NCBI RefSeq assembly: GCF_002097715.1
Contig: NZ_CP020738.1
Coordinates: 62,001-126,000 of the forward strand
Origin: Burkholderia ubonensis subsp. mesacidophila
GTDB taxonomy: Bacteria; Pseudomonadota; Gammaproteobacteria; Burkholderiales; Burkholderiaceae
Direction: 5' to 3'
DNA: 64,000 bases
Part shown: one piece after another, positions 1 to 64,000 of the stretch
Layout of the letters: every line of letters starts with the position of its first letter
How positions within the stretch are numbered: position 1 is the first letter of the stretch
Notes under the pieces: generated by a model
Databases searched by the model: none
The model's input: only the letters and a program-made list of their open reading frames with translations
What the model was told of the DNA's origin: nothing
Made by a program: the position numbers and the translations under genes

Positions 1-119
1 GCCGGATGGACGATTTCGGGCTCATCACGCGCACGGACCGGCTGTATTCGCCGGCGGCGACGGTGATGGTCGACGCGCTGCGCGTGGTGGCGCGGGAGGT
101 TTACGGCGCGGGGTCCTGA
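1..119 (+). CDS. C-terminal tail of a regulator (probably LysR-type), cut by the window start
   Basis: An open frame enters from the left edge and stops with TGA at 117-119, giving about 38 residues. They include DDFGLITRTDR and SPAATVMVDALR, a pattern typical of the last helix and strand of LysR-type effector domains (family knowledge, from memory). Without the N-terminal helix-turn-helix the family is an inference. It converges with, and overlaps by 19 bases, the next gene on the minus strand. Confidence 0.55.
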   Translation, partial: RMDDFGLITRTDRLYSPAATVMVDALRVVAREVYGAGS

Positions 120-577
120 CGCCCGTCGCGCAATCGCGCGTCGACATGCCCGATGTTCTTCTCGTGCGACACGAGCATCAACGTCAGCGCGTGATGGATC
201 TCGGGATGGTCCAGCGTCGGCAGCAGCGCCTGCAGCTTGCGCACGACCCAGCGCTGGCCGCGGTTCAGGAACGCCATCCGCTCGGCCAGGTCGTCGATCG
301 CCATCGCCTTTTCGTAGAACGCGCCGGTCTGGCGGGTCGGCGTCGCGTTGAGCGACTTGATCGCGTCGACGAGCACGCTGCACCAGTGCGCCTCGTCCAG
401 TCGGATGCCCGCGACCAGCCGGTGGAGATCGGGATCGTGGATCTCGGCCGCCGTCTCGGACGCGACGCGCGCGCCCGCGCGCTCCGCTTCCAGCAGTTCG
501 TCCAGCACCGCGAGCAGCGCATCGCGCTGCGCGTCGGCCGGCGCCGGGCCGGCTTCGCCACGGGTCTGATGTGGCAT
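101..577 (-). CDS. DUF6306-like helical protein
   Basis: 158 residues, starting at MPHQTRGEAG because GGAGGA sits six bases upstream; the frame is open further upstream but has no ribosome binding site there. The protein is almost all helix, with conserved-looking blocks LLEAERAGARV, DEAHWCSVLVDAI and LNRGQRWVVRKL. From memory these match DUF6306, a small ferritin-like helical family of unknown function that is common in Burkholderia. The Glu and His spacing (EAERAG, DEAHW, HEKNI) would suit a metal-binding four-helix bundle, but that is inference. It is a single-gene unit, divergent from the GlcG-like gene. Confidence 0.7.
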   Translation of the reverse strand: MPHQTRGEAGPAPADAQRDALLAVLDELLEAERAGARVASETAAEIHDPDLHRLVAGIRLDEAHWCSVLVDAIKSLNATPTRQTGAFYEKAMAIDDLAERMAFLNRGQRWVVRKLQALLPTLDHPEIHHALTLMLVSHEKNIGHVDARLRDGRQDPAP

Positions 578-871
578 GCGATGTCCTCCATGCAGAAACG
601 GTGACGCATCGGCGCGTCTCGCGACCCGCTTCGTCGTCGGCGGATCACGCGAAAATAGATCACATTGTGACATATCGGCATGCAGCCCGACGACGTGCGA
701 CCGGCGTTCCGTGACGCCCGTCAAGGAACGCGCAAGCGGCCCGTGCGGCGAGACCCGATTGAAACCGCCGGCATCGGCTGCCAGACTGATCGGCATGGCG
801 CGGGCGCCCGCCCGTGCGCACTGGATCGAACTGATCGACAGCCCACGTCACCTGATTCCGGAGCATACGCC

Positions 872-1276
872 ATGCAAACCCGACCCGTACTCGAACGCGC
901 CGACGCGGACCGCATGCTGGCCGCCGCCCGCGCGGAAGCCGAACGCCACGGCTGGGCCGTGACGATCGCCGTCGTCGACGACGGCGGCCACCCGCTCGCG
1001 CTGATGCGGCTCGACGGCGCGTCGCCCGCGAGCGCGTACGTCGCGCAGGAAAAGGCGCGCGCCGCCGCGCTCGGCCGGCGCGAGACGAAGGCGTATGAGG
1101 ATATGATCAACGGCGGCCGCACGGCTTTCCTGAGCGTGCCGATCGCGGGCTTGCTCGAAGGCGGCCTGCCCGTGACGGTCGACGGCCAGGTCGCGGGCGC
1201 GATCGGCGTGTCTGGCGTAAAGTCCGAACAGGACGCGCAGATCGCCCGCGCCGGCCTACAAAGCGTCGCGGCGTAG
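872..1276 (+). CDS. glcG: GlcG/HbpS family haem-degrading-like protein
   Basis: 134 residues; the ATG at 872 has CCGGAG about nine bases upstream. The fold signature is clear: VTIAVVDDGGHPLALMRLDGA near residues 30-50, then an Ala-rich helix with SAYVAQEKARAAALG, and the closing GAIGVSG.KSEQD motif. The family includes GlcG of glycolate-utilisation loci and the haem-binding HbpS; the exact biochemical role is not settled. It lies upstream of malate synthase G on the same strand, the classical glc-locus association, but a 291-bp palindromic element separates them. The stop codon TAG is the first three bases of that element. Confidence 0.85.
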   Translation: MQTRPVLERADADRMLAAARAEAERHGWAVTIAVVDDGGHPLALMRLDGASPASAYVAQEKARAAALGRRETKAYEDMINGGRTAFLSVPIAGLLEGGLPVTVDGQVAGAIGVSGVKSEQDAQIARAGLQSVAA

Positions 1277-1564
1277 GGCCTGTTCACGCTAATAACGGGC
1301 TTGCGCTGGCCGCCAGAAGGGCCGAGCGCGAGGAATGGGACGAAGCGAATACCGAGCGTATTCGCAAGGAGCATGACGCGGCGATCGGCCCTTCTGGCGG
1401 CCAGCCCCACGAATGAATTTTTTTAGTTACGGGAACGTGCCTTGCCGGCCGTATTGCGGCGTCGCGCGTCGCTTGTTTGGCTCGGCCAAACGGCGCTCCT
1501 TGCTCCTTGCACTACGACCGGCAAGGCACGTTCGCAAGCCCGTTATTAGCGTGAACAGGCCCTA
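1274..1564. repeat. 291-bp three-armed palindromic (MITE/cloverleaf-like) element
   Basis: The outer arms 1274-1305 and 1533-1564 are a perfect 32-bp inverted repeat. Inside are two further hairpins. Arm 1 is a perfect 20-bp inverted repeat, 1306-1325 with 1385-1404, enclosing GCGAATAC-N5-GTATTCGC. Arm 2 is a perfect 16-bp repeat, 1433-1448 with 1518-1533, enclosing GTTTGGC-TCG-GCCAAAC. A T-rich linker separates the arms. On one strand this would fold into a three-way junction. There is no open frame of its own. It looks like a non-autonomous mobile element, with TA bases at both edges, that has inserted between glcG and glcB. Confidence 0.85.
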
Positions 1565-1602
1565 AGCCGCGCGCGCCCCATCTTTCCCCGGGAGGACTCA
1601 CG

Positions 1603-3777
1603 ATGATCGACCATGACGGACTGCAAGTCGCGCAAGCGCTGAGCCAGTTCATCGAAAACGAAGCGCTGCCGGGCACCGGCATCGACAAGGCGGCATTCTG
1701 GCGCGGCTTCTCCGCGCTGGTGCACGACCTCGCGCCGCGCAACCGCGAACTGCTCGCGGAACGCGACCGCCTGCAGCAGGAACTCGACACGTGGCACCGC
1801 GCGCACCCCGGCCCGGTGCGCGACCATGCCGCGTATCGCGCGTTCCTCGAGCAGATCGGCTACCTGGTGCCCGCGCCCGCGAACGTCGCGGCGGCCACCG
1901 CGAACGTCGACAGCGAAATCGCGAGCCAGGCCGGCCCGCAGCTCGTCGTGCCGCTGTCGAATCCGCGCTATGCGCTGAACGCGGCGAACGCGCGCTGGGG
2001 CAGCCTGTACGACGCGCTGTACGGCACCGATGCGCTGCCCGAGGACAACGGCGCGGAACGCACGGCGGCCTACAACCCGACGCGCGGCCAGCACGTGATC
2101 GACTATGCGCGCGGCGTGCTCGACAACGCGGCGCCGCTCGCGCGCGGCTCGCACCACGATGCGCTGCGCTACCGCGTGCAGGACGGCCAGCTCGCCGTCG
2201 ACACCCGCGACGGCGTCACGCCGCTCGCGCAGCCCGACCGGTTCGCCGGCTACCAGGGCGCGGCCGATGCGCCGTCGGCGATCCTGCTGAAGCACAACGG
2301 CCTGCACATCGAGATCCAGATCGACGCGTCGACGCCGATCGGCCGCGCCGACGTCGCGAACGTGAAGGACGTCGTGCTCGAGGCGGCGGTCAGCACGATC
2401 ATCGACTGCGAGGATTCGGTCGCCGCCGTCGACGCGGACGACAAGGTGCAGCTCTACCGCAACTGGCTCGGCTTGATGCAGGGCACGCTCGCCGAGGAAA
2501 TGTCGAAGGGCGGCAAGACCTTCACGCGCCGCCTGAACGCCGACCGCGACTACACGACGCCCGCCGGCGGCACGCTGACGCTGCACGGCCGCTCGCTGCT
2601 GTTCATCCGCAACGTCGGCCACCTGATGACCAACGGCGCGGTGCTCGACCGCGACGGCAACGAGATTCCGGAAGGCATCCTCGACGGCGTCGTCACGACG
2701 CTGTGCGCGCTGCACGACCTGAAATCGAAGCGCAACTCGCGCACGGGCTCGATCTACATCGTGAAGCCGAAGATGCACGGCCCCGTGGAAGTCGCGTTCT
2801 CCGACACGCTGTTCGCGCGCATCGAGGACCTGTACGGCCTGCCGCGCAACACGCTGAAGATGGGCATCATGGACGAGGAGCGCCGCACCAGCGTGAACCT
2901 GTCGGCGTGCATCGCGGCCACCGCCGCGCGCGTCGCGTTCATCAACACGGGCTTCCTCGACCGCACCGGCGACGAGATGCACTCGTCGATGGAAGCGGGC
3001 CCGATGATCCGCAAGGGCGACATGAAGTCGTCGGCGTGGATCACCGCGTACGAACGCAACAACGTGCTCGCCGGCCTGGCCGCGGGGCTGCGCGGCCGCG
3101 CGCAGATCGGCAAGGGCATGTGGGCGATGCCGGACCTGATGCACGCGATGCTCGAGCAGAAGATCGCGCATCCGCGCGCGGGCGCGAACACCGCGTGGGT
3201 GCCGTCGCCGACCGCCGCGACGCTGCATGCGCTGCACTATCACCTGGTCGACGTGCAGGCCGTCCAGCAGGAACTCGAGCAGATCCCGTACGCGAGCGAG
3301 CGCGACGCGCTGCTCGAAGGGCTGCTGACGATCCCGGTCGTCGAGCGCGCCGAATGGAGCGAAGCCGAGATCCTGCGCGAAGTCGAGAACAACGCGCAGG
3401 GCATCCTCGGCTACGTCGTGCGCTGGGTCGAACAGGGCGTCGGCTGCTCGAAGGTGCCCGACATCAACAACGTCGGCCTGATGGAAGACCGCGCGACGCT
3501 GCGCATCTCGAGCCAGCACATCGCGAACTGGCTGCGCCACGGCGTGATCACCGAGGACTTCGTGCTCGGCGTGTTCAAGCGGATGGCGCGCGTGGTCGAC
3601 CAGCAGAACGCCGGCGACGCGAACTACCGGCCGATGGCGCCCGATTTCGATGCGTCGTATGCGTTCAAGGCCGCGTGCGCGCTCGCACTGCAGGGCACCG
3701 CGCAACCGAGCGGCTACACCGAGCCGCTGCTGCACCAGTTCCGGCTCGCGTTCAAGCAGCATCAGCGCGCCGGCTGA
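1603..3777 (+). CDS. glcB: malate synthase G
   Basis: 724 residues, the normal length for the long (G) form. The ATG at 1603 follows CGGGAGGACTCACG, a strong ribosome binding site. It condenses glyoxylate with acetyl-CoA to malate in the cytosol, for glyoxylate shunt or glycolate use. Visible marks are the [16 protein letters not shown] segment near residue 270, the [13 protein letters not shown] strand, [14 protein letters not shown] with its catalytic acidic residues, and the C-terminal [13 protein letters not shown] region. It is followed by a strong terminator, so it ends its transcription unit. GlcG is the only upstream partner; glcDEF are not in view. Confidence 0.97.
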
Positions 3778-3816
3778 TCACCGCACGCGGGTCGCGCCCG
3801 CGTGCTTGCGCGCCGA

Positions 3817-3848
3817 AACGGGCGGCCATCAAGGCCGCCCGTTTTTTT
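3817..3848 (+). terminator. Rho-independent terminator of glcB
   Basis: An 11-bp perfect stem (AACGGGCGGCC with GGCCGCCCGTT, five-base loop) is followed by a run of T, 40 bases after the glcB stop. Confidence 0.92.
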
Positions 3849-4303
3849 CATATCCGGTCACAAACGGCCGTTCGATTCAATCTTCCGGTGCACCGGAACG
3901 GATCTTGCTTCGCGCCTGAAAACCGTTGCCGGACAAGGCTCGAACCGCTGTTCACGTCCGTTGAAACCCGACGTAATTCAAATCGTCACAACGATTCTCA
4001 ACATTTATCGCGCCTGCAAAAGCGCGCAGTTATACTGCGTCCGATGCGCGCCGTGCAATGTGCCTTGCAACGGACGCCGACGGCACTGCGCGAGGGTCAG
4101 CCGCCTGCCGCCGATGATCAGCTTGGTCGTTTCTCCAGCAACAGGGGACAGACATCCGGATGGTTTCGGTGCCCGCCCGGGGCCCGCCGCCATCCGGCAT
4201 GAACAGAGCCGTACCGGATCGCCGCCATCAACAACATACGAACAACCGCATCGGCCCGGAACGCCCGTCGTGCGCACCGGCGATGCCCACCGATCTTCGG
4301 ACC
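3849..4303 (+). other. leader region upstream of the diguanylate cyclase, no gene seen
   Basis: About 450 bases between the glcB terminator and the next gene. It is noticeably more AT-rich around 3960-4035 (GTAATTCAAATCG, TTCTCAACATTTATCG), which probably holds the promoter. No open frame with a ribosome binding site was found. Confidence 0.5.
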
Positions 4304-5860
4304 ATGGCAGACACCGACTACGCAGCGCCCAGCGAACCCGGCCTGACGAGCCGCGCCGCCGCGCACCTGCGCCGGTTGTTGCTTCCGCACCTGATTTTCT
4401 ACTCGGGGCTGCTGATCGCGCTGCTCCTGCTGCTGCTGTGCGGCATCCTGCTCTACGAAGGCCGGGTCGATGCGCGCGAGCGCGCGCGCACCACGATGCA
4501 GAACATCGCGCTGATGGCCGCATGGGACATCGAGCGCAACATCGAGATCTATTCGCTGTCGCTGCAGGCGGTCGTCGACGGGCAGAACCAGCCCGACGTC
4601 GCGCGCCTGCCGATGGCGCTGCGCCGCCAGGTGCTGTTCGACCGCGCGACGGCGGCCCGCTACCTCGGCGGCATCTATGCGATGGACGCGCAGGGCAACA
4701 TCGTCGTCGACGGCGCGAGCGACGTGCCGCGCGTCGCCAATTTCGGCAACGAACCCTACTTCACCGTGCATCGCGACCACCCGGACGTCGGCCTGTACAT
4801 CAGCGATCCGTATCGGTCGCGGCTGCGCAACGGCTCGCCGAGCATCGCGCTCAGCCGCCGCGTCTCGCGGCCCGACGGCTCGTTCGGCGGCATCGCCGTG
4901 ATGTCGATCCGGCTCGAATATTTCCAGGATCTGTTCGCGCGCCTCACGCTGGGCAAGCGCGGCTCGATGTCGCTGATCGCGACCAACGGCCGGATGCTGA
5001 TGCGCAAGCCGTTCGATCCGAAGATCATCGGCCGCGACATCAGCAAAGCCAGCACCTTCAAGCATTTCATGACCGCCCACGACGGCAGCTTCGCCGACAC
5101 CGCGTCGATCGACGGCGTGCGGCGCCTGTACGTGTTCCGGCACCTCGACAACCTGCCGCTGATCATCATGGTGGCCGAGGCCGAATCGGACATCTACGCC
5201 GCGTGGTACGACCGCGCGATTCCGATCGGGTCCGCGATGGTGCTGCTTGCGCTCGGCTTCGTCGGCCTGTCGCTGCTGCTCGACGTGCAGCTGCGCAGGC
5301 GCCATCGCGCGGAAGCCGAGCTGCGCGCGCTCGCGCGCACCGACGGCCTCACCGGCCTCGACAACCGCCGCATGCTCGACCTCACGCTCGAGCGCGAATG
5401 GCGCCGCGCCGCGCGCTCGCAGCATGCGCTGTCGCTGCTGTTCATCGACGTCGACTACTTCAAGAGCTACAACGACACGCAAGGCCATCAGGCCGGCGAC
5501 GACGCGCTCGCCGCGGTCGGACGCTGCCTCGCCGGCTGCCTGCGCCGCCCGGCCGACTACGCGGCGCGCTACGGCGGCGAGGAATTCGTCGTGATCCTGC
5601 CGGACGTCGATGCGGGCGGCGCGGCGGCGGTCGCCGAAACGATCCGCGCGAGCATCCACGAGCTCGGCATCCGGCACGGCGCCAGCGAGTTCGGCCGGCT
5701 GACCGCCAGCATCGGCGTGACGACCTGCTTCCCCGAATGGGACGGCAACGTCCACACGGCGCTGAAGCGCGCCGACGACGCGCTGTATCGCGCGAAGGCG
5801 CGCGGCCGCAACCAGGTGTTCGTGCAGGCTGCCGTGCGCTTCCAGCGCCAGCGGGCCTGA
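4304..5860 (+). CDS. membrane-bound diguanylate cyclase with periplasmic Cache-type sensor
   Basis: About 518 residues from the ATG at 4304; ATGs at 4283 and 4160 in frame are alternatives, and none has a strong ribosome binding site. Order: short cytosolic tail, first membrane helix (about residues 30-52, Leu-rich), an extracytoplasmic region of some 250 residues resembling dCache/PDC sensors (IYAMDAQGNIVVDG, NEPYFTVHRDHPDVGLYISDPY), second helix (about 309-330), then a GGDEF domain. The active site is RYGGEEF near residue 424. Five residues before it lies RPAD, a fitting RxxD inhibitory site, so it should make cyclic di-GMP and be product-inhibited. It precedes a kinase/regulator pair on the same strand and may share their signal (inference). 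Confidence 0.93.
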   Translation: MADTDYAAPSEPGLTSRAAAHLRRLLLPHLIFYSGLLIALLLLLLCGILLYEGRVDARERARTTMQNIALMAAWDIERNIEIYSLSLQAVVDGQNQPDVARLPMALRRQVLFDRATAARYLGGIYAMDAQGNIVVDGASDVPRVANFGNEPYFTVHRDHPDVGLYISDPYRSRLRNGSPSIALSRRVSRPDGSFGGIAVMSIRLEYFQDLFARLTLGKRGSMSLIATNGRMLMRKPFDPKIIGRDISKASTFKHFMTAHDGSFADTASIDGVRRLYVFRHLDNLPLIIMVAEAESDIYAAWYDRAIPIGSAMVLLALGFVGLSLLLDVQLRRRHRAEAELRALARTDGLTGLDNRRMLDLTLEREWRRAARSQHALSLLFIDVDYFKSYNDTQGHQAGDDALAAVGRCLAGCLRRPADYAARYGGEEFVVILPDVDAGGAAAVAETIRASIHELGIRHGASEFGRLTASIGVTTCFPEWDGNVHTALKRADDALYRAKARGRNQVFVQAAVRFQRQRA

Positions 5861-5964
5861 CGCGGCGGCCCCGGGCCGCCACGCACCCGCGAAATCGCCG
5901 ACAATACCGGCTCGATGCGCCCGCCGCACGGCGCCTGCGCGGCCGCGCGCCGGCCCACACCATC

Positions 5965-7347
5965 ATGAGACTCAAGGCAAAGATCTTCCTTCTGGCCATC
6001 GTGCCGTTTCTCGTCGCGATCGCCGGCATCGGCTTCGGTGTGCGCCACCAGGCGACGTCGCTCGCGCACACCCAGCATGCGACGATCCAGTCGGCGTACC
6101 TGTCGAGCAAGGAAGTCGAGCTCAAGCATTACGTCGACCTGGCGACGAGCGCGATCATGCCGCTCTACGACGCGAGCGGCAGCAACGCGCGCGACGACGC
6201 GCTGCTGCGCACGCAGGCGCTCGCGATGCTGCAGAAAATGGATTTCGGCCCCGACGGCTATTTCTTCGTGTACGACCTGCACGGCAATTCGCTGATGCAT
6301 CCGCGCGAGCCCGAGCGGGTCGGCCACAATTTCTGGACGATGCGCGACCCGCAGGGCAGCCTGACGATCCAGCAGTTGATCAACGCCGCGTCGCACGGCG
6401 GCGGCTACGTCCGCTACATCTGGCAGCGCCCGTCGACCGGGCGGGCCGCGCCGAAGCTCGGCTACGTGGTCGCACTCGAGCGCTGGGGCTGGATGGTCGG
6501 CACGGGCATCTACCTCGACGACGTCGACAACGCGCTGCAGCGGATCGACGCGCGCGCGTCCGCGAACATCGAGCGCACGATGAGCTGGCTGACCGTGATC
6601 GCGCTGGCCGGCGCGGCGGTGATCGCCGTCTGCGCGCTGGTGCTGAACGTCAGCGAATCGCGCAGCGCGGATGCGAAGCTCAAGCAGCTGGCGCAGCGCG
6701 TCGTCGAATCGCAGGAACAGGAGCGCGCGCGGCTGTCGCGCGAACTGCACGACGGCATCAGCCAGATGATGGTGTCGGCGAAGCTGATGCTCGAATCGGC
6801 GCTCGCGCGCTTCGAGCGCGGCGCGGCGCGCGTGCCCGAGGCCGAGCAGGCGCTCGCGTCCGGCGTCGTCAGGCTCGGCGACACGCTGCGCGAAGTGCGG
6901 CGCATCTCGCACGCGCTGCGCCCGGCGATGCTCGACGACCTCGGGCTCGCGGCCGCGCTCGACCAGCTGGTGCGCGAGCTCGGCGCGGAAAGCGGCGTCG
7001 ACATCGGCTACACGCAGGTCGCGCACAGCGGCGCGCGGCCGCTGCCCGCCGCGGTCAATACCGCGTTGTTCCGGATCGCGCAGGAAGCGCTCAGCAACAT
7101 CGTGCATCATGCGCAGGCGTCGCGCGCCGCGGTGACGCTCGACGTCGCGTCGCACGCGGTCACGCTGAGCATCGCCGACAACGGCTGCGGGTTCGACGCC
7201 GAGCGCTCGCAGGCTGACGCGCGCGGCGGCATCGGCCTGCGCAACATGCGCGAACGCCTCGACGCGCTCGGCGGCGCGCTGACGATCACGTCGCAGGTCG
7301 GCCATACCGTGGTGGCCGCGCGCGTGCCGCTGACGTCACCGGCCTGA
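5965..7347 (+). CDS. NarL-family sensor histidine kinase with periplasmic Cache domain
   Basis: 460 residues. An N-terminal membrane helix (about residues 7-27) is followed by a single-Cache sensor: MDFGPDGYFFVYDLHGNSLMHP and the closing GWMVGTGIYLDDVD are typical of sCache_2. A second helix lies near 208-228, then a HisKA_3 dimerisation domain. The phosphoacceptor is His262 in LSRELHDGIS. The ATPase domain shows FRIAQEALSNIVHHA (N box, about 370), DNGCGF (about 405) and GIGLRNMRERL (about 422). The cognate regulator starts 40 bases downstream. Small carboxylates are common ligands of this sensor class, but the ligand here is unknown. Confidence 0.93.
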   Translation: MRLKAKIFLLAIVPFLVAIAGIGFGVRHQATSLAHTQHATIQSAYLSSKEVELKHYVDLATSAIMPLYDASGSNARDDALLRTQALAMLQKMDFGPDGYFFVYDLHGNSLMHPREPERVGHNFWTMRDPQGSLTIQQLINAASHGGGYVRYIWQRPSTGRAAPKLGYVVALERWGWMVGTGIYLDDVDNALQRIDARASANIERTMSWLTVIALAGAAVIAVCALVLNVSESRSADAKLKQLAQRVVESQEQERARLSRELHDGISQMMVSAKLMLESALARFERGAARVPEAEQALASGVVRLGDTLREVRRISHALRPAMLDDLGLAAALDQLVRELGAESGVDIGYTQVAHSGARPLPAAVNTALFRIAQEALSNIVHHAQASRAAVTLDVASHAVTLSIADNGCGFDAERSQADARGGIGLRNMRERLDALGGALTITSQVGHTVVAARVPLTSPA

Positions 7348-7387
7348 CCGCGCATCCCGCCACTCGATCCAAGGAGACCCATCGCCC

Positions 7388-8059
7388 ATGAGCGCCCCGG
7401 ACACCCCCGCCAGGCTCCCCGCCGAACCCGTCGCCCAGCCGGTCGCCCGGCTGCTGCTCGTCGACGATCATCCGCTCGTGCGCGACGGCCTGCGGATGCG
7501 GCTCGAAGCGGCCGACCTGTCGGTCGTCGGCGAGGCCGGCAACGCCGACGAGGCGCTGGCGCTCGCCGGATCGCTTGAACCCGATCTCGCGCTGATGGAC
7601 GTCGGGATGAACGGCATGAACGGCATCGCGCTCGCCGGCGTGTTCCACGAGCGCTTTCCCGGCATCCGCGTGCTGATGCTGTCGATGCACGACAACGTCG
7701 AATACGTGACGCAGGCCGTGCGTGCCGGCGCGAGCGGCTACCTGCTGAAGGATTCGCCGGCGAGCGAGATCGTCCGAGCGATCGGCGCGGTGCTCGCCGG
7801 CCACACGTTCTTCAGCGAGGGGCTCGCCGCGCGGATGATCCACGCCAGCGCGGCGGCGTCGCCGCTCGATCGCCTGACGCCGCGCGAACGCGACATCCTC
7901 GACGCGCTCGCCGAAGGCCTGTCGAGCAAGCAGATCGCGCAGCAGACCGGGCTGTCGGTACGCACCGTCGAGACGCACCGGCTCAACCTGAAGCGCAAGC
8001 TCGACATCGAAGGGCAGGCCGAGCTGATCAAGTTCGCGGTCGAGCACCGGCGGCGGTAG
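7388..8059 (+). CDS. LuxR/NarL-family response regulator
   Basis: 223 residues; CAAGGAGACCC lies upstream of the ATG. The receiver domain has the acidic pair in LLVDDHPLVRDG, the phosphorylatable Asp71 in LMDVGMNGMNG and the lysine in GYLLKDS. The C-terminal LuxR helix-turn-helix runs about 158-215 (LTPRERDILDALAEGLSSKQIA, then VETHRLNLKRKL). It is the partner of the kinase 40 bases upstream. Targets are unknown; the diguanylate cyclase upstream is one candidate (inference). Confidence 0.95.
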   Translation: MSAPDTPARLPAEPVAQPVARLLLVDDHPLVRDGLRMRLEAADLSVVGEAGNADEALALAGSLEPDLALMDVGMNGMNGIALAGVFHERFPGIRVLMLSMHDNVEYVTQAVRAGASGYLLKDSPASEIVRAIGAVLAGHTFFSEGLAARMIHASAAASPLDRLTPRERDILDALAEGLSSKQIAQQTGLSVRTVETHRLNLKRKLDIEGQAELIKFAVEHRRR

Positions 8060-8090
8060 GGGCGAAACCCGGGTAGCTCACGCCACGCGC

Positions 8091-8310
8091 CAGGGCCATC
8101 GCACGAACGGCCACAAACGGAAAACGGCGGCGCGATAACCGTCGCTGACGCGCGCTTTGAGCTGCCGATTCTTGATGCCGGTGTTCGTAGCCGTATCTGC
8201 TTTGTGCAGGTTCAGACGGATTCGGTGCGGGATCGCAAAGTTCTGGGCCGCGTTGTTGACGCGAACCCTGCATGGGTCTTCACCGAAGGCCATGTCCAAC
8301 TTCCAGCCCA
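8091..8310 (-). pseudogene. ISAs1-family transposase remnant, C-terminal fragment
   Basis: On the minus strand, a fragment reading MAFGEDPCRVRVNNAAQNFAI is the conserved C-terminal block of ISAs1-type transposases (family form: F-x-ED-x-R-x-R, then AENFA). A terminal-repeat-like sequence, CAGGGCCATCGCACGAA, sits at 8091-8107. It matches the end of the second relic at 9930 with one change. Homology stops near 8310, where the low-GC effector island begins. The fragment is degraded: no start, most of the protein missing. Confidence 0.75.
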
Positions 8311-8324
8311 CACGGCCCGGCAAT

Positions 8325-8738
8325 CTAGCATTCCCCAACGTCGCCAAGCCCATAAGTGCACGCAAACGGGTCGTACCATTTATTATTTTTATAATAAAGC
8401 GTCACAACATCCCCTCTTGTGAAAATAAATGTCGCAACGCCGCTCGAAGATAGCTTCCACGTCCCCGAACTGCCATCATCGAATTTCAAAGCTCCCGTTG
8501 CATAACACGAAGAATAGCGCTCGTGAGAAAGCATATATCCCTCTACCGGATAAGCCCTTAAGAAGAAATTTCTAACCTGTTTGACAGTGGGTCGAAATTT
8601 TTTACAGGCACCCGCCATCTCAGCATCTCTACTCTTCCCGTATTCGTGTATCTCGATAGATTTCACCCCTCTAGCTTGAGAGGCACAGCAAAACAAAAAA
8701 ATACACGAAAATAATAACGATTTAGATCTCATTCCCAT
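8325..8738 (-). CDS. small exported protein, candidate immunity protein to the adjacent amidase
   Basis: 137 residues (ATG at 8738; a second ATG two codons on at 8732). The N-terminus is a clear signal peptide: Lys-containing start, hydrophobic SLLFSCIFLFCCA, likely cleavage near ARG-V. The mature part has Cys residues that could pair and a beta-rich C-terminal half. I do not recognise a family. It overlaps the amidase gene by ten bases, so the two are probably translationally coupled. A secreted small protein directly downstream of a peptidoglycan amidase and an Hcp is the standard layout of a type VI effector-immunity pair (context inference). GC is far below the surrounding DNA, indicating recent acquisition. 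Confidence 0.8.
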   Translation of the reverse strand: MGMRSKSLLFSCIFLFCCASQARGVKSIEIHEYGKSRDAEMAGACKKFRPTVKQVRNFFLRAYPVEGYMLSHERYSSCYATGALKFDDGSSGTWKLSSSGVATFIFTRGDVVTLYYKNNKWYDPFACTYGLGDVGEC

Positions 8739-9322
8739 TTTTCAGTACTCGCCTCGGTTTCCTTCTTGTACGACACCTCAGGATGTTTGTATATCTCAGC
8801 AACAGATACCCCCAATGTTTCGCAGAGTTCTTTCACAAGCCACCGCAAAGATTCATTTTGCTTATCATTTACAACCTCATAGATTTCCGTTTCCCTATCC
8901 ATGCGACCAACAATCTCTATCCCAATAGAGTCCGCATTTCCCGGATACCTATCTGGAAAACCCCTCCTATACTCCACCCCTGACAATTTTTTATATTTTC
9001 CCGCCATATGAGACATCCTCTTAAACTCGGATGGGCTACACTTCTTTTCCACAAGGCATCGAGATTTTAGCAATCCAACATGATTGGTTCGCTTGTACAC
9101 CGAGGCGGTTTGATAAATGGCTCCATTCTTGTCTATCAGGAAGTGCGCTCCGTTCGCCCCACTTTCCGCATAGCTATTAAACGAGCTACTTGCCGTGGTT
9201 CCATCTGTTTGGTGAACAACGATTCCATTCACCTTACTCATCTGACCTCGCTCAATTGTTGAAAAAATCTTAACCTTGATGCGCTCGGCGTCGACATGAC
9301 CTTGCTTTGAAATAAACAACAC
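8729..9322 (-). CDS. N-acetylmuramoyl-L-alanine amidase-domain protein, probable type VI effector
   Basis: 197 residues from a GTG at 9322 preceded by GGGGGTG; an internal ATG at 9241 (MSKVNGIVVHQTDG) is an alternative. The Amidase_2/PGRP fold is recognisable: zinc His in GIVVHQTDG, second position in NGAHFLIDKNG, the catalytic strand DSIGIEIVGR, and the late His with KKETEAS in YKHPEVSYKKETEAS. It should cleave the peptide from glycan in peptidoglycan. No signal peptide is visible, which fits delivery by Hcp rather than Sec export. It sits 15 bases downstream of hcp and overlaps the putative immunity gene. AT-rich codon use is unlike neighbouring Burkholderia genes. Confidence 0.88.
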   Translation of the reverse strand: MLFISKQGHVDAERIKVKIFSTIERGQMSKVNGIVVHQTDGTTASSSFNSYAESGANGAHFLIDKNGAIYQTASVYKRTNHVGLLKSRCLVEKKCSPSEFKRMSHMAGKYKKLSGVEYRRGFPDRYPGNADSIGIEIVGRMDRETEIYEVVNDKQNESLRWLVKELCETLGVSVAEIYKHPEVSYKKETEASTEKWE

Positions 9323-9337
9323 TGCACACCCCCATCG

Positions 9338-9820
9338 TTAAATAGCCTTATTGGCCTTGATGTCGTAGCCCATGCTCACAGCCCCGGCATTACCACCCCG
9401 GAAATTCTGAATCACATATTCCTGCCTCACACGAGCAAAGGACAATCGAACTTCTTCGCGCGGAACCCGCATGTTAGTGTTGCTAACAGGCTTGACCTGG
9501 GTAATGAGCACGTCCTCCATCGTGATTGCGAGATATTCGAGCGGCGCATCACCAGCCTTACGCATTACCAGTACAGCGCGTTCAATATGCTTTCCCGTCA
9601 GACAATACTGAACCAGATTCGGCGTGGCACGGTCGATGTAGTGCTCGAAGGTCAGATCGTCAACGGTGCATTTGCCTGCACCGCCGCCACTCCCCATATG
9701 CATATTAGATTGCTGGCTCACCGACCAATACCACGTCAGCACCTCGATTTCGTTCGAATGGTTGGCATCCATCGATTCGCCCGCTATGCCCGTTAGCCTC
9801 AAGAAAATATCCTGCGCCAT
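9338..9820 (-). CDS. hcp: type VI secretion Hcp-family protein (orphan)
   Basis: 160 residues; the start ATG at 9820 follows GAGAGGGGGG. The opening MAQDIFLRLTGIAGES and the blocks VLTWYWSVSQ, DLTFEHYIDRATPNL, YLAITMEDVLITQV and LSFARVRQEY are diagnostic of Hcp, the hexameric tube protein of type VI secretion. No other structural T6SS gene is nearby, so it is an orphan Hcp serving a machine encoded elsewhere. It heads a three-gene unit with the amidase and the exported small protein, and would carry the amidase in its ring lumen (established behaviour of orphan Hcps). Confidence 0.95.
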   Translation of the reverse strand: MAQDIFLRLTGIAGESMDANHSNEIEVLTWYWSVSQQSNMHMGSGGGAGKCTVDDLTFEHYIDRATPNLVQYCLTGKHIERAVLVMRKAGDAPLEYLAITMEDVLITQVKPVSNTNMRVPREEVRLSFARVRQEYVIQNFRGGNAGAVSMGYDIKANKAI

Positions 9821-9929
9821 CCCCCCTCTCAATTAGAAAACAGAAAATCAAACCAACCAAACAATGAAAGATGAAGTTTGACGCGTCAATCAGACAAAAC
9901 CGAAAAGCAGAATCCGATGTATTGCAACG

Positions 9930-10315
9930 CAGGGCAATCGCACGAAATGTCACCGACGGAGAACAGCGGTGCAGCAGACGTCGCTGGCACCCGCTTTGGG
10001 CAGGTTCAGGCAAATGCGGCGCAGGATCGCAAAGTTCTGGGTGGCGTTGTCGACACGACCCCTGCATTGGTCTTCGCCGAAGGCCATGCCCAGGCAAACC
10101 GGGCCATAAGTCCGAATCAGGCTCCCAGCACGCAAGGACATCGCAGGCGATACACCAGCGCGTTTCGATACGGTCGCAGTCCTTGTCGATGTCCTGATAC
10201 TCGGCGGCGTGGTGTTCTCTCAGGGGGGGAACCGTTACTACATCCGGCTTCGGACAGGCTTTCTAGCAGACGAAAACCTTCTTTAACGATTTACACATTT
10301 CGTGCGATTGCCCTG
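9930..10315 (-). mobile_element. internally deleted ISAs1-type insertion element with intact ends
   Basis: A 386-bp segment is bounded by perfect 21-bp inverted repeats beginning CAGGGCAATCGCACGAAA (9930-9950 and, inverted, 10295-10315). Minus-strand coding remnants include EYQDIDKDCDRIETRW and MAFGEDQCRGRVDNATQNFAI, separate pieces of an ISAs1 transposase brought together by internal deletion. A full element would be well over 1 kb. It is non-autonomous but carries the ends a full-length relative could mobilise. Its twin relic lies at 8091-8310, so the hcp island is bracketed. Confidence 0.82.
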
Positions 10316-10574
10316 CGCAACGCGCAATTCGCCTTCCAATTTCATACTTGTCCAATCGACCTTTCCCAAGGTCGATGGAATTCTTTCGCTTTCCACAACA
10401 AGCGACGCGATCGTGATTCGCATGACGCGTGCACGAACTCGTCATGCGGCAATCGGCATCGCAGGCAGGTATCGGCAATCTGAATCGAGCAGTGAAATCG
10501 CGATGTTCCGTATCGCAGTTGTCGGCGATGGAAGGGCGGCGTCCACTCGCCGCAGATATAGCTGAGGTTGCGAC
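10316..10574. other. spacer without a recognisable gene
   Basis: About 260 bases of intermediate GC between the insertion relic and the small membrane protein gene. Short open frames exist but none has a ribosome binding site or a recognisable motif. Confidence 0.4.
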
Positions 10575-10793
10575 GTGAAACAGGCTTCGCGTGCGTGGTG
10601 GAAGGACCGGTTACTGCTGTTGCTGGTTGCGCTTTTGTGTGCCGGGTTGGCGAGCGTGTTCGTTCGTATTTCGGGGAAAGAGGCGCCGACGATTATCCTG
10701 GCGATTACCATCGCCGCATTGCTCATCGAGAACCGCAGGCTTCGCAAGGCGCTGCGGCAAGCCACCGAGGAAAATCGTCGACGCGAACCATAA
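10575..10793 (+). CDS. small membrane protein, unknown
   Basis: 72 residues from a GTG at 10575 preceded by GCTGAGGTTGCGAC. Two hydrophobic stretches, LLLLLVALLCAGLASVFV and PTIILAITIAALLI, are followed by a basic, charged tail (ENRRLRKALRQATEENRRR) that looks helical. This predicts a hairpin membrane anchor with a cytosolic coiled tail. No family is recognised. The GTG start and the mixed-GC setting leave some doubt that it is real. Confidence 0.5.
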   Translation: MKQASRAWWKDRLLLLLVALLCAGLASVFVRISGKEAPTIILAITIAALLIENRRLRKALRQATEENRRREP

Positions 10794-10963
10794 GCGCGGC
10801 TTCGCGTATGGCCAACCTCCATGCCATTGCAAACGCAACATGCTGGCCGAAGGCAAAATGCCCTTCAGCGCTTTGCCGAACAGATTTTCGTAGCAGATCC
10901 GCCGCCATCCCGCCCGGCATTGATTTCCTCGCGTCGAGGTCGCCGGACACCGCTCAATGTGAA

Positions 10964-10993
10964 ACGCCCCGGCCGCATTCGCGACCGGGGCGT
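10964..10993 (-). terminator. hairpin downstream of hpnM
   Basis: Nine-base perfect arms (ACGCCCCGG and CCGGGGCGT, 12-base loop), about 110 bases past the hpnM stop. There is only a weak T-rich tail on the minus strand, so termination is likely but not certain. Confidence 0.6.
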
Positions 10994-11103
10994 CATGGTT
11001 TCAGTGTTCACGTTCCGCTGGTTGGCGTCTCGACAGCAAAAGACTAAGCTAAGCGAGCCGGCCGCCGAAGGGCCGCATTCCAGTCGCGAATCGCGCCCGA
11101 CCG

Positions 11104-11700
11104 TCAGTTCGTCCGTGCGTTGTGCTTCTGCAGGAACGCGATCAGGCCGTCGATGCCGCCCTGCGCGAGCTGGCTCTTGAACTGCCCCTGGTAGACCTGG
11201 ATCAGCCACGCGCCCGACATGTCGATGTCGTAGATCTTCCAGTCGTTGCCGATCTTGCCGAGCCGGTAGCCGACCGACTGGCTGTCGCCCGGCGTCGTCA
11301 CCGTCGACTGCACGAGCGCGTCGGCGCCCGACGCGCCGCCCGCCTTGAACGAGAACTTCGCGTCCTGGTTGCCGAGCTGCGCGAGCGACGCGGCGTAGGT
11401 GCGCGTCATCAGCAGCTTGAACTGCTTGTACAGCTCCTGCTGCTGTTGCGGCGTCGCCTGCTTCCACGCGTCGCCGACCGCGATGCGGGTCGTGCGCTCG
11501 AAGTTCGTCGCCGGCAGGAAGCGCGCCTCGACCACCTGCGTGACCTTCGTCATGTCGCCGCCGCGCGCGACCGGATCGGCCTTCATCGCATTGACGGTGC
11601 CCTCGACCGCATTGCGAACCACGTCGACCGGCGCACTCTGCGCGAAAGCGGAAATCGACACGGTGGCCGCGGCGAGAAAAGCAAACAGATGACGTTTCAT
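11104..11700 (-). CDS. hpnM: MlaC/Ttg2D-family periplasmic lipid-binding protein, hopanoid-associated (HpnM)
   Basis: 198 residues. The start MKRHLFAFLAAATVSISAFAQ is a Sec signal peptide cleaved after AFA-Q; the frame is open upstream but the signal peptide fixes the start. The mature protein has the MlaC pattern: RFLPATNFERTTRIAVGDAWKQAT, then QFKLLMTRTYAASL and DWKIYDIDMSGAWLIQVYQGQF. MlaC proteins ferry phospholipid across the periplasm. Here it is divergent from an RND exporter and an MlaA lipoprotein, beside squalene-hopene genes. That is the hpnM/hpnN arrangement thought to move hopanoids to the outer membrane. Confidence 0.85.
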   Translation of the reverse strand: MKRHLFAFLAAATVSISAFAQSAPVDVVRNAVEGTVNAMKADPVARGGDMTKVTQVVEARFLPATNFERTTRIAVGDAWKQATPQQQQELYKQFKLLMTRTYAASLAQLGNQDAKFSFKAGGASGADALVQSTVTTPGDSQSVGYRLGKIGNDWKIYDIDMSGAWLIQVYQGQFKSQLAQGGIDGLIAFLQKHNARTN

Positions 11701-12030
11701 ACGGATATCGCACTCGCTAAGGAAAGACGGACGGCGCGGCGCGCCGTCCAGTCGACGCAAGTATACCGGGCCTGACGCACGCCTGCCGCGCGGTGACCGA
11801 CTGTTACCTTTGCGCCGGATTGTCACAGGCGCAGCCGAAAGCAGCGCCCGGGCGCGGGTCCGAGGAAAGTAAACAAACGCTTACTTATGACGGGAATACG
11901 GCCCGGCGCCGATTCCCCCTCCACCGCGAAAAGATTCTTCCGGCCCCACAGCGCCCAACGTCACGACCGACGCCCCGCTGCGCCGGTATACTTGGACACT
12001 TTGCCTTTTAGAGCCACACCCCACCGCCTC

Positions 12031-14664
12031 ATGGTGACCTCTCTCATCATTCGACTCGTCGCGTGGTCGGTCCGACGCCCGGTCTGGGTCGTCGCGCTGT
12101 CGCTGATCATCGCCGCCCTGAGCGGCGTCTACGTCGCGCGTCACTTCAAGATCAACACGGACATCAGCAAGCTCGTCGACGCGGAGCCCCAATGGGCGGC
12201 GCTCGGCAAGGGCATCGACCGCGCGTTCCCGCAACGCGACGGCACGATCCTCGCGGTCGTCGAGGCGCCCGCGCCCGAATTCGCGACCGCCGCCGCGCAT
12301 GCGCTGACGGCCGCGCTCCAGAAGCAGGCCGAAGCCGGCCGCATCGGCCAGGTCGCCGAGCCCGGCGGCGGCCCGTTCTTCGAGCACAACGGGCTGCTGT
12401 TCCTGCCGCCGCAGGAAGTGGCGGACACCACGTCGCAACTCGCGCGCGCCCGCCCGCTCGTCAACGAGCTCGCGAAGAACCCGAGCCTGACCGGGCTCGC
12501 GACCACGCTGTCGACGACGCTCGGCCAGCCGCTGCTGACCGGCCAGGTGAAGCTGCCGGCGATGGCCAAGCTGCTGTCGCGCAGCGCCGCGACCGTCGAC
12601 GACGTGCTGGCCGGCAAGCCCGCCGCGTTCTCGTGGCGCGCGCTCGTCGACAACGACGCCGCGAAGCAGCCCGCGCGCGCGTTCGTCACCGTGCAGCCGG
12701 TCGTCAACTACGGCGCGCTGAAGGCCGGCGAGGAAACGAGCCGGACGATCCGCGACACCGCGCGCACGCTCGACCTCGAGAAGCGCTTCGGCGCGGTCGT
12801 GCGGCTGACCGGCGAGCAGCCGCTCGCCGACGACGAATTCGCGTCGGTGCAGGACGGCGCGGCGCTCAACGGCGCCGTCACGCTGCTCGTCGTGCTCGGC
12901 ATCCTGTGGCTCGCGCTGCGCTCGAAGCGGATGATCGGCTCGGTGATCGTCACGCTGTTCGTCGGCCTCGTCGTGACCGCCGCGCTCGGCCTGATGCTGG
13001 TCGGCTCGCTGAACATGATCTCGGTCGCGTTCATGGTGCTGTTCGTCGGCCTTGGCGTCGATTTCTCGATCCAGTACGGCGTGAAGTACCGCGAGGAGCG
13101 CTTCCGCGACCCGCGCATCGACCACGCGCTGATCGGCGCCGCGCACTCGATGGGCATGCCGCTCGCGCTCGCGACCGCGGCGGTCGCGGCCAGCTTCTTC
13201 TCGTTCATCCCGACCGCGTATCGCGGCGTGTCCGAGCTCGGCCTGATCGCGGGCGTCGGCATGTTCGTCGCGCTGGCCACCACCGTCACGCTGCTGCCCG
13301 CGCTGCTGCGCCTGTTCGCGCCGCCGGGCGAATCGAAGACGCCGGGCTTTCCGGCTCTCGCGCCGATCGACGAGTTCCTCGACGTGCACCGCAAGCCGAT
13401 CCTGATCGGCACGCTCGCGGTCGTGATCGGCGCGCTGCCGCTGCTCAAGTTCCTGCACTTCGATTTCAACCCGCTGCACCTGAAGGACCCGAACAGCGAA
13501 TCGATGGCGACGCTGCTCGCGCTGAAGGATTCGCCGGAGGCGTCGGTCAACGACGTCACGCTGCTCGCGCCGTCGCTCGCCGAAGCCGACGCGGCCGCGA
13601 AGCGCCTCGACGCGCTGCCCGAAGTCGGCCGCACGACGACGCTGTCGACCTTCATCCCCGCCGACCAGCCGGCCAAGCGCGCGTCGATCGCCGCCGCCGC
13701 GAGCGAGCTGCTGCCCGCGCTGACCCAGCCCGCCGCGCCGCCGGCGACCGACGCGCAGCGCGTCGCCGCGCTCAAGCGCGTGTCGGACCTGCTGGGCTAC
13801 GCGGCCGAGGATCATCCGGGCCCGGGCGCGGCCGCCGCGCAACACCTGTCGGCGTCGCTCGCGAAGCTCGCGGCCGCCGACGCCGCGACGCGCGACCGCG
13901 CCGAGCGCGCGTTCTCCGATACGCTGCGCACCGCGCTCGGCCAGCTCGCGACGCTGCTCCAGCCGCAGGAGATCACGCGCGATTCGCTGCCGCCGCAGCT
14001 CGTGCGCGACTGGATCGCGCCGGACGGCCATGCGCTCGTGCAGATCTCGCCGAAGGTGCCGAAGGGCGTCGACCCGGGCGACGACACGATGCTGCGCCGC
14101 TTCGCGACGGCCGTGAAGGCCGCCGAGCCGGGCGCGATCGGCGGGCCGATCTCGATCCTGCATTCGGCCGACACGATCATCAACGCGTTCCTGCATGCGG
14201 CGCTGTGGTCGATCGTGTCGATCACGATCCTGCTGTGGATCACGCTGCGCCGCTTCGGCGACGTGCTGCGCACGCTGGTGCCGCTGCTCGTGTCGGGCGT
14301 CGTGACGCTCGAGCTGTGCGTCGTGTTCGGCATGTCGCTCAACTTCGCCAACATCATCGCGCTGCCGCTGATGCTCGGCGTCGGCGTCGCGTTCAAGGTG
14401 TATTTCGTGATGGCGTGGCGCGCCGGGCAGACCGGCCTGCTGCATTCGAGCCTCACGCACGCGGTGCTGTTCAGCGCCGCGACAACGGCCACCGCATTCG
14501 GCAGTCTGTGGCTGTCGCATCACCCCGGCACGTCCAGCATGGGCAAGCTGCTCGCACTCGCGCTGACGTGTACGCTGATCGGCGCCGTGGTGTTCCAGCC
14601 GGTACTCATGGGCAAACCGCGCGTGAAGCGCGCGAAGAACCAATCGCAGGGAATCAATGAATAA
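12031..14664 (+). CDS. hpnN: hopanoid-associated RND/MMPL transporter HpnN
   Basis: 877 residues from the ATG at 12031 ([19 protein letters not shown]); upstream in-frame starts lack any support. The architecture is RND/MMPL: one N-terminal helix, a large periplasmic loop, a block of helices (about residues 285-440, including [24 protein letters not shown]), a second loop, and a final helix block (about 720-860). The [13 protein letters not shown] stretch carries the conserved Asp of the proton relay. HpnN exports hopanoids from inner to outer membrane in other bacteria. It overlaps mlaA by eight bases, so they are co-translated. Confidence 0.88.
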
Positions 14665-15595
14665 CAGAACCATTGCGGCCACCGTCGCCGCTGGCGCGCT
14701 GCTGAGCGGCTGCGCGACCGGCCCCAACCGCAATCCGTCCGATCCGCTCGAGCCGATGAACCGCGCGGTGTACACGTTCAACGACACCGTCGACCGGAAC
14801 ATCGCGGTGCCGATCGCGAAGGGCTACCAGAAGGTCACGCCGACGCCGGTGCGCACGGCGATCAGCAACTTCTTCTCGAACCTCGGCGACCTCGGCAACA
14901 TCGCGAACAACCTGCTGCAGTTGCGGATCACCGATGCGACGCAGGATTTGATGCGCGTCGCGATGAATTCGCTGTTCGGCGTCGGCGGCCTGATCGACAT
15001 CGCGACGCCCGCGGGGCTGCCGAAGCATCACCAGGATTTCGGCCTGACGCTCGCGCGCTGGGGCGTGCCGTCCGGCCCGTACCTGGTGCTGCCGGTGTTC
15101 GGGCCGAGCACGATCCGCGACGGCGTCGGCCGCGCGGTCGACGTGCGCTTCAACCTGCTCAACTACATCGAGCCGGCCGCGCGCAATCCGATGTACGTGA
15201 TGCAGTTCATCAGCGCGCGTTCGGACCTGCTCGGCGCGACCGACCTGCTGAAGCAGGCCGCGCTCGATCCGTATTCGTTCGTGCGCGATGCATACCTGCA
15301 GCAGCGCAAGTCGCTGACCTACAAGGGCGAGTCCGCGCCGAGCGCGCTGCCGCAATATAACGAGCCGGATGAATCGAGCGGCGAGGCGGCGCCGGGCGGC
15401 AAGCCCGCGAACACGCCGGCTGCGCCCGGGTTGCCGAGCTATGAGGATCCGGGCGAGTCGGGCGGGGCGCCGGCCAATGCACCGGCCACGGCAGGGTTGC
15501 CGCAATACGCCGATCCGGGCGCGGACAACGCGATGCCGGCGAGCGGCGCGACAGCGGCGCCTGCGGTGCCTGCGAGCATTCCCGCGGCACAGTAA
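14657..15595 (+). CDS. mlaA: MlaA/VacJ-family outer-membrane lipoprotein
   Basis: 312 residues with a lipoprotein signal: lipobox LLSG-C, Cys19. The body is Mla[64 protein letters not shown]. It forms the outer-membrane channel partner of MlaC-type carriers. The C-terminal 75 residues are an added Pro/Ala-rich tail with three imperfect repeats ([36 protein letters not shown]). It overlaps hpnN by eight bases. Together with hpnM this makes a dedicated lipid route, distinct from a housekeeping mla operon (inference from context). Confidence 0.92.
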
Positions 15596-15621
15596 CGCCG
15601 CGACGGCCGGAAGGCGATCAG

Positions 15622-15649
15622 GAGCGCTGCTCGATGCAGCGCTCTTTTT
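15622..15649 (+). terminator. Rho-independent terminator of hpnN-mlaA
   Basis: GAGCGCTGC-TCGAT-GCAGCGCTC followed by five T, 27 bases after the mlaA stop. Confidence 0.9.
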
Positions 15650-15720
15650 CATGGTGGACGTCGCAATCGCGTCCCGATCACGGCCCCGGCTGGCTGCTCC
15701 GGGTCGTGACCGAATTCAAC

Positions 15721-16107
15721 CTATTCGGACAAAACGCCGTTGTTCTTCTTCGAATCAGGCGAGTATGAGACGAACGCGTTGTCGTCCACCGTCTCGACGT
15801 GCAGCCGACCGCATTCGGAACACTCATATGCGGTGCGTCTCAAATCGATGAGCCTGCACAGCAGATGGTCGTGAAGCACGTTTCCGTGATCGAGTTGAAG
15901 GGATAGGTAGTCTTCCGTGTAGCCGCGACTCAACAACCACGAACGAACGCTTCCTTGCTCAGCGGCAACGACATAGCTCTGCAGTTCGCTCACCAGCCAA
16001 TCCGAGAACGGCTCGCTAAAGGAATCCTTCAACAGGGCGGCCTTGTAGGGCAGGGAATTCGTGTTATCGCAGATTACGTTTCCGCACTGACAACCAAGCT
16101 TGCTCAT
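15721..16107 (-). CDS. hypothetical protein with CxC and CxxC pairs
   Basis: 128 residues; not recognised. An N-terminal CQCGNVICDNT and a late CSECGRLHVET give two Cys pairs that could bind zinc, around a helical middle (EPFSDWLVSELQSYVVAAEQGS). Lower GC than its surroundings. It resembles the short orphan proteins found beside polymorphic-toxin immunity genes, but nothing in the sequence proves this. It lies between the mlaA terminator and the second small gene on the same strand. Confidence 0.65.
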   Translation of the reverse strand: MSKLGCQCGNVICDNTNSLPYKAALLKDSFSEPFSDWLVSELQSYVVAAEQGSVRSWLLSRGYTEDYLSLQLDHGNVLHDHLLCRLIDLRRTAYECSECGRLHVETVDDNAFVSYSPDSKKNNGVLSE

Positions 16108-16167
16108 TGCTGCGCCCTCGGACTATCGTCAATAAAGTTGCAAATCGAGTTGATCGCGGCTCGCTTC

Positions 16168-16452
16168 CTACATATCGGCGTCACGCACCTCACAGCCCAG
16201 CGCAAGGCTCAACCTCGCGCAAATTACCGTCATCCAACCCGTCCATAACCCCGACTCGACCTGGCCAGAGAAACAGAGCCCGCTGGGCTCCGCCGATACC
16301 GTGATACACCGGGCATCGCCCTCACGGCCGTACCAGCATGCGTCGTTCGGATCCCCCATCCAGCCGTCCAGTGTCTTATAGACGGCGGCCACCCTCTGCC
16401 AGTCTTCTTCCGACAAGTAGGGCGAGACATTCAACGTGATGGATTGGCGCAT
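16168..16452 (-). CDS. hypothetical small protein, immunity-like
   Basis: 94 residues from the ATG at 16452 (MRQSITLNVSPYLSEEDW), preceded by AAAAGG. It contains ACWYGREGDARCITVSAEPSGLCFSGQV, with three Cys and several Trp. This is a compact globular pattern often seen in orphan immunity proteins, though the family is not recognised. It is 60 bases upstream of the 128-residue gene on the same strand; both have lower GC than the hpn genes on either side. Confidence 0.6.
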   Translation of the reverse strand: MRQSITLNVSPYLSEEDWQRVAAVYKTLDGWMGDPNDACWYGREGDARCITVSAEPSGLCFSGQVESGLWTGWMTVICARLSLALGCEVRDADM

Positions 16453-16552
16453 GAGAAAACCTTTTGCATGAAGGCGCGCGCGACGGCACGCATCGCCGTC
16501 GCGACGGATGCCGTTCATTCGAAGAGAAAAGTAGGGAAACGGAAACGTCCGC

Positions 16553-17260
16553 TCAACCGACCCGCAGCGCCCCCGCGCGGCCGAACGCATGCCGCGCCTG
16601 GATCAGCGTCGTGCGCGCCGCGCGCGCATCGCCCGCGACCTGCAGCAGCGGGCCGAGCTGGGAAGGTTGCTTGATGAGTTCGCGCAGGATCGGCAGGATC
16701 GCGGTGCTGCCGTCATCGCGCAGCCCGGCCGTCGCGGCGCTCGGCAACGTGCGCCACGCCGGGTCGACGATCGCGCGGCACACCGCGAACGGCACGCCGC
16801 GCGCCGCCGCGAAGGCCGCGGCGATGTGCGACTCCATGTCGACGGCCAGCGCGCCTTTCGCGCGATACAGCGACGCCTTGTCCTGCTCGCTGATGACCGG
16901 CGCGCCGACGGCCGCCATCACGCCGCGCGTGACGCGCGGCCAGACCGGCGTGTCATGCAGCGCGCCGACGAGCCGCGCGCTCCACGCGACGTCCGTCTGC
17001 ACGCGGCCGAACGGCCCGTCGATCGCGTCGGCGATCACGAGCGCGCCCGGCGCGAGGTCGGGCGCGAGCCCGCCCGCCGTGCCGAAGCTGATGATGCCCG
17101 CGCAGCCGCGCGCGGTCGCTTCGGTCAGCGCACGCTCGAGCCGATCGGCGCGCGCGGCGAACACCGCCTCGACGCCGTCGCCGCCCGCGATGCGCGCCTC
17201 GAACGCCATCCCCGTCACCGCGATGACGGGCAGCGTGCCGGTGTGCTTCGACGCCGTCAC
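16553..17260 (-). CDS. hpnG: hopanoid-associated nucleoside phosphorylase HpnG
   Basis: 235 residues of the nucleoside phosphorylase/MTA-SAH nucleosidase fold: GIISFGTAGGLAPDL (phosphate/substrate loop), then ALAVDMESHIAAAFAA with the ribose-binding Met-Glu. HpnG removes adenine from adenosylhopane to give ribosylhopane (phosphoribosylhopane) in extended-hopanoid synthesis. It is the last gene of hpnD-hpnE-shc-hpnG and starts three bases after the cyclase stop. Confidence 0.9.
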   Translation of the reverse strand: MTASKHTGTLPVIAVTGMAFEARIAGGDGVEAVFAARADRLERALTEATARGCAGIISFGTAGGLAPDLAPGALVIADAIDGPFGRVQTDVAWSARLVGALHDTPVWPRVTRGVMAAVGAPVISEQDKASLYRAKGALAVDMESHIAAAFAAARGVPFAVCRAIVDPAWRTLPSAATAGLRDDGSTAILPILRELIKQPSQLGPLLQVAGDARAARTTLIQARHAFGRAGALRVG

Positions 17261-17263
17261 GCG

Positions 17264-19237
17264 TTACATCCCGACCGTCACGCGCGTCGCGTTGGCGCGC
17301 TTCAGGTTGCGGTAGCGCGCGAGCGCCCACAGCGGGAAGAACTTGCGGTAGCCGTGGTAGCGCAGGTAGAACACGCGCGGGAAGCCGGTCGCCGTGAAGC
17401 GCGTCTCGTCCCACAGCCCGTGTTCCTTCTGCTCGGCGATCAGGTAGTCGATCCCGCGCGCGACCGCCGGATGGTTCACCTCGCCGGCCGCCATCAGGCC
17501 GAGCAGCGCCCAGGCCGTCTGCGACGACGTGCTCGGCGCCTGCTCGTAGCCGCGGTAGTTGAGCTTGTAGCTGTCGCCGTCCTCGCCCCAGCCGCCGTCC
17601 TTGTTCTGGACCGACAGCAGCCACTGCGCGCCGCGCTTCATGCGCGGATCGTCCGGGCCGAGGCCGGCCGCGTTCAGCGAGCACAGCGCGGTCCACGTGC
17701 CGTACACGAAGTTCATCCCCCAGCGGCCGTACCAGCTGCCGTCCGGCTCCTGCTCCTTCAGCATGTAGTCGAGCGAGCGGCGCGCCGCCTCGCTGTTCGC
17801 GGCCGTCTCGCCGAGCTGCGACAGCATCGACAGGCAGCGGCCCGACACGTCCGCCGTCGGCGGATCGAGCAGGGCGCCGTGATCGGAGAACGGGATATTG
17901 TTCAGGTAGTACTGCGTGTTTTCCGGCTCGAACGCGCCCCAGCCGCCATCGCTGCTCTGCATGCCGACGACCCACTCGCGCGCGCGCGAGATCGACTCGC
18001 GGTACGCGTCCGAGTGCCGGAGCTTCTCGACGCGGTCCATCGCCATCACGACCACGGCCGTATCGTCGACGTCCGGGTAATGCGGGTTCGCGTACTGGAA
18101 CGCCCAGCCGCCGGGCCGCACGTTCGGGCGGCGCGAGATCCAGTCGCCGCGCACGTCGAGGATCTGCAGCGGACGCAGCCATTCGAGACCGCGCACCACG
18201 GCGTCTTCCGCGCGCGGGTCGCCCGTCTCGAGCAGCGCGTGCGCCGCGAGCGACGTATCCCACACCGGCGACAGGCATGGCTGGCAGTACGCTTCGTCGT
18301 CGTGCACGACGAGCAGCTTCTCGACCGACTTGCGTGCGATCGCGCGGTTCGGATGGTCTTCCGGATAGCCGAGCGCGTCGTACATCATCACCGAGTTGGC
18401 CATCGCCGGATAGATCGCGCCGAGGCCGTCCTCGCCGTTCAGGCGCTCGTCGACGAACGCAACCGCCTGGCGGATCGCGCGTTCGCGCGTGTAGCTCGGG
18501 AACAGGCCGTCGACCGCGCGCAGCGCGTGATCGACGACGCGGAAGAACGCGAACCAGCCGGCGCTCTGGTGGCCCTGGCGCGGCAGCAGCCCCGCGTTGA
18601 CGGGCGGATCGATGAACAGCTCGTCGATGCGCACGCCGCGCGGGTTCTTCGCGATCGGCCGCTTCGCGTTCAGCACGAGCAGCGGCACGATCACCGTGCG
18701 CGCCCAGTACGACACCTTCGACAGGTGGAACGGGAACCACTGCGGCAGCAGCATGATCTCGACCGGCATCATCGGCACCGCGCGCCACGGAATCGCGCCG
18801 TATAGCGCAAGCTGGATGCGCGTGAACACGTTCGACATCTCGGCGCCGCCCATCGCGTGGATCGCGCGGCGCGCACGCTGCATGTGCTCGGCGTTCTCGT
18901 CGTCGCCGATCACCTTCAGCGCGAAGTACGCCTTCACGCTCGCGCTGATGTTCGGCGCGCCGTCGGTGAACAGCGGCCAGCCGCCGTCCGGCTGCTGGAT
19001 GCGGCGCAGATAGCGGCCGATCTTCTGTTCGAGCTCGAGGTTCGGCGTTTCGCCGAGATAGTGGACGAGCAGGATGTACTCGGCCGGAATCGTCGAATCC
19101 GCTTCGAGTTCGTAGACCCAGTGCCCGTCGGCTTGCTGCGCGTCGAGCAGCGCGTCGGTCGCGCGTGCGACGGCAGCGTCGAGGTCGGCCGCCGCGGTGG
19201 CGGTGGCCAGGGTTGGCATATCAGTGAGATCGTTCAT
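17264..19237 (-). CDS. shc: squalene-hopene cyclase
   Basis: 657 residues from the ATG at 19237 (MNDLTDMPTLATA) behind AGAGAGGGACCG; upstream frame extension is ignored. It cyclises squalene to hopene/hopanol at the inner membrane. The acid motif DVDDTA is present near residue 388, and repeated QW motifs (Q-x-x-DGGWG type) recur, for example QSSDGGWGAFE, QEPDGSWYGRWG and QNKDGGWGEDGDSYK. Length is normal for the family. It is third in the hpnD-hpnE-shc-hpnG operon. Confidence 0.97.
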   Translation of the reverse strand: MNDLTDMPTLATATAAADLDAAVARATDALLDAQQADGHWVYELEADSTIPAEYILLVHYLGETPNLELEQKIGRYLRRIQQPDGGWPLFTDGAPNISASVKAYFALKVIGDDENAEHMQRARRAIHAMGGAEMSNVFTRIQLALYGAIPWRAVPMMPVEIMLLPQWFPFHLSKVSYWARTVIVPLLVLNAKRPIAKNPRGVRIDELFIDPPVNAGLLPRQGHQSAGWFAFFRVVDHALRAVDGLFPSYTRERAIRQAVAFVDERLNGEDGLGAIYPAMANSVMMYDALGYPEDHPNRAIARKSVEKLLVVHDDEAYCQPCLSPVWDTSLAAHALLETGDPRAEDAVVRGLEWLRPLQILDVRGDWISRRPNVRPGGWAFQYANPHYPDVDDTAVVVMAMDRVEKLRHSDAYRESISRAREWVVGMQSSDGGWGAFEPENTQYYLNNIPFSDHGALLDPPTADVSGRCLSMLSQLGETAANSEAARRSLDYMLKEQEPDGSWYGRWGMNFVYGTWTALCSLNAAGLGPDDPRMKRGAQWLLSVQNKDGGWGEDGDSYKLNYRGYEQAPSTSSQTAWALLGLMAAGEVNHPAVARGIDYLIAEQKEHGLWDETRFTATGFPRVFYLRYHGYRKFFPLWALARYRNLKRANATRVTVGM

Positions 19238-19248
19238 CGGTCCCTCTC

Positions 19249-20505
19249 TTATTGTTGCTGGAGCACGTCCGCGGCCTTCTGGCCGGAGCGGATCGCGCCC
19301 TCGATCGTGGCGGGCAGGCCGGTGGCAATCCAGTCGCCCGCCAGCACGAGATTGGTCCAGCGCGTACGCGCAGCCGGACGTTTCATTTCCTGCGACGGCA
19401 CCGCCGCAAACCCCGCGCGCGGCTCGATGACGAGCTGCCACGCGGGCATGGCATCCGCGGACGCGCCCGTCACGCGTGCGACGTCCTGCCAGATGGTCCG
19501 CGCGAGCGTCTCGCGCGGCGTGTCGAGCCAGCGGCCCGCGTCGCGGATCGTCGCCGCGAGCTGGCCTTCGCCGGCCCGCACCGCGTCGACGGCGACGCCG
19601 TTGACGACAGTGGTGTGCACCGCGCAGCCCGGCGGCGGTTCGGCCGCGAAATACGCGGTGACGACCGCGCTATACGTATCCGGCGCGGTCAGGTCGGGCA
19701 CGAGCGGCTGCGCGACGTCCGGCGGCACCGCCAGCACGACCGCGTCGCCCGGCTCGAGATCGACCCGGGCGCCGTCGATCACCAGTGCATCGACCGCATG
19801 GCCGTTCGCACCGAATTCGAGCGCATCGAGCTGCGAGCGCAGCCGGATCGACGCGCCGCCGTGCTGCAGCATCCGCAGCGCGGGATCGACGAACGCGCTG
19901 CCGAGCCCGTGGCGCGCGACGAGCGGGCGGCACGCCGGCCCGCCGGCCGCGAGCGTGCCGAACACGACCGCCCGCGCGAGTTCCGCCGTCGCATGACGCG
20001 GCTCGACGTTCAGCGCGCCGAGGAAATACGGCCGCAGCCAGCGATCCCACAGTACGCCGTCGCAACGCATCGTCTGCGCGAGCGAGCGGCCGGTGCGCGC
20101 GAACGCGAGCGGCACGAGCGACAGGTAATCCAGCGCCGTCGTGCCCGGCGCCCGCGACGCGGCGTCGAACAGCCACGACGGCCAGCGGCCGGTGCCGAAA
20201 CGCAGCGTCCAGCGCTGCTGCGCGCCGACGTCGACGACCGGGAATTCCGGCAGCGCCGGCCCGGCCAGCTGATCGGTCGCGCCGATCGTGCGCAGGTAGC
20301 GTTGCGTCGCGGGCTGTCCCGCGAACACCAGATGCAGCCCACTGTCGAGCGTCGCGTTCAGCGTGGCGTCGAACCACGAACGGCAACGCCCGCCCGCCTG
20401 CGCGTGCGCATCGTGCAGCACGATGCGGCGCCCACGGCGTTGCAGCTCGACGGCAGCCGACAGCCCCGCGAGTCCTGCCCCGATCACGTGGACAGTTCTG
20501 GGCAT
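19249..20505 (-). CDS. hpnE: hydroxysqualene dehydroxylase HpnE
   Basis: 418 residues. The N-terminal dinucleotide fold is VHVIGAGLAGLSAAVELQRRG with the following ARG-type GGRCRSW, as in FAD amine-oxidase/phytoene-desaturase relatives. The C-terminal FAD motif is LVLAGDWIATGLPATIEGAIRSG. HpnE reduces hydroxysqualene to squalene, the third step from farnesyl diphosphate. It is separated by 11 bases from the cyclase and by four from hpnD. Confidence 0.93.
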   Translation of the reverse strand: MPRTVHVIGAGLAGLSAAVELQRRGRRIVLHDAHAQAGGRCRSWFDATLNATLDSGLHLVFAGQPATQRYLRTIGATDQLAGPALPEFPVVDVGAQQRWTLRFGTGRWPSWLFDAASRAPGTTALDYLSLVPLAFARTGRSLAQTMRCDGVLWDRWLRPYFLGALNVEPRHATAELARAVVFGTLAAGGPACRPLVARHGLGSAFVDPALRMLQHGGASIRLRSQLDALEFGANGHAVDALVIDGARVDLEPGDAVVLAVPPDVAQPLVPDLTAPDTYSAVVTAYFAAEPPPGCAVHTTVVNGVAVDAVRAGEGQLAATIRDAGRWLDTPRETLARTIWQDVARVTGASADAMPAWQLVIEPRAGFAAVPSQEMKRPAARTRWTNLVLAGDWIATGLPATIEGAIRSGQKAADVLQQQ

Positions 20506-20509
20506 CGCC

Positions 20510-21382
20510 TCAGAACAGTGCGTAGCGCGCGGCGATCATCAGCATGCGCGCCTTCGGCTTGCGGATCGGCAGGCGAGGGGCGTCGAAGCCGCGCGCGACC
20601 GCCGCATCGAGGATGCAGCGGTACGCGCCCGACATGATGCGCGGCGCCTTCACCTGCGCCCGCGCGCACTTGTCCATCACCGCGTCCGCCTGCCGGAAAT
20701 GCTCGATCGCACGCTCGACGAGCGTCGTGCAGACGCGCGGCAAGGCCGGCGCGCGCGCGATCGTCGCCGGATCGGTGATCGCGATCCCTTCGCGCGCGAG
20801 CAGCTCGCGCGGCAGGTAGCAGCGGTTGATCGCCGCGTCGTCGTCGATGTCGCGCAAGATGTTGGTCAGCTGCAGCGCGCGGCCGAGATGGTGCGACAGC
20901 GCGATGCCTTCCGCTTCCGGCATCCCGAATATCCTCACCGACAGGCGGCCGGCCGCGCTCGCGACGCGATCGCAATACAGGTCGAGCGTCGGCTCGTCGG
21001 GCGCGCAGATGTCTTCGGCGGCGTCCATCGCCATGCCGTCGATCATCGCGTGGAAATCGTCGCGCTGCAGGTTGAACGCGTGAATCTCGCGGGTAAGCGC
21101 CGCGAGATGGCGCGGCGGCCGGCCCGCGAAGCACGCGTCGATGTCCGCGCGCCAGCGCTCGAGGCCGGCGGCGCGCTCGGCGCGCGGCAGGTCGCTGTCG
21201 GCGATGTCGTCGACCGCGCGGCAGAACGCATACACCTGGAACATCGCATCGCGCTGCGTCGCCGGCAGGATGCGCATCGCAAGATAAAAAGAACTGCCCG
21301 ATGTGGCGGCAGCGGCGTCGATTTCTTGTTCGTCCACGACGAGATTGGAAGCGGCCAAGACGAGCTCCACGGAGACGCCCAC
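20510..21382 (-). CDS. hpnD: presqualene diphosphate synthase HpnD
   Basis: About 290 residues from a GTG at 21382; a shorter start near the SGSSFYLAM segment cannot be excluded, as the first 20 residues are not typical. Squalene/phytoene synthase fold: the first Asp-rich motif is FCRAVDDIADSD near residue 57, and the second is LTNILRDIDDDAAINRCYLP. It joins two farnesyl diphosphates. hpnC is not in the window, so the HpnC step (presqualene to hydroxysqualene) must come from elsewhere. Confidence 0.9.
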   Translation of the reverse strand: MGVSVELVLAASNLVVDEQEIDAAAATSGSSFYLAMRILPATQRDAMFQVYAFCRAVDDIADSDLPRAERAAGLERWRADIDACFAGRPPRHLAALTREIHAFNLQRDDFHAMIDGMAMDAAEDICAPDEPTLDLYCDRVASAAGRLSVRIFGMPEAEGIALSHHLGRALQLTNILRDIDDDAAINRCYLPRELLAREGIAITDPATIARAPALPRVCTTLVERAIEHFRQADAVMDKCARAQVKAPRIMSGAYRCILDAAVARGFDAPRLPIRKPKARMLMIAARYALF

Positions 21383-21684
21383 GCGGGGCGATTGAAGAAG
21401 CCATGCCCGGCTGGGATGGTAAGGGCGTCAAATGCGTGCGAGATGTGCGAACGATCGACGCAGACAAGCATGAATTGCCGGCCGGAAGCCGGAATTGGGC
21501 GAAAGTATAGCAATCTTTGAACATCGATGGCGGTGCGGCCCGCGCGCGGCGTGACGGTGCCCGGATGCCCGGCGCCGGGCGCCGCGGCCCGCCCTGCGCG
21601 GCTGTCCGCCCTCGGCCGGACGGCCCCTGCGGGCCGGGATGTCTGGTCGAGGGCCTCTACAAGCGCTTCAGGCAGCGGATGCGC
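21383..21684. other. hpnD upstream region, no gene seen
   Basis: About 300 bases, very GC-rich in 21540-21640. It should hold the hpn operon promoter near 21490-21520 (AAAGTATAGCAATC). No credible open frame. Confidence 0.45.
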
Positions 21685-22017
21685 CTAACCGTAAACGATG
21701 TCGCGCTGCAGATCGAGCGCAATGAGCCCCATTTCGCGCGTCAGTTGAAGCATCGCGCGCCGCTCGAGCCGCGAGCCCATGAAGCTGGTCACCCGGCCGT
21801 CCGGCTCGGTGGTGAACTGGAACACCGGGCCGCCCGTGCCGAACCACGCGCCCGGCACGTCGGGCGATTCACACCAGTCGATCTGCTCGAAGACGCGCGC
21901 GATGCCCGCGCGCACCACGTCGCTCGGGCCGATCGGCGGCGCGACGTCGCCCAGGTCGTCGAGGGAATAGGGGCCGGGCTTGTCCGGCTTCCGGTAGAAG
22001 AGATAGTCGACGTTCAT
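21685..22017 (-). CDS. conserved hypothetical protein
   Basis: 110 residues, not recognised. Notable features are an N-terminal YLFYRKPDKPGPYSLDDLGDVAPP and a central beta-rich segment (GPVFQFTTEPDGRVTSFMGSRLERR). It has no signal peptide or membrane helix and looks like a small cytosolic protein of host-like GC. It is a single gene, well spaced from hpnD and divergent from the hydrolase. Confidence 0.75.
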   Translation of the reverse strand: MNVDYLFYRKPDKPGPYSLDDLGDVAPPIGPSDVVRAGIARVFEQIDWCESPDVPGAWFGTGGPVFQFTTEPDGRVTSFMGSRLERRAMLQLTREMGLIALDLQRDIVYG

Positions 22018-22224
22018 GGGGAGCGATCAGGGTAAAGCATCAAAGTAGCGCGATCCGCTGCGAATTTAAATCAGATATGACTGAAATGTCGTCTCCGCGA
22101 CACATTCGGGGACACATCGTTGGTCGCCAATGTGCCGCCGATCCGGTGCGACCGGCCGCCGCCGCTTCGGCCTGCGCCCATTCGTCTAAGATGGCGCTTT
22201 ATCCGAACAACGCATTCCGAACTC

Positions 22225-23121
22225 ATGGAGACGACCGTGACCGCCGTGCCCTCCGCATCCCCGCAGTCCGCCCACCCGGTTTTCGTGTTCGTGCACGGCG
22301 CATGGCACGGCGCGTGGTGCTACACGCACGTGATAGCCGCGCTGGCCGCGCGCGGTCATCTGTCGATCGCGCGCGACCTGCCCGCGCACGGGATCAACGC
22401 CCGCTTTCCCGCATCGTACTTCCAGCGTCCGCTCGATCGCGAAGCGTTCGGCGCAGAGCCGTCGCCGGTTGCGAACACGACGCTCGACGACTACGCGTCG
22501 CAGGTGATGCAGGCGGTCGACGACGCGTATGCGCTCGGCCACGGCAAGGTCGTCCTCGTCGGGCACAGCATGGGCGGCATCGCGATCACGGCGGCCGCCG
22601 AACGGATGCCCGAGAAGATCGCGAAGATCGTCTACCTCGCGGCGTTCATGCCCGCGTCGGGCGTGCCCGGCCTCGACTACGTGCGCGCGCCGGAGAACCA
22701 GGGCGAGCTGCTCGGCCAGCTGATGCTCGCGAGCCCGCGCACGACCGGCGCGCTGCGCATCGATCCGCGCAGCGACGACGCCGCGTATCGCGCGACGGCC
22801 AGGCGCGCGCTGTGCGACGACGTCCCGCAGGCCGAATACGAGGCGGTCGCGAACCTGATGAGCTGCGACGTGCCGGCCGCGCCGTTCGCGACGGCGATCC
22901 CGACGACTGCCGCGCGCTGGGGCGCGATCGACCGCCACTACATCAAGTGTCTGCAGGACTACGTGATCCTGCCCGCGCTGCAGCAGCGCTTCATCGACGA
23001 AGCCGATGCGTTCACGCCGGACAACCCGACGCACGTGCATCAGCTCGACAGCAGCCATTCGCCGTTCGTGTCGCAGCCGGCGGTGCTGGCCGGCGTGCTG
23101 GCGGACATCGCGAAGAGTTGA
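22225..23121 (+). CDS. alpha/beta hydrolase (esterase)
   Basis: 298 residues from METTVTAVPSA. Oxyanion-side strand VFVFVHGAWHGAWCY, nucleophile elbow VLVGHSMGGIAI (Ser in GHSMG), and the terminal catalytic His in HQLDSSHSPFVSQP. This is the RsbQ/pheophorbidase-esterase type of alpha/beta hydrolase that acts on small esters. Substrate unknown. Single-gene unit, convergent with the cyclase operon. Confidence 0.9.
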   Translation: METTVTAVPSASPQSAHPVFVFVHGAWHGAWCYTHVIAALAARGHLSIARDLPAHGINARFPASYFQRPLDREAFGAEPSPVANTTLDDYASQVMQAVDDAYALGHGKVVLVGHSMGGIAITAAAERMPEKIAKIVYLAAFMPASGVPGLDYVRAPENQGELLGQLMLASPRTTGALRIDPRSDDAAYRATARRALCDDVPQAEYEAVANLMSCDVPAAPFATAIPTTAARWGAIDRHYIKCLQDYVILPALQQRFIDEADAFTPDNPTHVHQLDSSHSPFVSQPAVLAGVLADIAKS

Positions 23122-23137
23122 ACGTAAACGAGGAGGC

Positions 23138-24085
23138 CTACGCGTAGGCGACGGAGCGGTCGCGGCCGAGCCGCTTCGCGCGATACAGCGCGGCGTCGGC
23201 CTCGTTGACGAGCACCTCGCAGGTCTGCGCGCCCGCATGCGCGCTCGCGCCGCCGACGCTCGCCGTCACCGGCACGCGCACGCCCTCGGCGTCGACCGGC
23301 GTGGCGCCGATCGCGCATCGCACCTTCTCCGCCACCAGCATCGCTTCGGCGAGATCGGTGCATGGCAGCAGCAGCGCGAATTCCTCGCCGCCGAAGCGGC
23401 AGAACGTATCCTGCGCACGCACGATCCCCGCGACGCGCAACGCCATCTCGCGCAGCACGGCGTCGCCGACCGCGTGGCCGAACCGGTCGTTGATCGTCTT
23501 GAAGTGATCGAGATCGAACAGCAGCACCGACAGGTTGCCGCCGTAGCGCTGCCAGCGCGCGAATTCGTCGCGCAGCCGCGCCTCGAAGAAGCGCCGGTTC
23601 GCGATGCCGGTGAGCCCGTCGCAATTCGCGTGCTCGCGCAGCTTCGCCACCGCTTCCTCGCGTTCGCGCTGCATCACGCTCACGTGCGTGACGTCCGATA
23701 TCGTCACGCACACCGCTTCGACCTCGCGGCCGCGCGTGAGCGGCATGAACGTGCAGTCCTGCTGCATGAAGTCGACGCCGCCCGTGATCGGCCGGTCATG
23801 CTCGAAACGGAACAGGTACGGCCGCTGCTCCCACGAGCTGAACGCGAAGCTGCCGAGCTGGAACACGCTCTCGAGCTTGCGCGCGAGCCACGCGCGCGGC
23901 AGGTCCGGGAAGCAGTCGAACAGGTTGCGGCCGATCACGTCGTCGGCGGGCACGCCGCTGTGGTCCTGCATGAAGCGGTTCCACATCAGCACGTTCATCG
24001 CGCGGTCGAGCACGAACAGGCCGAAGCCGACCCGTTCGATCACGAGGTCGCTCAGCGAAGCGGTCGAAGCGGTCGGGTCGGTCAT
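23138..24085 (-). CDS. PAS-GGDEF diguanylate cyclase
   Basis: 315 residues from the ATG at 24085, which overlaps the stop of the upstream CheC gene (ATGA). An N-terminal PAS domain (VGFGLFVLDRAMNVLMWNRFM, then FRFEHDRPITGG) of about 130 residues is followed by a short coiled linker and a GGDEF domain with FGGEEFALLLP. No RxxD inhibitory site is evident at the usual distance (the region reads VRAQDTFCRF). No membrane segment, so a cytosolic enzyme. It is the last gene of a CheY-CheC-cyclase operon. Confidence 0.93.
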   Translation of the reverse strand: MTDPTASTASLSDLVIERVGFGLFVLDRAMNVLMWNRFMQDHSGVPADDVIGRNLFDCFPDLPRAWLARKLESVFQLGSFAFSSWEQRPYLFRFEHDRPITGGVDFMQQDCTFMPLTRGREVEAVCVTISDVTHVSVMQREREEAVAKLREHANCDGLTGIANRRFFEARLRDEFARWQRYGGNLSVLLFDLDHFKTINDRFGHAVGDAVLREMALRVAGIVRAQDTFCRFGGEEFALLLPCTDLAEAMLVAEKVRCAIGATPVDAEGVRVPVTASVGGASAHAGAQTCEVLVNEADAALYRAKRLGRDRSVAYA

Positions 24086-24771
24086 AGTGCGGAAAGCAAC
24101 GCGTCGAGCGCGTCGCCCATCAGGCGGATCGAATCCTCGGCCATCAGCATCACGAAATGGGCGCGGAAGGCATCGTCCTCGAGGCCGAGGTTCACTTCGA
24201 GCAGCAGCGCGACGCTCCAGGCGAGCACGGTGGGCTGGAACACGTCGTCGAATGACACGTTCGCGCCCAGCAGCCCGGGCGGAAAGAACACCGGCGTGCG
24301 GCCGAGCTCGTCGAGAATCGACGACACGCATGCGCCCATCAGCACGTTCGCGACGTCGAACACGAGTTCGTCCTGGGACGACGTCTCGCCGCGCGCGGCG
24401 GCCGTCTCGACGCCGGCTTCGTCAACTTCGTCGTCGTCGCGTGTGCGCTCGCCCGCCGCGGCGTCGCCGAACGTGTGGTCGACGAGCGCCGCGAGCCCGG
24501 TGACGTTCGCGGTGCGGCACAGCACGAGCGCCTCGCCCTTGATGTCGGAGCGGAACCCCTGGCGCACGGCGGTCACGTTGTCGTGAATGCCCGTCATCTC
24601 GCGCAGCGCCTTGCCCGCATCGGACGCCTGCACGACACGCACGCGCGGCACCGACAGCTCGATGAAGCGGCCGAGCAGCGCCGCGAGCCGGGCAGCGGCG
24701 CGGCCCATCGCAAGATTGGCGATTTCCTGCAACGCGTCGCGTTGCTCCGCCGTGAACACCGAGTCAGGCAT
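24082..24771 (-). CDS. cheC: CheC-family chemotaxis phosphatase
   Basis: 229 residues from MPDSVF; the ATG at 24771 is spaced correctly from AAGGAG, whereas the ATG at 24780 is too close. Two CheC signature helices are visible: EIANLAMGRAAARLAALL and, in the second half, DELVFDVANVLMGACVSSIL, each of the form E/D-x3-N-x2-M/A. CheC dephosphorylates CheY-P. It overlaps the upstream CheY gene and the downstream cyclase, so all three are co-translated. An acidic linker (RTRDDDEVDE) lies between the halves. Confidence 0.9.
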   Translation of the reverse strand: MPDSVFTAEQRDALQEIANLAMGRAAARLAALLGRFIELSVPRVRVVQASDAGKALREMTGIHDNVTAVRQGFRSDIKGEALVLCRTANVTGLAALVDHTFGDAAAGERTRDDDEVDEAGVETAAARGETSSQDELVFDVANVLMGACVSSILDELGRTPVFFPPGLLGANVSFDDVFQPTVLAWSVALLLEVNLGLEDDAFRAHFVMLMAEDSIRLMGDALDALLSAL

Positions 24772-25132
24772 ACAACCCATACTCCTTGAGAATGGGCAGC
24801 AACGCCTCCGACGTCACGGGCTTCGCGACGAACGCGATCGCACCCAGTTCACGCACGCGCTCGCGCGCCTGCGGCTGGATGTCAGCCGATACCACGATCA
24901 CGAATGTATTCAGGTCTTCGTGTCGCAGTGTTTCGAGAACCTGGTAGCCGTTCATGTCCGGCATCGTCAGGTCGAGAAACATCACGGAAGCTTTGCCGTC
25001 ACGATAGAGCGCAAGTGCCTCGCGGCCGTTCGCCGCATACGCGATGTCCACGTCCCAGTCCCCCGGTAACGCCTTTGTCAGCAACTTGCGAGCGAGTAGC
25101 GAATCGTCGGCAATCACAATCGGCAAAGGCAT
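24764..25132 (-). CDS. CheY-like single-domain response regulator
   Basis: 122 residues, receiver domain only: acidic pair IADDSLLARK, phosphoacceptor Asp in VMFLDLTMPDMNGYQVL, and Lys in AFVAKPVTSE. First gene of the operon with CheC and the PAS-GGDEF cyclase. The layout suggests that its phosphorylation, terminated by CheC, controls cyclic di-GMP output (inference). Confidence 0.95.
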   Translation of the reverse strand: MPLPIVIADDSLLARKLLTKALPGDWDVDIAYAANGREALALYRDGKASVMFLDLTMPDMNGYQVLETLRHEDLNTFVIVVSADIQPQARERVRELGAIAFVAKPVTSEALLPILKEYGLYA

Positions 25133-25607
25133 GGCGGGCGGAACGGATACGGAATGGTCTCTCTCGCGTTAACGACCGTGCGCCGCGTTTCTTTAGGCGC
25201 CGTGCGAACGAACGCGGGCAGCCGCCGGACACCCCTGCGCCGGATGCCGCGGCAATCTCGCCCGCGACGGGCTGCGCGCTGACATCGGCAGGCGCGTATC
25301 TATCTGTCATGGAAAGCAAGGCGCGATTCTCTGGGTAAAACCGGGGCGGTGCAACTCGCCATTTTTGCGGATTCAGACAGAATCGATCCGATCGCGCGCC
25401 ATTCCGAAAACAGTTGCGACCATTTTTACGCCAACGACGCAAAATTTTTCTTTGTGTACGTTTGCGCTTCCGGATTCGTCGCGTTTTCAATCTGACAAAT
25501 TCCGCCTGTCGGAAACGCCAGGACCGAGCGTGCCACCCGGCGCGGGCCCGGGCGCAACTCGTTTATGATGGCAGGCACCTCCGCCCGAGCTTCACCCGTT
25601 CCCATTC
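25133..25607. other. divergent promoter region, no gene seen
   Basis: 475 bases between the CheY operon (minus) and the hybrid kinase (plus). A lower-GC patch at 25370-25500 (CAAAATTTTTCTTTG, TCAATCTGACAAATTC) probably contains the promoters. No supported open frame. Confidence 0.45.
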
Positions 25608-27857
25608 ATGACGTCCGACCGGCCCGCCGATTCCCGCCACCACGCTTCCGCCGATGACTGGCAGGACGAAGGGGCCTATCCGTCCGGCGCGCCCGAACAC
25701 GATTTCGCGGTTCGCCGCGTGACGCTGATCGTGCTGCTGATCGCCGCGATCGTGCTGCCGTGCATCTACGTCGCGGTGATGGCGTACAACGACCTGAAAT
25801 CGCGCGAAGCCGCCGCGAGCGACGTGACGATGCGCACCGTGCGCGTCGCCGAGGAGCACGCGCTCAAGGTGTTCGACCTGAGCGAGACGCTCGACGCGCG
25901 CATCGCCGATCTCGTGCAGGACATGGACGACGCGGCGGTGCGCAAGGACGAATCCGACATCCACGACGCGCTCAACGAGATCGGCGGCGGCTACCCGCAG
26001 GTCGCGGCCGTGTCGATCTTCGGCGCGAGCGGCAGGCTGCTCGCGAACAGCCTCTACTTTCCCGCGCCGCACACGTCGATCGCGAATCGCGACGATTTCC
26101 TTGGCATCCGCGACGGCAAGGTCATCGAGCACATCTCGCGCGTGATGCAGGGGCCGAGGCGGCTCGCGGACACGCCCGTGTTCAACACCGGCGTCGCGCG
26201 GCGGCACAGCGACGGCTCGTTCGCCGGGATGGTGTCGATCGCGCTGAAGTCGTCGTATTTCAATGCGTTCTACCGCGACCTGCTCGGCGGCGCGAAGACG
26301 CCGATGACGATGGCGCTCGCACGCGCCGACGGCGCGGTGCTCGCGTCGTATCCGCCGCCGCCCGCCGCGGCCGAAGCCTATCGCGCGCTGTCGTTCGGCG
26401 ACGAACACGGTGACCCGCGCGGAGGCGTCGTGCGCGTGCGCCACGATGCCGGCAGCGAGATCGTCGCGTACCGGCAGGTCGGCAGCTATCCGGTATACGT
26501 ATCGTGCGCGTATCGCACGTCGGCTATCTGGCGCGAGTGGTACGAGCATCTCACCGTGCTGTTCGTGTCGATGTTCGCGCCGTCGTTCGCGCTGTGGAGC
26601 GTGATCTGGCTGTCGCTCAAGCGGCTCAAGGCGGAAGAGGCAGCCTGGGACCGCTGGCAGGCGGAAGCGTCGATGCGACGGTCGATCGAATCCGCATACC
26701 GGCAGTCGCGCAAGATGCAGGCGCTCGGCAACCTCGTCGGCAGCGTCGCGCACGACTTCAACAACCTGCTGACGATCATCTCGACCAACGTGCAGATCGC
26801 GCGGCACCGCGGCGTCCAGCAGCTCGACACGGAACTCGGCGCGATCGAGCGGGCGCTGAAGAACGGGCAGTCGCTGACGCGCCAGCTGCTCGGCGTCGCG
26901 CGCAAGCAGCCGCTGCACAACGAGACGATCGACATGGGGCAGTGGGTCGGCACCTGCCGCGAACTGCTGAAGACGTCGCTCGGCTCGAAGTCGTCGCTGA
27001 GCGTCGCGATCGAACCCGGCGTCTGGCCGATCCGCGTGGACGTGGCGGAACTCGAGCTCGCGGTCATCAACCTCGCCGTCAACGCGCGCGACGCGATGCA
27101 GATCGGCGGCCGCTTCACCGTCAGCGCGCGCAACGTGACGCTGCGCCGCGAGGACGGTTTTCCGCTGACCGGCGATTTCGTGCAGATCTCGCTCGACGAT
27201 ACGGGCTCGGGCATGGCGCCCGACGTGCTCGCGCGCGCGTTCGAGCCGCTGTTCACGACGAAGCCGCACGGGATGGGCACGGGGCTCGGGCTGCCGCAGG
27301 TGTTCGCGTTCTGCGAGCGTTCGGGCGGACTCGCGACGATCGACAGCGCGGTGGGCGCGGGCACGTCGGTGCGGCTCTATCTGCCGCGCGCGAACCCGCT
27401 GGAAGCGACCGTCGCACGACCGCCGATCCCCGTTGCGCCGATGCAGAGCGCGAGCCCGCCGGCGGGCCTGCACGTGCTGCTCGTCGAGGACAACAGCGAA
27501 GTCGCCGCCGGAACGGAGGCGCTGCTCACGCTGCTGGGGCACCGCGTGACCTACGCGGCGACCGCCGACGACGCGCTGCGTCTCGTCGAAGCGGCGCCGG
27601 CGAACGACGGCTTCGACCTCGTGATTTCGGACATCCACATGCCCGGCCGCCTGAACGGCATCGATCTCGCCGAAGCGATCGGGCGGCGGCCGGAGAAGCT
27701 GGCCGTGATCCTCGTGACGGGCTATGCGGAGGAGCTCGACCGCACGCGCGGCGTGAACGTGCGCGTGCTGTCGAAGCCGTTCGACATCGCGCTGCTCGAC
27801 GAGATCCTGCAGGGCATCCGCAACGCGCGCGATGCGCGGCACACGGCCGGCATCTAG
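25608..27857 (+). CDS. hybrid sensor histidine kinase with periplasmic Cache domain and receiver
   Basis: 749 residues. A membrane helix at about 39-60 is followed by a dCache-type periplasmic domain (VSIFGASGRLLANSLYFPAP, then ADTPVFNTGVARRHSDGSFAG) and a second helix near 312-335. The HisKA phosphoacceptor is the His in SVAHDFNNLLTI. ATPase motifs: NLAVNARDAM (N), DTGSGM (G1), GMGTGLGLPQV (G2). The C-terminal receiver (LLVEDNSEVAAG, Asp in LVISDIHMPGRLNG, Lys in VLSKPFD) runs about 620-740. No output domain is nearby, so it must pass phosphate to an unlinked partner. Single-gene unit. Confidence 0.95.
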   Translation: MTSDRPADSRHHASADDWQDEGAYPSGAPEHDFAVRRVTLIVLLIAAIVLPCIYVAVMAYNDLKSREAAASDVTMRTVRVAEEHALKVFDLSETLDARIADLVQDMDDAAVRKDESDIHDALNEIGGGYPQVAAVSIFGASGRLLANSLYFPAPHTSIANRDDFLGIRDGKVIEHISRVMQGPRRLADTPVFNTGVARRHSDGSFAGMVSIALKSSYFNAFYRDLLGGAKTPMTMALARADGAVLASYPPPPAAAEAYRALSFGDEHGDPRGGVVRVRHDAGSEIVAYRQVGSYPVYVSCAYRTSAIWREWYEHLTVLFVSMFAPSFALWSVIWLSLKRLKAEEAAWDRWQAEASMRRSIESAYRQSRKMQALGNLVGSVAHDFNNLLTIISTNVQIARHRGVQQLDTELGAIERALKNGQSLTRQLLGVARKQPLHNETIDMGQWVGTCRELLKTSLGSKSSLSVAIEPGVWPIRVDVAELELAVINLAVNARDAMQIGGRFTVSARNVTLRREDGFPLTGDFVQISLDDTGSGMAPDVLARAFEPLFTTKPHGMGTGLGLPQVFAFCERSGGLATIDSAVGAGTSVRLYLPRANPLEATVARPPIPVAPMQSASPPAGLHVLLVEDNSEVAAGTEALLTLLGHRVTYAATADDALRLVEAAPANDGFDLVISDIHMPGRLNGIDLAEAIGRRPEKLAVILVTGYAEELDRTRGVNVRVLSKPFDIALLDEILQGIRNARDARHTAGI

Positions 27858-27893
27858 CGGAGCGCGCCGGCCGCGGCCGGCGCCTCCTTCACC

Positions 27894-28448
27894 TCAGGCC
27901 GCCTTGTTCAGGCGCACCCACGCGGCATAGCGATCGACGAAGCCCTGCAGGAACTTGCGGGTATCGTCGTTGACGATCCTGCCCTCGTCGTCGATGCGCG
28001 TCGGGTCGTGCTTGATGAACATCTCCGGCTGCCCGAGCGTCGCGACGTCGAGATACGCGAGCACGTTGCGCAGATGCTGCTGCGACAAGGCCGTGCCGGT
28101 CGCGCCCGGCGACGTGCCAAGCACCGCGCCCGGCTTGCCCGCCCACGAGTTCGCGCCCCACGGGCGCGAGCCCCAGTCGAGCGCATTCTTCAGCACGCCG
28201 GGAATCGACCGGTTGTATTCCGGCGTGACGAACAGCAGGCCGTCGGCCGCCTCGATCACCTGCTTGAAGCGCTTGGCGACTTCCGGGAAGTCCGCGTCGT
28301 AGTCCTGGCTGTACAGCGGCAACTCGCCGATTTCGACAAATTCGAACGCAAGCTCGGCCGGCGCGAGCGAGATCACTGCGCGTGCAAGCGCGCGGTTCCA
28401 GGATCCGCGCCGCAGGCTGCCGACGATGACCGCAATGCGATGTGCCAT
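27894..28448 (-). CDS. NAD(P)H-dependent FMN reductase (ChrR/YieF-like)
   Basis: 184 residues from MAHRIAVIVGSLRRGSW behind AAGGAGACAGTC. The flavodoxin-like fold shows the FMN phosphate loop GSLRRGSWNRAL and the family block FVTPEYNRSIPGVLKNALDW. It reduces quinones, azo compounds or chromate in related proteins; the substrate here is not determined. Single-gene unit; the upstream region contains a cluster of DnaA-box-like sequences. Confidence 0.93.
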   Translation of the reverse strand: MAHRIAVIVGSLRRGSWNRALARAVISLAPAELAFEFVEIGELPLYSQDYDADFPEVAKRFKQVIEAADGLLFVTPEYNRSIPGVLKNALDWGSRPWGANSWAGKPGAVLGTSPGATGTALSQQHLRNVLAYLDVATLGQPEMFIKHDPTRIDDEGRIVNDDTRKFLQGFVDRYAAWVRLNKAA

Positions 28449-28561
28449 GACTGTCTCCTTCTGATAGGTGGGGAATCGAATCGATTGCTTCAGGATAGGC
28501 GGCAAAGGTCTGTTTATAGGCAGGCCAGCCCGCGAGCCGCCCCACGGGCCCATCCGGCAGA

Positions 28562-28596
28562 CTTTCCACAAGGTTTTCCACAGAAACTGTGGATAA
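28562..28596. promoter_or_regulatory. cluster of three DnaA-box-like 9-mers
   Basis: Within 35 bases of the 370-base intergenic region (28449-28817) lie CTTTCCACA (28562), TTTTCCACA (28574) and, inverted, TGTGGATAA (28588-28596), an exact complement of TTATCCACA. The rest of the intergenic region shows no gene. This could regulate the sigma-factor or reductase gene, or bind DnaA near the chromosome-2 origin, about 6 kb away. Confidence 0.55.
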
Positions 28597-28817
28597 CTTT
28601 GTCGATATGCCCGGCTGTTACACATCGCCGGCCGCGCACCAACGTTTGCGCGACGCCAGCCTGTCGGCAAGCATAGCGCAGCCCGCCTGCCGCATTCATG
28701 AACAATGGCTGCGACCGAACACACATTGCGGGCCGGCGCGGCGCCCAGTAAGCTGCTCGCACCGCGCGGCGCGGCGACCTGTGGCGCGCGCGGCTTCCTC
28801 CCGAGAGATTCCCGACG

Positions 28818-29414
28818 ATGCCGTCCGCGTACGACGACCCCGCCTATCTTGAACAACTGCGGCACGACCTGCTGCGTTTCGCGCGCCTGCAACTGCGCGA
28901 CGCCGATGCGGCCGAGGACGCGGTGCAGGAAGCGCTGACCGCCGCATGGACGCACGTAGCGGATTTCGCCGGCCTGTCCGCGCACAAGACCTGGGTGTTC
29001 GGCATCCTGCGCAACAAGCTGATCGACGTGCTGCGCGCGCGGCAGCGGACGGTGAACCTGTCCGCGCTCGACGCCGAGCTCGACGGCGAATCCTTGCTTG
29101 ACCGCGAACTCTTCAAGGACAACGGGCACTGGGCCGCGCATGCGAAACCGCGGCCGTGGCCGCGACCGGAAACGCTGCTGCAGCAACAGCAGTTCTGGAT
29201 GCTGTTCGAGATCTGCCTGAACCATCTCCCGGAGCAGATCGGACGCGTATTCATGATGCGCGAGTTTCTCGATGTCGAGATCGACGACATCTGCACCGAG
29301 TTGACGTTGACGACCAATCATTGCAGCGTGCTGCTGTACCGCGCGCGCACGCGCTTGCGCACCTGCCTGAGCGAAAAGGGGCTGACGACCGAAGATGCTA
29401 CCGGGGAAATGTAA
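28818..29414 (+). CDS. ECF-type sigma-70 family factor
   Basis: 198 residues. Region 2: FARLQLRDADAAEDAVQEALTAAW and HKTWVFGILRNKLIDVLR. Region 4: LPEQIGRVFMMREFLDVEIDDICTELTLTTNHCSVLLYRAR. The middle (RELFKDNGHWAAHAKPRPWPRPE) is an insert of the group that includes oxidative-stress/copper-related ECFs. Its stop overlaps a small zinc-binding anti-sigma gene. The pair probably responds to a redox or envelope signal (inference). Confidence 0.92.
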   Translation: MPSAYDDPAYLEQLRHDLLRFARLQLRDADAAEDAVQEALTAAWTHVADFAGLSAHKTWVFGILRNKLIDVLRARQRTVNLSALDAELDGESLLDRELFKDNGHWAAHAKPRPWPRPETLLQQQQFWMLFEICLNHLPEQIGRVFMMREFLDVEIDDICTELTLTTNHCSVLLYRARTRLRTCLSEKGLTTEDATGEM

Positions 29415-29589
29415 GGATGTGACGCGCCTGTTGTCGGATGCGCTCGACCGGCATTTGACGGTCCACGAGCGCGTGCAGGTGCGCGTGCATTTGCCGACTT
29501 GCAGCGGCTGCCGGCAATACCGCGAGCAGATCGCGCTGCTGCGCGCGGCGGCGAAGGCCGCGGCGGGGCAGGGGGGCGGGGAGGGGTGA
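29395..29589 (+). CDS. small zinc-finger anti-sigma-like protein
   Basis: 64 residues, overlapping the sigma gene by 20 bases. It contains the zinc anti-sigma signature H-x3-C-x2-C in VRVHLPTCSGCRQYRE, with an upstream helix (KDVTRLLSDALDRHLTV). It lacks any membrane helix, so it would be a cytosolic inhibitor of the adjacent sigma factor. The Gly/Ala-rich end is probably disordered. Confidence 0.88.
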   Translation: MLPGKCKDVTRLLSDALDRHLTVHERVQVRVHLPTCSGCRQYREQIALLRAAAKAAAGQGGGEG

Positions 29590-29730
29590 CGGCTTCGCTG
29601 GCTTCGGGCTGATGCAGGCAATCGAGAAACGCGACGCGCGCATCGGCGTTCGTCGTCGAGCGACGCTGCCGGCGGGGCAGGGGGCCATTTCTGCCATTGA
29701 AGCTTGCCGGCGCAACATCCGCCGCTGCGG

Positions 29731-29771
29731 GACGCGCCGAACGATCCGTCGGTCGCGCCCACGATTGCGAT
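29731..29771 (+). repeat. 41-bp dispersed inverted repeat, left copy
   Basis: 37 of 41 bases match the reverse complement of 30550-30590. It lies in the 310-base gap between the anti-sigma gene and arsC, which otherwise shows no gene. Its core includes CGCCGAACGATCCGT and GATTGCGAT. Confidence 0.75.
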
Positions 29772-29901
29772 CGTTGCGTATCACGCCGACACACTGAGGT
29801 GCCGAAGTGGCCGGACCGGCCGCGCGGTGAATATGCATCGATCATCCGGGCGGGGCACCCGCGCCGGATCAGCGCAACTAGAAAAATACGCGAAATAAAA
29901 A

Positions 29902-30261
29902 TTATTCGAACAGTTCGCGCACCGATTCGGGCGGGCGGCCGATCGCGGCCTTGCCCTGGTACACGACGATCGGCCGCTGCAGCAGGATCGGATGGGCGGC
30001 GATCGCCTCATACGCTTGCGCATCGGTCAAATCCGCGCGACCGAGATCGAGCGTTTTGTACGGCTCCTCGTTGTCACGCAGCAAGTCGCGAACCGGACGC
30101 GCGAGCTGACGATGCAGCGCTTCCAGTTCCTCGACCGTCGGCGGCGTCTTCAGATACTCGATGACATTCACGGGTGCGCCGCTCGGATTCAGCGCCTCGA
30201 CAAGCGCCAGCGTTTCTCGCGATTTCGAGCATCGGGGGTTGTGGTAGATCGTGATCATCAT
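29902..30261 (-). CDS. arsC: ArsC-type arsenate reductase
   Basis: 119 residues from MMITIYHNPRCSKSRETL, containing the active Cys and the family tail CSKSRE-T-L. The later segment HPILLQRPIVVYQGKAAIGRPPESVRELF is diagnostic of glutaredoxin-linked ArsC/YffB relatives. It reduces arsenate to arsenite using glutathione/glutaredoxin in the family; no other ars gene is nearby, so the role may be housekeeping. It is divergent from the parS-parA region and bracketed by the 41-bp inverted repeats. Confidence 0.92.
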   Translation of the reverse strand: MMITIYHNPRCSKSRETLALVEALNPSGAPVNVIEYLKTPPTVEELEALHRQLARPVRDLLRDNEEPYKTLDLGRADLTDAQAYEAIAAHPILLQRPIVVYQGKAAIGRPPESVRELFE

Positions 30262-30417
30262 TCGGACCTGGGTGGTAAGGCCTCGTATTGTAGCCAGTCC
30301 GCGCGGGGTGCTCGAAGCAGGGGAGTGGGGTGTCGTACTCCGCATGTGTGCGGGTGCCTGTTCGCGGCTCCAACATCGGTCCGTGCAACGTCGGGACGTT
30401 CAATAAGTGCCGGCCGC

Positions 30418-30431
30418 TTTATGCGCATAAA
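30418..30431. promoter_or_regulatory. parS centromere site 1
   Basis: TTTATGCGCATAAA, a perfect 14-bp palindrome. First of five copies in 1.35 kb around parA. It differs from the usual chromosomal parS built on CACGTG and fits the private parS of a secondary Burkholderia chromosome. Confidence 0.9.
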
Positions 30432-30549
30432 TCCGATGATGCGCCATGTCCTTTATCGCAGTCGAAGGCCTGCTTCGCGCGCGACCGTGCCCGGCAGGGG
30501 AGTGCACGTCTGGCATCGTGCGATGGCCGCGAGCCGGGCACGGTGGCTC

Positions 30550-30590
30550 ATCGCAATCGCGGACGCGACCCACGGATCGTTCGGCGCGCC
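30550..30590 (-). repeat. 41-bp dispersed inverted repeat, right copy
   Basis: Inverted partner of 29731-29771 (four differences). It lies between parS sites 1 and 2. Confidence 0.75.
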
Positions 30591-30638
30591 CCGGACTGTC
30601 TGTCACACGATGCGTGGGTGGACGCTGATCAGTGGGCA

Positions 30639-30654
30639 GTTTATGCGCATAAAC
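30639..30654. promoter_or_regulatory. parS centromere site 2
   Basis: GTTTATGCGCATAAAC, the 16-bp extended palindrome and the best copy in the window. Confidence 0.93.
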
Positions 30655-30783
30655 CACACAAGGCCTGATGCGCGTTGGTCAAGTCATCCGTGAGAGCCGT
30701 TCACCAGCCAGTCGTTCGCTCGCGAGGTCGCTCCACCGCCGCCCGTCGCGACTCCCCATGCATGATCGGAAGGGCGCCTTCAA

Positions 30784-30797
30784 TTTATGCGCATAAA
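30784..30797. promoter_or_regulatory. parS centromere site 3
   Basis: TTTATGCGCATAAA, perfect 14-bp palindrome, upstream of parA. Confidence 0.92.
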
Positions 30798-30975
30798 CCC
30801 CACCGGCTTTTGCCGCATGGTGGTTCCGTTACACGGCGGTGCACGGCACGGCCAGGCAATGACCCGATCCCCGTTCGTCCCGCCATTCGCATGCCTCCGA
30901 GCGGTAGGGCCGTGCGGACATCATCATGCCCCTGCCTGGCACGCGCCCCATCCCCGACCTCCATCGGGTCATCGG

Positions 30976-30989
30976 TTTATGCGCATAAA
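30976..30989. promoter_or_regulatory. parS centromere site 4
   Basis: TTTATGCGCATAAA, 100 bases upstream of the parA start. It could also let ParB act on the parAB promoter (inference). Confidence 0.92.
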
Positions 30990-31090
30990 TCACTCGCCCG
31001 AACGGCCAACGCGTAGTTGACGAACAACAATTTCATTGAAATATGAATATCGTCCTGTAGAATTCCAACGACCAAAAACAGGAGTGAAAA

Positions 31091-31753
31091 TTGGCCGCGG
31101 AAATCATTGCAGTCACTCAACAAAAAGGCGGAGTCGGCAAAAGCACGATCGCCATGCACCTCGGCGCCGCATTTCACGAAAAAGGGAAGCGCGTCCTCGT
31201 CGTCGACGCCGACGGTCAAAACACACTGGTCCACTGGTCCAGCGCATCGGGCGACAGCGAAACCGGCATCCCTTTCCCTGTCGTGAATCTTGCCGAAGCT
31301 GGCGGCCAGATCCACCGCGAGATCAAGAAGTTCATCAACGACTACGACGTCATCGTCGTGGATTGCCCGCCGTCGATCACCGAGAAGGTCTCCGGCGTCG
31401 TCCTGCTCGCTGCATCGATCGCGGTCATCCCGACTTCGTCGTCGCCGGCCGATTACTGGTCGAGCGTTGGCCTGGTCAAGCTGATCCAGCAGGCGCAGGT
31501 CATGAACGAAGATCTGCGCGCCGTATTTCTGCTGAACAAGACCGAAGAGAAGCGCATGCTGACCCGCGAGCTCAAGCGGGCGCTCGAGGAACTCGGCTTC
31601 CCGTTGCTCAAGACGCAGATCCCGACACGGGAAGCGTACAAGCAGGCGATGGCGCTCGGTCAGACCGTCCTGCAGATGAACGATCGCGGTGCGAAGCTCG
31701 CCGCCGCGGAAATTCGTGCATGCGCCGACGAGATCGTCGCGATGCTGCCCTGA
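31091..31753 (+). CDS. parA: ParA chromosome-partition ATPase
   Basis: 220 residues from a TTG at 31091 with CAGGAG nine bases upstream. Deviant Walker A QQKGGVGKSTIAMHL (Lys at both signature positions), Walker A' VLVVDADGQNT, and Walker B VIVVDCPPS. It is a short ParA without an N-terminal helix-turn-helix (the type Ib size class). It moves ParB-parS complexes over the nucleoid. A parS lies between it and parB, 23 bases downstream. Confidence 0.96.
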   Translation: MAAEIIAVTQQKGGVGKSTIAMHLGAAFHEKGKRVLVVDADGQNTLVHWSSASGDSETGIPFPVVNLAEAGGQIHREIKKFINDYDVIVVDCPPSITEKVSGVVLLAASIAVIPTSSSPADYWSSVGLVKLIQQAQVMNEDLRAVFLLNKTEEKRMLTRELKRALEELGFPLLKTQIPTREAYKQAMALGQTVLQMNDRGAKLAAAEIRACADEIVAMLP

Positions 31754-31754
31754 C

Positions 31755-31768
31755 TTTATGCGCATAAA
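31755..31768. promoter_or_regulatory. parS centromere site 5
   Basis: TTTATGCGCATAAA in the parA-parB gap, two bases after the parA stop and eight before the parB start. Confidence 0.93.
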
Positions 31769-31776
31769 GGACTCGC

Positions 31777-32838
31777 ATGAAACCTTCCCAATTCGCCAAA
31801 GGATTCCAGGCGCGACCGGATATGACGACGAGTGAAAAGCGCACGGCCCTCGATCGGCTGAATGCGATCGACGGTCTCGTCAAATCGGAAACGCCCGCAT
31901 CTGCGCCAACGAAATCAGCCAAGAAAGACAACGTCGCTCCGCTTGCGCCGGACATCACCATCGATGCGTCGACGGACGAATCGTCCCAATACCGTGCGTG
32001 GCGTCTCGAGAACCGCTATGCGCCCGGACAGGTGATCGAGCTTTCGCTGAAGGCAATCAAGCACAGCCCGTTCAACCCGCGGCACTTCTATCTGAAATCG
32101 TCGATTGCCGAACTCGCGGTCAACCTCGCGAAGCAGGGGCAGCAGCAGGCGATTCACGTGATTCCCGACTACGACAATCCGGGCCTGTATTTCGTCAGCG
32201 ACGGCGGCCGTCGCGTGCGCGCGCTAAAGGAAGCGAACAAGGAATCGGTCAAGGCGATCGTGATCGACCTGCCGATCGGCATCCAGAGCTACAAGCTCGG
32301 CTACGACCTGAACGTCCAGCGCGATTCGCAGACCGTGTTCGACAACGCGGTCGTGTGGCGGCGATTCCTCGACGACAAGCATTTCCAGAGTCAAAAGGAA
32401 CTGGCCGAACACCTCGGGCTCGACGAGTCGACGGTCGCCGTCGCGTTGTCGATCGGCAAGCTGCCGGAATCGATCATGCAGGAAATGGTCGCGCGCCCTG
32501 ACCGCTTCGGTTCGAACATGGCGTATCAGGTCGGGCGCTATCACAACGCGCGCGGCACGGATGCAACGCTGCGGCTGATCAACAAGATCGTGTCGGACGA
32601 CCTGAGCACGCGCCAGGTGTCCGACATCGTGAAAGGCAGAGCGGCCGCCCAGGAGACGCCAAAGCCCGCCAGCCGTCAGCGCTATGCGCAACGGCTCGAG
32701 ATCAAGCTCGGCGGCAAGTCGGTCGGCGACCTGAAGTCGTATGGGGAAGACCGCATCGAATTGCGGCTGCGCGGGCTGCCGAAGGAAAAGCGCGACGCGA
32801 TCCTCGAGCAGCTCGAGCGGATGCTGTTGTCGGACTGA
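31777..32838 (+). CDS. parB: ParB centromere-binding protein
   Basis: 353 residues. The N-terminal ParB/Srx-like domain has the CTPase motif region NPRHFYLKSSIAELAVNLAKQGQQQAI and YFVSDGGRRVRALKEA. The central helix-turn-helix is QKELAEHLGLDESTVAVALSIGKLP (about residues 207-232), and a C-terminal dimerisation part follows. It binds the TTTATGCGCATAAA sites and partners with ParA. Operon parA-parB. It is followed by a short gap and the convergent initiator gene. Confidence 0.96.
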   Translation: MKPSQFAKGFQARPDMTTSEKRTALDRLNAIDGLVKSETPASAPTKSAKKDNVAPLAPDITIDASTDESSQYRAWRLENRYAPGQVIELSLKAIKHSPFNPRHFYLKSSIAELAVNLAKQGQQQAIHVIPDYDNPGLYFVSDGGRRVRALKEANKESVKAIVIDLPIGIQSYKLGYDLNVQRDSQTVFDNAVVWRRFLDDKHFQSQKELAEHLGLDESTVAVALSIGKLPESIMQEMVARPDRFGSNMAYQVGRYHNARGTDATLRLINKIVSDDLSTRQVSDIVKGRAAAQETPKPASRQRYAQRLEIKLGGKSVGDLKSYGEDRIELRLRGLPKEKRDAILEQLERMLLSD

Positions 32839-32893
32839 TCAGACGCGGCGGGCGCCCGGCGATGCCGGGGCCGCCGCAGGCAGGACAGGCGGC

Positions 32894-34258
32894 TCAGGCC
32901 GCCCGGGATTGATTCAGCGTAAAGGAAAGCAGGTCGCCGTCGGTCGGCTCGCCCCAGGTCTTCCGGGCCAGCCAGTCGAAGAAGGCCGTCTCGGTCAGCT
33001 TCGAGTCGAGACCGCGCTTGCGCCAATCTTCGCGCAGATGCGAGCCCATCGTCGGCAGTGCTTCCGATTCGAACGACTCGCGCGCCACCTCGCGCTCCGC
33101 TTCACCCTGCTCGTCGTACAGCGCCTTGGCTTCCTTGCGCCGATACGCCGAATATTCGCTCAGCAGCCGCGCCTTCAGATCGTCCGGCTGCGCCGCGGCA
33201 GCCTTGCCCGGCGCCGTGCCGGCCGGCAGCGCCTCGACGGCCTCCACCGGCGGCGCATAGCCCTTCTTCAGCGCATCCTTGAACAGCGCCGCGGCGCTGC
33301 GCACCGGCGGCAGCGTCGTGCTGCGCATCCGCTGCTCCGTCATCTGCAGCGCCGCACGGATGCGGTTTTCTTCGCTATCCGCGTACAGCGTCTGCGCTTC
33401 CTTCAACGGAATGCCGAGCTTCACCATCCGGTCGACCAGCGTGCTGTCGAACACGTTCGGATGCTCGTCGAGCGCCAGCATCGGCTGCTTGCGTTCGGTG
33501 ACGCGGAACTGGATCTCCGCGACCCGCCGCCCTTCGCGATGCTCGATCAGCTCGACGAAGATATTCGTGACCGCGTTGACCTCCGCGATCGCGGGGCGCA
33601 GGTAGTCGCGCTTGAAGTACTTGTATTCGCGTTTCGCTTCGTCGCCGGCTTCGGTGTCCGGCGTGCCCGACAGGATCGGTCGCCACCACTCCCACGGCTC
33701 GCGCATCGTCAGGTGGCTCGGGTTCGTCAGGTAGCGCACGCAGATCTCGTACAGCGCGAGGCCTGCGCTGCTGCGCAGCTGGCTCTGGAATTGCAGGCTC
33801 AGGCGCGCGTACTGGACCGGGTCGAGCAGCTTCTTCTTGATCTTCGGCGCGAACGAGAATTCGACCCACACGCGGCGTGTAGCCGGGTCTTCGAGAATTT
33901 CCGCATCCGCGATCAGCGTCGAGATCCCCCACTTGCGGCCAGGCTTCTGGCTCGACGTGCCGGTGCTCCATTCGACCTGCACCGACACCATGCGGCGCAG
34001 GTGTTCCTTCACGAGCGCGGTATCGTTCGAATCGAATGCGGAGTTGGCGACGATATCCGACAACAGCGCGCGATAAGTATCGCCCGAGTCGTCGGCCTGC
34101 TGGGCCACGGCCAGCAGGACATTGAACAGCTTGCGAGTCAGGAGGGTGATCTTGCCGCTTTTCGGCTGAATGGCGATCGCCTCGACGGCCTTTCGCAATT
34201 CGGCTGAACTGGCACTCACCACATCGACATCGGTTTTCTTGGCGCGCTTCGTGGCCAT
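32894..34258 (-). CDS. rep: RepB/Rep_3-type replication initiator
   Basis: 454 residues. The N-terminal half is a winged-helix initiator domain (ITLLTRKLFNVLLAVAQQ, then FDSNDTALVKEHLRRMVSVQVEW). The second winged helix covers SSAGLALYEICVRYL and YKYFKRDYLRPAIAEVNAVTNIFVEL, the Rep_3 hallmark in which the initiator contacts iterons. A charged, alanine-rich linker and a C-terminal region (WRKRGLDSKLTETAFFDWLARKTWG) extend it beyond plasmid versions. It is divergent from the iteron array and should initiate the secondary chromosome. Confidence 0.92.
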   Translation of the reverse strand: MATKRAKKTDVDVVSASSAELRKAVEAIAIQPKSGKITLLTRKLFNVLLAVAQQADDSGDTYRALLSDIVANSAFDSNDTALVKEHLRRMVSVQVEWSTGTSSQKPGRKWGISTLIADAEILEDPATRRVWVEFSFAPKIKKKLLDPVQYARLSLQFQSQLRSSAGLALYEICVRYLTNPSHLTMREPWEWWRPILSGTPDTEAGDEAKREYKYFKRDYLRPAIAEVNAVTNIFVELIEHREGRRVAEIQFRVTERKQPMLALDEHPNVFDSTLVDRMVKLGIPLKEAQTLYADSEENRIRAALQMTEQRMRSTTLPPVRSAAALFKDALKKGYAPPVEAVEALPAGTAPGKAAAAQPDDLKARLLSEYSAYRRKEAKALYDEQGEAEREVARESFESEALPTMGSHLREDWRKRGLDSKLTETAFFDWLARKTWGEPTDGDLLSFTLNQSRAA

Positions 34259-34326
34259 GCGTCGGGTCGGAGGAGAAGTTTCCCGGAAGGATAGCGCCTG
34301 TGGTGATGCGCGTCCAGAACGGCATG

Positions 34327-34369
34327 CTCACCATAGCGGGTGAAGCAGCCCGGTGAAACGGCACTCACC
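34327..34369. promoter_or_regulatory. inverted half-iteron operators in the rep promoter region
   Basis: Two dyads of the iteron core: TCACC-N6-GGTGA (34328-34343) and GGTGA-N8-TCACC (34352-34369), 70-110 bases upstream of the rep ATG. In Rep_3 plasmids inverted half-iterons bind Rep dimers to repress rep. The same role is inferred here. Confidence 0.6.
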
Positions 34370-34516
34370 CCAATCGGTTCCTGTAAAGGCTCACCGGTCC
34401 GGAATTGGCCTGTGCGGGACTCACCTTTACGCGTCGCGGGAGACGCGGAATCACAGTTTTTCGCCTGTGCACGATACGTGCGCTGCGTTCTCCCGTATCG
34501 GCTCACCTGTGACTTT

Positions 34517-34532
34517 GTCGCAAATTTGCGAC
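34517..34532. promoter_or_regulatory. perfect 16-bp palindrome in the origin region
   Basis: GTCGCAAATTTGCGAC is a perfect palindrome between rep and the iterons. Half-site-like sequences (TTGCGACA) recur just upstream of the KfrA-like gene at 36082. It could be a KfrA or Rep operator; this is unproven. Confidence 0.5.
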
Positions 34533-34602
34533 TGCATTCCGTGTGCGCTGCACAGTGTTTTCACTGCACCTGATCGATCGCCGCCCACCTGTGCACAACC
34601 GC

Positions 34603-34618
34603 CTGTATGCATGTACAG
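34603..34618. promoter_or_regulatory. LexA-box-like sequence in the origin region
   Basis: CTGTATGCATGTACAG fits CTGT-N8-ACAG. It lies between the rep promoter and the iteron array. With eight fixed bases, one chance match per 65 kb is expected, so it needs its partner at 39121 for weight. Confidence 0.4.
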
Positions 34619-34782
34619 GCGAAGCCGGCCAGGCGATCGGCACTGTGTCGGAAGTCTGGAAAGACGCGTGTTATCAGCGCATGAACGACCAGATCCGGCA
34701 TGGCCTGTGCATGCCTCGATGCGCGTCGCCCCTTGCCTCAACAGCCCGGGCGCGCATTGTACAGTGCACCATCGTCACAGGC

Positions 34783-35720
34783 CCCGAAAAATCTCACCTT
34801 CGCTTCGCACAGCCTTGGCGACTGACCTGTGGCGGACGCCCGTCGCGCGCGGGATCGACCGTTTCCACCTCCTGCAAACCCTCACCTTACCGATAAAAAC
34901 GCCGCGAAAGCAGACGTCCGGACGACTCCCGAAAAGTCTCACCGTAACCTCCGCAGTTTCAAAAAACCCAATGTCCTCCGATACTTAGCGCGATTCGCGG
35001 ATACCCAGCCCAAAGCTGCCAGCCCCCGAAAAGTCTCACCTGTCCACAGCACCCATCCGCACGACAACTGCGTGACGAATCCCGAAAAATCTCACCTTTG
35101 CCGAAAAAACGCCTGTGAAAACGGGCTCACCATCCAGTACCGGCGGGGTTTTCAGCGGAAGTGGACGCTCACAGCCCCCGAAAAGCCTCACCCTTGACCA
35201 TTTTTTCGAGCAAATACCTCTCCCGAAAATGCTCACCTTTAGGGCCACAGGTCGACCTCCGGCAAGGCCCCGAAAAAGCTCACCTCAAGCCGATCCGGCC
35301 GGGAAACCTGCCGTTTTCCTCCCGAAAACCCTCACCTTTTAAGGTTCACAGGCCCGCAAAGGGTCGTTTGCGGTGCAAAATCGCGTTCGCGTCCCGGATA
35401 TCCTCACAGCAAAACTGTGTGGAATCCCGTGGAATCTCACCTTTCGTCCAGATTGCCTAAAAGAAGGGCAGAATCCGCAGCAAACGAAGGTCCCGAAAAG
35501 CCTCACCGACACCCTCACAGGCAAAAAACTGTGCATTCAGGCACAGCGCGCGTTTCACGGCTGTGACGCCCTGAAAACCCTCACCTTTGGAAAATCCTGT
35601 GATTCACTGTGGTCCCGAATCCGCTCACGACCTTTCCTGCAAGGGCTCACGCAGCTCCCCGAACCCCATCACGTCGGCTCCCGGAGAAGGTCACCTTGAT
35701 TCCCGTAAAGCTTCACCTTG
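34783..35720 (+). other. replication origin: array of about 15 Rep iterons
   Basis: A directly repeated motif, consensus TCCCGAAAANNCTCACCTTT, occurs at about 34783, 34928, 35025, 35081, 35175, 35222, 35269, 35321, 35492 and 35569. Weaker copies occur near 34875, 35121, 35427, 35612, 35637, 35680 and 35701. All have the same orientation with irregular spacing. Some copies outside the best ones retain only CTCACC. The lower GC, absence of genes, adjoining AT-rich stretch and divergent Rep gene mark this as the chromosome-2 origin. Confidence 0.9.
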
Positions 35721-35754
35721 CCAGCCGGAAACCCTTGGTACATAAGGCTGTGCC

Positions 35755-35835
35755 GTGGCGTTAACGTTTTTAACTAAGGGTTCAAAGGTGTTTACTTCTA
35801 TTACTCTCAATACATCGGCCATGGAGTTTTCCACA
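35755..35835. other. AT-rich stretch and DnaA box, candidate unwinding element
   Basis: Immediately right of the iterons: GGCGTTAACGTTTTTAAC, then an AT-rich run to 35812, followed by TTTTCCACA (35827-35835), a DnaA-box-like 9-mer. A second AT-rich run lies at 35890-35940. No supported gene is present in 35721-36111. Confidence 0.6.
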
Positions 35836-36111
35836 GACACCCCTTACCCCAACACCCATCGACCCTGGGTACCTGCCGTCATGTGAAACAACCCCGAATT
35901 TTCCGTCTTGGCTTAAAAACGCTTTCGATACAATTGCTTAGCTCGTTTTCTTCGCTTTGTTTCACGGAATTCGCACCTTCCATCAGTCACAGACGACCAC
36001 AGCAGCGCTTCCTGTGCGCGCCGACGTAAATTCGCAACGTCTGCCAAAAAACAGTATCGATCAGTACGTATTTCGTTATGATTGCGACACTCAATGTTTG
36101 TGAGAGACGTC

Positions 36112-37293
36112 ATGACCCTGGACGAGATGCGTCAAGTCATCCGAAAAGAGCTGGAATCGTTGCGCGCTGCCGGCGCACGACGCCAGGAGTTGTCGCTGCA
36201 TGCGTGCAAACGGCTGTTTTTCGATCTCGGTATCCGGCCGTCAGCCGCCAACGTGCGCGATCTCACCCAGACCGGCAGCGCCAGCGACATTCCGAAGGAC
36301 ATCGACCATTTCTGGGAGCGGATTCGTTCGGCATCGAAAGTTCGTCTGGAAGGTGCCGCGATTCCGAAGGTCGTCGAGGAAAAAGCCGGCGCCCTGCTCG
36401 GCGCCCTCTATGAAGAAGCGCTGAAAGTTGCGCGCGACAGTCTCGATGCCGACCGGGAACAGGTGCGTACCGACGTCGCACAGGCCGAACAGCAACTTCG
36501 CGACGCGGCTGTTCGTCAGGAAACGCTCGAGGCAGCCATCGCACGCAGCGAAACCCGCAACGAACAGCTTCAGACGCGGTTGACCGAGCTCGAAGTTCAG
36601 CTGGCGTCCCAAAATACCCACGGTTCGGCAAACGAGGCCACGCTGCTCACCACAGTCACCCGCTTGGAAAGGGATCTGGCCGCGACTACCGGCCGCGTCG
36701 ATGCGGAACAGACGCAGAACGCTGCGTTACGCGACCGCATCGATGCGCTGCAAGCCGAGTTGCAGCAGCGAACCGAGCACTACGCGCAGCAGATCAAGGA
36801 TGCGGTGGCCGAGGCCGAACGCCGCGTCAAGCCGATGCTGGTCGAACTGGACTCGTTGCGCAGCATGGCGTCGACGTATCAGGCCGGGCTGCGCGACGTG
36901 CAGCGCAAGGAATTCGATTTTCTGCAGCAATTGAGTGCGGCGAAGACTCGTGCGGATCGCCTCGAGGAACAGGTGCGCAGCCAGAGCGACGAATTGGCCG
37001 CGGCGACGCGCGAAATGAACACGCTGCGCGCGAATCGCGAGATGAATCCGGAAATTGCCGGGTTGATCCGGCGCCTGGCCGATGCCGGCAAGCTCGACGC
37101 CGACGCATTCGCCGTGATCGGCACGGCGCTGGATTTCGATATTCCGGTGCCGAACCAGTGTCCGCACTGCGACGGTGAACCGGAACTGTCGCACACAAAT
37201 GAGGGTTTCGAGGTGTCGTGCCCTGAATGCGAATACGCGTCGGGCGCGTGGCCCTCGCGCTTCGAAGCGGTCACCCGTTTTGGAAGCAATTGA
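36112..37293 (+). CDS. KfrA-like DNA-binding coiled-coil protein with zinc ribbon
   Basis: 393 residues from the ATG at 36112, chosen for GAGAGAC just upstream; ATG 36094 and TTG 36082 are in frame. The N-terminal 90 residues match the KfrA DNA-binding domain (FDLGIRPSAANVRDLTQTG, DIDHFWERIR). The middle 230 residues form a long coiled coil rich in Glu, Gln and Arg. The C-terminal 60 residues carry CPHC...CPEC, a zinc ribbon that plasmid KfrA proteins lack in my memory. KfrA proteins bind plasmid DNA, repress themselves and support segregation. Its place beside the origin suggests an architectural role here. Confidence 0.8.
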   Translation: MTLDEMRQVIRKELESLRAAGARRQELSLHACKRLFFDLGIRPSAANVRDLTQTGSASDIPKDIDHFWERIRSASKVRLEGAAIPKVVEEKAGALLGALYEEALKVARDSLDADREQVRTDVAQAEQQLRDAAVRQETLEAAIARSETRNEQLQTRLTELEVQLASQNTHGSANEATLLTTVTRLERDLAATTGRVDAEQTQNAALRDRIDALQAELQQRTEHYAQQIKDAVAEAERRVKPMLVELDSLRSMASTYQAGLRDVQRKEFDFLQQLSAAKTRADRLEEQVRSQSDELAAATREMNTLRANREMNPEIAGLIRRLADAGKLDADAFAVIGTALDFDIPVPNQCPHCDGEPELSHTNEGFEVSCPECEYASGAWPSRFEAVTRFGSN

Positions 37294-37318
37294 CGGCGCC
37301 CAATCGGGACGCACAGTC

Positions 37319-37362
37319 AAAGGTGAGATTTTCCGGGAAGCTTGAGGTGAGGTTTTTCGGGA
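37319..37362 (-). repeat. Rep iterons in inverted orientation, downstream of the KfrA-like gene
   Basis: AAAGGTGAGATTTTCCGGGA (37319-37338) and AGGTGAGGTTTTTCGGGA (37345-37362) are reverse complements of the origin iteron with at most one change outside the NN positions. A third, partial, copy begins near 37369 (AAAGGGTGAG). Confidence 0.85.
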
Positions 37363-37432
37363 TCATTGAAAGGGTGAGGCCCTGCAGCGCAAGGCACTCA
37401 CACATCGCCGGCTGCATGCGGCAAGATCCGGA

Positions 37433-38473
37433 TCAGTGAGATTCGGGCTCGGATGGCACCTCACCTTCGATCACGCTGTCACGCCAGTTTTTCCACGCGC
37501 GGTGCAGACGATTCGACGAGATCGGCTGCATGAAGCCCAGCCACGTGCCAACCCGTTCGGGCGGGACGTCGTTCTCGAACAATTCCGCGGCATAGGTGTT
37601 GCGCAAGGTCTGCGGGCTTGCGCGCGCGGTGCGCGCCGTCGCGATGTCGGCTGCTTCGACGATCGCGTCGACCGCGCGCAACATCGTCGCCTTGTGCATT
37701 GGGCGACCCGCGTGCGATGCCGGAAAGACCAGATCGCCCGGAATATCCTGCCGCTTGCGTTCCGCGAGCCACGCATCGAACAGCGCGATCGCGAATGACG
37801 CCAGGTGCGTTTCCCGTGCGAAATCGGGATGCGTCGACGGAATCTGCAGCGATGTGCCGCCCGGATTGATGCAACTAATCGAAAGCACGCGGGCTTCGCC
37901 GGTCTTCACGCCGGCGCCGAGAAATGCGGCAACGAGCGCTCGGTCGCGACGCTCTTTCCAGTGCGCGGCGCCGGTTACGCCGATCGGCGAAAACAGATAG
38001 GCAAGCAGCTTTGCGCGCTCGGCCGGCGCAAGAAAACCGGTCGGCTCGTTGTCGCGCGCCTTGCGCCATGTCGCTTCGCCATCCTGAGCAATGAAGCGTG
38101 CCGGGTTGGTCGATCCGAATTCGCTGCGCCGGATATGATCGAGCACGCGCTCGATCAGCCGCAAATAGCGCATTCGTTGCGTTTTCTTGATCGGCAACTC
38201 GCCGACGAAGTGTGCGATCGAAGCCGTGTCGACTGTCGCGAGATTTTTCTGATGCGTGCGCAGCCAGGTCAGAAATGCCCCCCACTGCGCGCGATAGACG
38301 TCGGCGGACGACTGGCGGTAGTCCTGCATGGCAAGCCATGCGTCGAACGCGGCTTCGGGTGACGCGATCCAGTCCGATGCGCCGCGGTCGAACAAATCCT
38401 TCTCTTCCGTTGGCAATGGCGCGTGCGTGGGTGCAGGAAGGGACATGTCATTTGTTCCGTTAGTTGCGTACAT
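37433..38473 (-). CDS. degenerate tyrosine-recombinase-like protein beside the origin
   Basis: 346 residues from the ATG at 38473, with AAAAAGGGC upstream. The N-terminal SAM-like core-binding domain runs FDAWLAMQDYRQSSADVYRAQWGAFLTWLRTHQ; the C-terminal half has the integrase fold. Aligning the C-terminus without gaps to XerD (LRNTYAAELFEND with LRHAFATHLLNHG, RVGTWLGFMQ with VVQMLLGHSD) leaves only the second Arg intact. The first Arg is Lys (GVKTGEARV), the box II His is Gln (SPQTLRN), His/Trp is Phe (LGF), and the nucleophilic Tyr is Leu (SSNRLHRAW). It should bind but not recombine DNA. It shares a strand with the 126-residue gene upstream. Confidence 0.85.
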   Translation of the reverse strand: MYATNGTNDMSLPAPTHAPLPTEEKDLFDRGASDWIASPEAAFDAWLAMQDYRQSSADVYRAQWGAFLTWLRTHQKNLATVDTASIAHFVGELPIKKTQRMRYLRLIERVLDHIRRSEFGSTNPARFIAQDGEATWRKARDNEPTGFLAPAERAKLLAYLFSPIGVTGAAHWKERRDRALVAAFLGAGVKTGEARVLSISCINPGGTSLQIPSTHPDFARETHLASFAIALFDAWLAERKRQDIPGDLVFPASHAGRPMHKATMLRAVDAIVEAADIATARTARASPQTLRNTYAAELFENDVPPERVGTWLGFMQPISSNRLHRAWKNWRDSVIEGEVPSEPESH

Positions 38474-38599
38474 GGTAGCCCTTTTTGCAATACCCAGGGC
38501 GGGATGAACGGAAAGGCTTGATACGCGGGACGTGCATCCGTCCCCGCACTGCATGAATTGATTTTGGATCGGCCAAGGCAAGCCGCGCCTGACCCGCAA

Positions 38600-38980
38600 T
38601 CAGCCGCGCCAGCCCTTGGCTACACGCGCGGTTTTGACGGACGGTGGTTGCACGTCGCGCTTGCGTGCCGCGGCCTCGTACGCAATGACCGCGAACGAGA
38701 ATACCGCTGGCAGCGCGTTGGACTTGCCGAAGTCGGTGGGGTCGTCCGTTTCGGGAAACGTCATGTCCGACGGTCGTTCGAACAGTTGACGCATGCCGGC
38801 CTCGTGCCGGCTGGCAAACCCGAGATCCGCCAGCGCCTCGGCTTCGATCGCATGCAGCAGGCGCCAGGTCAGTGGCACCTGCTGGCGGATGTAGCGCTCG
38901 GCAATATGGCGAACGATCTGTTCGAGGTCATGCGCAGCAGCCTTGAAGCTGAGCGCGGCCAAATCTTGTTCTTCGGTCAT
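38600..38980 (-). CDS. hypothetical protein upstream of the recombinase-like gene
   Basis: 126 residues; the ATG at 38980 follows CAGGAGCCTGCG. Mostly helical (AAAHDLEQIVRHIAERYIRQQ, WRLLHAIEAEALADLGFASRHEAGMRQLF), with no recognised family, ending in a basic tail (KTARVAKGWRG). It is 126 bases upstream of the recombinase-like gene on the same strand, and a LexA-box-like sequence lies 140 bases upstream. It could be an origin-linked accessory protein (inference). Confidence 0.75.
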   Translation of the reverse strand: MTEEQDLAALSFKAAAHDLEQIVRHIAERYIRQQVPLTWRLLHAIEAEALADLGFASRHEAGMRQLFERPSDMTFPETDDPTDFGKSNALPAVFSFAVIAYEAAARKRDVQPPSVKTARVAKGWRG

Positions 38981-39120
38981 CGCAGGCTCCTGTCGGCCAA
39001 AGTTGGGGCTTTAGTGCCTTACTCTGGCCCCATGCTTTGCGGTCGGCCAGAGTTGGCGCCGAAGCGCGTGGGGCGCCCCCATGCTTCGCACTCAGGCCGA
39101 CGCATATCGGAATGTCCGTA

Positions 39121-39140
39121 TACTGTACAAACATACAGTG
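39121..39140. promoter_or_regulatory. LexA (SOS) box upstream of the recombinase-like operon
   Basis: TACTGTACAAACATACAGTG matches CTGT-N8-ACAG and the wider TACTGT...ACAGT context of the E. coli/betaproteobacterial SOS box. It lies 140 bases upstream of the 126-residue gene on the minus strand, amid AT-richer DNA that could hold its promoter. Confidence 0.65.
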
Positions 39141-39178
39141 TTTTCCGCAACTGGCCTTTTGGATGACTCGACGGCCCG

Positions 39179-39790
39179 TCAGCGATGAATCACGATCAGC
39201 AATGCTCTTGCTTCGGCCTTGCCGGGATTGCGGATCGCGTGCGGCGCGTCGGCCGGGTAGCGGGCGGTATCGCCGCTCTTCAGGCGGCGGACGGCCGCCG
39301 CGGCCTCGATTTCCATCGTGCCCTGCAGCACGGTCAGATGCTCGCGTGTGCCCGGCTCGTGCGCGTTCGAGACGAGCGCGCCCCCGCCCGGCAGCGTGAG
39401 TTCATACCACTCGAACCGGCCGGCGAGATCGATCGGGCCCCACACGCGCAGCTGGTACCGGCCGTCGTGGCCGGCGAGCGTCGGGATGTCGTGCGGGCCG
39501 TCGACGCGGATCGTCTCCTGCGACTTCGGTTGCGAGAACAGTTCGTCGAGCGTGATGCCGAGCGCGTTCGTCAGCCGCCACGCAACGGCGATAGTCGGGT
39601 TTGCCTTGTCGCGCTCGATCTCGGAGAGCATCGACTTCGACACGCCGGCCGCGCGCGACAGGTCGTCGAGCGTGAGCTTGCGTTCGTTGCGCAGGCGCTG
39701 GATCTGTTCGCCGACGCGCGGCGGCGTCGCGGCGGCCGGCGGCGGTGCGGCGTCGACGGGTGTGCGCCGCGAACCGGAGGAGCTTGCCAT
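39179..39790 (-). CDS. XRE-cupin transcriptional regulator
   Basis: 203 residues. The helix-turn-helix is at about 27-80 (GEQIQRLRNERKLTLDDLSRAAGVSKSMLSEIERDKANPT), then a cupin sensor domain (HEPGTREHLTVLQGTMEI, GDTARYPADAPHAIRNPG). Divergent from kbl-tdh, so the likely local regulator of threonine breakdown, responding to a small ligand. A 22-bp inverted repeat sits between the two start codons. Confidence 0.93.
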   Translation of the reverse strand: MASSSGSRRTPVDAAPPPAAATPPRVGEQIQRLRNERKLTLDDLSRAAGVSKSMLSEIERDKANPTIAVAWRLTNALGITLDELFSQPKSQETIRVDGPHDIPTLAGHDGRYQLRVWGPIDLAGRFEWYELTLPGGGALVSNAHEPGTREHLTVLQGTMEIEAAAAVRRLKSGDTARYPADAPHAIRNPGKAEARALLIVIHR

Positions 39791-39820
39791 TTGAATTCCG
39801 TTCGCTTAGAGTTGTTCGAT

Positions 39821-39842
39821 ATTCCGAATTTTAGTTCGGAAT
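39821..39842. promoter_or_regulatory. operator candidate between the XRE-cupin gene and kbl
   Basis: ATTCCGAA-TTTTAG-TTCGGAAT, a perfect 8-bp inverted repeat with six-base spacer, 31 bases from the regulator start and 110 from kbl. The position suits autoregulation and control of kbl-tdh. Confidence 0.75.
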
Positions 39843-39951
39843 AACGGAAAAGAGCGGTCAACCGAACGACCGACTATAACAGTAGCAGGCCGCCGGGCCG
39901 CCGCCACGAGCGGCGGCCCGGCGGGTTGCGATTCATGTCAGGAGCTTTGCG

Positions 39952-41151
39952 ATGCGTGATGCCTTTCTCGCCCAGGTGCGCGGGACGCTCGACCAGATTC
40001 GCGCGGACGGTTTCTACAAGACCGAGCGCGAGATCGCGAGCCCGCAGGCGGCGGCCGTGCGGCTCGCCGGTGGCGCCGGCGTGCTGAATTTCTGCGCGAA
40101 CAACTATCTCGGTCTGGCGAACGATCCGCGCCTGATCGCCGCGGCGAAGGCCGGTCTCGACCAGGACGGGTTCGGGATGGCGTCGGTGCGCTTCATCTGC
40201 GGCACGCAGACCGTGCACAAGCAGCTGGAAAGCGCGCTCGCCACATTCCTCGGCACCGACGACAGCATCCTCTATTCGAGCTGCTTCGACGCGAACGGCG
40301 GTCTGTTCGAAACGCTGCTCGACGAGAAAGATGCCGTGATCAGCGACGAACTGAATCACGCGAGCATCATCGACGGCATCCGCCTCTGCAAGGCGCAGCG
40401 GTATCGCTACAAGAACAACGACCTCGCGGATCTCGAAGCGAAGCTCAAGGAGGCCGACGCGGCGGGCGTGCGCCACAAGCTGATCGCGACCGACGGCGTG
40501 TTCTCGATGGACGGCATCATCGCCGACCTGAAAGGCATCTGCGATCTGGCTGACCGCTACGGCGCGCTCGTGATGGTCGACGATTCGCATGCGGTCGGCT
40601 TCATCGGCACGCACGGGCGCGGCACGCCCGAATACTGCGGCGTCGAGGGGCGCATCGACATCATCACCGGCACGCTCGGCAAGGCGCTGGGCGGCGCATC
40701 GGGCGGCTACGTCGCCGCGCGGCGGGAGATCGTCGAGCTGCTGCGCCAGCGCTCGCGCCCGTACCTGTTCTCGAATACGCTCACGCCGAGCATCGCCGCG
40801 GCGTCGCTCAAGGTGCTCGAACTGCTCGGCAGCGACGAGGGCGCGGCACTGCGCGAGCGCGTGCGCGAGAACGGCGCGCGCTTTCGCCAGCAGATGACCG
40901 AAGCCGGCTTCACGCTGGTGCCGGGTGCGCATCCGATCATCCCGGTGATGCTCGGTGATGCGCAGCTCGCGACGAACATGGCCGATGCGCTGCTCGCCGA
41001 AGGCGTCTACGTGATCGGCTTCTCGTTCCCGGTCGTGCCGCGCGGGCGTGCGCGCATCCGCACGCAGATGAGCGCCGCGCATACGCCCGAACAGATCGAC
41101 CAGACCGTCGCCGCGTTCGTGCGCGTCGGCAAGTCGCTCGGCATCGTCTGA
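39952..41151 (+). CDS. kbl: glycine C-acetyltransferase (2-amino-3-ketobutyrate CoA ligase)
   Basis: 399 residues, normal length; the ATG follows CAGGAGCTTTGCG. Fold-type I PLP enzyme: [16 protein letters not shown], substrate region [14 protein letters not shown] lysine in [15 protein letters not shown]. It cleaves 2-amino-3-ketobutyrate with CoA to glycine and acetyl-CoA. Twelve bases upstream of tdh, which makes its substrate. Confidence 0.97.
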
Positions 41152-41163
41152 CGGAGACCGCCC

Positions 41164-42192
41164 ATGAAAGCACTGGCAAAGCTCGAACGCGGTCCCGGCC
41201 TGTCGCTCACGCGCGTGAAGCGCCCTGAGGTCGGGCACAACGACGTGCTGATCAAGATCCACCGCACGGCGATTTGCGGCACCGACATCCACATCTGGAA
41301 GTGGGACGACTGGGCGCAGAAGACGATTCCCGTGCCGATGCACGTCGGTCACGAATACGTCGGCGAGATCGTCGAGATGGGGCAGGAAGTGCGCGGCTTC
41401 GCGATCGGCGATCGCGTGTCCGGCGAAGGCCACATCACGTGCGGCTTCTGCCGGAACTGCCGCGCGGGGCGCCGGCATTTGTGCCGCAACACGGTCGGCG
41501 TCGGCGTCAATCGCGAGGGCGCGTTCGCTGAATACCTGGCGATTCCCGCGTTCAACGCGTTCAAGATCCCGCCGGAGATTTCCGACGATCTCGCGTCGAT
41601 CTTCGACCCGTTCGGCAACGCGACGCACACGGCGCTGTCGTTCAACCTCGTCGGCGAGGACGTGCTGATCACCGGCGCCGGCCCGATCGGCATCATGGCC
41701 GTCGCGATCGCGAAGCACGTCGGCGCGCGCAACGTCGTGATCACCGATATCAACGACTATCGGCTCGAGCTTGCGCGCAAGATGGGCGCGACGCGCGCGG
41801 TCAACGTCGCACGGGAGTCGCTGCGCGACGTGATGACCGACCTGCACATGACCGAGGGGTTCGACGTCGGGCTCGAGATGTCCGGCGTCCCCAGCGCGTT
41901 CACGAGCATGCTCGAGGCGATGAACCACGGCGGCAAGGTCGCGTTGCTCGGCATTCCGCCCGCGCAGACGGCGATCGACTGGAACCAGGTGATCTTCAAG
42001 GGGCTGGAGATCAAGGGCATCTACGGCCGCGAAATGTTCGAGACCTGGTACAAGATGGTCGCGATGCTGCAAAGCGGTCTCGACCTGTCGCCGATCATCA
42101 CCCACCGCTTCGCCGTCGACGATTACGAGAAGGGCTTCGCGGCGATGCTGTCCGGCGAAAGCGGCAAGGTGATTCTCGACTGGACGGTCTGA
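41164..42192 (+). CDS. tdh: L-threonine 3-dehydrogenase
   Basis: 342 residues. Zinc medium-chain dehydrogenase: catalytic zinc site [20 protein letters not shown] with the His-Glu pair, structural zinc [15 protein letters not shown], and Rossmann motif [15 protein letters not shown]. It oxidises threonine to 2-amino-3-ketobutyrate. Operon kbl-tdh. Confidence 0.98.
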
Positions 42193-42250
42193 ACGCGTTC
42201 CTTGTGTTGCCGCGCCTCGCAGCGCGGCGTCGGCCGGGGGCACGGAAGTG

Positions 42251-44056
42251 TCAGCGGCCGACCGTCATCGCCAGATGCTCGGCGATCGGGCCGAGCGCGA
42301 GCGCCGGCAGGAACGTTACCAGCGTGACCAGCACCACGGTCGAAAGCAGCATGCAGAGGAACAGCGGTCCGTGCGTCGGCAGCGTGCCGGCGCCGGCCGC
42401 GCGTCGCTGCTTGGCCGCGAGGGAGCCCGCGATCGCCAGCACCGGCACGATGACCGTGAACCGGCCGAACCACATCGCGGCGGCCAGCGCCGTGTTGTAG
42501 AACGTCGTGTTTGCCGACAGGCCCGCGAACGCGCTGCCGTTGTTGTTCGCGGCCGACGAGAACGCGTAGAGCATTTCGCTGAAGCCATGCGCGCCCGGAT
42601 TGCCGAGCCCCGCGACGCCGGCCGGCGTCACGGCCGCGATCGCGGTGCCGACCAGCACGATCGCCGGCGTCGCGAGAATCGCGATCGACACCATCTTCAT
42701 TTCGTACGCGTCGATCTTCTTGCCGACGTATTCGGGCGCGCGCCCGATCATCAGTCCGGCGACGAACACCGCGAGCAGCACCACCATCAGCATGCTGTAC
42801 AGGCCTGAGCCGGGGCCGCCGAACACGACTTCGCCGGTCTGCATCAGCACCATCGGCACGAGGCCGCCGAGCGGCGTGAACGAATCGTGCATCGAATCGA
42901 CCGCGCCGTCGCCGCTGCTCGTCGACACCGTTGCGTACAGGGCCGACGACACGATGCCGAAGCGTGTTTCCTTCCCTTCCATGTTGCCGCCCGGCTGGCT
43001 CGCCGACGCGACCGCGTCGATGCCGGGCACATTCAGTGCCGGACCGACAGCCTGCTCCGCCCGGATCGCCATCGCGGCGGCCGCGACGAACAGCGTCAGC
43101 ATCGCGGCGTAGATCGTCCAGCCTTGCCGACGGTCCTGAATCATCGTGCCGAACGTGTAGCAAAGCGCGGCAGGAAGCACCAGCATTGCAAGCATCTGCA
43201 GGAAATTCGCGATCGGTGTCGGGTTCTCGTACGGATGCGCGGAATTCGCGTTGAAGAATCCGCCGCCGTCGCCGCTCATCAGCTTGATCGACTCCTGCGA
43301 TGCGACGGGCCCCATCGGCAGCGTTTGCACGGTCGTGGAAGAGGGCTGCGCCGACTGCGCGGACGCAGCCGGCATCGACGGGTGCGGCTGCACGATCGCG
43401 ATGTCGCGATTCGGCGCGAAATTCTGCAGCACACCTTGCCCGATGAACGCCGCCGCGAACAAGGCCGCCAGCGGAACCAGCACGTAGAGCGTCATGCGCG
43501 TCAGGTCGACCCAGACGTTGCCGATCGTTTGACTGCCCCGGCGCACGAGCCCGCGAATCAGCGCCAGCATGACGACCATCCCGCTCGCGGCCGACAGGAA
43601 CGCCTGCACGCCGATGCCGAGCATCTGCGTCAGGTGGCTGAGCGTCGTCTCGCCCGCATACGCCTGCCAGCTCGTATTCGTCGCGAAGCTGACGGCCGTG
43701 TTGAACGCGAGCCCCGGCTCGACGTTCGGCAAGTGCTGCGGATTGAGCGGCAGCCAGACCTGGATGCGCTGCAGCAGGTAGAGCGCAACCGCGCCGAGCG
43801 CATTGAACGCGACGAGCGCGACCGCATAGCGCTTCCAGTCCATTTCCGCGTCGGGGGCGACGCCGGCCAGCCGGTAAATCGCGTGTTCGACGCCGGCGAG
43901 GCGCCGCAGCGGCCCCGGCAGGTCGCCGAGCGCGATACGGGCGATGTATGTCCCGAGCGGCTTGACCAGAAAGGTGAGAACAAACAGGAACACGCCAACC
44001 TGTGTCCAGGCATTGCCGATCACGCTGCCTCCCAGGCCGGCGCCGCCGGCCTGCAT
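42251..44056 (-). CDS. kdpA: KdpA potassium-channel subunit, without kdpB/kdpC
   Basis: 601 residues from the ATG at 44056; a GTG at 44023 with GGAGG four bases upstream may be the true start. Ten or so membrane helices. The selectivity loops are present, for example SGDGGGFFNANSAHPYENPTP and AANNNGSAFAGLSANTTFYN. KdpA is the K+ channel part of the KdpFABC pump and needs KdpB. Downstream on this strand lies only tdh (opposite direction), and upstream no kdp gene is seen, so this is an isolated copy. The frame is intact, so either it is recently stranded or it works with subunits encoded elsewhere. Confidence 0.93.
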   Translation of the reverse strand: MQAGGAGLGGSVIGNAWTQVGVFLFVLTFLVKPLGTYIARIALGDLPGPLRRLAGVEHAIYRLAGVAPDAEMDWKRYAVALVAFNALGAVALYLLQRIQVWLPLNPQHLPNVEPGLAFNTAVSFATNTSWQAYAGETTLSHLTQMLGIGVQAFLSAASGMVVMLALIRGLVRRGSQTIGNVWVDLTRMTLYVLVPLAALFAAAFIGQGVLQNFAPNRDIAIVQPHPSMPAASAQSAQPSSTTVQTLPMGPVASQESIKLMSGDGGGFFNANSAHPYENPTPIANFLQMLAMLVLPAALCYTFGTMIQDRRQGWTIYAAMLTLFVAAAAMAIRAEQAVGPALNVPGIDAVASASQPGGNMEGKETRFGIVSSALYATVSTSSGDGAVDSMHDSFTPLGGLVPMVLMQTGEVVFGGPGSGLYSMLMVVLLAVFVAGLMIGRAPEYVGKKIDAYEMKMVSIAILATPAIVLVGTAIAAVTPAGVAGLGNPGAHGFSEMLYAFSSAANNNGSAFAGLSANTTFYNTALAAAMWFGRFTVIVPVLAIAGSLAAKQRRAAGAGTLPTHGPLFLCMLLSTVVLVTLVTFLPALALGPIAEHLAMTVGR

Positions 44057-44154
44057 CGAGTGGATAGTTTCAGTTCATCGCATGCCGGGTCAATTCGCCG
44101 GCAAGAAACGCGATGGCCGTGTAAACAATCTGTGAAATAACGCCGCGCGTGCTG

Positions 44155-44601
44155 CTATCGAAGCGGCTTGTTCTCGATCCACTTCGGATCGAGCTGCAGG
44201 TTGAGGAGCACGAGCCAGCGCCTCGGACAGCGCGGCGCGACGCGGACCGGCTCTTCGTCAGGCCCGCCGAACGCGATGAAGCCGAGTTCGAGCGCATCGC
44301 GGCACGCACGCAGCGCGTCGGCCTGCAGCCAGTAGCTGACGAGCGCGCACGATATGAAGCGGAACAGCAGCAGCGTCGCGGCTTCCGGCACGAACCCCGC
44401 CGAGACGAGCGCGAATTCGAACGCGAGCGTCAGCAGGTGCGCGACGGCGATCGTGACGAGCGCCAGCTTCGCGAGGCCGCGCAACCGGATCGCGGCGCGA
44501 AGGCGCGCGTTGCGCAGCGCGAGCCGCGAGGCTTCGTCCGGCGAGGCAGGTGGGTCGGGCGGGATGGACGAATCGCGGCCCGGAAGCGGGTCACGCTTCA
44601 T
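44155..44601 (-). CDS. hypothetical membrane protein
   Basis: 148 residues. It has a Pro-rich cytosolic start, a basic helix, then two hydrophobic stretches (LALVTIAVAHLLTLAFEFALVSAGF, LLLFRFISCALVSYWLQA) predicted as a hairpin. No family is recognised. It starts inside the stop of the acetyltransferase gene (ATGA overlap), so the two are co-translated. Confidence 0.75.
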   Translation of the reverse strand: MKRDPLPGRDSSIPPDPPASPDEASRLALRNARLRAAIRLRGLAKLALVTIAVAHLLTLAFEFALVSAGFVPEAATLLLFRFISCALVSYWLQADALRACRDALELGFIAFGGPDEEPVRVAPRCPRRWLVLLNLQLDPKWIENKPLR

Positions 44602-45236
44602 GACGAAGCCGCTTGCCGGCGAACGGGCCGGATCGCGACGGCGCCGTGCACCGCGGCATTGCGGTTCGTCGCACCGATCGGCTTGCAGAGAACGGCGCTG
44701 TCATAGCCGCGGCCCGCGAAGCGCATGACGTCGATCGGCTGGAAGCCTTCGCCGACGCAGAACGCGACGAGCCGACCGGCCTCCTGCGGCACATCGAGCG
44801 CGAGATGGCTGGCCCGGTGCGACGCGCTCCACTGCTCGGCGAACGCGAGCAGCGACCGGCCGATGCCGCGCGCCTGCCAGACCGGATCGACCGCAAGCTC
44901 GCGGATCGTCGCGACCCGGCGGCTGCGATACGGATCGCACGGCGAATCGGGATCGGACAGGCGCATCGTCAGCGTCGCGACCAGATGACCTTTGCTGAGC
45001 GCGACGAAGCACGCGCCGGCGAGCGTGCGCTCGCGCGTTCCGGCGGCGGAACGGTCGGCGGCCGGGTATGGAAAGCCCAGCGCGCCGAGGGGCGCGAACG
45101 CACGCTGCTGCAGCGCGGCCAGCGACTCGTACGAGTCGATGCGCGGATCGAAACGTCTCAACACGACGCGCTCGTCGAGCTGCTTCGCGTAAGCGGCGTA
45201 GGAACGAGCGCGACGTGCGGGTTCGGAATGCGGCAT
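44598..45236 (-). CDS. GNAT-family N-acetyltransferase
   Basis: 212 residues from MPHSEPARRARS behind GAGGATGTC. Acetyl-CoA-binding core: IRELAVDPVWQARGIGRSLLAFAEQWS (R-x2-G-I-G/A loop), preceded by the strand VATLTMRLSD. Substrate unknown. Pairs with the membrane protein gene downstream. Confidence 0.88.
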   Translation of the reverse strand: MPHSEPARRARSYAAYAKQLDERVVLRRFDPRIDSYESLAALQQRAFAPLGALGFPYPAADRSAAGTRERTLAGACFVALSKGHLVATLTMRLSDPDSPCDPYRSRRVATIRELAVDPVWQARGIGRSLLAFAEQWSASHRASHLALDVPQEAGRLVAFCVGEGFQPIDVMRFAGRGYDSAVLCKPIGATNRNAAVHGAVAIRPVRRQAASS

Positions 45237-45395
45237 GACATCCTCAGGCCCAACAAGGTGCACGCAGTGTAGTGAGTCGAGAATGCCGGCATCAAGAAAA
45301 AATGTCGTAAAGATTACGGACCGACATCGCCGCATTTCCGCTGGCGCACGCATACGCCCACGCATCCGGCGGCGATCGAAACATCCGTTGTGGTG

Positions 45396-45446
45396 GAACG
45401 ATCGTTCTGCATTTTTCTTGACACGAGAGAATGATCGTTCTACTGT
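45396..45446 (+). promoter_or_regulatory. promoter with two TetR operators
   Basis: GAACGATCGTTC (45396-45407) and GAATGATCGTTC (45429-45440) are dyads 33 bases apart, that is, three helical turns. A -35 TTGACA (45418-45423) and a 17-base spacer lead to TACTGT as -10. The second operator fills the spacer, so repressor binding would block RNA polymerase. The promoter serves the TetR gene 40 bases downstream. Confidence 0.85.
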
Positions 45447-45488
45447 AAACCCATCAACTCGAACCCTGTCAGTTCCGTTTGACCGACC

Positions 45489-46103
45489 ATGACCTCATAC
45501 GAACCTCAGCCCGGGGAACCGGGCGCACGCGACCGCCTGCTCGATGCGGCCGAAGCGCTGATCTATTCGGGCGGTATCCATGCAACCGGCGTCGACGCGA
45601 TCGTGAAGCGGTCCGGCGCGGCGCGCAAGAGTTTTTATTCGCACTTCGAATCGAAGGAAGCGCTGGTCGTCGCGGCGCTCGAACGCCGCGACGAACGCTG
45701 GATGCGCTGGTTCGTCGATGCGACGCTCGCGCGCGGCAAGACGCCGCGCACGCAGCTGCTCGGCATGTTCGACGTATTGCGCGACTGGTTCATGCAGCCC
45801 GACTTTCACGGATGCGCGTTCCTGAACGCGTCGGGCGAGATCGCGGACGCCGACGATCCGGTGCGGATCGTCGCGCGGGCGCACAAGGCGCGATTGCTCG
45901 CATTCGTGCGCGAACGGCTCGACGCGCTGGCCGACGACGCGGGGATCGAGCGCCGCGTGCTCGCGCGCGTCGCGCGCCAGTGGCTCGTGCTGATCGACGG
46001 CGCGATCGGCGTGGCGCTCGTGAGCGGCGACGCGACGGCCGCCCGGGATGCGCGCGCCACTGCCGAACTGTTGCTCGACGCCGTGTCGCGGCCGTCGAGG
46101 TAA
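45489..46103 (+). CDS. TetR-family repressor
   Basis: 204 residues. The N-terminal helix-turn-helix is RLLDAAEALIYSGGIHATGVDAIVKRSGAARKSFYSHFESKEALVVAAL in pieces, residues 15-60. The ligand domain includes the RDWF-x3-DFHGCAFLNASGE segment common in TetR subfamilies that sense reactive organics. It almost surely represses itself and the downstream NTF2-like gene through the operators at 45396-45440. Confidence 0.94.
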   Translation: MTSYEPQPGEPGARDRLLDAAEALIYSGGIHATGVDAIVKRSGAARKSFYSHFESKEALVVAALERRDERWMRWFVDATLARGKTPRTQLLGMFDVLRDWFMQPDFHGCAFLNASGEIADADDPVRIVARAHKARLLAFVRERLDALADDAGIERRVLARVARQWLVLIDGAIGVALVSGDATAARDARATAELLLDAVSRPSR

Positions 46104-46150
46104 CAAGCTGGCCGCGGCTTTGCGCGGCCGAACCCTGACTGGAGAAAACG

Positions 46151-46630
46151 ATGTCTGAATCAGCCGAAGTCCGCCCGCCCGTTCCGCCCTTTTCGCTCGA
46201 GACGGCGCGACAGAAAGTCCGCGCCGCCGAGGACGGATGGAACACGCGCGATCCGCAACGCGTGTCGCTCGCTTATACGCCGCAAAGCCGCTGGCGCAAC
46301 CGCGCGGAGTTCGTGACCGGTCGCGACGCAATCGTCGGACTGTTGCAGCGGAAATGGACGCGCGAGCTCGACTACCGGCTGATCAAGGAGTTGTGGGCGT
46401 TCGACGGGAACCGCATTGCGGTGCGGTTCGCGTATGAATGGCATGACGATGCCGGCAATTGGTTCCGCTCGTACGGCAACGAGAACTGGGAGTTCGACGA
46501 CAACGGCCTGATGGCGCATCGCCACGCGAGCATCAACGACATGCCGATCCGCGAAGCGGACCGACTCTTTCACTGGCCGCTCGGCCGCCGTCCGGACGAT
46601 CATCCGGGCCTGTCCGATCTCGGTCTGTAA
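46151..46630 (+). CDS. DUF1348/NTF2-like protein
   Basis: 159 residues. SNTF2-like alpha+beta fold with [43 protein letters not shown] and [23 protein letters not shown], the DUF1348 pattern. Function unknown; the family is often TetR-linked. Same strand as the repressor, 47 bases downstream, with GGAG upstream. Confidence 0.92.
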
Positions 46631-46691
46631 GCGCGTCGAGAATAACGCCGTATCGATGGAATGGTGAGGGAATGCGGGAGTCGGTGCGTTC

Positions 46692-46710
46692 AAGGTGAGC
46701 GTTTTCGGGA
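46692..46710 (-). repeat. distal Rep iteron
   Basis: AAGGTGAGCGTTTTCGGGA, an exact match to the reverse complement of the origin consensus, 11 kb from the array. It lies in the 393-base gap 46631-47023, which shows no gene. Confidence 0.8.
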
Positions 46711-47023
46711 ACAGGTGAAAACGCCATCGCGTCAGTCTCTTCGGTGACGCAGTGACACGATGTGCTGCTCACCGGTCGCAACCAGAACGAACAAACGCGC
46801 GATTCGACGCGGCTGAAGCGCATGGTGGTGCGTATCGGCATGTCGTGTGTCTCAACGCAGCCCGAATTCCGACCGCGCCGAAGCTTGCATCGGTGCGCGT
46901 CGATACGCCGTGCATCTCACCTATGTGCGAGATGGGCACGTCGCTGCGCCAAGCCTGCGACGCGACGTGCCGATCACCTCACCTCACATGCATACGGCGC
47001 AGCATCGCCCAGCCCGTCACCCG

Positions 47024-48109
47024 TCATCCCGCAATCCGCGCCGCGATTGCTTCCCCGACTGCCTGCGTGCCGGCGCTGCCCGCGAGATCGCGCGTATGCG
47101 GCCCCGTGCGCAGCACGTCCTCGATCGCTGCGACGATCGCGTCGTGCGCGTCGCGCTCGCGGCCGGCGCCGTTGCCGAGGAAGTCGAGCATCATTGCCGC
47201 CGACCAGATCATCGCGATCGGGTTCGCGATGTATTGCCCCGCGATGTCGGGCGCCGAACCGTGCACGGGCTCGAACAGCGACGGAAACGTGCGCTCGGGG
47301 TTGAGGTTCGCGGACGGCGCGATGCCGATCGTGCCGGTGCACGCGGGGCCGAGATCCGACAGGATGTCGCCGAACAGGTTCGATGCGACGACGACGTCGA
47401 AGCGGTCCGGCTGCAGCACGAAGCGGGCGCACAGGATGTCGATGTGCTGCTTGTCCCACACGATGTCCGGATAGCGCTCGGCCATCTCGGCCGCGCGCGC
47501 GTCCCACCACGGCATGCTGATCGCAATGCCGTTGCTCTTCGTCGCAACCGTCAGGCGTTTCGCGCGCCGCTGCGCGAGCTCGAACGCGAACTTCAGCACG
47601 CGCTCGGTGCCGTGCCGCGTGAAGATCGATTGCTGCACGACCACCTCGCGGTCGGTGCCTTCGAACATCGTGCCGCCGACCGACGAGTATTCGCCTTCGG
47701 TGTTCTCGCGCACGATCATGAAGTCGATGTCGCCGGCGCGGCGGCCGGCGAGCGGCGACGGCACGCCGTCGAACAGGCGTGCGGGACGCAGGTTGATGTA
47801 CTGGTCGAACTCGCGGCGGAACTTCAGCAGCGAACCCCACAGCGAGATGTGGTCCGGCACCGTCGCGGGCCAGCCGACCGCGCCGAACAGGATCGCGTCC
47901 ATGCCGGACAGCTGCGCTTTCCAGTCCTCCGGCATCATCCGGCCATGCTGCGCGTAGTAGTCGCAGCTCGCCCATTCGATGTGCGTGAAGTCGAAGCGGA
48001 TGCCGAAGCGGGCCGTCACCGCGTCGAGCGCGCGCAAGCCTTCGGGCATCACTTCACGGCCGATGCCGTCGCCGGGGATGACGGCGATTTGGTAAATCCT
48101 GTCGCTCAT
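47024..48109 (-). CDS. ttuC: tartrate dehydrogenase/D-malate dehydrogenase-type decarboxylating enzyme
   Basis: 361 residues of the isocitrate/isopropylmalate dehydrogenase family: IAVIPGDGIGREVMPEGL, substrate Arg block FRREFDQYINLRPARL, VRENTEGEYSSVGG, the Mg/NAD site NLFGDILSDLGP and EPVHGSAPDIAG. The combination, with EGEYSSVGG, marks tartrate dehydrogenase (also acting on D-malate). Divergent from a LysR regulator. Confidence 0.92.
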   Translation of the reverse strand: MSDRIYQIAVIPGDGIGREVMPEGLRALDAVTARFGIRFDFTHIEWASCDYYAQHGRMMPEDWKAQLSGMDAILFGAVGWPATVPDHISLWGSLLKFRREFDQYINLRPARLFDGVPSPLAGRRAGDIDFMIVRENTEGEYSSVGGTMFEGTDREVVVQQSIFTRHGTERVLKFAFELAQRRAKRLTVATKSNGIAISMPWWDARAAEMAERYPDIVWDKQHIDILCARFVLQPDRFDVVVASNLFGDILSDLGPACTGTIGIAPSANLNPERTFPSLFEPVHGSAPDIAGQYIANPIAMIWSAAMMLDFLGNGAGRERDAHDAIVAAIEDVLRTGPHTRDLAGSAGTQAVGEAIAARIAG

Positions 48110-48233
48110 GCGAATGCTCCTCCAGATCGATTCGGGCCGCCGCGGGTAACGCGCGCAGCGGCGGACGACCTCATTCTATTTATTTCCATCCGGATTAAAA
48201 TCGCCGAAAGGGTTAATCGACTTTCCACGAATC

Positions 48234-49157
48234 GTGAACAAATCGCCGAACCTCGACGACCTGCGCGTGTTCAGCGTCGTCGTCCGCCTGACGAGCTTCA
48301 GTGCGGCGGCCGAGCAGCTCGGCGTGTCGCCCGCGTATGTCAGCAAGCGCATTGCGCAACTGGAAGCGCAGCTCGGCACGCGGCTGCTGCACCGCTCGAC
48401 GCGCCGCGTCGCGGTGACGGAAGCCGGCGAACGCGTGCTCGCGCGCGCCGAGAAGATTCTCGACGACGTCGATCACCTCGTCGAGGACGTGTCGACCACG
48501 CGCACGGTGCCGCGCGGCACGCTGCGCATCTCGAGCAGTTTCGGCTTCGGCCGGCACGTCGTCGCGCCGGCGCTGCTCGCGTTCACCGAGCGTTTTCCGC
48601 AGCTGAACGTGCGGCTCGATCTGTTCGACCGGCTCGTCGACGTCGCGGGCGAAGGGTTCGACCTCGACATCCGGATCGGCGACGAGATCGCCGAGCACCT
48701 GATCGCGCGCCGGCTCGCGTCGAATTACCGCGTGCTGTGCGCGTCGCCCGCCTATCTCGCGCGGCGCGGCACGCCGCGCACGCTCGCGGAGCTTTCGTCG
48801 CATGAATGCCTCGCGATCAAGGAGCGCGATCATCCGCTTGGCGTGTGGCGCATGAATGTGCGCGGCGAGACGCAGACCGTGAAGGTCGGCGGCGCGCTGT
48901 CGACGAATCATGGCGAAGTCGCCGTGCAATGGGCGCTCGCGGGGCGCGGGATCGTGCTGCGGTCGATCTGGGAGGCCGGGCCGCTGATCGCGCGCGGCGC
49001 GCTATGCCGCGTGTTGCCGGACGCGACCCAGCCCGCGAACGTCTGGGCCGTCTATCCGGAACGGGTCGCGACGTCCGCGAAGGTGCGCGTGTGCGTCGAC
49101 TTTCTCACGGATGAGTTCGCGCATCTGAACGACACGGCGAGCGATGACGTCGCGTGA
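48234..49157 (+). CDS. LysR-family regulator of the tartrate/malate dehydrogenase (DmlR-like)
   Basis: 307 residues from a GTG at 48234. LysR helix-turn-helix: LDDLRVFSVVVRLTSFSAAAEQLGVSPAYVSKRIAQLEAQLG in pieces, residues 5-48. The effector domain has LRISSSFGFGRHVVAPALLAF. It resembles DmlR, which activates the neighbouring dehydrogenase gene. Divergent promoter, 124 bases. Confidence 0.93.
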   Translation: MNKSPNLDDLRVFSVVVRLTSFSAAAEQLGVSPAYVSKRIAQLEAQLGTRLLHRSTRRVAVTEAGERVLARAEKILDDVDHLVEDVSTTRTVPRGTLRISSSFGFGRHVVAPALLAFTERFPQLNVRLDLFDRLVDVAGEGFDLDIRIGDEIAEHLIARRLASNYRVLCASPAYLARRGTPRTLAELSSHECLAIKERDHPLGVWRMNVRGETQTVKVGGALSTNHGEVAVQWALAGRGIVLRSIWEAGPLIARGALCRVLPDATQPANVWAVYPERVATSAKVRVCVDFLTDEFAHLNDTASDDVA

Positions 49158-49165
49158 TGCGCGCC

Positions 49166-49185
49166 AAAGGTGAGCTTTTACGGGG
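49166..49185 (-). repeat. distal Rep iteron
   Basis: AAAGGTGAGCTTTTACGGGG, two changes from the iteron consensus, nine bases after the LysR stop. Confidence 0.65.
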
Positions 49186-49213
49186 ACGTGATTCAGTGCC
49201 GGCCCGCGTTACT

Positions 49214-49678
49214 TCACAGCCGGTTGTCCTTCGCCAGCGTGAGCACGCGCGCCCAGCGTTGCGCGTCGCGCTTGTCCGTCATCGGCAGCTTCCATTCGCT
49301 GCGCGCGGCATCGCGGACCTGCACGACGAGATGCCAGCGCCCCCCGATCGGTGCGGCCAGGCAGCCGTCGAGCTGCGACAGCGTATAGCGGCCGTCCGCG
49401 CCATCGTGCGACAGCCATAGCAGCCCCTGCGTCGCGGACACGCGCAACTCGCCCCACGCGCGATGCACGATGTGGGTCCAGCCTTCTTCCCTCGTGTTCG
49501 GCGCGATGTCGCGGCGGCGCTTGATCCACCACGCGACCAGCGCAATCAGCAGCGCGGCGGCAAGCACCGCGGCGGTCACCGCGACCGGCTCGCCGAACTG
49601 CGCGGCGATCACGTGAAAAGTATGAACCGCGCCCCACGCGAGCGCGATGAGCGCGAACAGCGCAATGAAAATCGGCAT
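49214..49678 (-). CDS. small membrane-anchored hypothetical protein
   Basis: 154 residues from MPIFIALFALIALAWG. Two N-terminal hydrophobic segments (about 1-17 and 30-50, ending in KRRRDIAPN) are followed by a soluble beta-rich part (GELRVSATQGLLWLSHDG, GRWHLVVQVRDAARSEWKLPM). Family not recognised. It follows the patatin gene on the same strand and may be its operon partner. Confidence 0.75.
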   Translation of the reverse strand: MPIFIALFALIALAWGAVHTFHVIAAQFGEPVAVTAAVLAAALLIALVAWWIKRRRDIAPNTREEGWTHIVHRAWGELRVSATQGLLWLSHDGADGRYTLSQLDGCLAAPIGGRWHLVVQVRDAARSEWKLPMTDKRDAQRWARVLTLAKDNRL

Positions 49679-49739
49679 GTCGGATTCGGAAAGAGGAACG
49701 GACCGGCGCAGGCAGCGCGCCGGTCCATCGTGCACGACG

Positions 49740-50957
49740 TCACCGCTTGCGGTGAATGTCGTGCGTCACGAAGCCCGCGTCGTTGACGGGCAACGCGAGG
49801 CCGTCCTTGACGGCGAGCGTCTTGCGGATGTCGTCGAGACCCGCGGCCCAGTGGTCGCGCATCGTCGACAGACCGAACTGATAGTCCTTGTAGTGATGCT
49901 CGTACGCCTTCTGCTGGTAGATCAGGTGCTGGATGTTGTATTTCTTCCCGCACGACATCGCTTCCGCCTCGATGCACCACGGATCGGTCTTGCGCTGCTC
50001 CTCCGGCACCCTGTCGAGCACCTGGCGCAGCACGTTGCGATAGCGCTGTTCGCGCTGCAGCGTATCGGTGACGAAACGCGTGCGGCTCGAGTACTGGACG
50101 TCCTTCGTGCGCTCGGCGACGTCGGCCAGCGAACGCGGCAGCGGCCCGCGCGCGCTCCACAGGTCGACCTGGAACGCGAGCGTGTCGCGGCGCGGCCGCG
50201 CGCGCAGCACTTCCATCAGCGGCGTGTTCGACACGACGCCGCCGTCCCAGTAGTACTCGCCTTCGATCTCGACCGGCGGGAACGCGGGCGGCAGCGCGCC
50301 GGACGCCATGAAGTGCTCCGGCTCGAGGCGGATGCGCGCGTTGTCGAAGTAGACGAAGTTGCCGGTGCCGACGTTGACCGCGCCGACCGACACGCGGGTC
50401 TCGCCCGAGTTGATGCGGTCGAAATCGCACAGCTTGAGCAGCGTCGAGCGCAACGCCGACGTGTCGTACCAGCTGACCTTGTCCGGATGATCGGACACGC
50501 CCGGCAGCGGCGGCGGGACGCGCGGCGCGAAGAAGCCCCGTTGGCCCTGCATCATCGCGCTCGCGGCCTGCGATGCGGTGAAGAACGTGCGGACCTGATC
50601 GATGCTGTTGAACAGCGCGAACTCGAAAGCCGCCGGAACCGCCGGAAAGAACGCCGGCTGGCAGATCGTTTCCCAGAACTGACGCAGCCGCTCGACGCGA
50701 TGCTCGGGCGCGTTGCCCGCGATCAGCGCGGTGTTGAGCGCGCCGATCGAGATGCCCGCGATCCAGTCGAGCGGAATGCCCGCTTCGTGCAAGCCTTCGA
50801 ACACGCCTGCCTGATAGGCGCCGAGCGCGCCGCCGCCCTGCAGCACGAGTGCGATCGTCTCGTAGGGAAGCGTGCGGGCGGCGGCCGGCGCGCCGGCCTC
50901 ATGATGCAGGTCCGCCGCATCGACGGCCTGCTTTTCTGTACGGGCGTGCGGTTTCAT
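49740..50957 (-). CDS. patatin-like phospholipase
   Basis: 405 residues from MKPHARTEK; the ATG at 50957 has CGGAGC upstream. Oxyanion loop LQGGGALGAYQAGV, nucleophile IAGISIGALNTALI (Ser in GISIG), and catalytic Asp in DGGVVSNTPL. A C-terminal DUF3734 region follows (IQHLIYQQKAYEHHYKDYQF). Such proteins are linked to PHB/ketone-body genes in Burkholderia. The TnpB element inserted directly upstream of its ribosome binding site, splitting it from hbdH. Confidence 0.94.
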   Translation of the reverse strand: MKPHARTEKQAVDAADLHHEAGAPAAARTLPYETIALVLQGGGALGAYQAGVFEGLHEAGIPLDWIAGISIGALNTALIAGNAPEHRVERLRQFWETICQPAFFPAVPAAFEFALFNSIDQVRTFFTASQAASAMMQGQRGFFAPRVPPPLPGVSDHPDKVSWYDTSALRSTLLKLCDFDRINSGETRVSVGAVNVGTGNFVYFDNARIRLEPEHFMASGALPPAFPPVEIEGEYYWDGGVVSNTPLMEVLRARPRRDTLAFQVDLWSARGPLPRSLADVAERTKDVQYSSRTRFVTDTLQREQRYRNVLRQVLDRVPEEQRKTDPWCIEAEAMSCGKKYNIQHLIYQQKAYEHHYKDYQFGLSTMRDHWAAGLDDIRKTLAVKDGLALPVNDAGFVTHDIHRKR

Positions 50958-50974
50958 CAATTGCTCCGAGAAAT

Positions 50975-52114
50975 CCCGCCATTGATGGCGGGGAGGAAAG
51001 GAGTGCGCTTGACAGGCAGCTTCTCCCACGGGTTAGGATGGCCGGCATGATTCTTGTCTACCGCTACCGGGTGAAGTCGCTCAACGGACTCCTTAACAAA
51101 CAGAGCCGAGCGGTGACCTAAGTCTGGAACTTCTGCAATGACACGCAGAAGCACGCGCTCAAGTGGCGCAAGAAGTGGCCGACGGGGTTCGACCTGAACG
51201 TGCTGACGACCGGCAGCAGCAAGGCACTCGGCATCCACTCCGGCACGGTCAACGCGACGTGCGAGCAATACGCGAAATCGCGCAGCCAGCGCCGTCGCCC
51301 TTATCTGCGCTATCGCGGCAGAAAGTCGCTTGGCTGGGTGCCGCTGAAGGGCCGCGACCTGAAGCGCGAGGGCGACGCGTTTCGCTTTGCCGGCAACACC
51401 TTCCGCGTATTCAATAGCCGCCTGCTTCCCGAAGGCAAGATCAAGGACGGCACCAACTTCGCGCAGGATGCGCGCGGCAACTGGTTTCTCAACATCGTGA
51501 TCGAGATGCCCGATGTTCCGGCCCGTCCGATCCGTTCCGGTGTCGGCATCGATCTGGGCCTGAAAGACTTCGCCACACTTTCGACCGGCGAAAAACTGCC
51601 GAATGACCGGTTCGGCCGGCGCGCGGCCGACAAGCTGGCGAAGGCGCAGCGGGCGCGAAAGCACAAACGGCATATCGCGAAGCTGCATGCCAAGGTGGCG
51701 AATGTCCGTGCCGATTTCCAGCACAAGCTCGCGCTCGATCTGGTGCGACGCTTCGATTACATCGCGGTCGGCAACGTGTCGGCCGCCAGTCTCGCCAGAA
51801 CCAGGATGGCGAAGAGCGTCTACGACGCATCCTGGTCGTCCTTCCGGAACAAGCTCCGTTACAAGGCGATCGCGCACGGAGCCACGTTCGAGGAAGTGGA
51901 CGAAAGCGGTTCTACCCAGTCCTGTTCGGCGTGCGGGTCGAGAGACAGCACGACGCGGCCGAAAGGTATCGCGGGACTGCGAATAAGAGAGTGGACCTGC
52001 AGTGACTGCGGTGTCGTGCATGATCGCGATATCAACGCTGCGTTGAACATTCTCCGATGCGGACGTGCATCGCCAGGTGTGGGAATCGCCTCCCTTTAGG
52101 GAGGCGAGGACGTT
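50975..52114 (+). mobile_element. orphan TnpB element (IS605/IS607-type accessory, no transposase)
   Basis: Left boundary near the hairpin CCCGCCAT-TG-ATGGCGGG (50975-50992). Right boundary near CGCCTCCC-TTTA-GGGAGGCG (52087-52106), followed by AGGACGTT. The right hairpin contains the tnpB stop in its loop, the region from which a guide (omega) RNA is normally made. The element lies exactly between the hbdH stop codon and the patatin ribosome binding site. No tnpA is present. Ends are inferred. Confidence 0.75.
51047..52099 (+). pseudogene. tnpB: TnpB RNA-guided nuclease homologue with an in-frame stop
   Basis: Reading from MILVYRYRVKSL, the frame meets TAA at 51119-51121, exactly where TnpB proteins have a residue before VWNFCND. 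From there it is open to 52099; an internal GTG at 51200 could restart 299 residues. RuvC-I Asp is in GVGIDLGLKDF. The usual Glu position is Gly (YIAVGNVSAASLA), but a Glu appears in EVDESGSTQSC, the alternative site of Fanzor-like enzymes. The zinc finger is CSACG...CSDCG, and RuvC-III Asp is in HDRDINAALNIL. Confidence 0.82.
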
Positions 52115-52898
52115 ACTGCATGAACCAGCCGTGGCTGACGATGAACGACTGGCCGGTCAGCGCGGCGCTCGGGAACGCCGACAGGAACAGCACCGTCTGC
52201 GCGACGTCCTGCACCGTCGTGAACACGCCGTCGACCGTGTTGCCGAGCATCACCTTCTTCACCACTTCGTCTTCGCTGATCCCGAGCTCCTTGGCCTGCT
52301 CCGGAATCTGCTTGTCGACGAGCGGCGTGCGCACGAAGCCCGGGCACACGACGTGCGAGCGCACGTTGTGCTTCGCGCCTTCCTTCGCCAGCACGCGCGC
52401 GAGACCCAGCAGCCCGTGCTTCGCGGTCACGTACGCCGACTTCAGCGGCGACGCCTCGTGCGAGTGCACCGAGCCCATGTAGATCACGACGCCGCCGCGG
52501 TCGTCCTTGTACATGTGCTTGAGCGCCGCCTTGGTGGTCAGGAACGCGCCGTCGACGTGGATCGCCTGCATCTTCTTCCAGTCGGCGAACGCGTAGTTCT
52601 CGATCGGGTTGACGATCTGGATGCCCGCGTTCGACACGAGGATGTCGATCGAGCCGAACGTTTCGGCCACCTTGTCGATGCCGCTGTTGACGGCGTCCTC
52701 GTTCGTCACGTCCATCGCGACGCCGATCGCCTTGCCGCCCGCCTGCTTGATTTCCTCGGCGACGGCGTTCGCGCCGTCCTGGTTCAGGTCGGCGATCGCC
52801 ACCGCCGAGCCCGCCTTTGCCAGTTCCAGCGCGATTTCCTTGCCGATGCCGCTCGCGGCGCCGGTGACGACTGCGGTCTTGCCATTCAGATTGCTCAT
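52113..52898 (-). CDS. hbdH: 3-hydroxybutyrate dehydrogenase
   Basis: 261 residues, short-chain dehydrogenase: [20 protein letters not shown] in LVSNAGIQI, catalytic Ser-Tyr-Lys in [21 protein letters not shown], and the family motif [22 protein letters not shown]. It interconverts 3-hydroxybutyrate and acetoacetate. Downstream of acetoacetate decarboxylase (51-base gap). Its stop codon adjoins the TnpB element. Confidence 0.96.
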
Positions 52899-52949
52899 GT
52901 TCGAGTTTCCGTAATCAAGGGTGGAAAAAGGGGAAAAGGACGGCGGGCG

Positions 52950-53690
52950 TTACTGCGCCAGGTAATCGTAGACGACTTCGCCGAGCCCGAGCGTCAAATC
53001 CGCGACGATATGCCGGGCCTCGACGATCTCGAGCACCGGCAGGTCGGCGACCGGCGCGAGCGCATGCGGCGACAGCTCGAGCGAGGCCGGGCCGGTCCAT
53101 GCGCCTTTCATCTGGATATCCTCCATGTAGTAGCGCACCAGCTCGCAGACGCGCGCCGAGCCATCGACATGAGGAATGATCTTCAGCAGGAAATTGGGGC
53201 TGGCGAGGCGCTTGGCCTGCTCGGCGATGTCCAGCTCGCGGTGCTTGTAGCCCATCGTGCCGGTCGCGACGCGCACCTTGCCGTAGTCGAGCGTGCCGAG
53301 GAGGTGATCGGTGTTCACGTGCAGCGTGGGCGACGCGAGCTTCTTCGGGAATCCCCACAGCTCGCGGCCGCCGGCGATCGGCGGATGGTCGTCGAGGTAC
53401 ATCGCGAGCGTGTAGCTGCCCGGCTGGCCGTTGTATTCGACGGGGATCACCTGGCCGCTTTCGGTGTAGTCGCCGAAGCCGGTGGAGTCGGCCATGCGAA
53501 TGAATTCGTAATGCACGAGCGGCTCGGTGACCTGCAGGGGTTCAGGCACGATTTCGCGCAGACGATCCGGATCGGTGCGATACGTGATGATCAGGAACTC
53601 ACGATCGACGAAACGGTAAGGGCCCATCGGGAAGGCAGGGCTGGTCAACGGCATCGCAAAGGCTTTCGATCGGACATCGCTGGGTTTCAT
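52950..53690 (-). CDS. adc: acetoacetate decarboxylase
   Basis: 246 residues. The catalytic block [12 protein letters not shown] carries the Schiff-base Lys, and the N-terminal [18 protein letters not shown] and [19 protein letters not shown] are typical. It converts acetoacetate to acetone and CO2. First gene of the adc-hbdH-(patatin) operon. Confidence 0.95.
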
Positions 53691-53898
53691 GCGGACTCCT
53701 TGTTGTTGATCGGCTTCGTTGATGAGTGCTCGTAATCCTATGCCTGCGCGCCGTCGTTGTGCGATGCCACAACTGGAATAAATTGTTGCAGAATCCGATG
53801 AATTGACAACGCAAATGTTGATTCGAACGGCGTCAATGGCCCGATGGACGCTCAGCGCACCGATCGTCGCAGGTGTCGATGACGTCGCGATGTGGTCG

Positions 53899-53939
53899 AG
53901 GGTGAGCTTTTTCGGGATTCATGGTGAGGTTTTACGGGA
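53899..53939 (-). repeat. pair of distal Rep iterons
   Basis: AGGGTGAGCTTTTTCGGGA (53899-53917) and TGGTGAGGTTTTACGGGA (53922-53939), each one or two changes from the consensus and in tandem, about 18 kb from the array. They sit in the 438-base gap 53691-54128 upstream of adc, where no gene is seen. Confidence 0.8.
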
Positions 53940-54128
53940 AACGCTCCACCCGAAATATTTCAACTGTGTGAACTTTTGTTGCGACACGCACTCTAAAAGC
54001 GTCCTTGCGGCCGGACGGCCGGCCATCGCGGTGCCGGACGTCGTTAAGCATTGCTTAAGCGAGCTGCACTTAGCATCAGACGTGACCGGAGGACCGGTCG
54101 CGCATTCCCGCCCCACGTATCCCGATAC

Positions 54129-54710
54129 ATGCAGAATCTCAACCTCACCCTGTTTTCCGCGATCAACGCCGGCGCGACGCCGCAACCGGGCGTCGCGACG
54201 CTCGCGATCCTTGCCGCCGACTGGCTCGTCTATGCGATTCCGGCAATGCTGCTGCTGACCTGGCTGTTCGGCGTGCGCACGACGCGGCGCCAGGCCATCG
54301 AGGCCGGCGTCGGCGCGTGCGTGGCGCTCGTGCTCGCCCAGGTGCTGTCGCACTTCTGGTTCTCGCCGCGGCCGTTCATGGCGGGCGTCGGCACGCAGTT
54401 GATCCCGCATGCGCCGGACGGCTCGTTTCCGAGCGATCACATGACGTTCGTCTGGAGCGTGGCGGTCGGCATGCTGCTCGGCGGCGCGACGCGCATGACG
54501 GGCCTCGTGATGGCGGCGATGGCCGCCGCGATCGCGTGGGGACGGATCTATGCGGGTGTGCACTGGCCGTTCGACATGGCGGGCGGCGTGCTGGTCGGCA
54601 CCGCCGGCGCGCTGGCCGCGCACCTGTATGCGCGGCCCGTCACGGCGATGCTCGAGCGCATCGGCGAGTCGGTGCATGCGGTCGTGATGGGGCGTCTGCA
54701 CACGCCGTAA
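54129..54710 (+). CDS. PAP2-family phosphatase (undecaprenyl-diphosphatase-like)
   Basis: 193 residues with five or so membrane helices. Acid phosphatase motifs: FSPRPF (site 1, lacking the usual Lys), FPSDHMTF (site 2) and GRIYAGVHWPFD (site 3). The length and GSFPSDH resemble BcrC-type undecaprenyl pyrophosphate phosphatases, which recycle the cell-wall lipid carrier. Substrate remains an inference. Confidence 0.9.
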   Translation: MQNLNLTLFSAINAGATPQPGVATLAILAADWLVYAIPAMLLLTWLFGVRTTRRQAIEAGVGACVALVLAQVLSHFWFSPRPFMAGVGTQLIPHAPDGSFPSDHMTFVWSVAVGMLLGGATRMTGLVMAAMAAAIAWGRIYAGVHWPFDMAGGVLVGTAGALAAHLYARPVTAMLERIGESVHAVVMGRLHTP

Positions 54711-54734
54711 CGAGGAAGGATCGGGCCGGGGCGG

Positions 54735-54956
54735 TCAGCCCGGCGTTCTGGCCGATTCGGCCGCCGCCGCCGGGGCGGCGCCGCCGTGCAGCTCGGCCGT
54801 GTCTGCCGGCTGCCGCGCGGCGTCGCGCTCGAGCGCGCTCTCCTTGAGGATCGCGCACATCGCGACGAACAGCGCCAGCACGACGGCCGCGAGGCCGCAG
54901 TAGCCGGCGATCTTCAGGTGGCGAAGGAAAGGCGCAGCGTGGCTTTCTTTTGTCAT
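54735..54956 (-). CDS. small single-pass membrane protein
   Basis: 73 residues from MTKESHAAPFLRHLKIAG, behind CAGGAG. One helix (GYCGLAAVVLALFVAMCAIL) and an Ala-rich, acidic tail. No family recognised. Convergent with the phosphatase gene. Confidence 0.7.
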   Translation of the reverse strand: MTKESHAAPFLRHLKIAGYCGLAAVVLALFVAMCAILKESALERDAARQPADTAELHGGAAPAAAAESARTPG

Positions 54957-55116
54957 GACCGGGCGCTCCTGGGGCGGACAGCGTCGACTGCCTGACAGCG
55001 GCATCGCAGACGTAGGTATATACCAGCCGCCGCGCCAATGCCAAGCCGTCCGCGCGCCGGAACCCCCTCTGTCGGGAGTCCGAATCCCCGGAGCCCGTCG
55101 CCGGATGCCAGTCACG

Positions 55117-55938
55117 TCAGTCGTCGAGCGATTCGTGCACCGCGCTCGCGCCGCGCTTCCAGTAGGCCGCCGCACGAATCCGCGCCTTGTCGACACCCCG
55201 CTCGCCGGTCAGATGCTGCCTTACCGCGCGCATCGCGAGCGCTTCGCCGGCCGCCCACACGTAGCCATCACCACTCGGCAAAGGCAGGTCGCGGACGGCG
55301 TCCAGCAGCGCGTCGCCGTCGCCGGCCTGCGCTTCGTCGCGGAAACGCCAGATCTCATGCACTTCCGCGCGCGTATCGAACGCGATCTGCGCGCGGCGGT
55401 CCGCGACTTCCAGCACGACCGCCGCGCGCGAGCCGGCGGGCAGTTCTTCCAGACGCCGGGCGATGGCCGGCAGCGCGGTGTCGTCGCCGATCAGCAGATG
55501 CCAGTCGAAACCGGTCGGCACGACGAACGAACCGCGCGGGCCGCCGATGCCGAGCCATTGGCCGACGCACGCCTGCGCGGCCCACTGCGACGCCGAGCCC
55601 GCGTGGTTCAGCACGAATTCCAGATCCAGTTCGCACTTCGTACGATCGAAGCGCCGCGGCGTGAAGTCGCGCGCGACGGGCCTCGGCTCGCCGTCGGGAA
55701 ACACCGGGCCGTCCGGCCCCAGCGACGGCAGCGCGGGGCGCTCGGCGCCGGGCGGCGGCAGGAACACCTTCACGTGATCGTCGAACGACGCCGATTCGAA
55801 ATCGGCGAGATCGGGGCCGCTCAGCGTGACGCGCAGCAGGTGCGGCGTCACCGCGTGAATGCGGACGACCTGCAAGAGGCGGAACTTGAGTGTGTGACGC
55901 ACGCGCGTCACGGTGCGTTCGGGGGTGTGTCGATTCAA
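55117..55938 (-). CDS. siderophore-interacting ferric reductase (NfeF/ViuB family)
   Basis: 273 residues from a TTG at 55938 with AGGAG upstream. FAD-binding barrel: PRPVARDFTPRRFD (R-x-Y/F-T/S loop), then GPRGSFVVPTGFDWHLLIGDDTALPAIARRLEELP. C-terminal EALAMRAVRQHLTGERGVDKARIRAAAYWKRG is the SIP signature. It reduces ferric siderophores with NADPH. Directly downstream (28 bases) of a PadR gene, as in nfeF-nfeR. Confidence 0.93.
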   Translation of the reverse strand: MNRHTPERTVTRVRHTLKFRLLQVVRIHAVTPHLLRVTLSGPDLADFESASFDDHVKVFLPPPGAERPALPSLGPDGPVFPDGEPRPVARDFTPRRFDRTKCELDLEFVLNHAGSASQWAAQACVGQWLGIGGPRGSFVVPTGFDWHLLIGDDTALPAIARRLEELPAGSRAAVVLEVADRRAQIAFDTRAEVHEIWRFRDEAQAGDGDALLDAVRDLPLPSGDGYVWAAGEALAMRAVRQHLTGERGVDKARIRAAAYWKRGASAVHESLDD

Positions 55939-55966
55939 TCTGTTCTCCTGATTGAGGTGGCTCCGG

Positions 55967-56671
55967 TCACTCGCCGGTGCGGCCTTCGATGTCGGCGGTC
56001 GCGCGCCGCAGGATCGCGGCGATGCGGCGCTGCTCGTCGGCGGACGCGCCGCTCTTGTGCAGCAGCGCATGCTTTAGCGCGACGCGCGCTTCGACGAATT
56101 CCGGCAGCCAGCCGCCGTGCGACTCGTCCGCGGTTTCGCCTGCCGTTTCGCCGGCGAACGCGCGGCGCATGAATTCCATCTTTCGCGCGAGATGGGTGAG
56201 GCGCGCGAACAGCATGTCGACGCGTTCGCGCTGTGCTTCGAGGTGCGCGCGGCCGGCGTCGGTGAGCGCGTAGCGCTTGCGGTTGCCCTCCGCCTGCGAC
56301 GCGACGAAGCCGACTTCCTCCAGGTAGGTCAGCGCCGGGTAGACCATGCCGGGGCTCGGGCTGTAGAAGCCGTTCGAGCGAGTGTCGAGCGCCTTGATCA
56401 ACTCGTATCCGTGGCTCGGCTGGTCGGCGACGAGCGCCAGCAGCAGCAATTGCAGATCGTCGGAGCTGAACTGGCGGCCGCGCGGCATCGCGTCGTCACC
56501 GCCGAATCCCCCGAATCCGCCGGGGCCGCCGCCGAAAGGCCCGCCGCCGAACGGATCGCGGCCGCGGCGATGGCGGCCGATCGCGTGCCAGAAACCGGTG
56601 AACCAGGCGGGGGCGGAATGCGCACCGTACCCGTCGCAACGGGCGTGGCCGCGGAAGTGGCTGTGTCGCAT
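55967..56671 (-). CDS. PadR-family regulator, NfeR/YqjI-like
   Basis: 234 residues. The His-rich N-terminus (MRHSHFRGHARCDGYGAHS, HAIGRHRRGR) is a probable metal-binding arm, followed by a Gly-rich linker. The PadR winged helix is at about 75-150 (LLLLALVADQPSHGYELIKAL, GMVYPALTYLEEVGFV), followed by a C-terminal helical dimer part. In E. coli the homologue senses nickel and represses the adjacent ferric reductase gene. Confidence 0.93.
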   Translation of the reverse strand: MRHSHFRGHARCDGYGAHSAPAWFTGFWHAIGRHRRGRDPFGGGPFGGGPGGFGGFGGDDAMPRGRQFSSDDLQLLLLALVADQPSHGYELIKALDTRSNGFYSPSPGMVYPALTYLEEVGFVASQAEGNRKRYALTDAGRAHLEAQRERVDMLFARLTHLARKMEFMRRAFAGETAGETADESHGGWLPEFVEARVALKHALLHKSGASADEQRRIAAILRRATADIEGRTGE

Positions 56672-56682
56672 GATCGAGTCCT

Positions 56683-56723
56683 ATATGTCGAAAAACATAT
56701 CTAAAGATATATATCGAAAGATA
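56683..56723. promoter_or_regulatory. overlapping dyads upstream of the PadR gene
   Basis: Three dyads: ATATGT-N6-ACATAT (56683-56700), ATATC-TAAA-GATAT (56697-56710) and TATC-GAAA-GATA (56712-56723). The cluster is 12 bases from the padR start and very AT-rich, suiting autorepression by the PadR protein. Confidence 0.8.
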
Positions 56724-57051
56724 GGAAGTCAAGGCGGGATTGGGGAGGGCTGGGGGCTGCGGGTTTTCTGTAGGGGGGCAGGTTGTAGCGACTCCACCAT
56801 TCATCCAACGCGATATCGCCGGTTCGTGAATCTCTTCTCCACGGAGGGCTCTGGCTGATACATTGATCGACCTTTTGTGCTTATCTTCTCTTGCCGCCAG
56901 CGCTCCGTGTCTGATTTGAAAACGTCGGCGCCTCATTCCTGGCTGCACCCGCGCAGAGTGCACGCCAAGAGAATCCCGAAATGAGCGCCCGAGTTATTTA
57001 TCGGAGTGGTGCAAGAACGAAGGCAGGTCAATCGCCGTGGGGGAAAACTGA
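56724..57051. other. spacer without a recognisable gene
   Basis: Roughly 330 bases, moderate GC, between the PadR operator and the HAD gene. No supported open frame. Confidence 0.4.
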
Positions 57052-57669
57052 GTGGAAGCTAAGGGAATTCTGTTCGATGCATACGGCACGCTTTGCGAAA
57101 TTCGCGACAAGCGGCGGCCGTTTGCGAAGCTGGTCCAGGCGAGCCCGGATCGCCAGCGCGCGCGCGATCTCGTCATGACGCGACCGTTCAACCTGCGTGA
57201 AGCCGCACGTGAATTCGAGGTGGATGGTCTGGATCTTGATGTGCTGGAAGACGATCTGGCTGCCGAACTGGCCAGTATCGAGCTCTTCGAGGAGGTTCCC
57301 GAAGTGCTCGAGCATCTGCGTGCCAGCGGCCTTCGGCTCGGTGTTGTTTCCAACCTGGCTCAGCCTTATGCAGAGCCGCTGCTACGATTAATGCCGTTCG
57401 ACTTTGACGCCTATGCATGGTCGTTTTCGGTTGGCTCCCTGAAGCCGGATTCGGCAATATTCACCGCGGCATTGAAAATGCTCGATTTGTCGCCGGAAGA
57501 AGTCGTGATGGTTGGCGATACTTTCGACGCAGACTACGAAGGCGCCCGAAAATCCGGCATACGTGCATTGCATCTGGATCGCGAGGGTGTGTTTGACCGG
57601 CCGGTGCCGACCATCACGACGCTGCGCAAGCTGACCGCCTATGCACCGGGATATCGTGAGCCTGAATGA
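57052..57669 (+). CDS. HAD-family hydrolase
   Basis: 205 residues from a GTG at 57052. HAD motif I ILFDAYGTLCE (nucleophile Asp; the usual second Asp is Tyr-Gly-Thr as in dehalogenase-like members), motif II GVVSNLA, motif III Lys in SLKPDSAIF, motif IV VMVGDTFDADYEGARKSG. Phosphatase/dehalogenase-like; substrate unknown. Single gene. Confidence 0.9.
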   Translation: MEAKGILFDAYGTLCEIRDKRRPFAKLVQASPDRQRARDLVMTRPFNLREAAREFEVDGLDLDVLEDDLAAELASIELFEEVPEVLEHLRASGLRLGVVSNLAQPYAEPLLRLMPFDFDAYAWSFSVGSLKPDSAIFTAALKMLDLSPEEVVMVGDTFDADYEGARKSGIRALHLDREGVFDRPVPTITTLRKLTAYAPGYREPE

Positions 57670-58250
57670 AATGGACCGCGCCGGCAGTCAGGGCGCGCTT
57701 CGATAGCATCCCCGGAATGGGCCTCGAGTCGTTGCAGGCAACTTATCGTGAAGTGCAGCTGCGCCGGGGCCCATTCCTCCATTGCTGGCAACCCGAGACA
57801 CCCGCCAAGGCTTCGACCAACGACACGCAATGACGTACGCCATCGACCCATGATGGCTACGTCGGCATAACGGCTGGCGATCTCAAAGCGCTACTGGCCA
57901 CACGCTTGCACCTCTGCTGTCGGAACCGGCAACGAGGGCGTTGCGAGCGGGACAACGCGCACCAGCCGTCACGAGTCCGACACGCTCGGCGCAACGCAAC
58001 GGGTACGACCCGCACGCGTCTCCGAAGGACCTCCTCACACGCCTGCCGACTCACAGGGCCCGCGGCGTTAATGCCTCTTCGCCGGCCGCAGACCGGCCCC
58101 CCATATAACCCGAACCGTCAAGACGAGTTCGCCGCGCGTCTTCCTTACATAAAGCCTTAAGTTTGATACCATGGCGCCCACATTCGTATGATAGTTGCAT
58201 GGATTCTGTATTGGTTCTGTATGGGTTCGGACTCAAGGAGCGAAGCAGGA
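57670..58250. other. gap before the Ter operon, no gene seen
   Basis: 580 bases. A 10-bp inverted repeat (GGAATGGGCC at 57716, inverted at 57768) may be part of a terminator for the HAD gene. The last 120 bases are AT-richer (TACATAAAGCCTTAAGTTTGATAC) and likely hold the Ter operon promoter. Short frames lack ribosome binding sites. Confidence 0.45.
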
Positions 58251-59381
58251 ATGATGGTGCTGGCGCCTGGCGCAAACACCGCTTTAGGGGCACCTCAATG
58301 TTCCTGGACGCTGGAATGCGCGAACACCTCGGCCTTCGGGGAATATGCCGCAGTCGCTCTGCTCCCGGTTGACGACAAGCGTCAGCCCAAGGGGGATGCA
58401 GCGCTGTTCCAGGTCGAACAGGACTGGATGGCGTGGAGCGGCAGCCAGGAGCGAATCGGCTGCCGACTGAACCTTTCGGCGCTTCCGGCCGGCGCAGACC
58501 GTGTGCTCGCTGTCGTGTACACCTTCTCGGCCATCGGCCCGGTGCGCGAGCTCCGTTCCCTTCGCCTGCAGGTCGACGACCAGATCGAGTTCAGCCTGAA
58601 CCTCGCCGAGAATGGCGAATCCGCGATCATCATCGGCGAGTTCTACTGCCGTAACCAGCAGTGGAAGTTCCGCGCGCTGGCAGAAGGCTCTGCCTACGGA
58701 CTCTCCGCCCTCGGCCGCAGGATCGGGCTGGCGATCGACGACGCGCATCCCGATCGGCGTCCAGGCTCGCCCGATTCATGCCGATCCGCCACCGGCACCG
58801 GCTTCGCCGTCAGCCCGACGCACATCCTCACCTGCGCGCATGTCATCGAGGACATGCAGGAAATCCACATCGCTTCCTTCGAGGGCCGGCACCGTGCCGA
58901 GCCCGTGGTGGTGGATCGCCGGAACGACCTGGCGCTACTGCGCGTCCAGGGGGCGCCCGCCTTCCGGCAAGTCTCCTTCAGGGACGGCACGGGCTGCGAC
59001 CTGGGTGAGCAGGTCGTCGCAATGGGCTACCCGCTGGCCGGTCTGGCTGGCGGAGGCGTGCACGTCACCCAGGGCGGCGTCTCCGCGCTGTTCGGCCTGC
59101 ACAACGACGCCAGCCTGCTGCAGTTCACAGCCCCGATCCAGCCCGGATCGAGCGGCAGCCCTTTGTTCGATACGTCCAGTGCGGTCGTGGGGATGGTCAC
59201 GTCGACCGTTCCGGATGCCCAGAACATGAATTTCGCGGTGAAGGCCGGCCTCACGCTGGCCTTCCTCGACGCCTGCGGCGTTGTCGCCTCCAGAACCCCT
59301 TCGGGCCAGACCTTCACCACAGCCCAGATATCCCGTGAGGCCCAGCAATCTCTATGGCGAATCGAGGCACGGAACCCATAG
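58251..59381 (+). CDS. TerD-domain/serine protease fusion of a Ter system
   Basis: 376 residues from MMVLAPGANTALG behind GCAGGA; the frame extends to 58188 without support. N-terminal TerD-like domain, about 1-170 (CSWTLECANTSAFGEYAAVALLP, RVLAVVYTFSAIGPV, FSLNLAENGESAIIIGEFYCRNQQWKFRAL). C-terminal trypsin-like protease with the complete triad: His197 (TCAHVIED), Asp226 (RNDLALLRV) and Ser301 (PGSSGSPLF), HtrA/S1C-like and without PDZ. No signal peptide, so cytosolic. First gene of the Ter biosynthetic module; it could process or be switched by TerD/calcium signalling (inference). Confidence 0.93.
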   Translation: MMVLAPGANTALGAPQCSWTLECANTSAFGEYAAVALLPVDDKRQPKGDAALFQVEQDWMAWSGSQERIGCRLNLSALPAGADRVLAVVYTFSAIGPVRELRSLRLQVDDQIEFSLNLAENGESAIIIGEFYCRNQQWKFRALAEGSAYGLSALGRRIGLAIDDAHPDRRPGSPDSCRSATGTGFAVSPTHILTCAHVIEDMQEIHIASFEGRHRAEPVVVDRRNDLALLRVQGAPAFRQVSFRDGTGCDLGEQVVAMGYPLAGLAGGGVHVTQGGVSALFGLHNDASLLQFTAPIQPGSSGSPLFDTSSAVVGMVTSTVPDAQNMNFAVKAGLTLAFLDACGVVASRTPSGQTFTTAQISREAQQSLWRIEARNP

Positions 59382-59451
59382 AAGCACGTTGACTTGAATC
59401 CCAAGGAAGCGGCGTGAGGTCTGCCACCGCGCGCCAATCTAGGAAGCAGCT

Positions 59452-60579
59452 ATGGAAAGCCATGTAGCACCCGTGTCCCTCCGCGCACAGCTGATGCGGG
59501 GACTGCTCGAAGTCAAAGTCGACGACGCCGTCCTGCCTCCGTCTGCACTGTTCGGCTTCGCCGAGCGCCGTAACCCGAAGCGGGCCTTCCTGTTCGTGTC
59601 CAAGGTGCTGGGCCGGCACATACCGGTTCGCCCGTCGGTCATGTCCGCCAGCTTCGACAGCCTGGCGGCAGAGATCCCGGCGGACCTGCCCGGCCCGGTG
59701 CTCGTGATCGGCATGGCGGAAACCGCCGTCGGGCTCGGTGCCGGCGTGCACCGCGCATTGAGCGCAACCCGGCCCGATACCGTTTACCTGGTCAGCACCC
59801 GCCATCCGCTCGGCACCGAACTCTTCGCTCGATTCGAGGAAGAGCATAGCCACGCCAGCGCCCACCTGATCCACATGCCGGTCGAGCCCGAAGTCCGGGA
59901 GCTGATGCTGCAGGCCAGATCGCTGGTGCTGGTGGACGACGAAGCCTCCACCGGCAAGACCTTCGTCAACCTGCATCGCGCGCTGGTGGATGCCGGCCTG
60001 ACGAAGATCGAGCGGGTCGTCACCTGCGTGCTGACCGACTGGTCCGCCGGGGCCGTCGGAAAAGCCATCGGCGATTCGGCCACGTCGGTTTCGCTGATGA
60101 AGGGCTCTTACCGATTCCATGAGGACGCGTCCGCGCCGCTGCCGGACATGCCGGATGTGGGCGCGGTCCGCGTCGGCGAATGGCGGCTCTCCGCTCGGAA
60201 CGACTGGGGACGCCTGGGTGTGCGCAAGGTGGAGGACACGCTCGCGCCGGACCTTCGGGTCGCGCCGGGCGAGAAGATCATCGTGATCGGCACCGGTGAA
60301 TTCGTGTGGCGGCCCTTCCTGTTGGCGGAACGCCTGAAGCGCGCTGGCGCCGACGTCCACTTCAGCTCCACCACCCGTTCCCCCATCGCCGTGGGCCACG
60401 CCATCGAGCACGCGCTCGCGTTCCCGGACAACTATGGCCTCGGCATCCCGAACTTCCTCTACAACGTGAAACCCGGCCAGTTCGACCGGGTGCTGATCTG
60501 CACCGAAACCCCCGCGCAGGCGCTGCCCGCAGAGCTGGTCGAGGCCCTGGGCGCGGAGGTCATTGTCGATGAGCAGTAA
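59452..60579 (+). CDS. phosphoribosyltransferase with TRSP domain (Ter module)
   Basis: 375 residues. PRTase domain: hydrophobic ETAVGLGAGVHRAL and the PRPP loop LVLVDDEASTGKTFVNL near residue 160. The C-terminal TRSP domain carries its name motif in FSSTTRSPIAVGH with IGTGEFVWRPFLLAERL. In Ter loci this enzyme is predicted to build a nucleoside-like product with the HAD, StiP and aldolase partners. It overlaps the next gene by 11 bases. Confidence 0.92.
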   Translation: MESHVAPVSLRAQLMRGLLEVKVDDAVLPPSALFGFAERRNPKRAFLFVSKVLGRHIPVRPSVMSASFDSLAAEIPADLPGPVLVIGMAETAVGLGAGVHRALSATRPDTVYLVSTRHPLGTELFARFEEEHSHASAHLIHMPVEPEVRELMLQARSLVLVDDEASTGKTFVNLHRALVDAGLTKIERVVTCVLTDWSAGAVGKAIGDSATSVSLMKGSYRFHEDASAPLPDMPDVGAVRVGEWRLSARNDWGRLGVRKVEDTLAPDLRVAPGEKIIVIGTGEFVWRPFLLAERLKRAGADVHFSSTTRSPIAVGHAIEHALAFPDNYGLGIPNFLYNVKPGQFDRVLICTETPAQALPAELVEALGAEVIVDEQ

Positions 60580-61327
60580 TCGTCCGCTGGTGCTCGTCGA
60601 TCTCGACGACACCCTGTTCCAGACCGCACGCAAGATGCCGGAAGGCGCACCGCGCACCCCGGCAACCGTGGATGTGCACGGCCAGCCCAACGGCTACATG
60701 ACCCCGGTGCAACAGGCCTTCATCAGCTGGCTGCTGGCATCGGCCGACGTCGTGCCGGTCACCGCGCGCAGCGTCGAGGCGTACAGCCGCGTGAAGCTGC
60801 CGTTCACGCATGGCGCAATCTGCTCCCACGGGGGCGTGATCCTGCACGCCGACGGCACGCTCGACCAGGATTGGCACGGCCGGATGGCGGAAGCCCTCCG
60901 GAACTTCCAGGATCGTCTGCCGGCGCTGAGCGAAACCACGCTGCAGATCGGTCGGGAGCTCGGCTATGCCCTGCGCGGTTGGGTCGTGGAGGAGGCGGGG
61001 CTGCGCCACTACGTGGTGACCAAGCACAACGAATCGGACGACGCGGTGCTCGCCCGGGTGCTTGCCGAAGTTCAGGCCCGTGGGCTGCTGGACGGCATGC
61101 ACATCCACGCCAACGGCAACAATCTGGCCTTCCTGCCCGACGGGCTGGCCAAGCGCCTGGCCGCTCGGGAATGGCTGCGCCGCGACCGCGCGCTCAACGG
61201 CGAACGCCCGGTGCTGGGCTTTGGCGACAGCATCACCGACCTCGGTTTCATGGATCTCTGCCACATGTGGGCCACGCCGGCCCGGAGCCAGCTGGCGAAG
61301 GCAGCGGAGGGCCTGATCCATGCGTGA
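60569..61327 (+). CDS. HAD phosphatase of the Ter module
   Basis: 252 residues from MSSNRPLVLVDLDDTLFQT behind GGAGGT. Motif I D-L-D, motif II PVTARSVEAY, motif IV GFGDSITDLGFM. Cof/sucrose-phosphatase-type cap. Overlaps both neighbours, so tightly co-translated. Predicted to dephosphorylate the product of the PRTase step. Confidence 0.93.
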   Translation: MSSNRPLVLVDLDDTLFQTARKMPEGAPRTPATVDVHGQPNGYMTPVQQAFISWLLASADVVPVTARSVEAYSRVKLPFTHGAICSHGGVILHADGTLDQDWHGRMAEALRNFQDRLPALSETTLQIGRELGYALRGWVVEEAGLRHYVVTKHNESDDAVLARVLAEVQARGLLDGMHIHANGNNLAFLPDGLAKRLAAREWLRRDRALNGERPVLGFGDSITDLGFMDLCHMWATPARSQLAKAAEGLIHA

Positions 61328-62417
61328 TCCGTTCGCCTCCCTCCAGACCGTCGGCAGCGGCAGCTACGCCCCGGACGACGTGCATGTCCTCCTGCAGCGC
61401 ATGCAGATGCAGGTGACGGACGTTCGGGAGAAGGAACGCCTGATCCAGACGAGCCGCAAGCACTACTCCGAGATGATCGGCACGGAGCATGCGCCGACCG
61501 AGCTGCACCAGCGCCTCTACGCGCGTGCGCTGGCGCAGAACGGCAAGCGCATGGCCACCGACGTGCAGTCGCTTGCGCTGGCTTTGAATGCCGCCTGCAC
61601 CGGCGCGAGCATTGCGCTCGTCTCGTTCGTGCGCGCCGGACTGCCGCTGGGCGTCCTGCTGCGCCGCGCTCTGGTTGCGATGGGGCGCGACGCGCACCAC
61701 TACGGCGTCAGCATCATCCGCGACCGCGGCATCGACACGGTTGCCCTCGACGCGATCATCCGACTCCACGGTGCGGCGCACATCGTTTTCGTGGATGGCT
61801 GGACCGGCAAGGGCGCGATTTCCGGCGAACTCGCGCGCACGCTCAGCGCCGACAAGCGCTTCCCGGACGATCCGCGCCTCGTCGTGCTGGCCGACCCGTG
61901 CGGCCGCGCCTGGCTGGCGGCCTCGGCCGAGGACTGGGTGATTCCGTCCGGCATTCTGGGCGCCACCGTATCCGGCCTGGTATCGCGTTCCATCTGGCCG
62001 GCACAAGGCGGTCTGCATGGCTGCGTGGTCTACGACCACCTGCATGAGCACGACGTCACCCGCGACTTCATCGAGCAGATCGAGACCGCGCGCCGCGCAT
62101 TGGGCGAGGTGCCGCAGGCCGCTCCGTGGACGGCCGACCAGCGCCTGAAGCTTCAAGCGGAAGCGGACCGCGTGGTGCATGCGCTCGCGGCGCGCTTCGA
62201 GATCGCCAACCTGAACCGCGTGAAGCCCGGCATCGCCGAGGCGACGCGCGCCGTCCTGCGCCGCGTGCCCGACCATGTGCTGGTCCGCGATCGCGGCGAC
62301 AGCGACGTGCAGTTGCTGTTGCACCTTGCCGAGCGCGCCGGCGTGACCGTCGACGAGGCGGGGGCGGCCCTGGGCCCGTACCGTGCCGTGACCCTGATCC
62401 GGGGTGTGCACGGATGA
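61320..62417 (+). CDS. StiP-like PRTase/PELOTA protein of the Ter module
   Basis: 365 residues, annotated as 'cysteine protease StiP' in databases, but the fold is a divergent phosphoribosyltransferase (HIVFVDGWTGKGAISGELA resembles a PRPP loop). The C-terminal 70 residues (DHVLVRDRGDSDVQLLLHLAERAGV) form a PELOTA RNA-binding-like domain. Overlaps the genes on both sides. Part of the biosynthetic half of Ter systems. Confidence 0.9.
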   Translation: MRDPFASLQTVGSGSYAPDDVHVLLQRMQMQVTDVREKERLIQTSRKHYSEMIGTEHAPTELHQRLYARALAQNGKRMATDVQSLALALNAACTGASIALVSFVRAGLPLGVLLRRALVAMGRDAHHYGVSIIRDRGIDTVALDAIIRLHGAAHIVFVDGWTGKGAISGELARTLSADKRFPDDPRLVVLADPCGRAWLAASAEDWVIPSGILGATVSGLVSRSIWPAQGGLHGCVVYDHLHEHDVTRDFIEQIETARRALGEVPQAAPWTADQRLKLQAEADRVVHALAARFEIANLNRVKPGIAEATRAVLRRVPDHVLVRDRGDSDVQLLLHLAERAGVTVDEAGAALGPYRAVTLIRGVHG

Positions 62418-63361
62418 AAGCCATTTCGCCGTTCGCCCTCGGGGCGACCCTGTACATGCCGGCCACCCGCAGCGACATCCTGGAAGTGGTCTTCGGCAGC
62501 AAGCTTCCCGAGCTCCGCTCGCTCGTGGTTTGCCTGGAAGATGCCGTGGCCCAGATCGACGTCGAGCGCGCGCTGGCGAACCTGCAGGCGCTGCTCACGC
62601 AGATCGACACGCGCGGCGGACGTCCCGCGGAAGGCCCGCTCCTGTTCGTCCGGCCCCGCGACGCGGGAATGGCAGCCGTGCTGAACGACTGGCCGTTGAT
62701 GAGGCACGTGGACGGTTTCGTGGTGCCGAAGCTGACCTTGAAGCGCTTGCGTTTCTGGGAGAGCGCGGTCAGCAACCCGGACCTTCTCCTCATGCCCACG
62801 CTCGAGACTGCCGACGTCTACAACCCGGGCGCCATGGTGGAGCTGGGCCAGGCGCTGAAAGCCAGCCTGAACGAACGCATCATCGCGCTGCGGATCGGCG
62901 GCAACGACCTGATGGGATGCCTCGGGCTGCGCCGCAACCCGACCCGGACGCTCTACGACACCCCGATGAGTTACGTCATCCCGATGCTGGCCGGCGTCAT
63001 GGGCGCTCAAGGTTTTTCGCTGACCGCGCCGGTGTTCGAACAACTGGCCACGCCGGAACTCCTGAAAGCGGAACTGGAGCTGGATATCTGTCACGGCCTG
63101 GTGGGCAAGACGGCCATTCATCCCCGCCAGGTCAGTCTCATCCAGGACACGCTGCGCGTCAGCCTGGAGGATCTCAACGCCGCCAGGCTGATCGTCGATC
63201 AGGGGGCGCAGGCCGTGTTCAAGCACAACAACGCGATGTGCGAACCGGCCACCCATCACAAGTGGGCGACCCACATCCTCGAGCGCGCCAAATGGCTTGG
63301 GGTCAAGCCTGTCGAGGCCGGCGGCGGCGAACCCAACATCCGCCTGGCGGAGGCCAACTGA
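62414..63361 (+). CDS. HpcH/HpaI-like aldolase of the Ter module
   Basis: 315 residues, starting within the stop of the StiP gene (ATGA). CitE-type barrel: MPATRSDILEVVF, VVCLEDAVAQ, FVRPRDAGMAA, LMPTLETADVY, LRIGGNDLMGCLGLRR and GKTAIHPRQVSLI. It lyses or condenses C-C bonds on acyl-like substrates. Last of five tandem genes in the biosynthetic module. Confidence 0.94.
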   Translation: MKAISPFALGATLYMPATRSDILEVVFGSKLPELRSLVVCLEDAVAQIDVERALANLQALLTQIDTRGGRPAEGPLLFVRPRDAGMAAVLNDWPLMRHVDGFVVPKLTLKRLRFWESAVSNPDLLLMPTLETADVYNPGAMVELGQALKASLNERIIALRIGGNDLMGCLGLRRNPTRTLYDTPMSYVIPMLAGVMGAQGFSLTAPVFEQLATPELLKAELELDICHGLVGKTAIHPRQVSLIQDTLRVSLEDLNAARLIVDQGAQAVFKHNNAMCEPATHHKWATHILERAKWLGVKPVEAGGGEPNIRLAEAN

Positions 63362-63485
63362 TGCCGGCGACGTTGTCATCCCGGGGGGCGGCGAGCCCAC
63401 CCACGGCTCAAAAAAGCGGGCGCCAGGGGAGCGCCTTTGCCTCTGAATTCCAACCGAACACCGAAGATCAACAAGGAGCGTAATC

Positions 63486-64000
63486 ATGGCACTCACCCTG
63501 AGCAAGAATCAGAGCATCTCGCTGGAGAAAACGGCCGGCACCGGCCTGAGCAACGTCAGCCTGGGTCTGGGCTGGGACCCGGTGAAGCCCAGCGGCTTCC
63601 TCTCCAGGCTGATGGGCAGCGGCAACGACTCGATCGACCTCGATGCTTCGTGCATCGTCCTGGATGGCGACTACGCGCCCATCGATGTCGTCTGGTTCCG
63701 CCAGCTGGAATCGAAGGACGGCTCGATCGAACACTCCGGCGACAACCTGACCGGCGAAGGCGACGGCGATGACGAAACCATCTACGTGGACCTGCAGCGC
63801 CTGCCGGCCAACGCGACGCATCTGGTCTTCACCGTGAACAGCTTCCGCGGCCAGACCTTCGATCAGGTCGAGAACGCGTACTGCCGCATCCTGAACGAAG
63901 CCAACGACAGCGAGCTCGCGCGCTTCAATCTGGCCGAGAAAGGCCGCCACACCGGCGTGGTGATGGCCAGCCTGAGCCGTGGGAGCGGCGGCTGGGAGTT
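63486..64000 (+). CDS. terD: TerD-family protein, cut by the window end
   Basis: At least 171 residues from MALTLSKNQSISLEK behind AAGGAGCG. TerD calcium-site features: SIDLDASCIVLDGDYAPID and SGDNLTGEGDGDDETIYVDLQRLP. It starts the tellurite/Ter effector half of the operon, 124 bases after the aldolase. The C-terminus lies beyond the window. Confidence 0.96.
   Translation, partial: MALTLSKNQSISLEKTAGTGLSNVSLGLGWDPVKPSGFLSRLMGSGNDSIDLDASCIVLDGDYAPIDVVWFRQLESKDGSIEHSGDNLTGEGDGDDETIYVDLQRLPANATHLVFTVNSFRGQTFDQVENAYCRILNEANDSELARFNLAEKGRHTGVVMASLSRGSGGWE

Follow-up and report, generated by a model that had tools for sequence, protein, structure and literature searches.

What do copies of an origin iteron do when they lie outside the origin? 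In the window (the whole stretch of 64,000 nucleotides analysed here), the 20-bp iteron of a replication origin recurs in inverted orientation to the right of that origin. The first-pass annotation took these copies for an asymmetric, right-only set, analogous to the distal sites of RctB in Vibrio, that could limit replication by titration or handcuffing or couple it to chromosome 1. The analysis below suggests that the copies are probably extra-origin binding sites of the Rep3-type initiator of chromosome 2, acting as a negative control set against re-initiation, and that they extend to both sides of the origin. The features discussed are listed in Table 1.

Table 1. Features of the chromosome 2 origin region and its outlying iterons (window positions unless marked C2, the replicon holding the window).
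Feature	Position	Strand	Description
Left near copy	20923..20942	+	mirrored orientation; inside squalene/phytoene synthase gene
parA-like ATPase gene	31091..31753	+	AAA_31/CbiA
parB	31777..32838	+	ParB_N, HTH_ParB, TIGR00180
rep, chromosome 2 initiator	32894..34258	-	454 aa, Rep3 family; WH1, WH2 and helical C-terminal part
Origin iteron array	34379..35720	+	16 sites at >=15 bits, spacing irregular
KfrA-like gene	36082..37293	+	KfrA_N 1.1e-19; between origin array and site A
Site A	37319..37362	-	two inverted iterons 24 bp apart; convergent intergenic gap
Site C	46660..46710	-	weak (46660) and strong (46691) inverted iterons, 31 bp apart; convergent gap
Site D	49166..49185	-	single inverted iteron, 9 bp past LysR-type gene; convergent gap
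Site E	53898..53939	-	two inverted iterons 22 bp apart; divergent gap between acetoacetate decarboxylase and PAP2 genes
Left locus	C2:3192991-3196318		~212 kb anticlockwise of the origin in the window's genome

Initiator, origin array and motif counts

The product of rep matches the Pfam profiles Rep3_N (1.3e-11) and Rep3_C (7.3e-10), and both of its winged-helix domains (PF01051, PF21205) score above cutoff, as in initiators of the RepE/pi type. When the structure model of Rep was searched with Foldseek, the top matches were RepE of mini-F (E 3e-5, though with a TM of only 0.2-0.4), and RctB domains 2-3 came after them (E 0.0097); with a mean pLDDT of 66, the model is too weak for comparing the C-terminal part with RctB domain IV. 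The gene is present in 49/49 fetched loci with 89-99% identity, and in every one of them it adjoins an array of 10-17 iterons of about 20 bp, as is typical of Rep3-type replicons. In the window, 121 bp separate the rep start from the first array site upstream of it (34379), and the GC skew switches sign at the array.

With up to three mismatches allowed, the window holds 19 matches to the 20-mer against 0.03 expected from shuffles: 13 are plus-strand copies of the origin array and six are inverted copies. The whole genome holds 37 matches, distributed as 31 on C2, four on C3, two on C4 and none on C1 (3.7 Mb), and the backward control yielded none. A chance origin of the copies is ruled out by the window shuffles together with the backward control, and equal density on the other replicons, which would have spoken against a chromosome 2 system, is contradicted by the distribution. 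Motifs of this kind, close to the initiator consensus, located outside the origin in above-chance numbers and mostly on the cognate replicon, are what characterizes an RctB-type locus. At two mismatches or fewer, each of 13/13 Burkholderia genomes presents 19-26 matches and none of eight genomes of other families does so, among the matches listed; the control motif of this comparison had no matches, except for one in a single genome (G019).

Regarding the genome samples, G003 was omitted from the 14-genome set, being the same genome as G022, and G021 and G060, which share coordinates, were never both placed in one set. The 49 loci overlap the genomes sampled, and the two sets are not independent.

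Sites on the right arm

The six inverted copies start at 37319, 37343, 46691, 49166, 53898 and 53920, within ~18 kb of the origin. The copies of the first-pass annotation are therefore real, with positions 0-2 bases off, and all six lie between called genes, as it had claimed; the one it had described as exact at 46692 starts at 46691 and has one mismatch. The right-arm sites form about five groups, A to E, which are better conserved across Burkholderia than most of their flanks. Mean pairwise identity is 0.89 for site A (80-bp flanks, left/right, 0.63/0.73; 13 genomes), 0.87 for B (0.46/0.45; 10 genomes), 0.82 for C (0.53/0.42; 13 genomes), 0.96 for D (0.76, coding, and 0.27; 11 genomes) and 0.86 for E (0.59/0.79; 11 genomes), where one flank of A, C and E contains the partner site. 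The place of site A holds at least one inverted site in 49/49 loci of Burkholderia, Paraburkholderia, Caballeronia and Trinickia, and the strong member of site C is kept in 13/14 genomes. Site B was not found in G000, G006, G007 and G010.

By crude gene calls, 92/99 right-arm sites lie outside genes, where intergenic DNA makes up a fraction of 0.174. Promoter repression is a known activity of Rep3 proteins such as RepE, and the fold matches of the Rep model include a structure of RepE with its operator, so the sites might instead be operators through which Rep regulates neighbouring genes. Site E occupies a divergent gap, 208 bp away from the start of the acetoacetate decarboxylase gene, and could be regulatory. 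However, sites A and C, and often D, are found 9-118 bp downstream of a stop codon, which is evidence against promoter control; the window's sites A, C and D lie between convergent gene ends, as does the 23-bp array outside the window, and the scanned neighbours (DUF1348, isocitrate/isopropylmalate dehydrogenase family, LysR type, patatin, PAP2) have no evident theme. Operators are hence an unlikely general explanation.

We consider it just as unlikely that the bound sites mainly tag the replicon, or anchor an origin domain together with ParABS, with little effect on initiation. The replicon bias, the position of the sites around the parAB-rep locus, the KfrA-like gene that separates the array from site A, and an inverted layout that may bias looping towards one arrangement would all suit such a role. 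Yet sites that match the origin iterons should compete for the initiator, and in the parallel that has been studied, extra-origin initiator sites are described as serving replication control (PMC3937223).

Sites on the left side

The first-pass annotation had found no copy to the left of the origin. A plus-strand copy does exist at 20923, with four mismatches and 18.5 or 21.2 bits depending on which of two matrices is used, and it has a counterpart ~13-15 kb left in 14/14 genomes. The largest set on C2 is the remote left locus, and the idea of a right-only, asymmetric set thus falls. The locus consists of 11-21 units with a 23-bp pitch plus an opposed trio, the array being placed between convergent gene ends. 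Its distance from the origin is 127-163 kb in nine relatives, which gives 127-212 kb for the ten genomes with both on one contig, among the matches listed. With the window's right-arm sites within ~18 kb of the origin and the left locus at this distance, both would be expected to replicate early.

The array is present in 13/14 genomes. Its end units are near-consensus (24.5-36.7 bits), reaching at least 24.5 bits in 13/13 arrays, and the interior units are mostly degenerate, with medians of 13.2-19.5 bits. Among 138 distinct interior units the two half-motifs are retained in 96% and 94%, and much of the A-tract is lost. Strong interior units of up to 31 bits also occur, so this two-tier picture is not strict. 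The pair pattern of the trio was found in 57/65 Burkholderia genomes (control 0) and not found in the other eight. In one genome, G006, the trio is inverted and sits on the opposite arm, with a short pair taking the array's place.

A pitch of 22-23 bp resembles that of plasmid iteron arrays. This likeness and the mostly degenerate interior units would fit a left array that is a relic or a second origin, with the scattered sites as functionless debris of old rearrangements. That explanation is very improbable given the conservation above flanks, the presence of site A in every locus and the strength of the end units, and no rep gene is among the three scanned at the left locus. DnaA boxes with at most one mismatch (none over the 4.2 kb covered at the left locus, only one at the origin) and the AT maximum per 100 bp (0.57 and 0.58, respectively) do not separate the locus from the origin. 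A second origin there seems unlikely.

Orientation of the sites

The single orientation that had been claimed for the copies is true of the Burkholderia right flank, where 99/99 sites at 15 bits or more are inverted (14 genomes). The left array and the copy at -13.4 kb are mirrored relative to these. The rule fails for C2 as a whole, given the left trio and the copies at C2:3248363 (-), 325457 (+) and 1559598 (+), and right-side sites in array orientation are found in Caballeronia arvi and Paraburkholderia sp. CNPSo 3272; the outgroup clusters L100, L104 and L124-L131 were covered by the scan only. For about five loci inherited together, the chance of a uniform orientation alone is ~0.06. With so few linked loci, and with the departures seen in Paraburkholderia and Caballeronia, a shared orientation carries little evidential weight.

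Signals that a passing fork reads in a polar way, KOPS-like or fork-pausing, would account for the inverted right arm and its mirrored left side, but this is very doubtful, since the sites are too few for a KOPS-like signal and the exceptions on C2 and in relatives led us to reject a KOPS-like polarity rule.

Proposed mechanism

Negative control of chromosome 2 initiation is thus preferred for the scattered copies. The sites themselves, their bias towards one replicon, their conservation and their geometry are observed; Rep binding, titration or handcuffing, and the timing are what we infer from them. Rep made from the origin-side gene would fill the origin array, and a round would start. The fork would copy the right-arm sites almost at once and the left locus some minutes later, and the new sites would take up free Rep, while Rep-Rep contacts may pair (handcuff) them with the origin iterons. 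Titration or handcuffing would then block a second start in the same cycle. The left array may act as a high-capacity cooperative sink, its near-consensus ends surrounding helically phased, mostly weaker units, much like a plasmid inc locus relocated far from its origin. The RctB-like titration or handcuffing first suggested for this set appears to be the best-supported mechanism, due to the concentration on chromosome 2, place conservation above most flanks and a proximity to the origin that allows early duplication, though its right-only premise does not stand.

Chromosome 3 and chromosome 1

A chromosome 2-type iteron pair is found at the chromosome 3 origin, with fixed place and orientation, in 42/54 genomes having that replicon. 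The pair precedes the rep start of chromosome 3 by 1.5-1.7 kb and is close to that replicon's own distinct iterons. The reciprocal search, covering four genomes, found none. We tentatively propose a one-way replication cascade between the secondary replicons, in which the chromosome 2 initiator might also govern chromosome 3, a possibility we rate well below that of the control set itself. Chromosome 2 Rep bound at the pair would make chromosome 3 firing track the status of chromosome 2, and the left array and right-arm series would set the amount of free Rep available to it. Du et al. 2016 (PMC4948915) report that cells are longer when their chromosome 3 origins are seen to separate than when the chromosome 1 and 2 origins do.

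The suggested coupling to chromosome 1 is without support in the window's genome, where none of the 37 matches lies on C1, and a link through iteron sites was dropped for that genome. Among the matches listed, one relative (G031) has a single match on C1. The exact 17-mer core occurs on C1 zero times in G000 and G001, three times in G008 and once in G021; a crtS-like site need not resemble the iteron. Cross-replicon coupling, if any, would by sequence point to chromosome 3.

Comparison with known systems

Rep3-type plasmids have control loci (incA of P1, incC of F) in which extra arrays limit copy number by titration and handcuffing. The Burkholderia system shares with these an initiator of the RepE kind and iteron arrays outside the origin. 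However, incA and incC adjoin the rep gene, whereas the Burkholderia array lies at a distance of 127-212 kb, its ends near consensus and the units within mostly weakened, and additional sites are strung out along one arm. The E. coli locus datA, also taken up in PMC3937223, is a remote cluster of initiator (DnaA) sites duplicated soon after initiation; the left locus is likewise a remote cluster of initiator motifs that would be duplicated early, but datA acts on DnaA, and the left locus has no DnaA box within one mismatch.

In Vibrio cholerae chromosome II, extra-origin RctB sites were proposed to act by inhibitory titration (Baek and Chattoraj 2014, PMC3937223). As there, copies of the origin iteron lie outside, yet near, the origin of a plasmid-derived secondary chromosome. 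A 2025 ChIP-seq study (PMC11711613) reports RctB also at 8 Chr1 and 6 Chr2 regions, which indicates that the Vibrio set is not limited to one chromosome. Unlike Vibrio, Burkholderia has a Rep3-family initiator with a 20-bp iteron, for which binding is predicted here, a conserved right-arm series and a remote array of 23-bp pitch. A second c2 iteron cluster in Burkholderia cenocepacia J2315 appears in one sentence of a table legend in Du et al. 2016 (PMC4948915), a sentence that leaves out structure, conservation, mechanism, the right-arm series and the chromosome 3 pair.

What is understood of once-per-cycle replication in plasmid-derived secondary chromosomes comes mainly from Vibrio, whose initiator is a different one. 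Burkholderia provides another lineage with a conserved extra-origin layout, whose sites can be removed singly. Should chromosome 2 Rep prove to bind the chromosome 3 pair, the pair would offer a sequence-level handle on replicon order in multipartite genomes.

The chromosome 2 origin and its iterons

Chromosome 2 (contig C2), of which the window covers bases 62001-126000, comprises 3,308,659 bp of a 7.84 Mb genome in four contigs, and the closest named relatives of the window are Burkholderia. The sign of the GC skew flips at about 35 kb of the window. All 49 named loci, drawn from Burkholderia, Paraburkholderia, Caballeronia and Trinickia, encode Rep at 89-99% identity and have one or more inverted sites at A. 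The predicted structure of Rep, of modest confidence (mean pLDDT 66), best matches RepE of mini-F (E 3e-5, TM 0.2-0.4), with RctB domains 2-3 as a weak match (E 0.0097). Antisense to rep runs a long open frame (window 32741-34207) that is conserved enough to retrieve orthologous loci, and annotation by ORF length alone would pick the wrong strand for rep. Just past site A, a tyrosine recombinase gene (window 37433-38599) converges on the KfrA-like gene. GC content, mostly 0.6-0.7 in the region, falls to 0.50 within window 8001-10000, which may be acquired DNA.

Genes and iteron sites (kb, distance right (+) or left (-) of the origin; G-numbers, compared genomes)
Feature	Position	Strand	Description
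parA	window 31091-31753	+	
parB	window 31777-32838	+	
rep	window 32894-34258	-	Rep3 initiator; iteron array comes next
KfrA-like gene	window 36082-37293	+	after iteron array
Group A	+1.6 kb	inverted	pair 24 bp apart; in G006 and G012, one site reaches threshold
Group B	+6.5 kb	inverted	single; 10/14 genomes; absent in window's genome, G006, G007, G010
Group C	+8 to +11 kb	inverted	weak-strong pair 29-33 bp apart; strong member 13/14
Group D	+11 to +13.5 kb	inverted	single; 11/14 within fetched stretch
Group E	+15.5 to +18 kb	inverted	pair 22 bp apart; 11/14 genomes
Left near copy	window 20923 (-13.4 kb)	+	inside squalene/phytoene synthase gene
Left array	C2:3192991-3193287		13 units, 23-bp pitch, one 24-bp step
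Left trio	about 2.7 kb past left array		inverted pair at 22 bp, then a single copy after 301 bp
Chromosome 2-type pair	C3:118482-118534 (L017:13482-13534)		two sites 33 bp apart at chromosome 3 origin

Allowing three mismatches, the 20-mer origin iteron matches 19 times in the window, versus 0.03 in shuffled sequences: 13 matches on the + strand in the origin array, and six inverted to its right. The latter bear out the six copies reported by the first-pass annotation, and score 23.7-29.8 bits with a weight matrix built from the 13 array copies, for which chance yields 0.2 sites of at least 16 bits per 400 kb (one in 2 Mb of simulated sequence). The scan of all replicons, which that annotation had proposed, found 37 matches (backward control 0), 31 being on C2, four on C3 (chromosome 3), two on C4 and none on C1. 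The C2 matches divide into the 13 array copies, the six inverted copies, seven in the left locus (array and trio) and five scattered. The two iterons on the 153-kb contig C4 (C4:67745-67795; L020:9745-9795) are 31 bp apart, flanked by an SSB gene and a small ORF that adjoins a gene matching a primase-type zinc domain.

With at most two mismatches, the 20-mer is found in 78 of 150 genomes of the family. The window's genus, with parts of five others, reaches counts of at least 10, and many other genomes have 0 or 1 (controls likewise 0 or 1 on each strand). Chromosome 1 can carry matches too: among those listed, one is on C1 of genome G031.

Right-arm sites in related genomes

A genus matrix built from 197 distinct array iterons was applied to 18-32 kb of each of 14 genomes, with a threshold of 15 bits. 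Groups A-E recur across these genomes, and their sites are conserved above their flanks, though less markedly on the right of E, a flank at 0.79 mean pairwise identity that includes the partner site and perhaps a promoter. The strong member of group C lies at +16 kb in G005, and the weak member is below threshold in G010; for group D, G005 presents a 20-mer match at about +18.5 kb, and G006 has an E-like pair at +30 kb. By crude gene calls, 92 of 99 sites lie outside genes, versus an intergenic fraction of 0.174.

The single orientation claimed for the distal copies holds for all 99 sites beyond the array in the 14 genomes, yet not for Caballeronia arvi and Paraburkholderia sp. CNPSo 3272, where the array orientation also appears among right-side sites. 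In Trinickia fusca, five of five in the fetched stretch are inverted. Given the 99 sites represent about five loci inherited together, uniform orientation alone has a chance of about 0.06. Both points weaken the case built on orientation.

Left side of the origin

The first-pass finding of no copy left of the origin does not hold, as both the near copy and the left locus lie there. The near copy has a counterpart about 13-15 kb left in all 14 genomes. This conservation is due in part to coding constraint; in the variable codon phase, it is 0.94 in the site versus 0.80 in the flanks.

The left locus is 127-212 kb from the origin in the ten genomes measured. In the window's genome its array fills a gap where a 183-aa gene and an acyl-CoA ligase/GNAT gene converge. 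Thirteen of 14 genomes have the array, with 11-21 units. Taking the outermost units of at least 8 bits as ends, both end units score at least 24.5 bits. The interior units (138 distinct) retain TCCCG (96%) and TCAC (94%), with the A-tract much reduced (mean A 0.60, versus 0.98 in 25 distinct end units). The strong-end rule is loose: several genomes have one interior unit, often the third, at 24-31 bits.

In the window's genome the trio adjoins an H-NS-like gene. Its spacing across genomes is 22 bp followed by 299-313 bp, with 10 of 13 at 301. G006 has the trio in inverted orientation some 247 kb away on the right side, and the array is replaced by a pair 34 bp apart. The trio pair pattern occurs in 57 of 65 Burkholderia genomes (control 0), with at most one mismatch in 54 and only a two-mismatch match in three; the other eight yielded no match. 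Further iteron clusters without obvious 23-bp pitch, possibly counterparts of the left locus, are on other contigs in Trinickia and Paraburkholderia (L100, L104, L125-L127).

A chromosome 2-type pair at the chromosome 3 origin

The pair lies 1.57-1.60 kb upstream of the chromosome 3 rep start. It was present in all six genomes first examined, a non-random set partly picked for having a match, as an island within otherwise poorly aligning DNA. By the chromosome 2 model its sites score 17-32 bits, by the chromosome 3 model no more than 8.1. The 73 chromosome 3 iterons from these six genomes stay at or below 5.8 by the chromosome 2 model; one chromosome 3 iteron in G044 and G049 reaches 10.3. A second site type for the chromosome 3 Rep would also explain the pair, but the sequence favours chromosome 2 Rep acting there. 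The chromosome 3 iteron pattern (at most three mismatches) gave 44 matches in four genomes (backward control 6). Given that all 44 are on the contig bearing the chromosome 3 rep, and that the window yielded no 15-bit site of chromosome 3 type, site sharing looks one-way, from chromosome 2 to chromosome 3.

A chromosome 3-type Rep (at least 67% identity) is encoded in 54 of 65 Burkholderia genomes. The pair pattern was found at 47 places in 43 of the 65 (control 0), 36 of them upstream of a chromosome 3 rep, the remaining 11 elsewhere, and 18 pattern misses were rescanned with the matrix. In 42 of the 54 genomes a pair sits 1.5-1.7 kb upstream and keeps the same orientation, 35 by pattern and seven by matrix, the latter spaced by 32-35 bp. 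The other twelve comprise one with the pair 3.0 kb upstream, two with a single site, and nine in which both scans found no pair within 3 kb.

Proposed role of the distal sites

Distal iterons as such were already published (Du et al. 2016, PMC4948915). No description of the right-arm series, the 23-bp array or the chromosome 3 pair was found in the literature searched, supplementary files aside. In the parts of that literature consulted, the closest studied parallel is the extra RctB sites of Vibrio (PMC3937223, PMC11711613, PMC6090056).

The window's genome has 23 distal sites (six window copies, one weak site and the 16 of the left locus) versus 16 in the origin array. Positions beside gene ends argue against a role in promoter control. 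For chromosome 2 of J2315, we take the fork span to be about 1.6 Mb from the size we assume for the replicon. Its fork time is suggested to be 54 min (Du et al. 2016, PMC4948915). At this rate, right-arm doubling would take less than a minute from initiation; the left locus would follow at 4-7 min. From sequence, we infer that such timing would fit a sink for Rep, the putative ligand of these sites, that shuts the re-initiation window, and that the phased left array with its strong ends would fit cooperative Rep loading.
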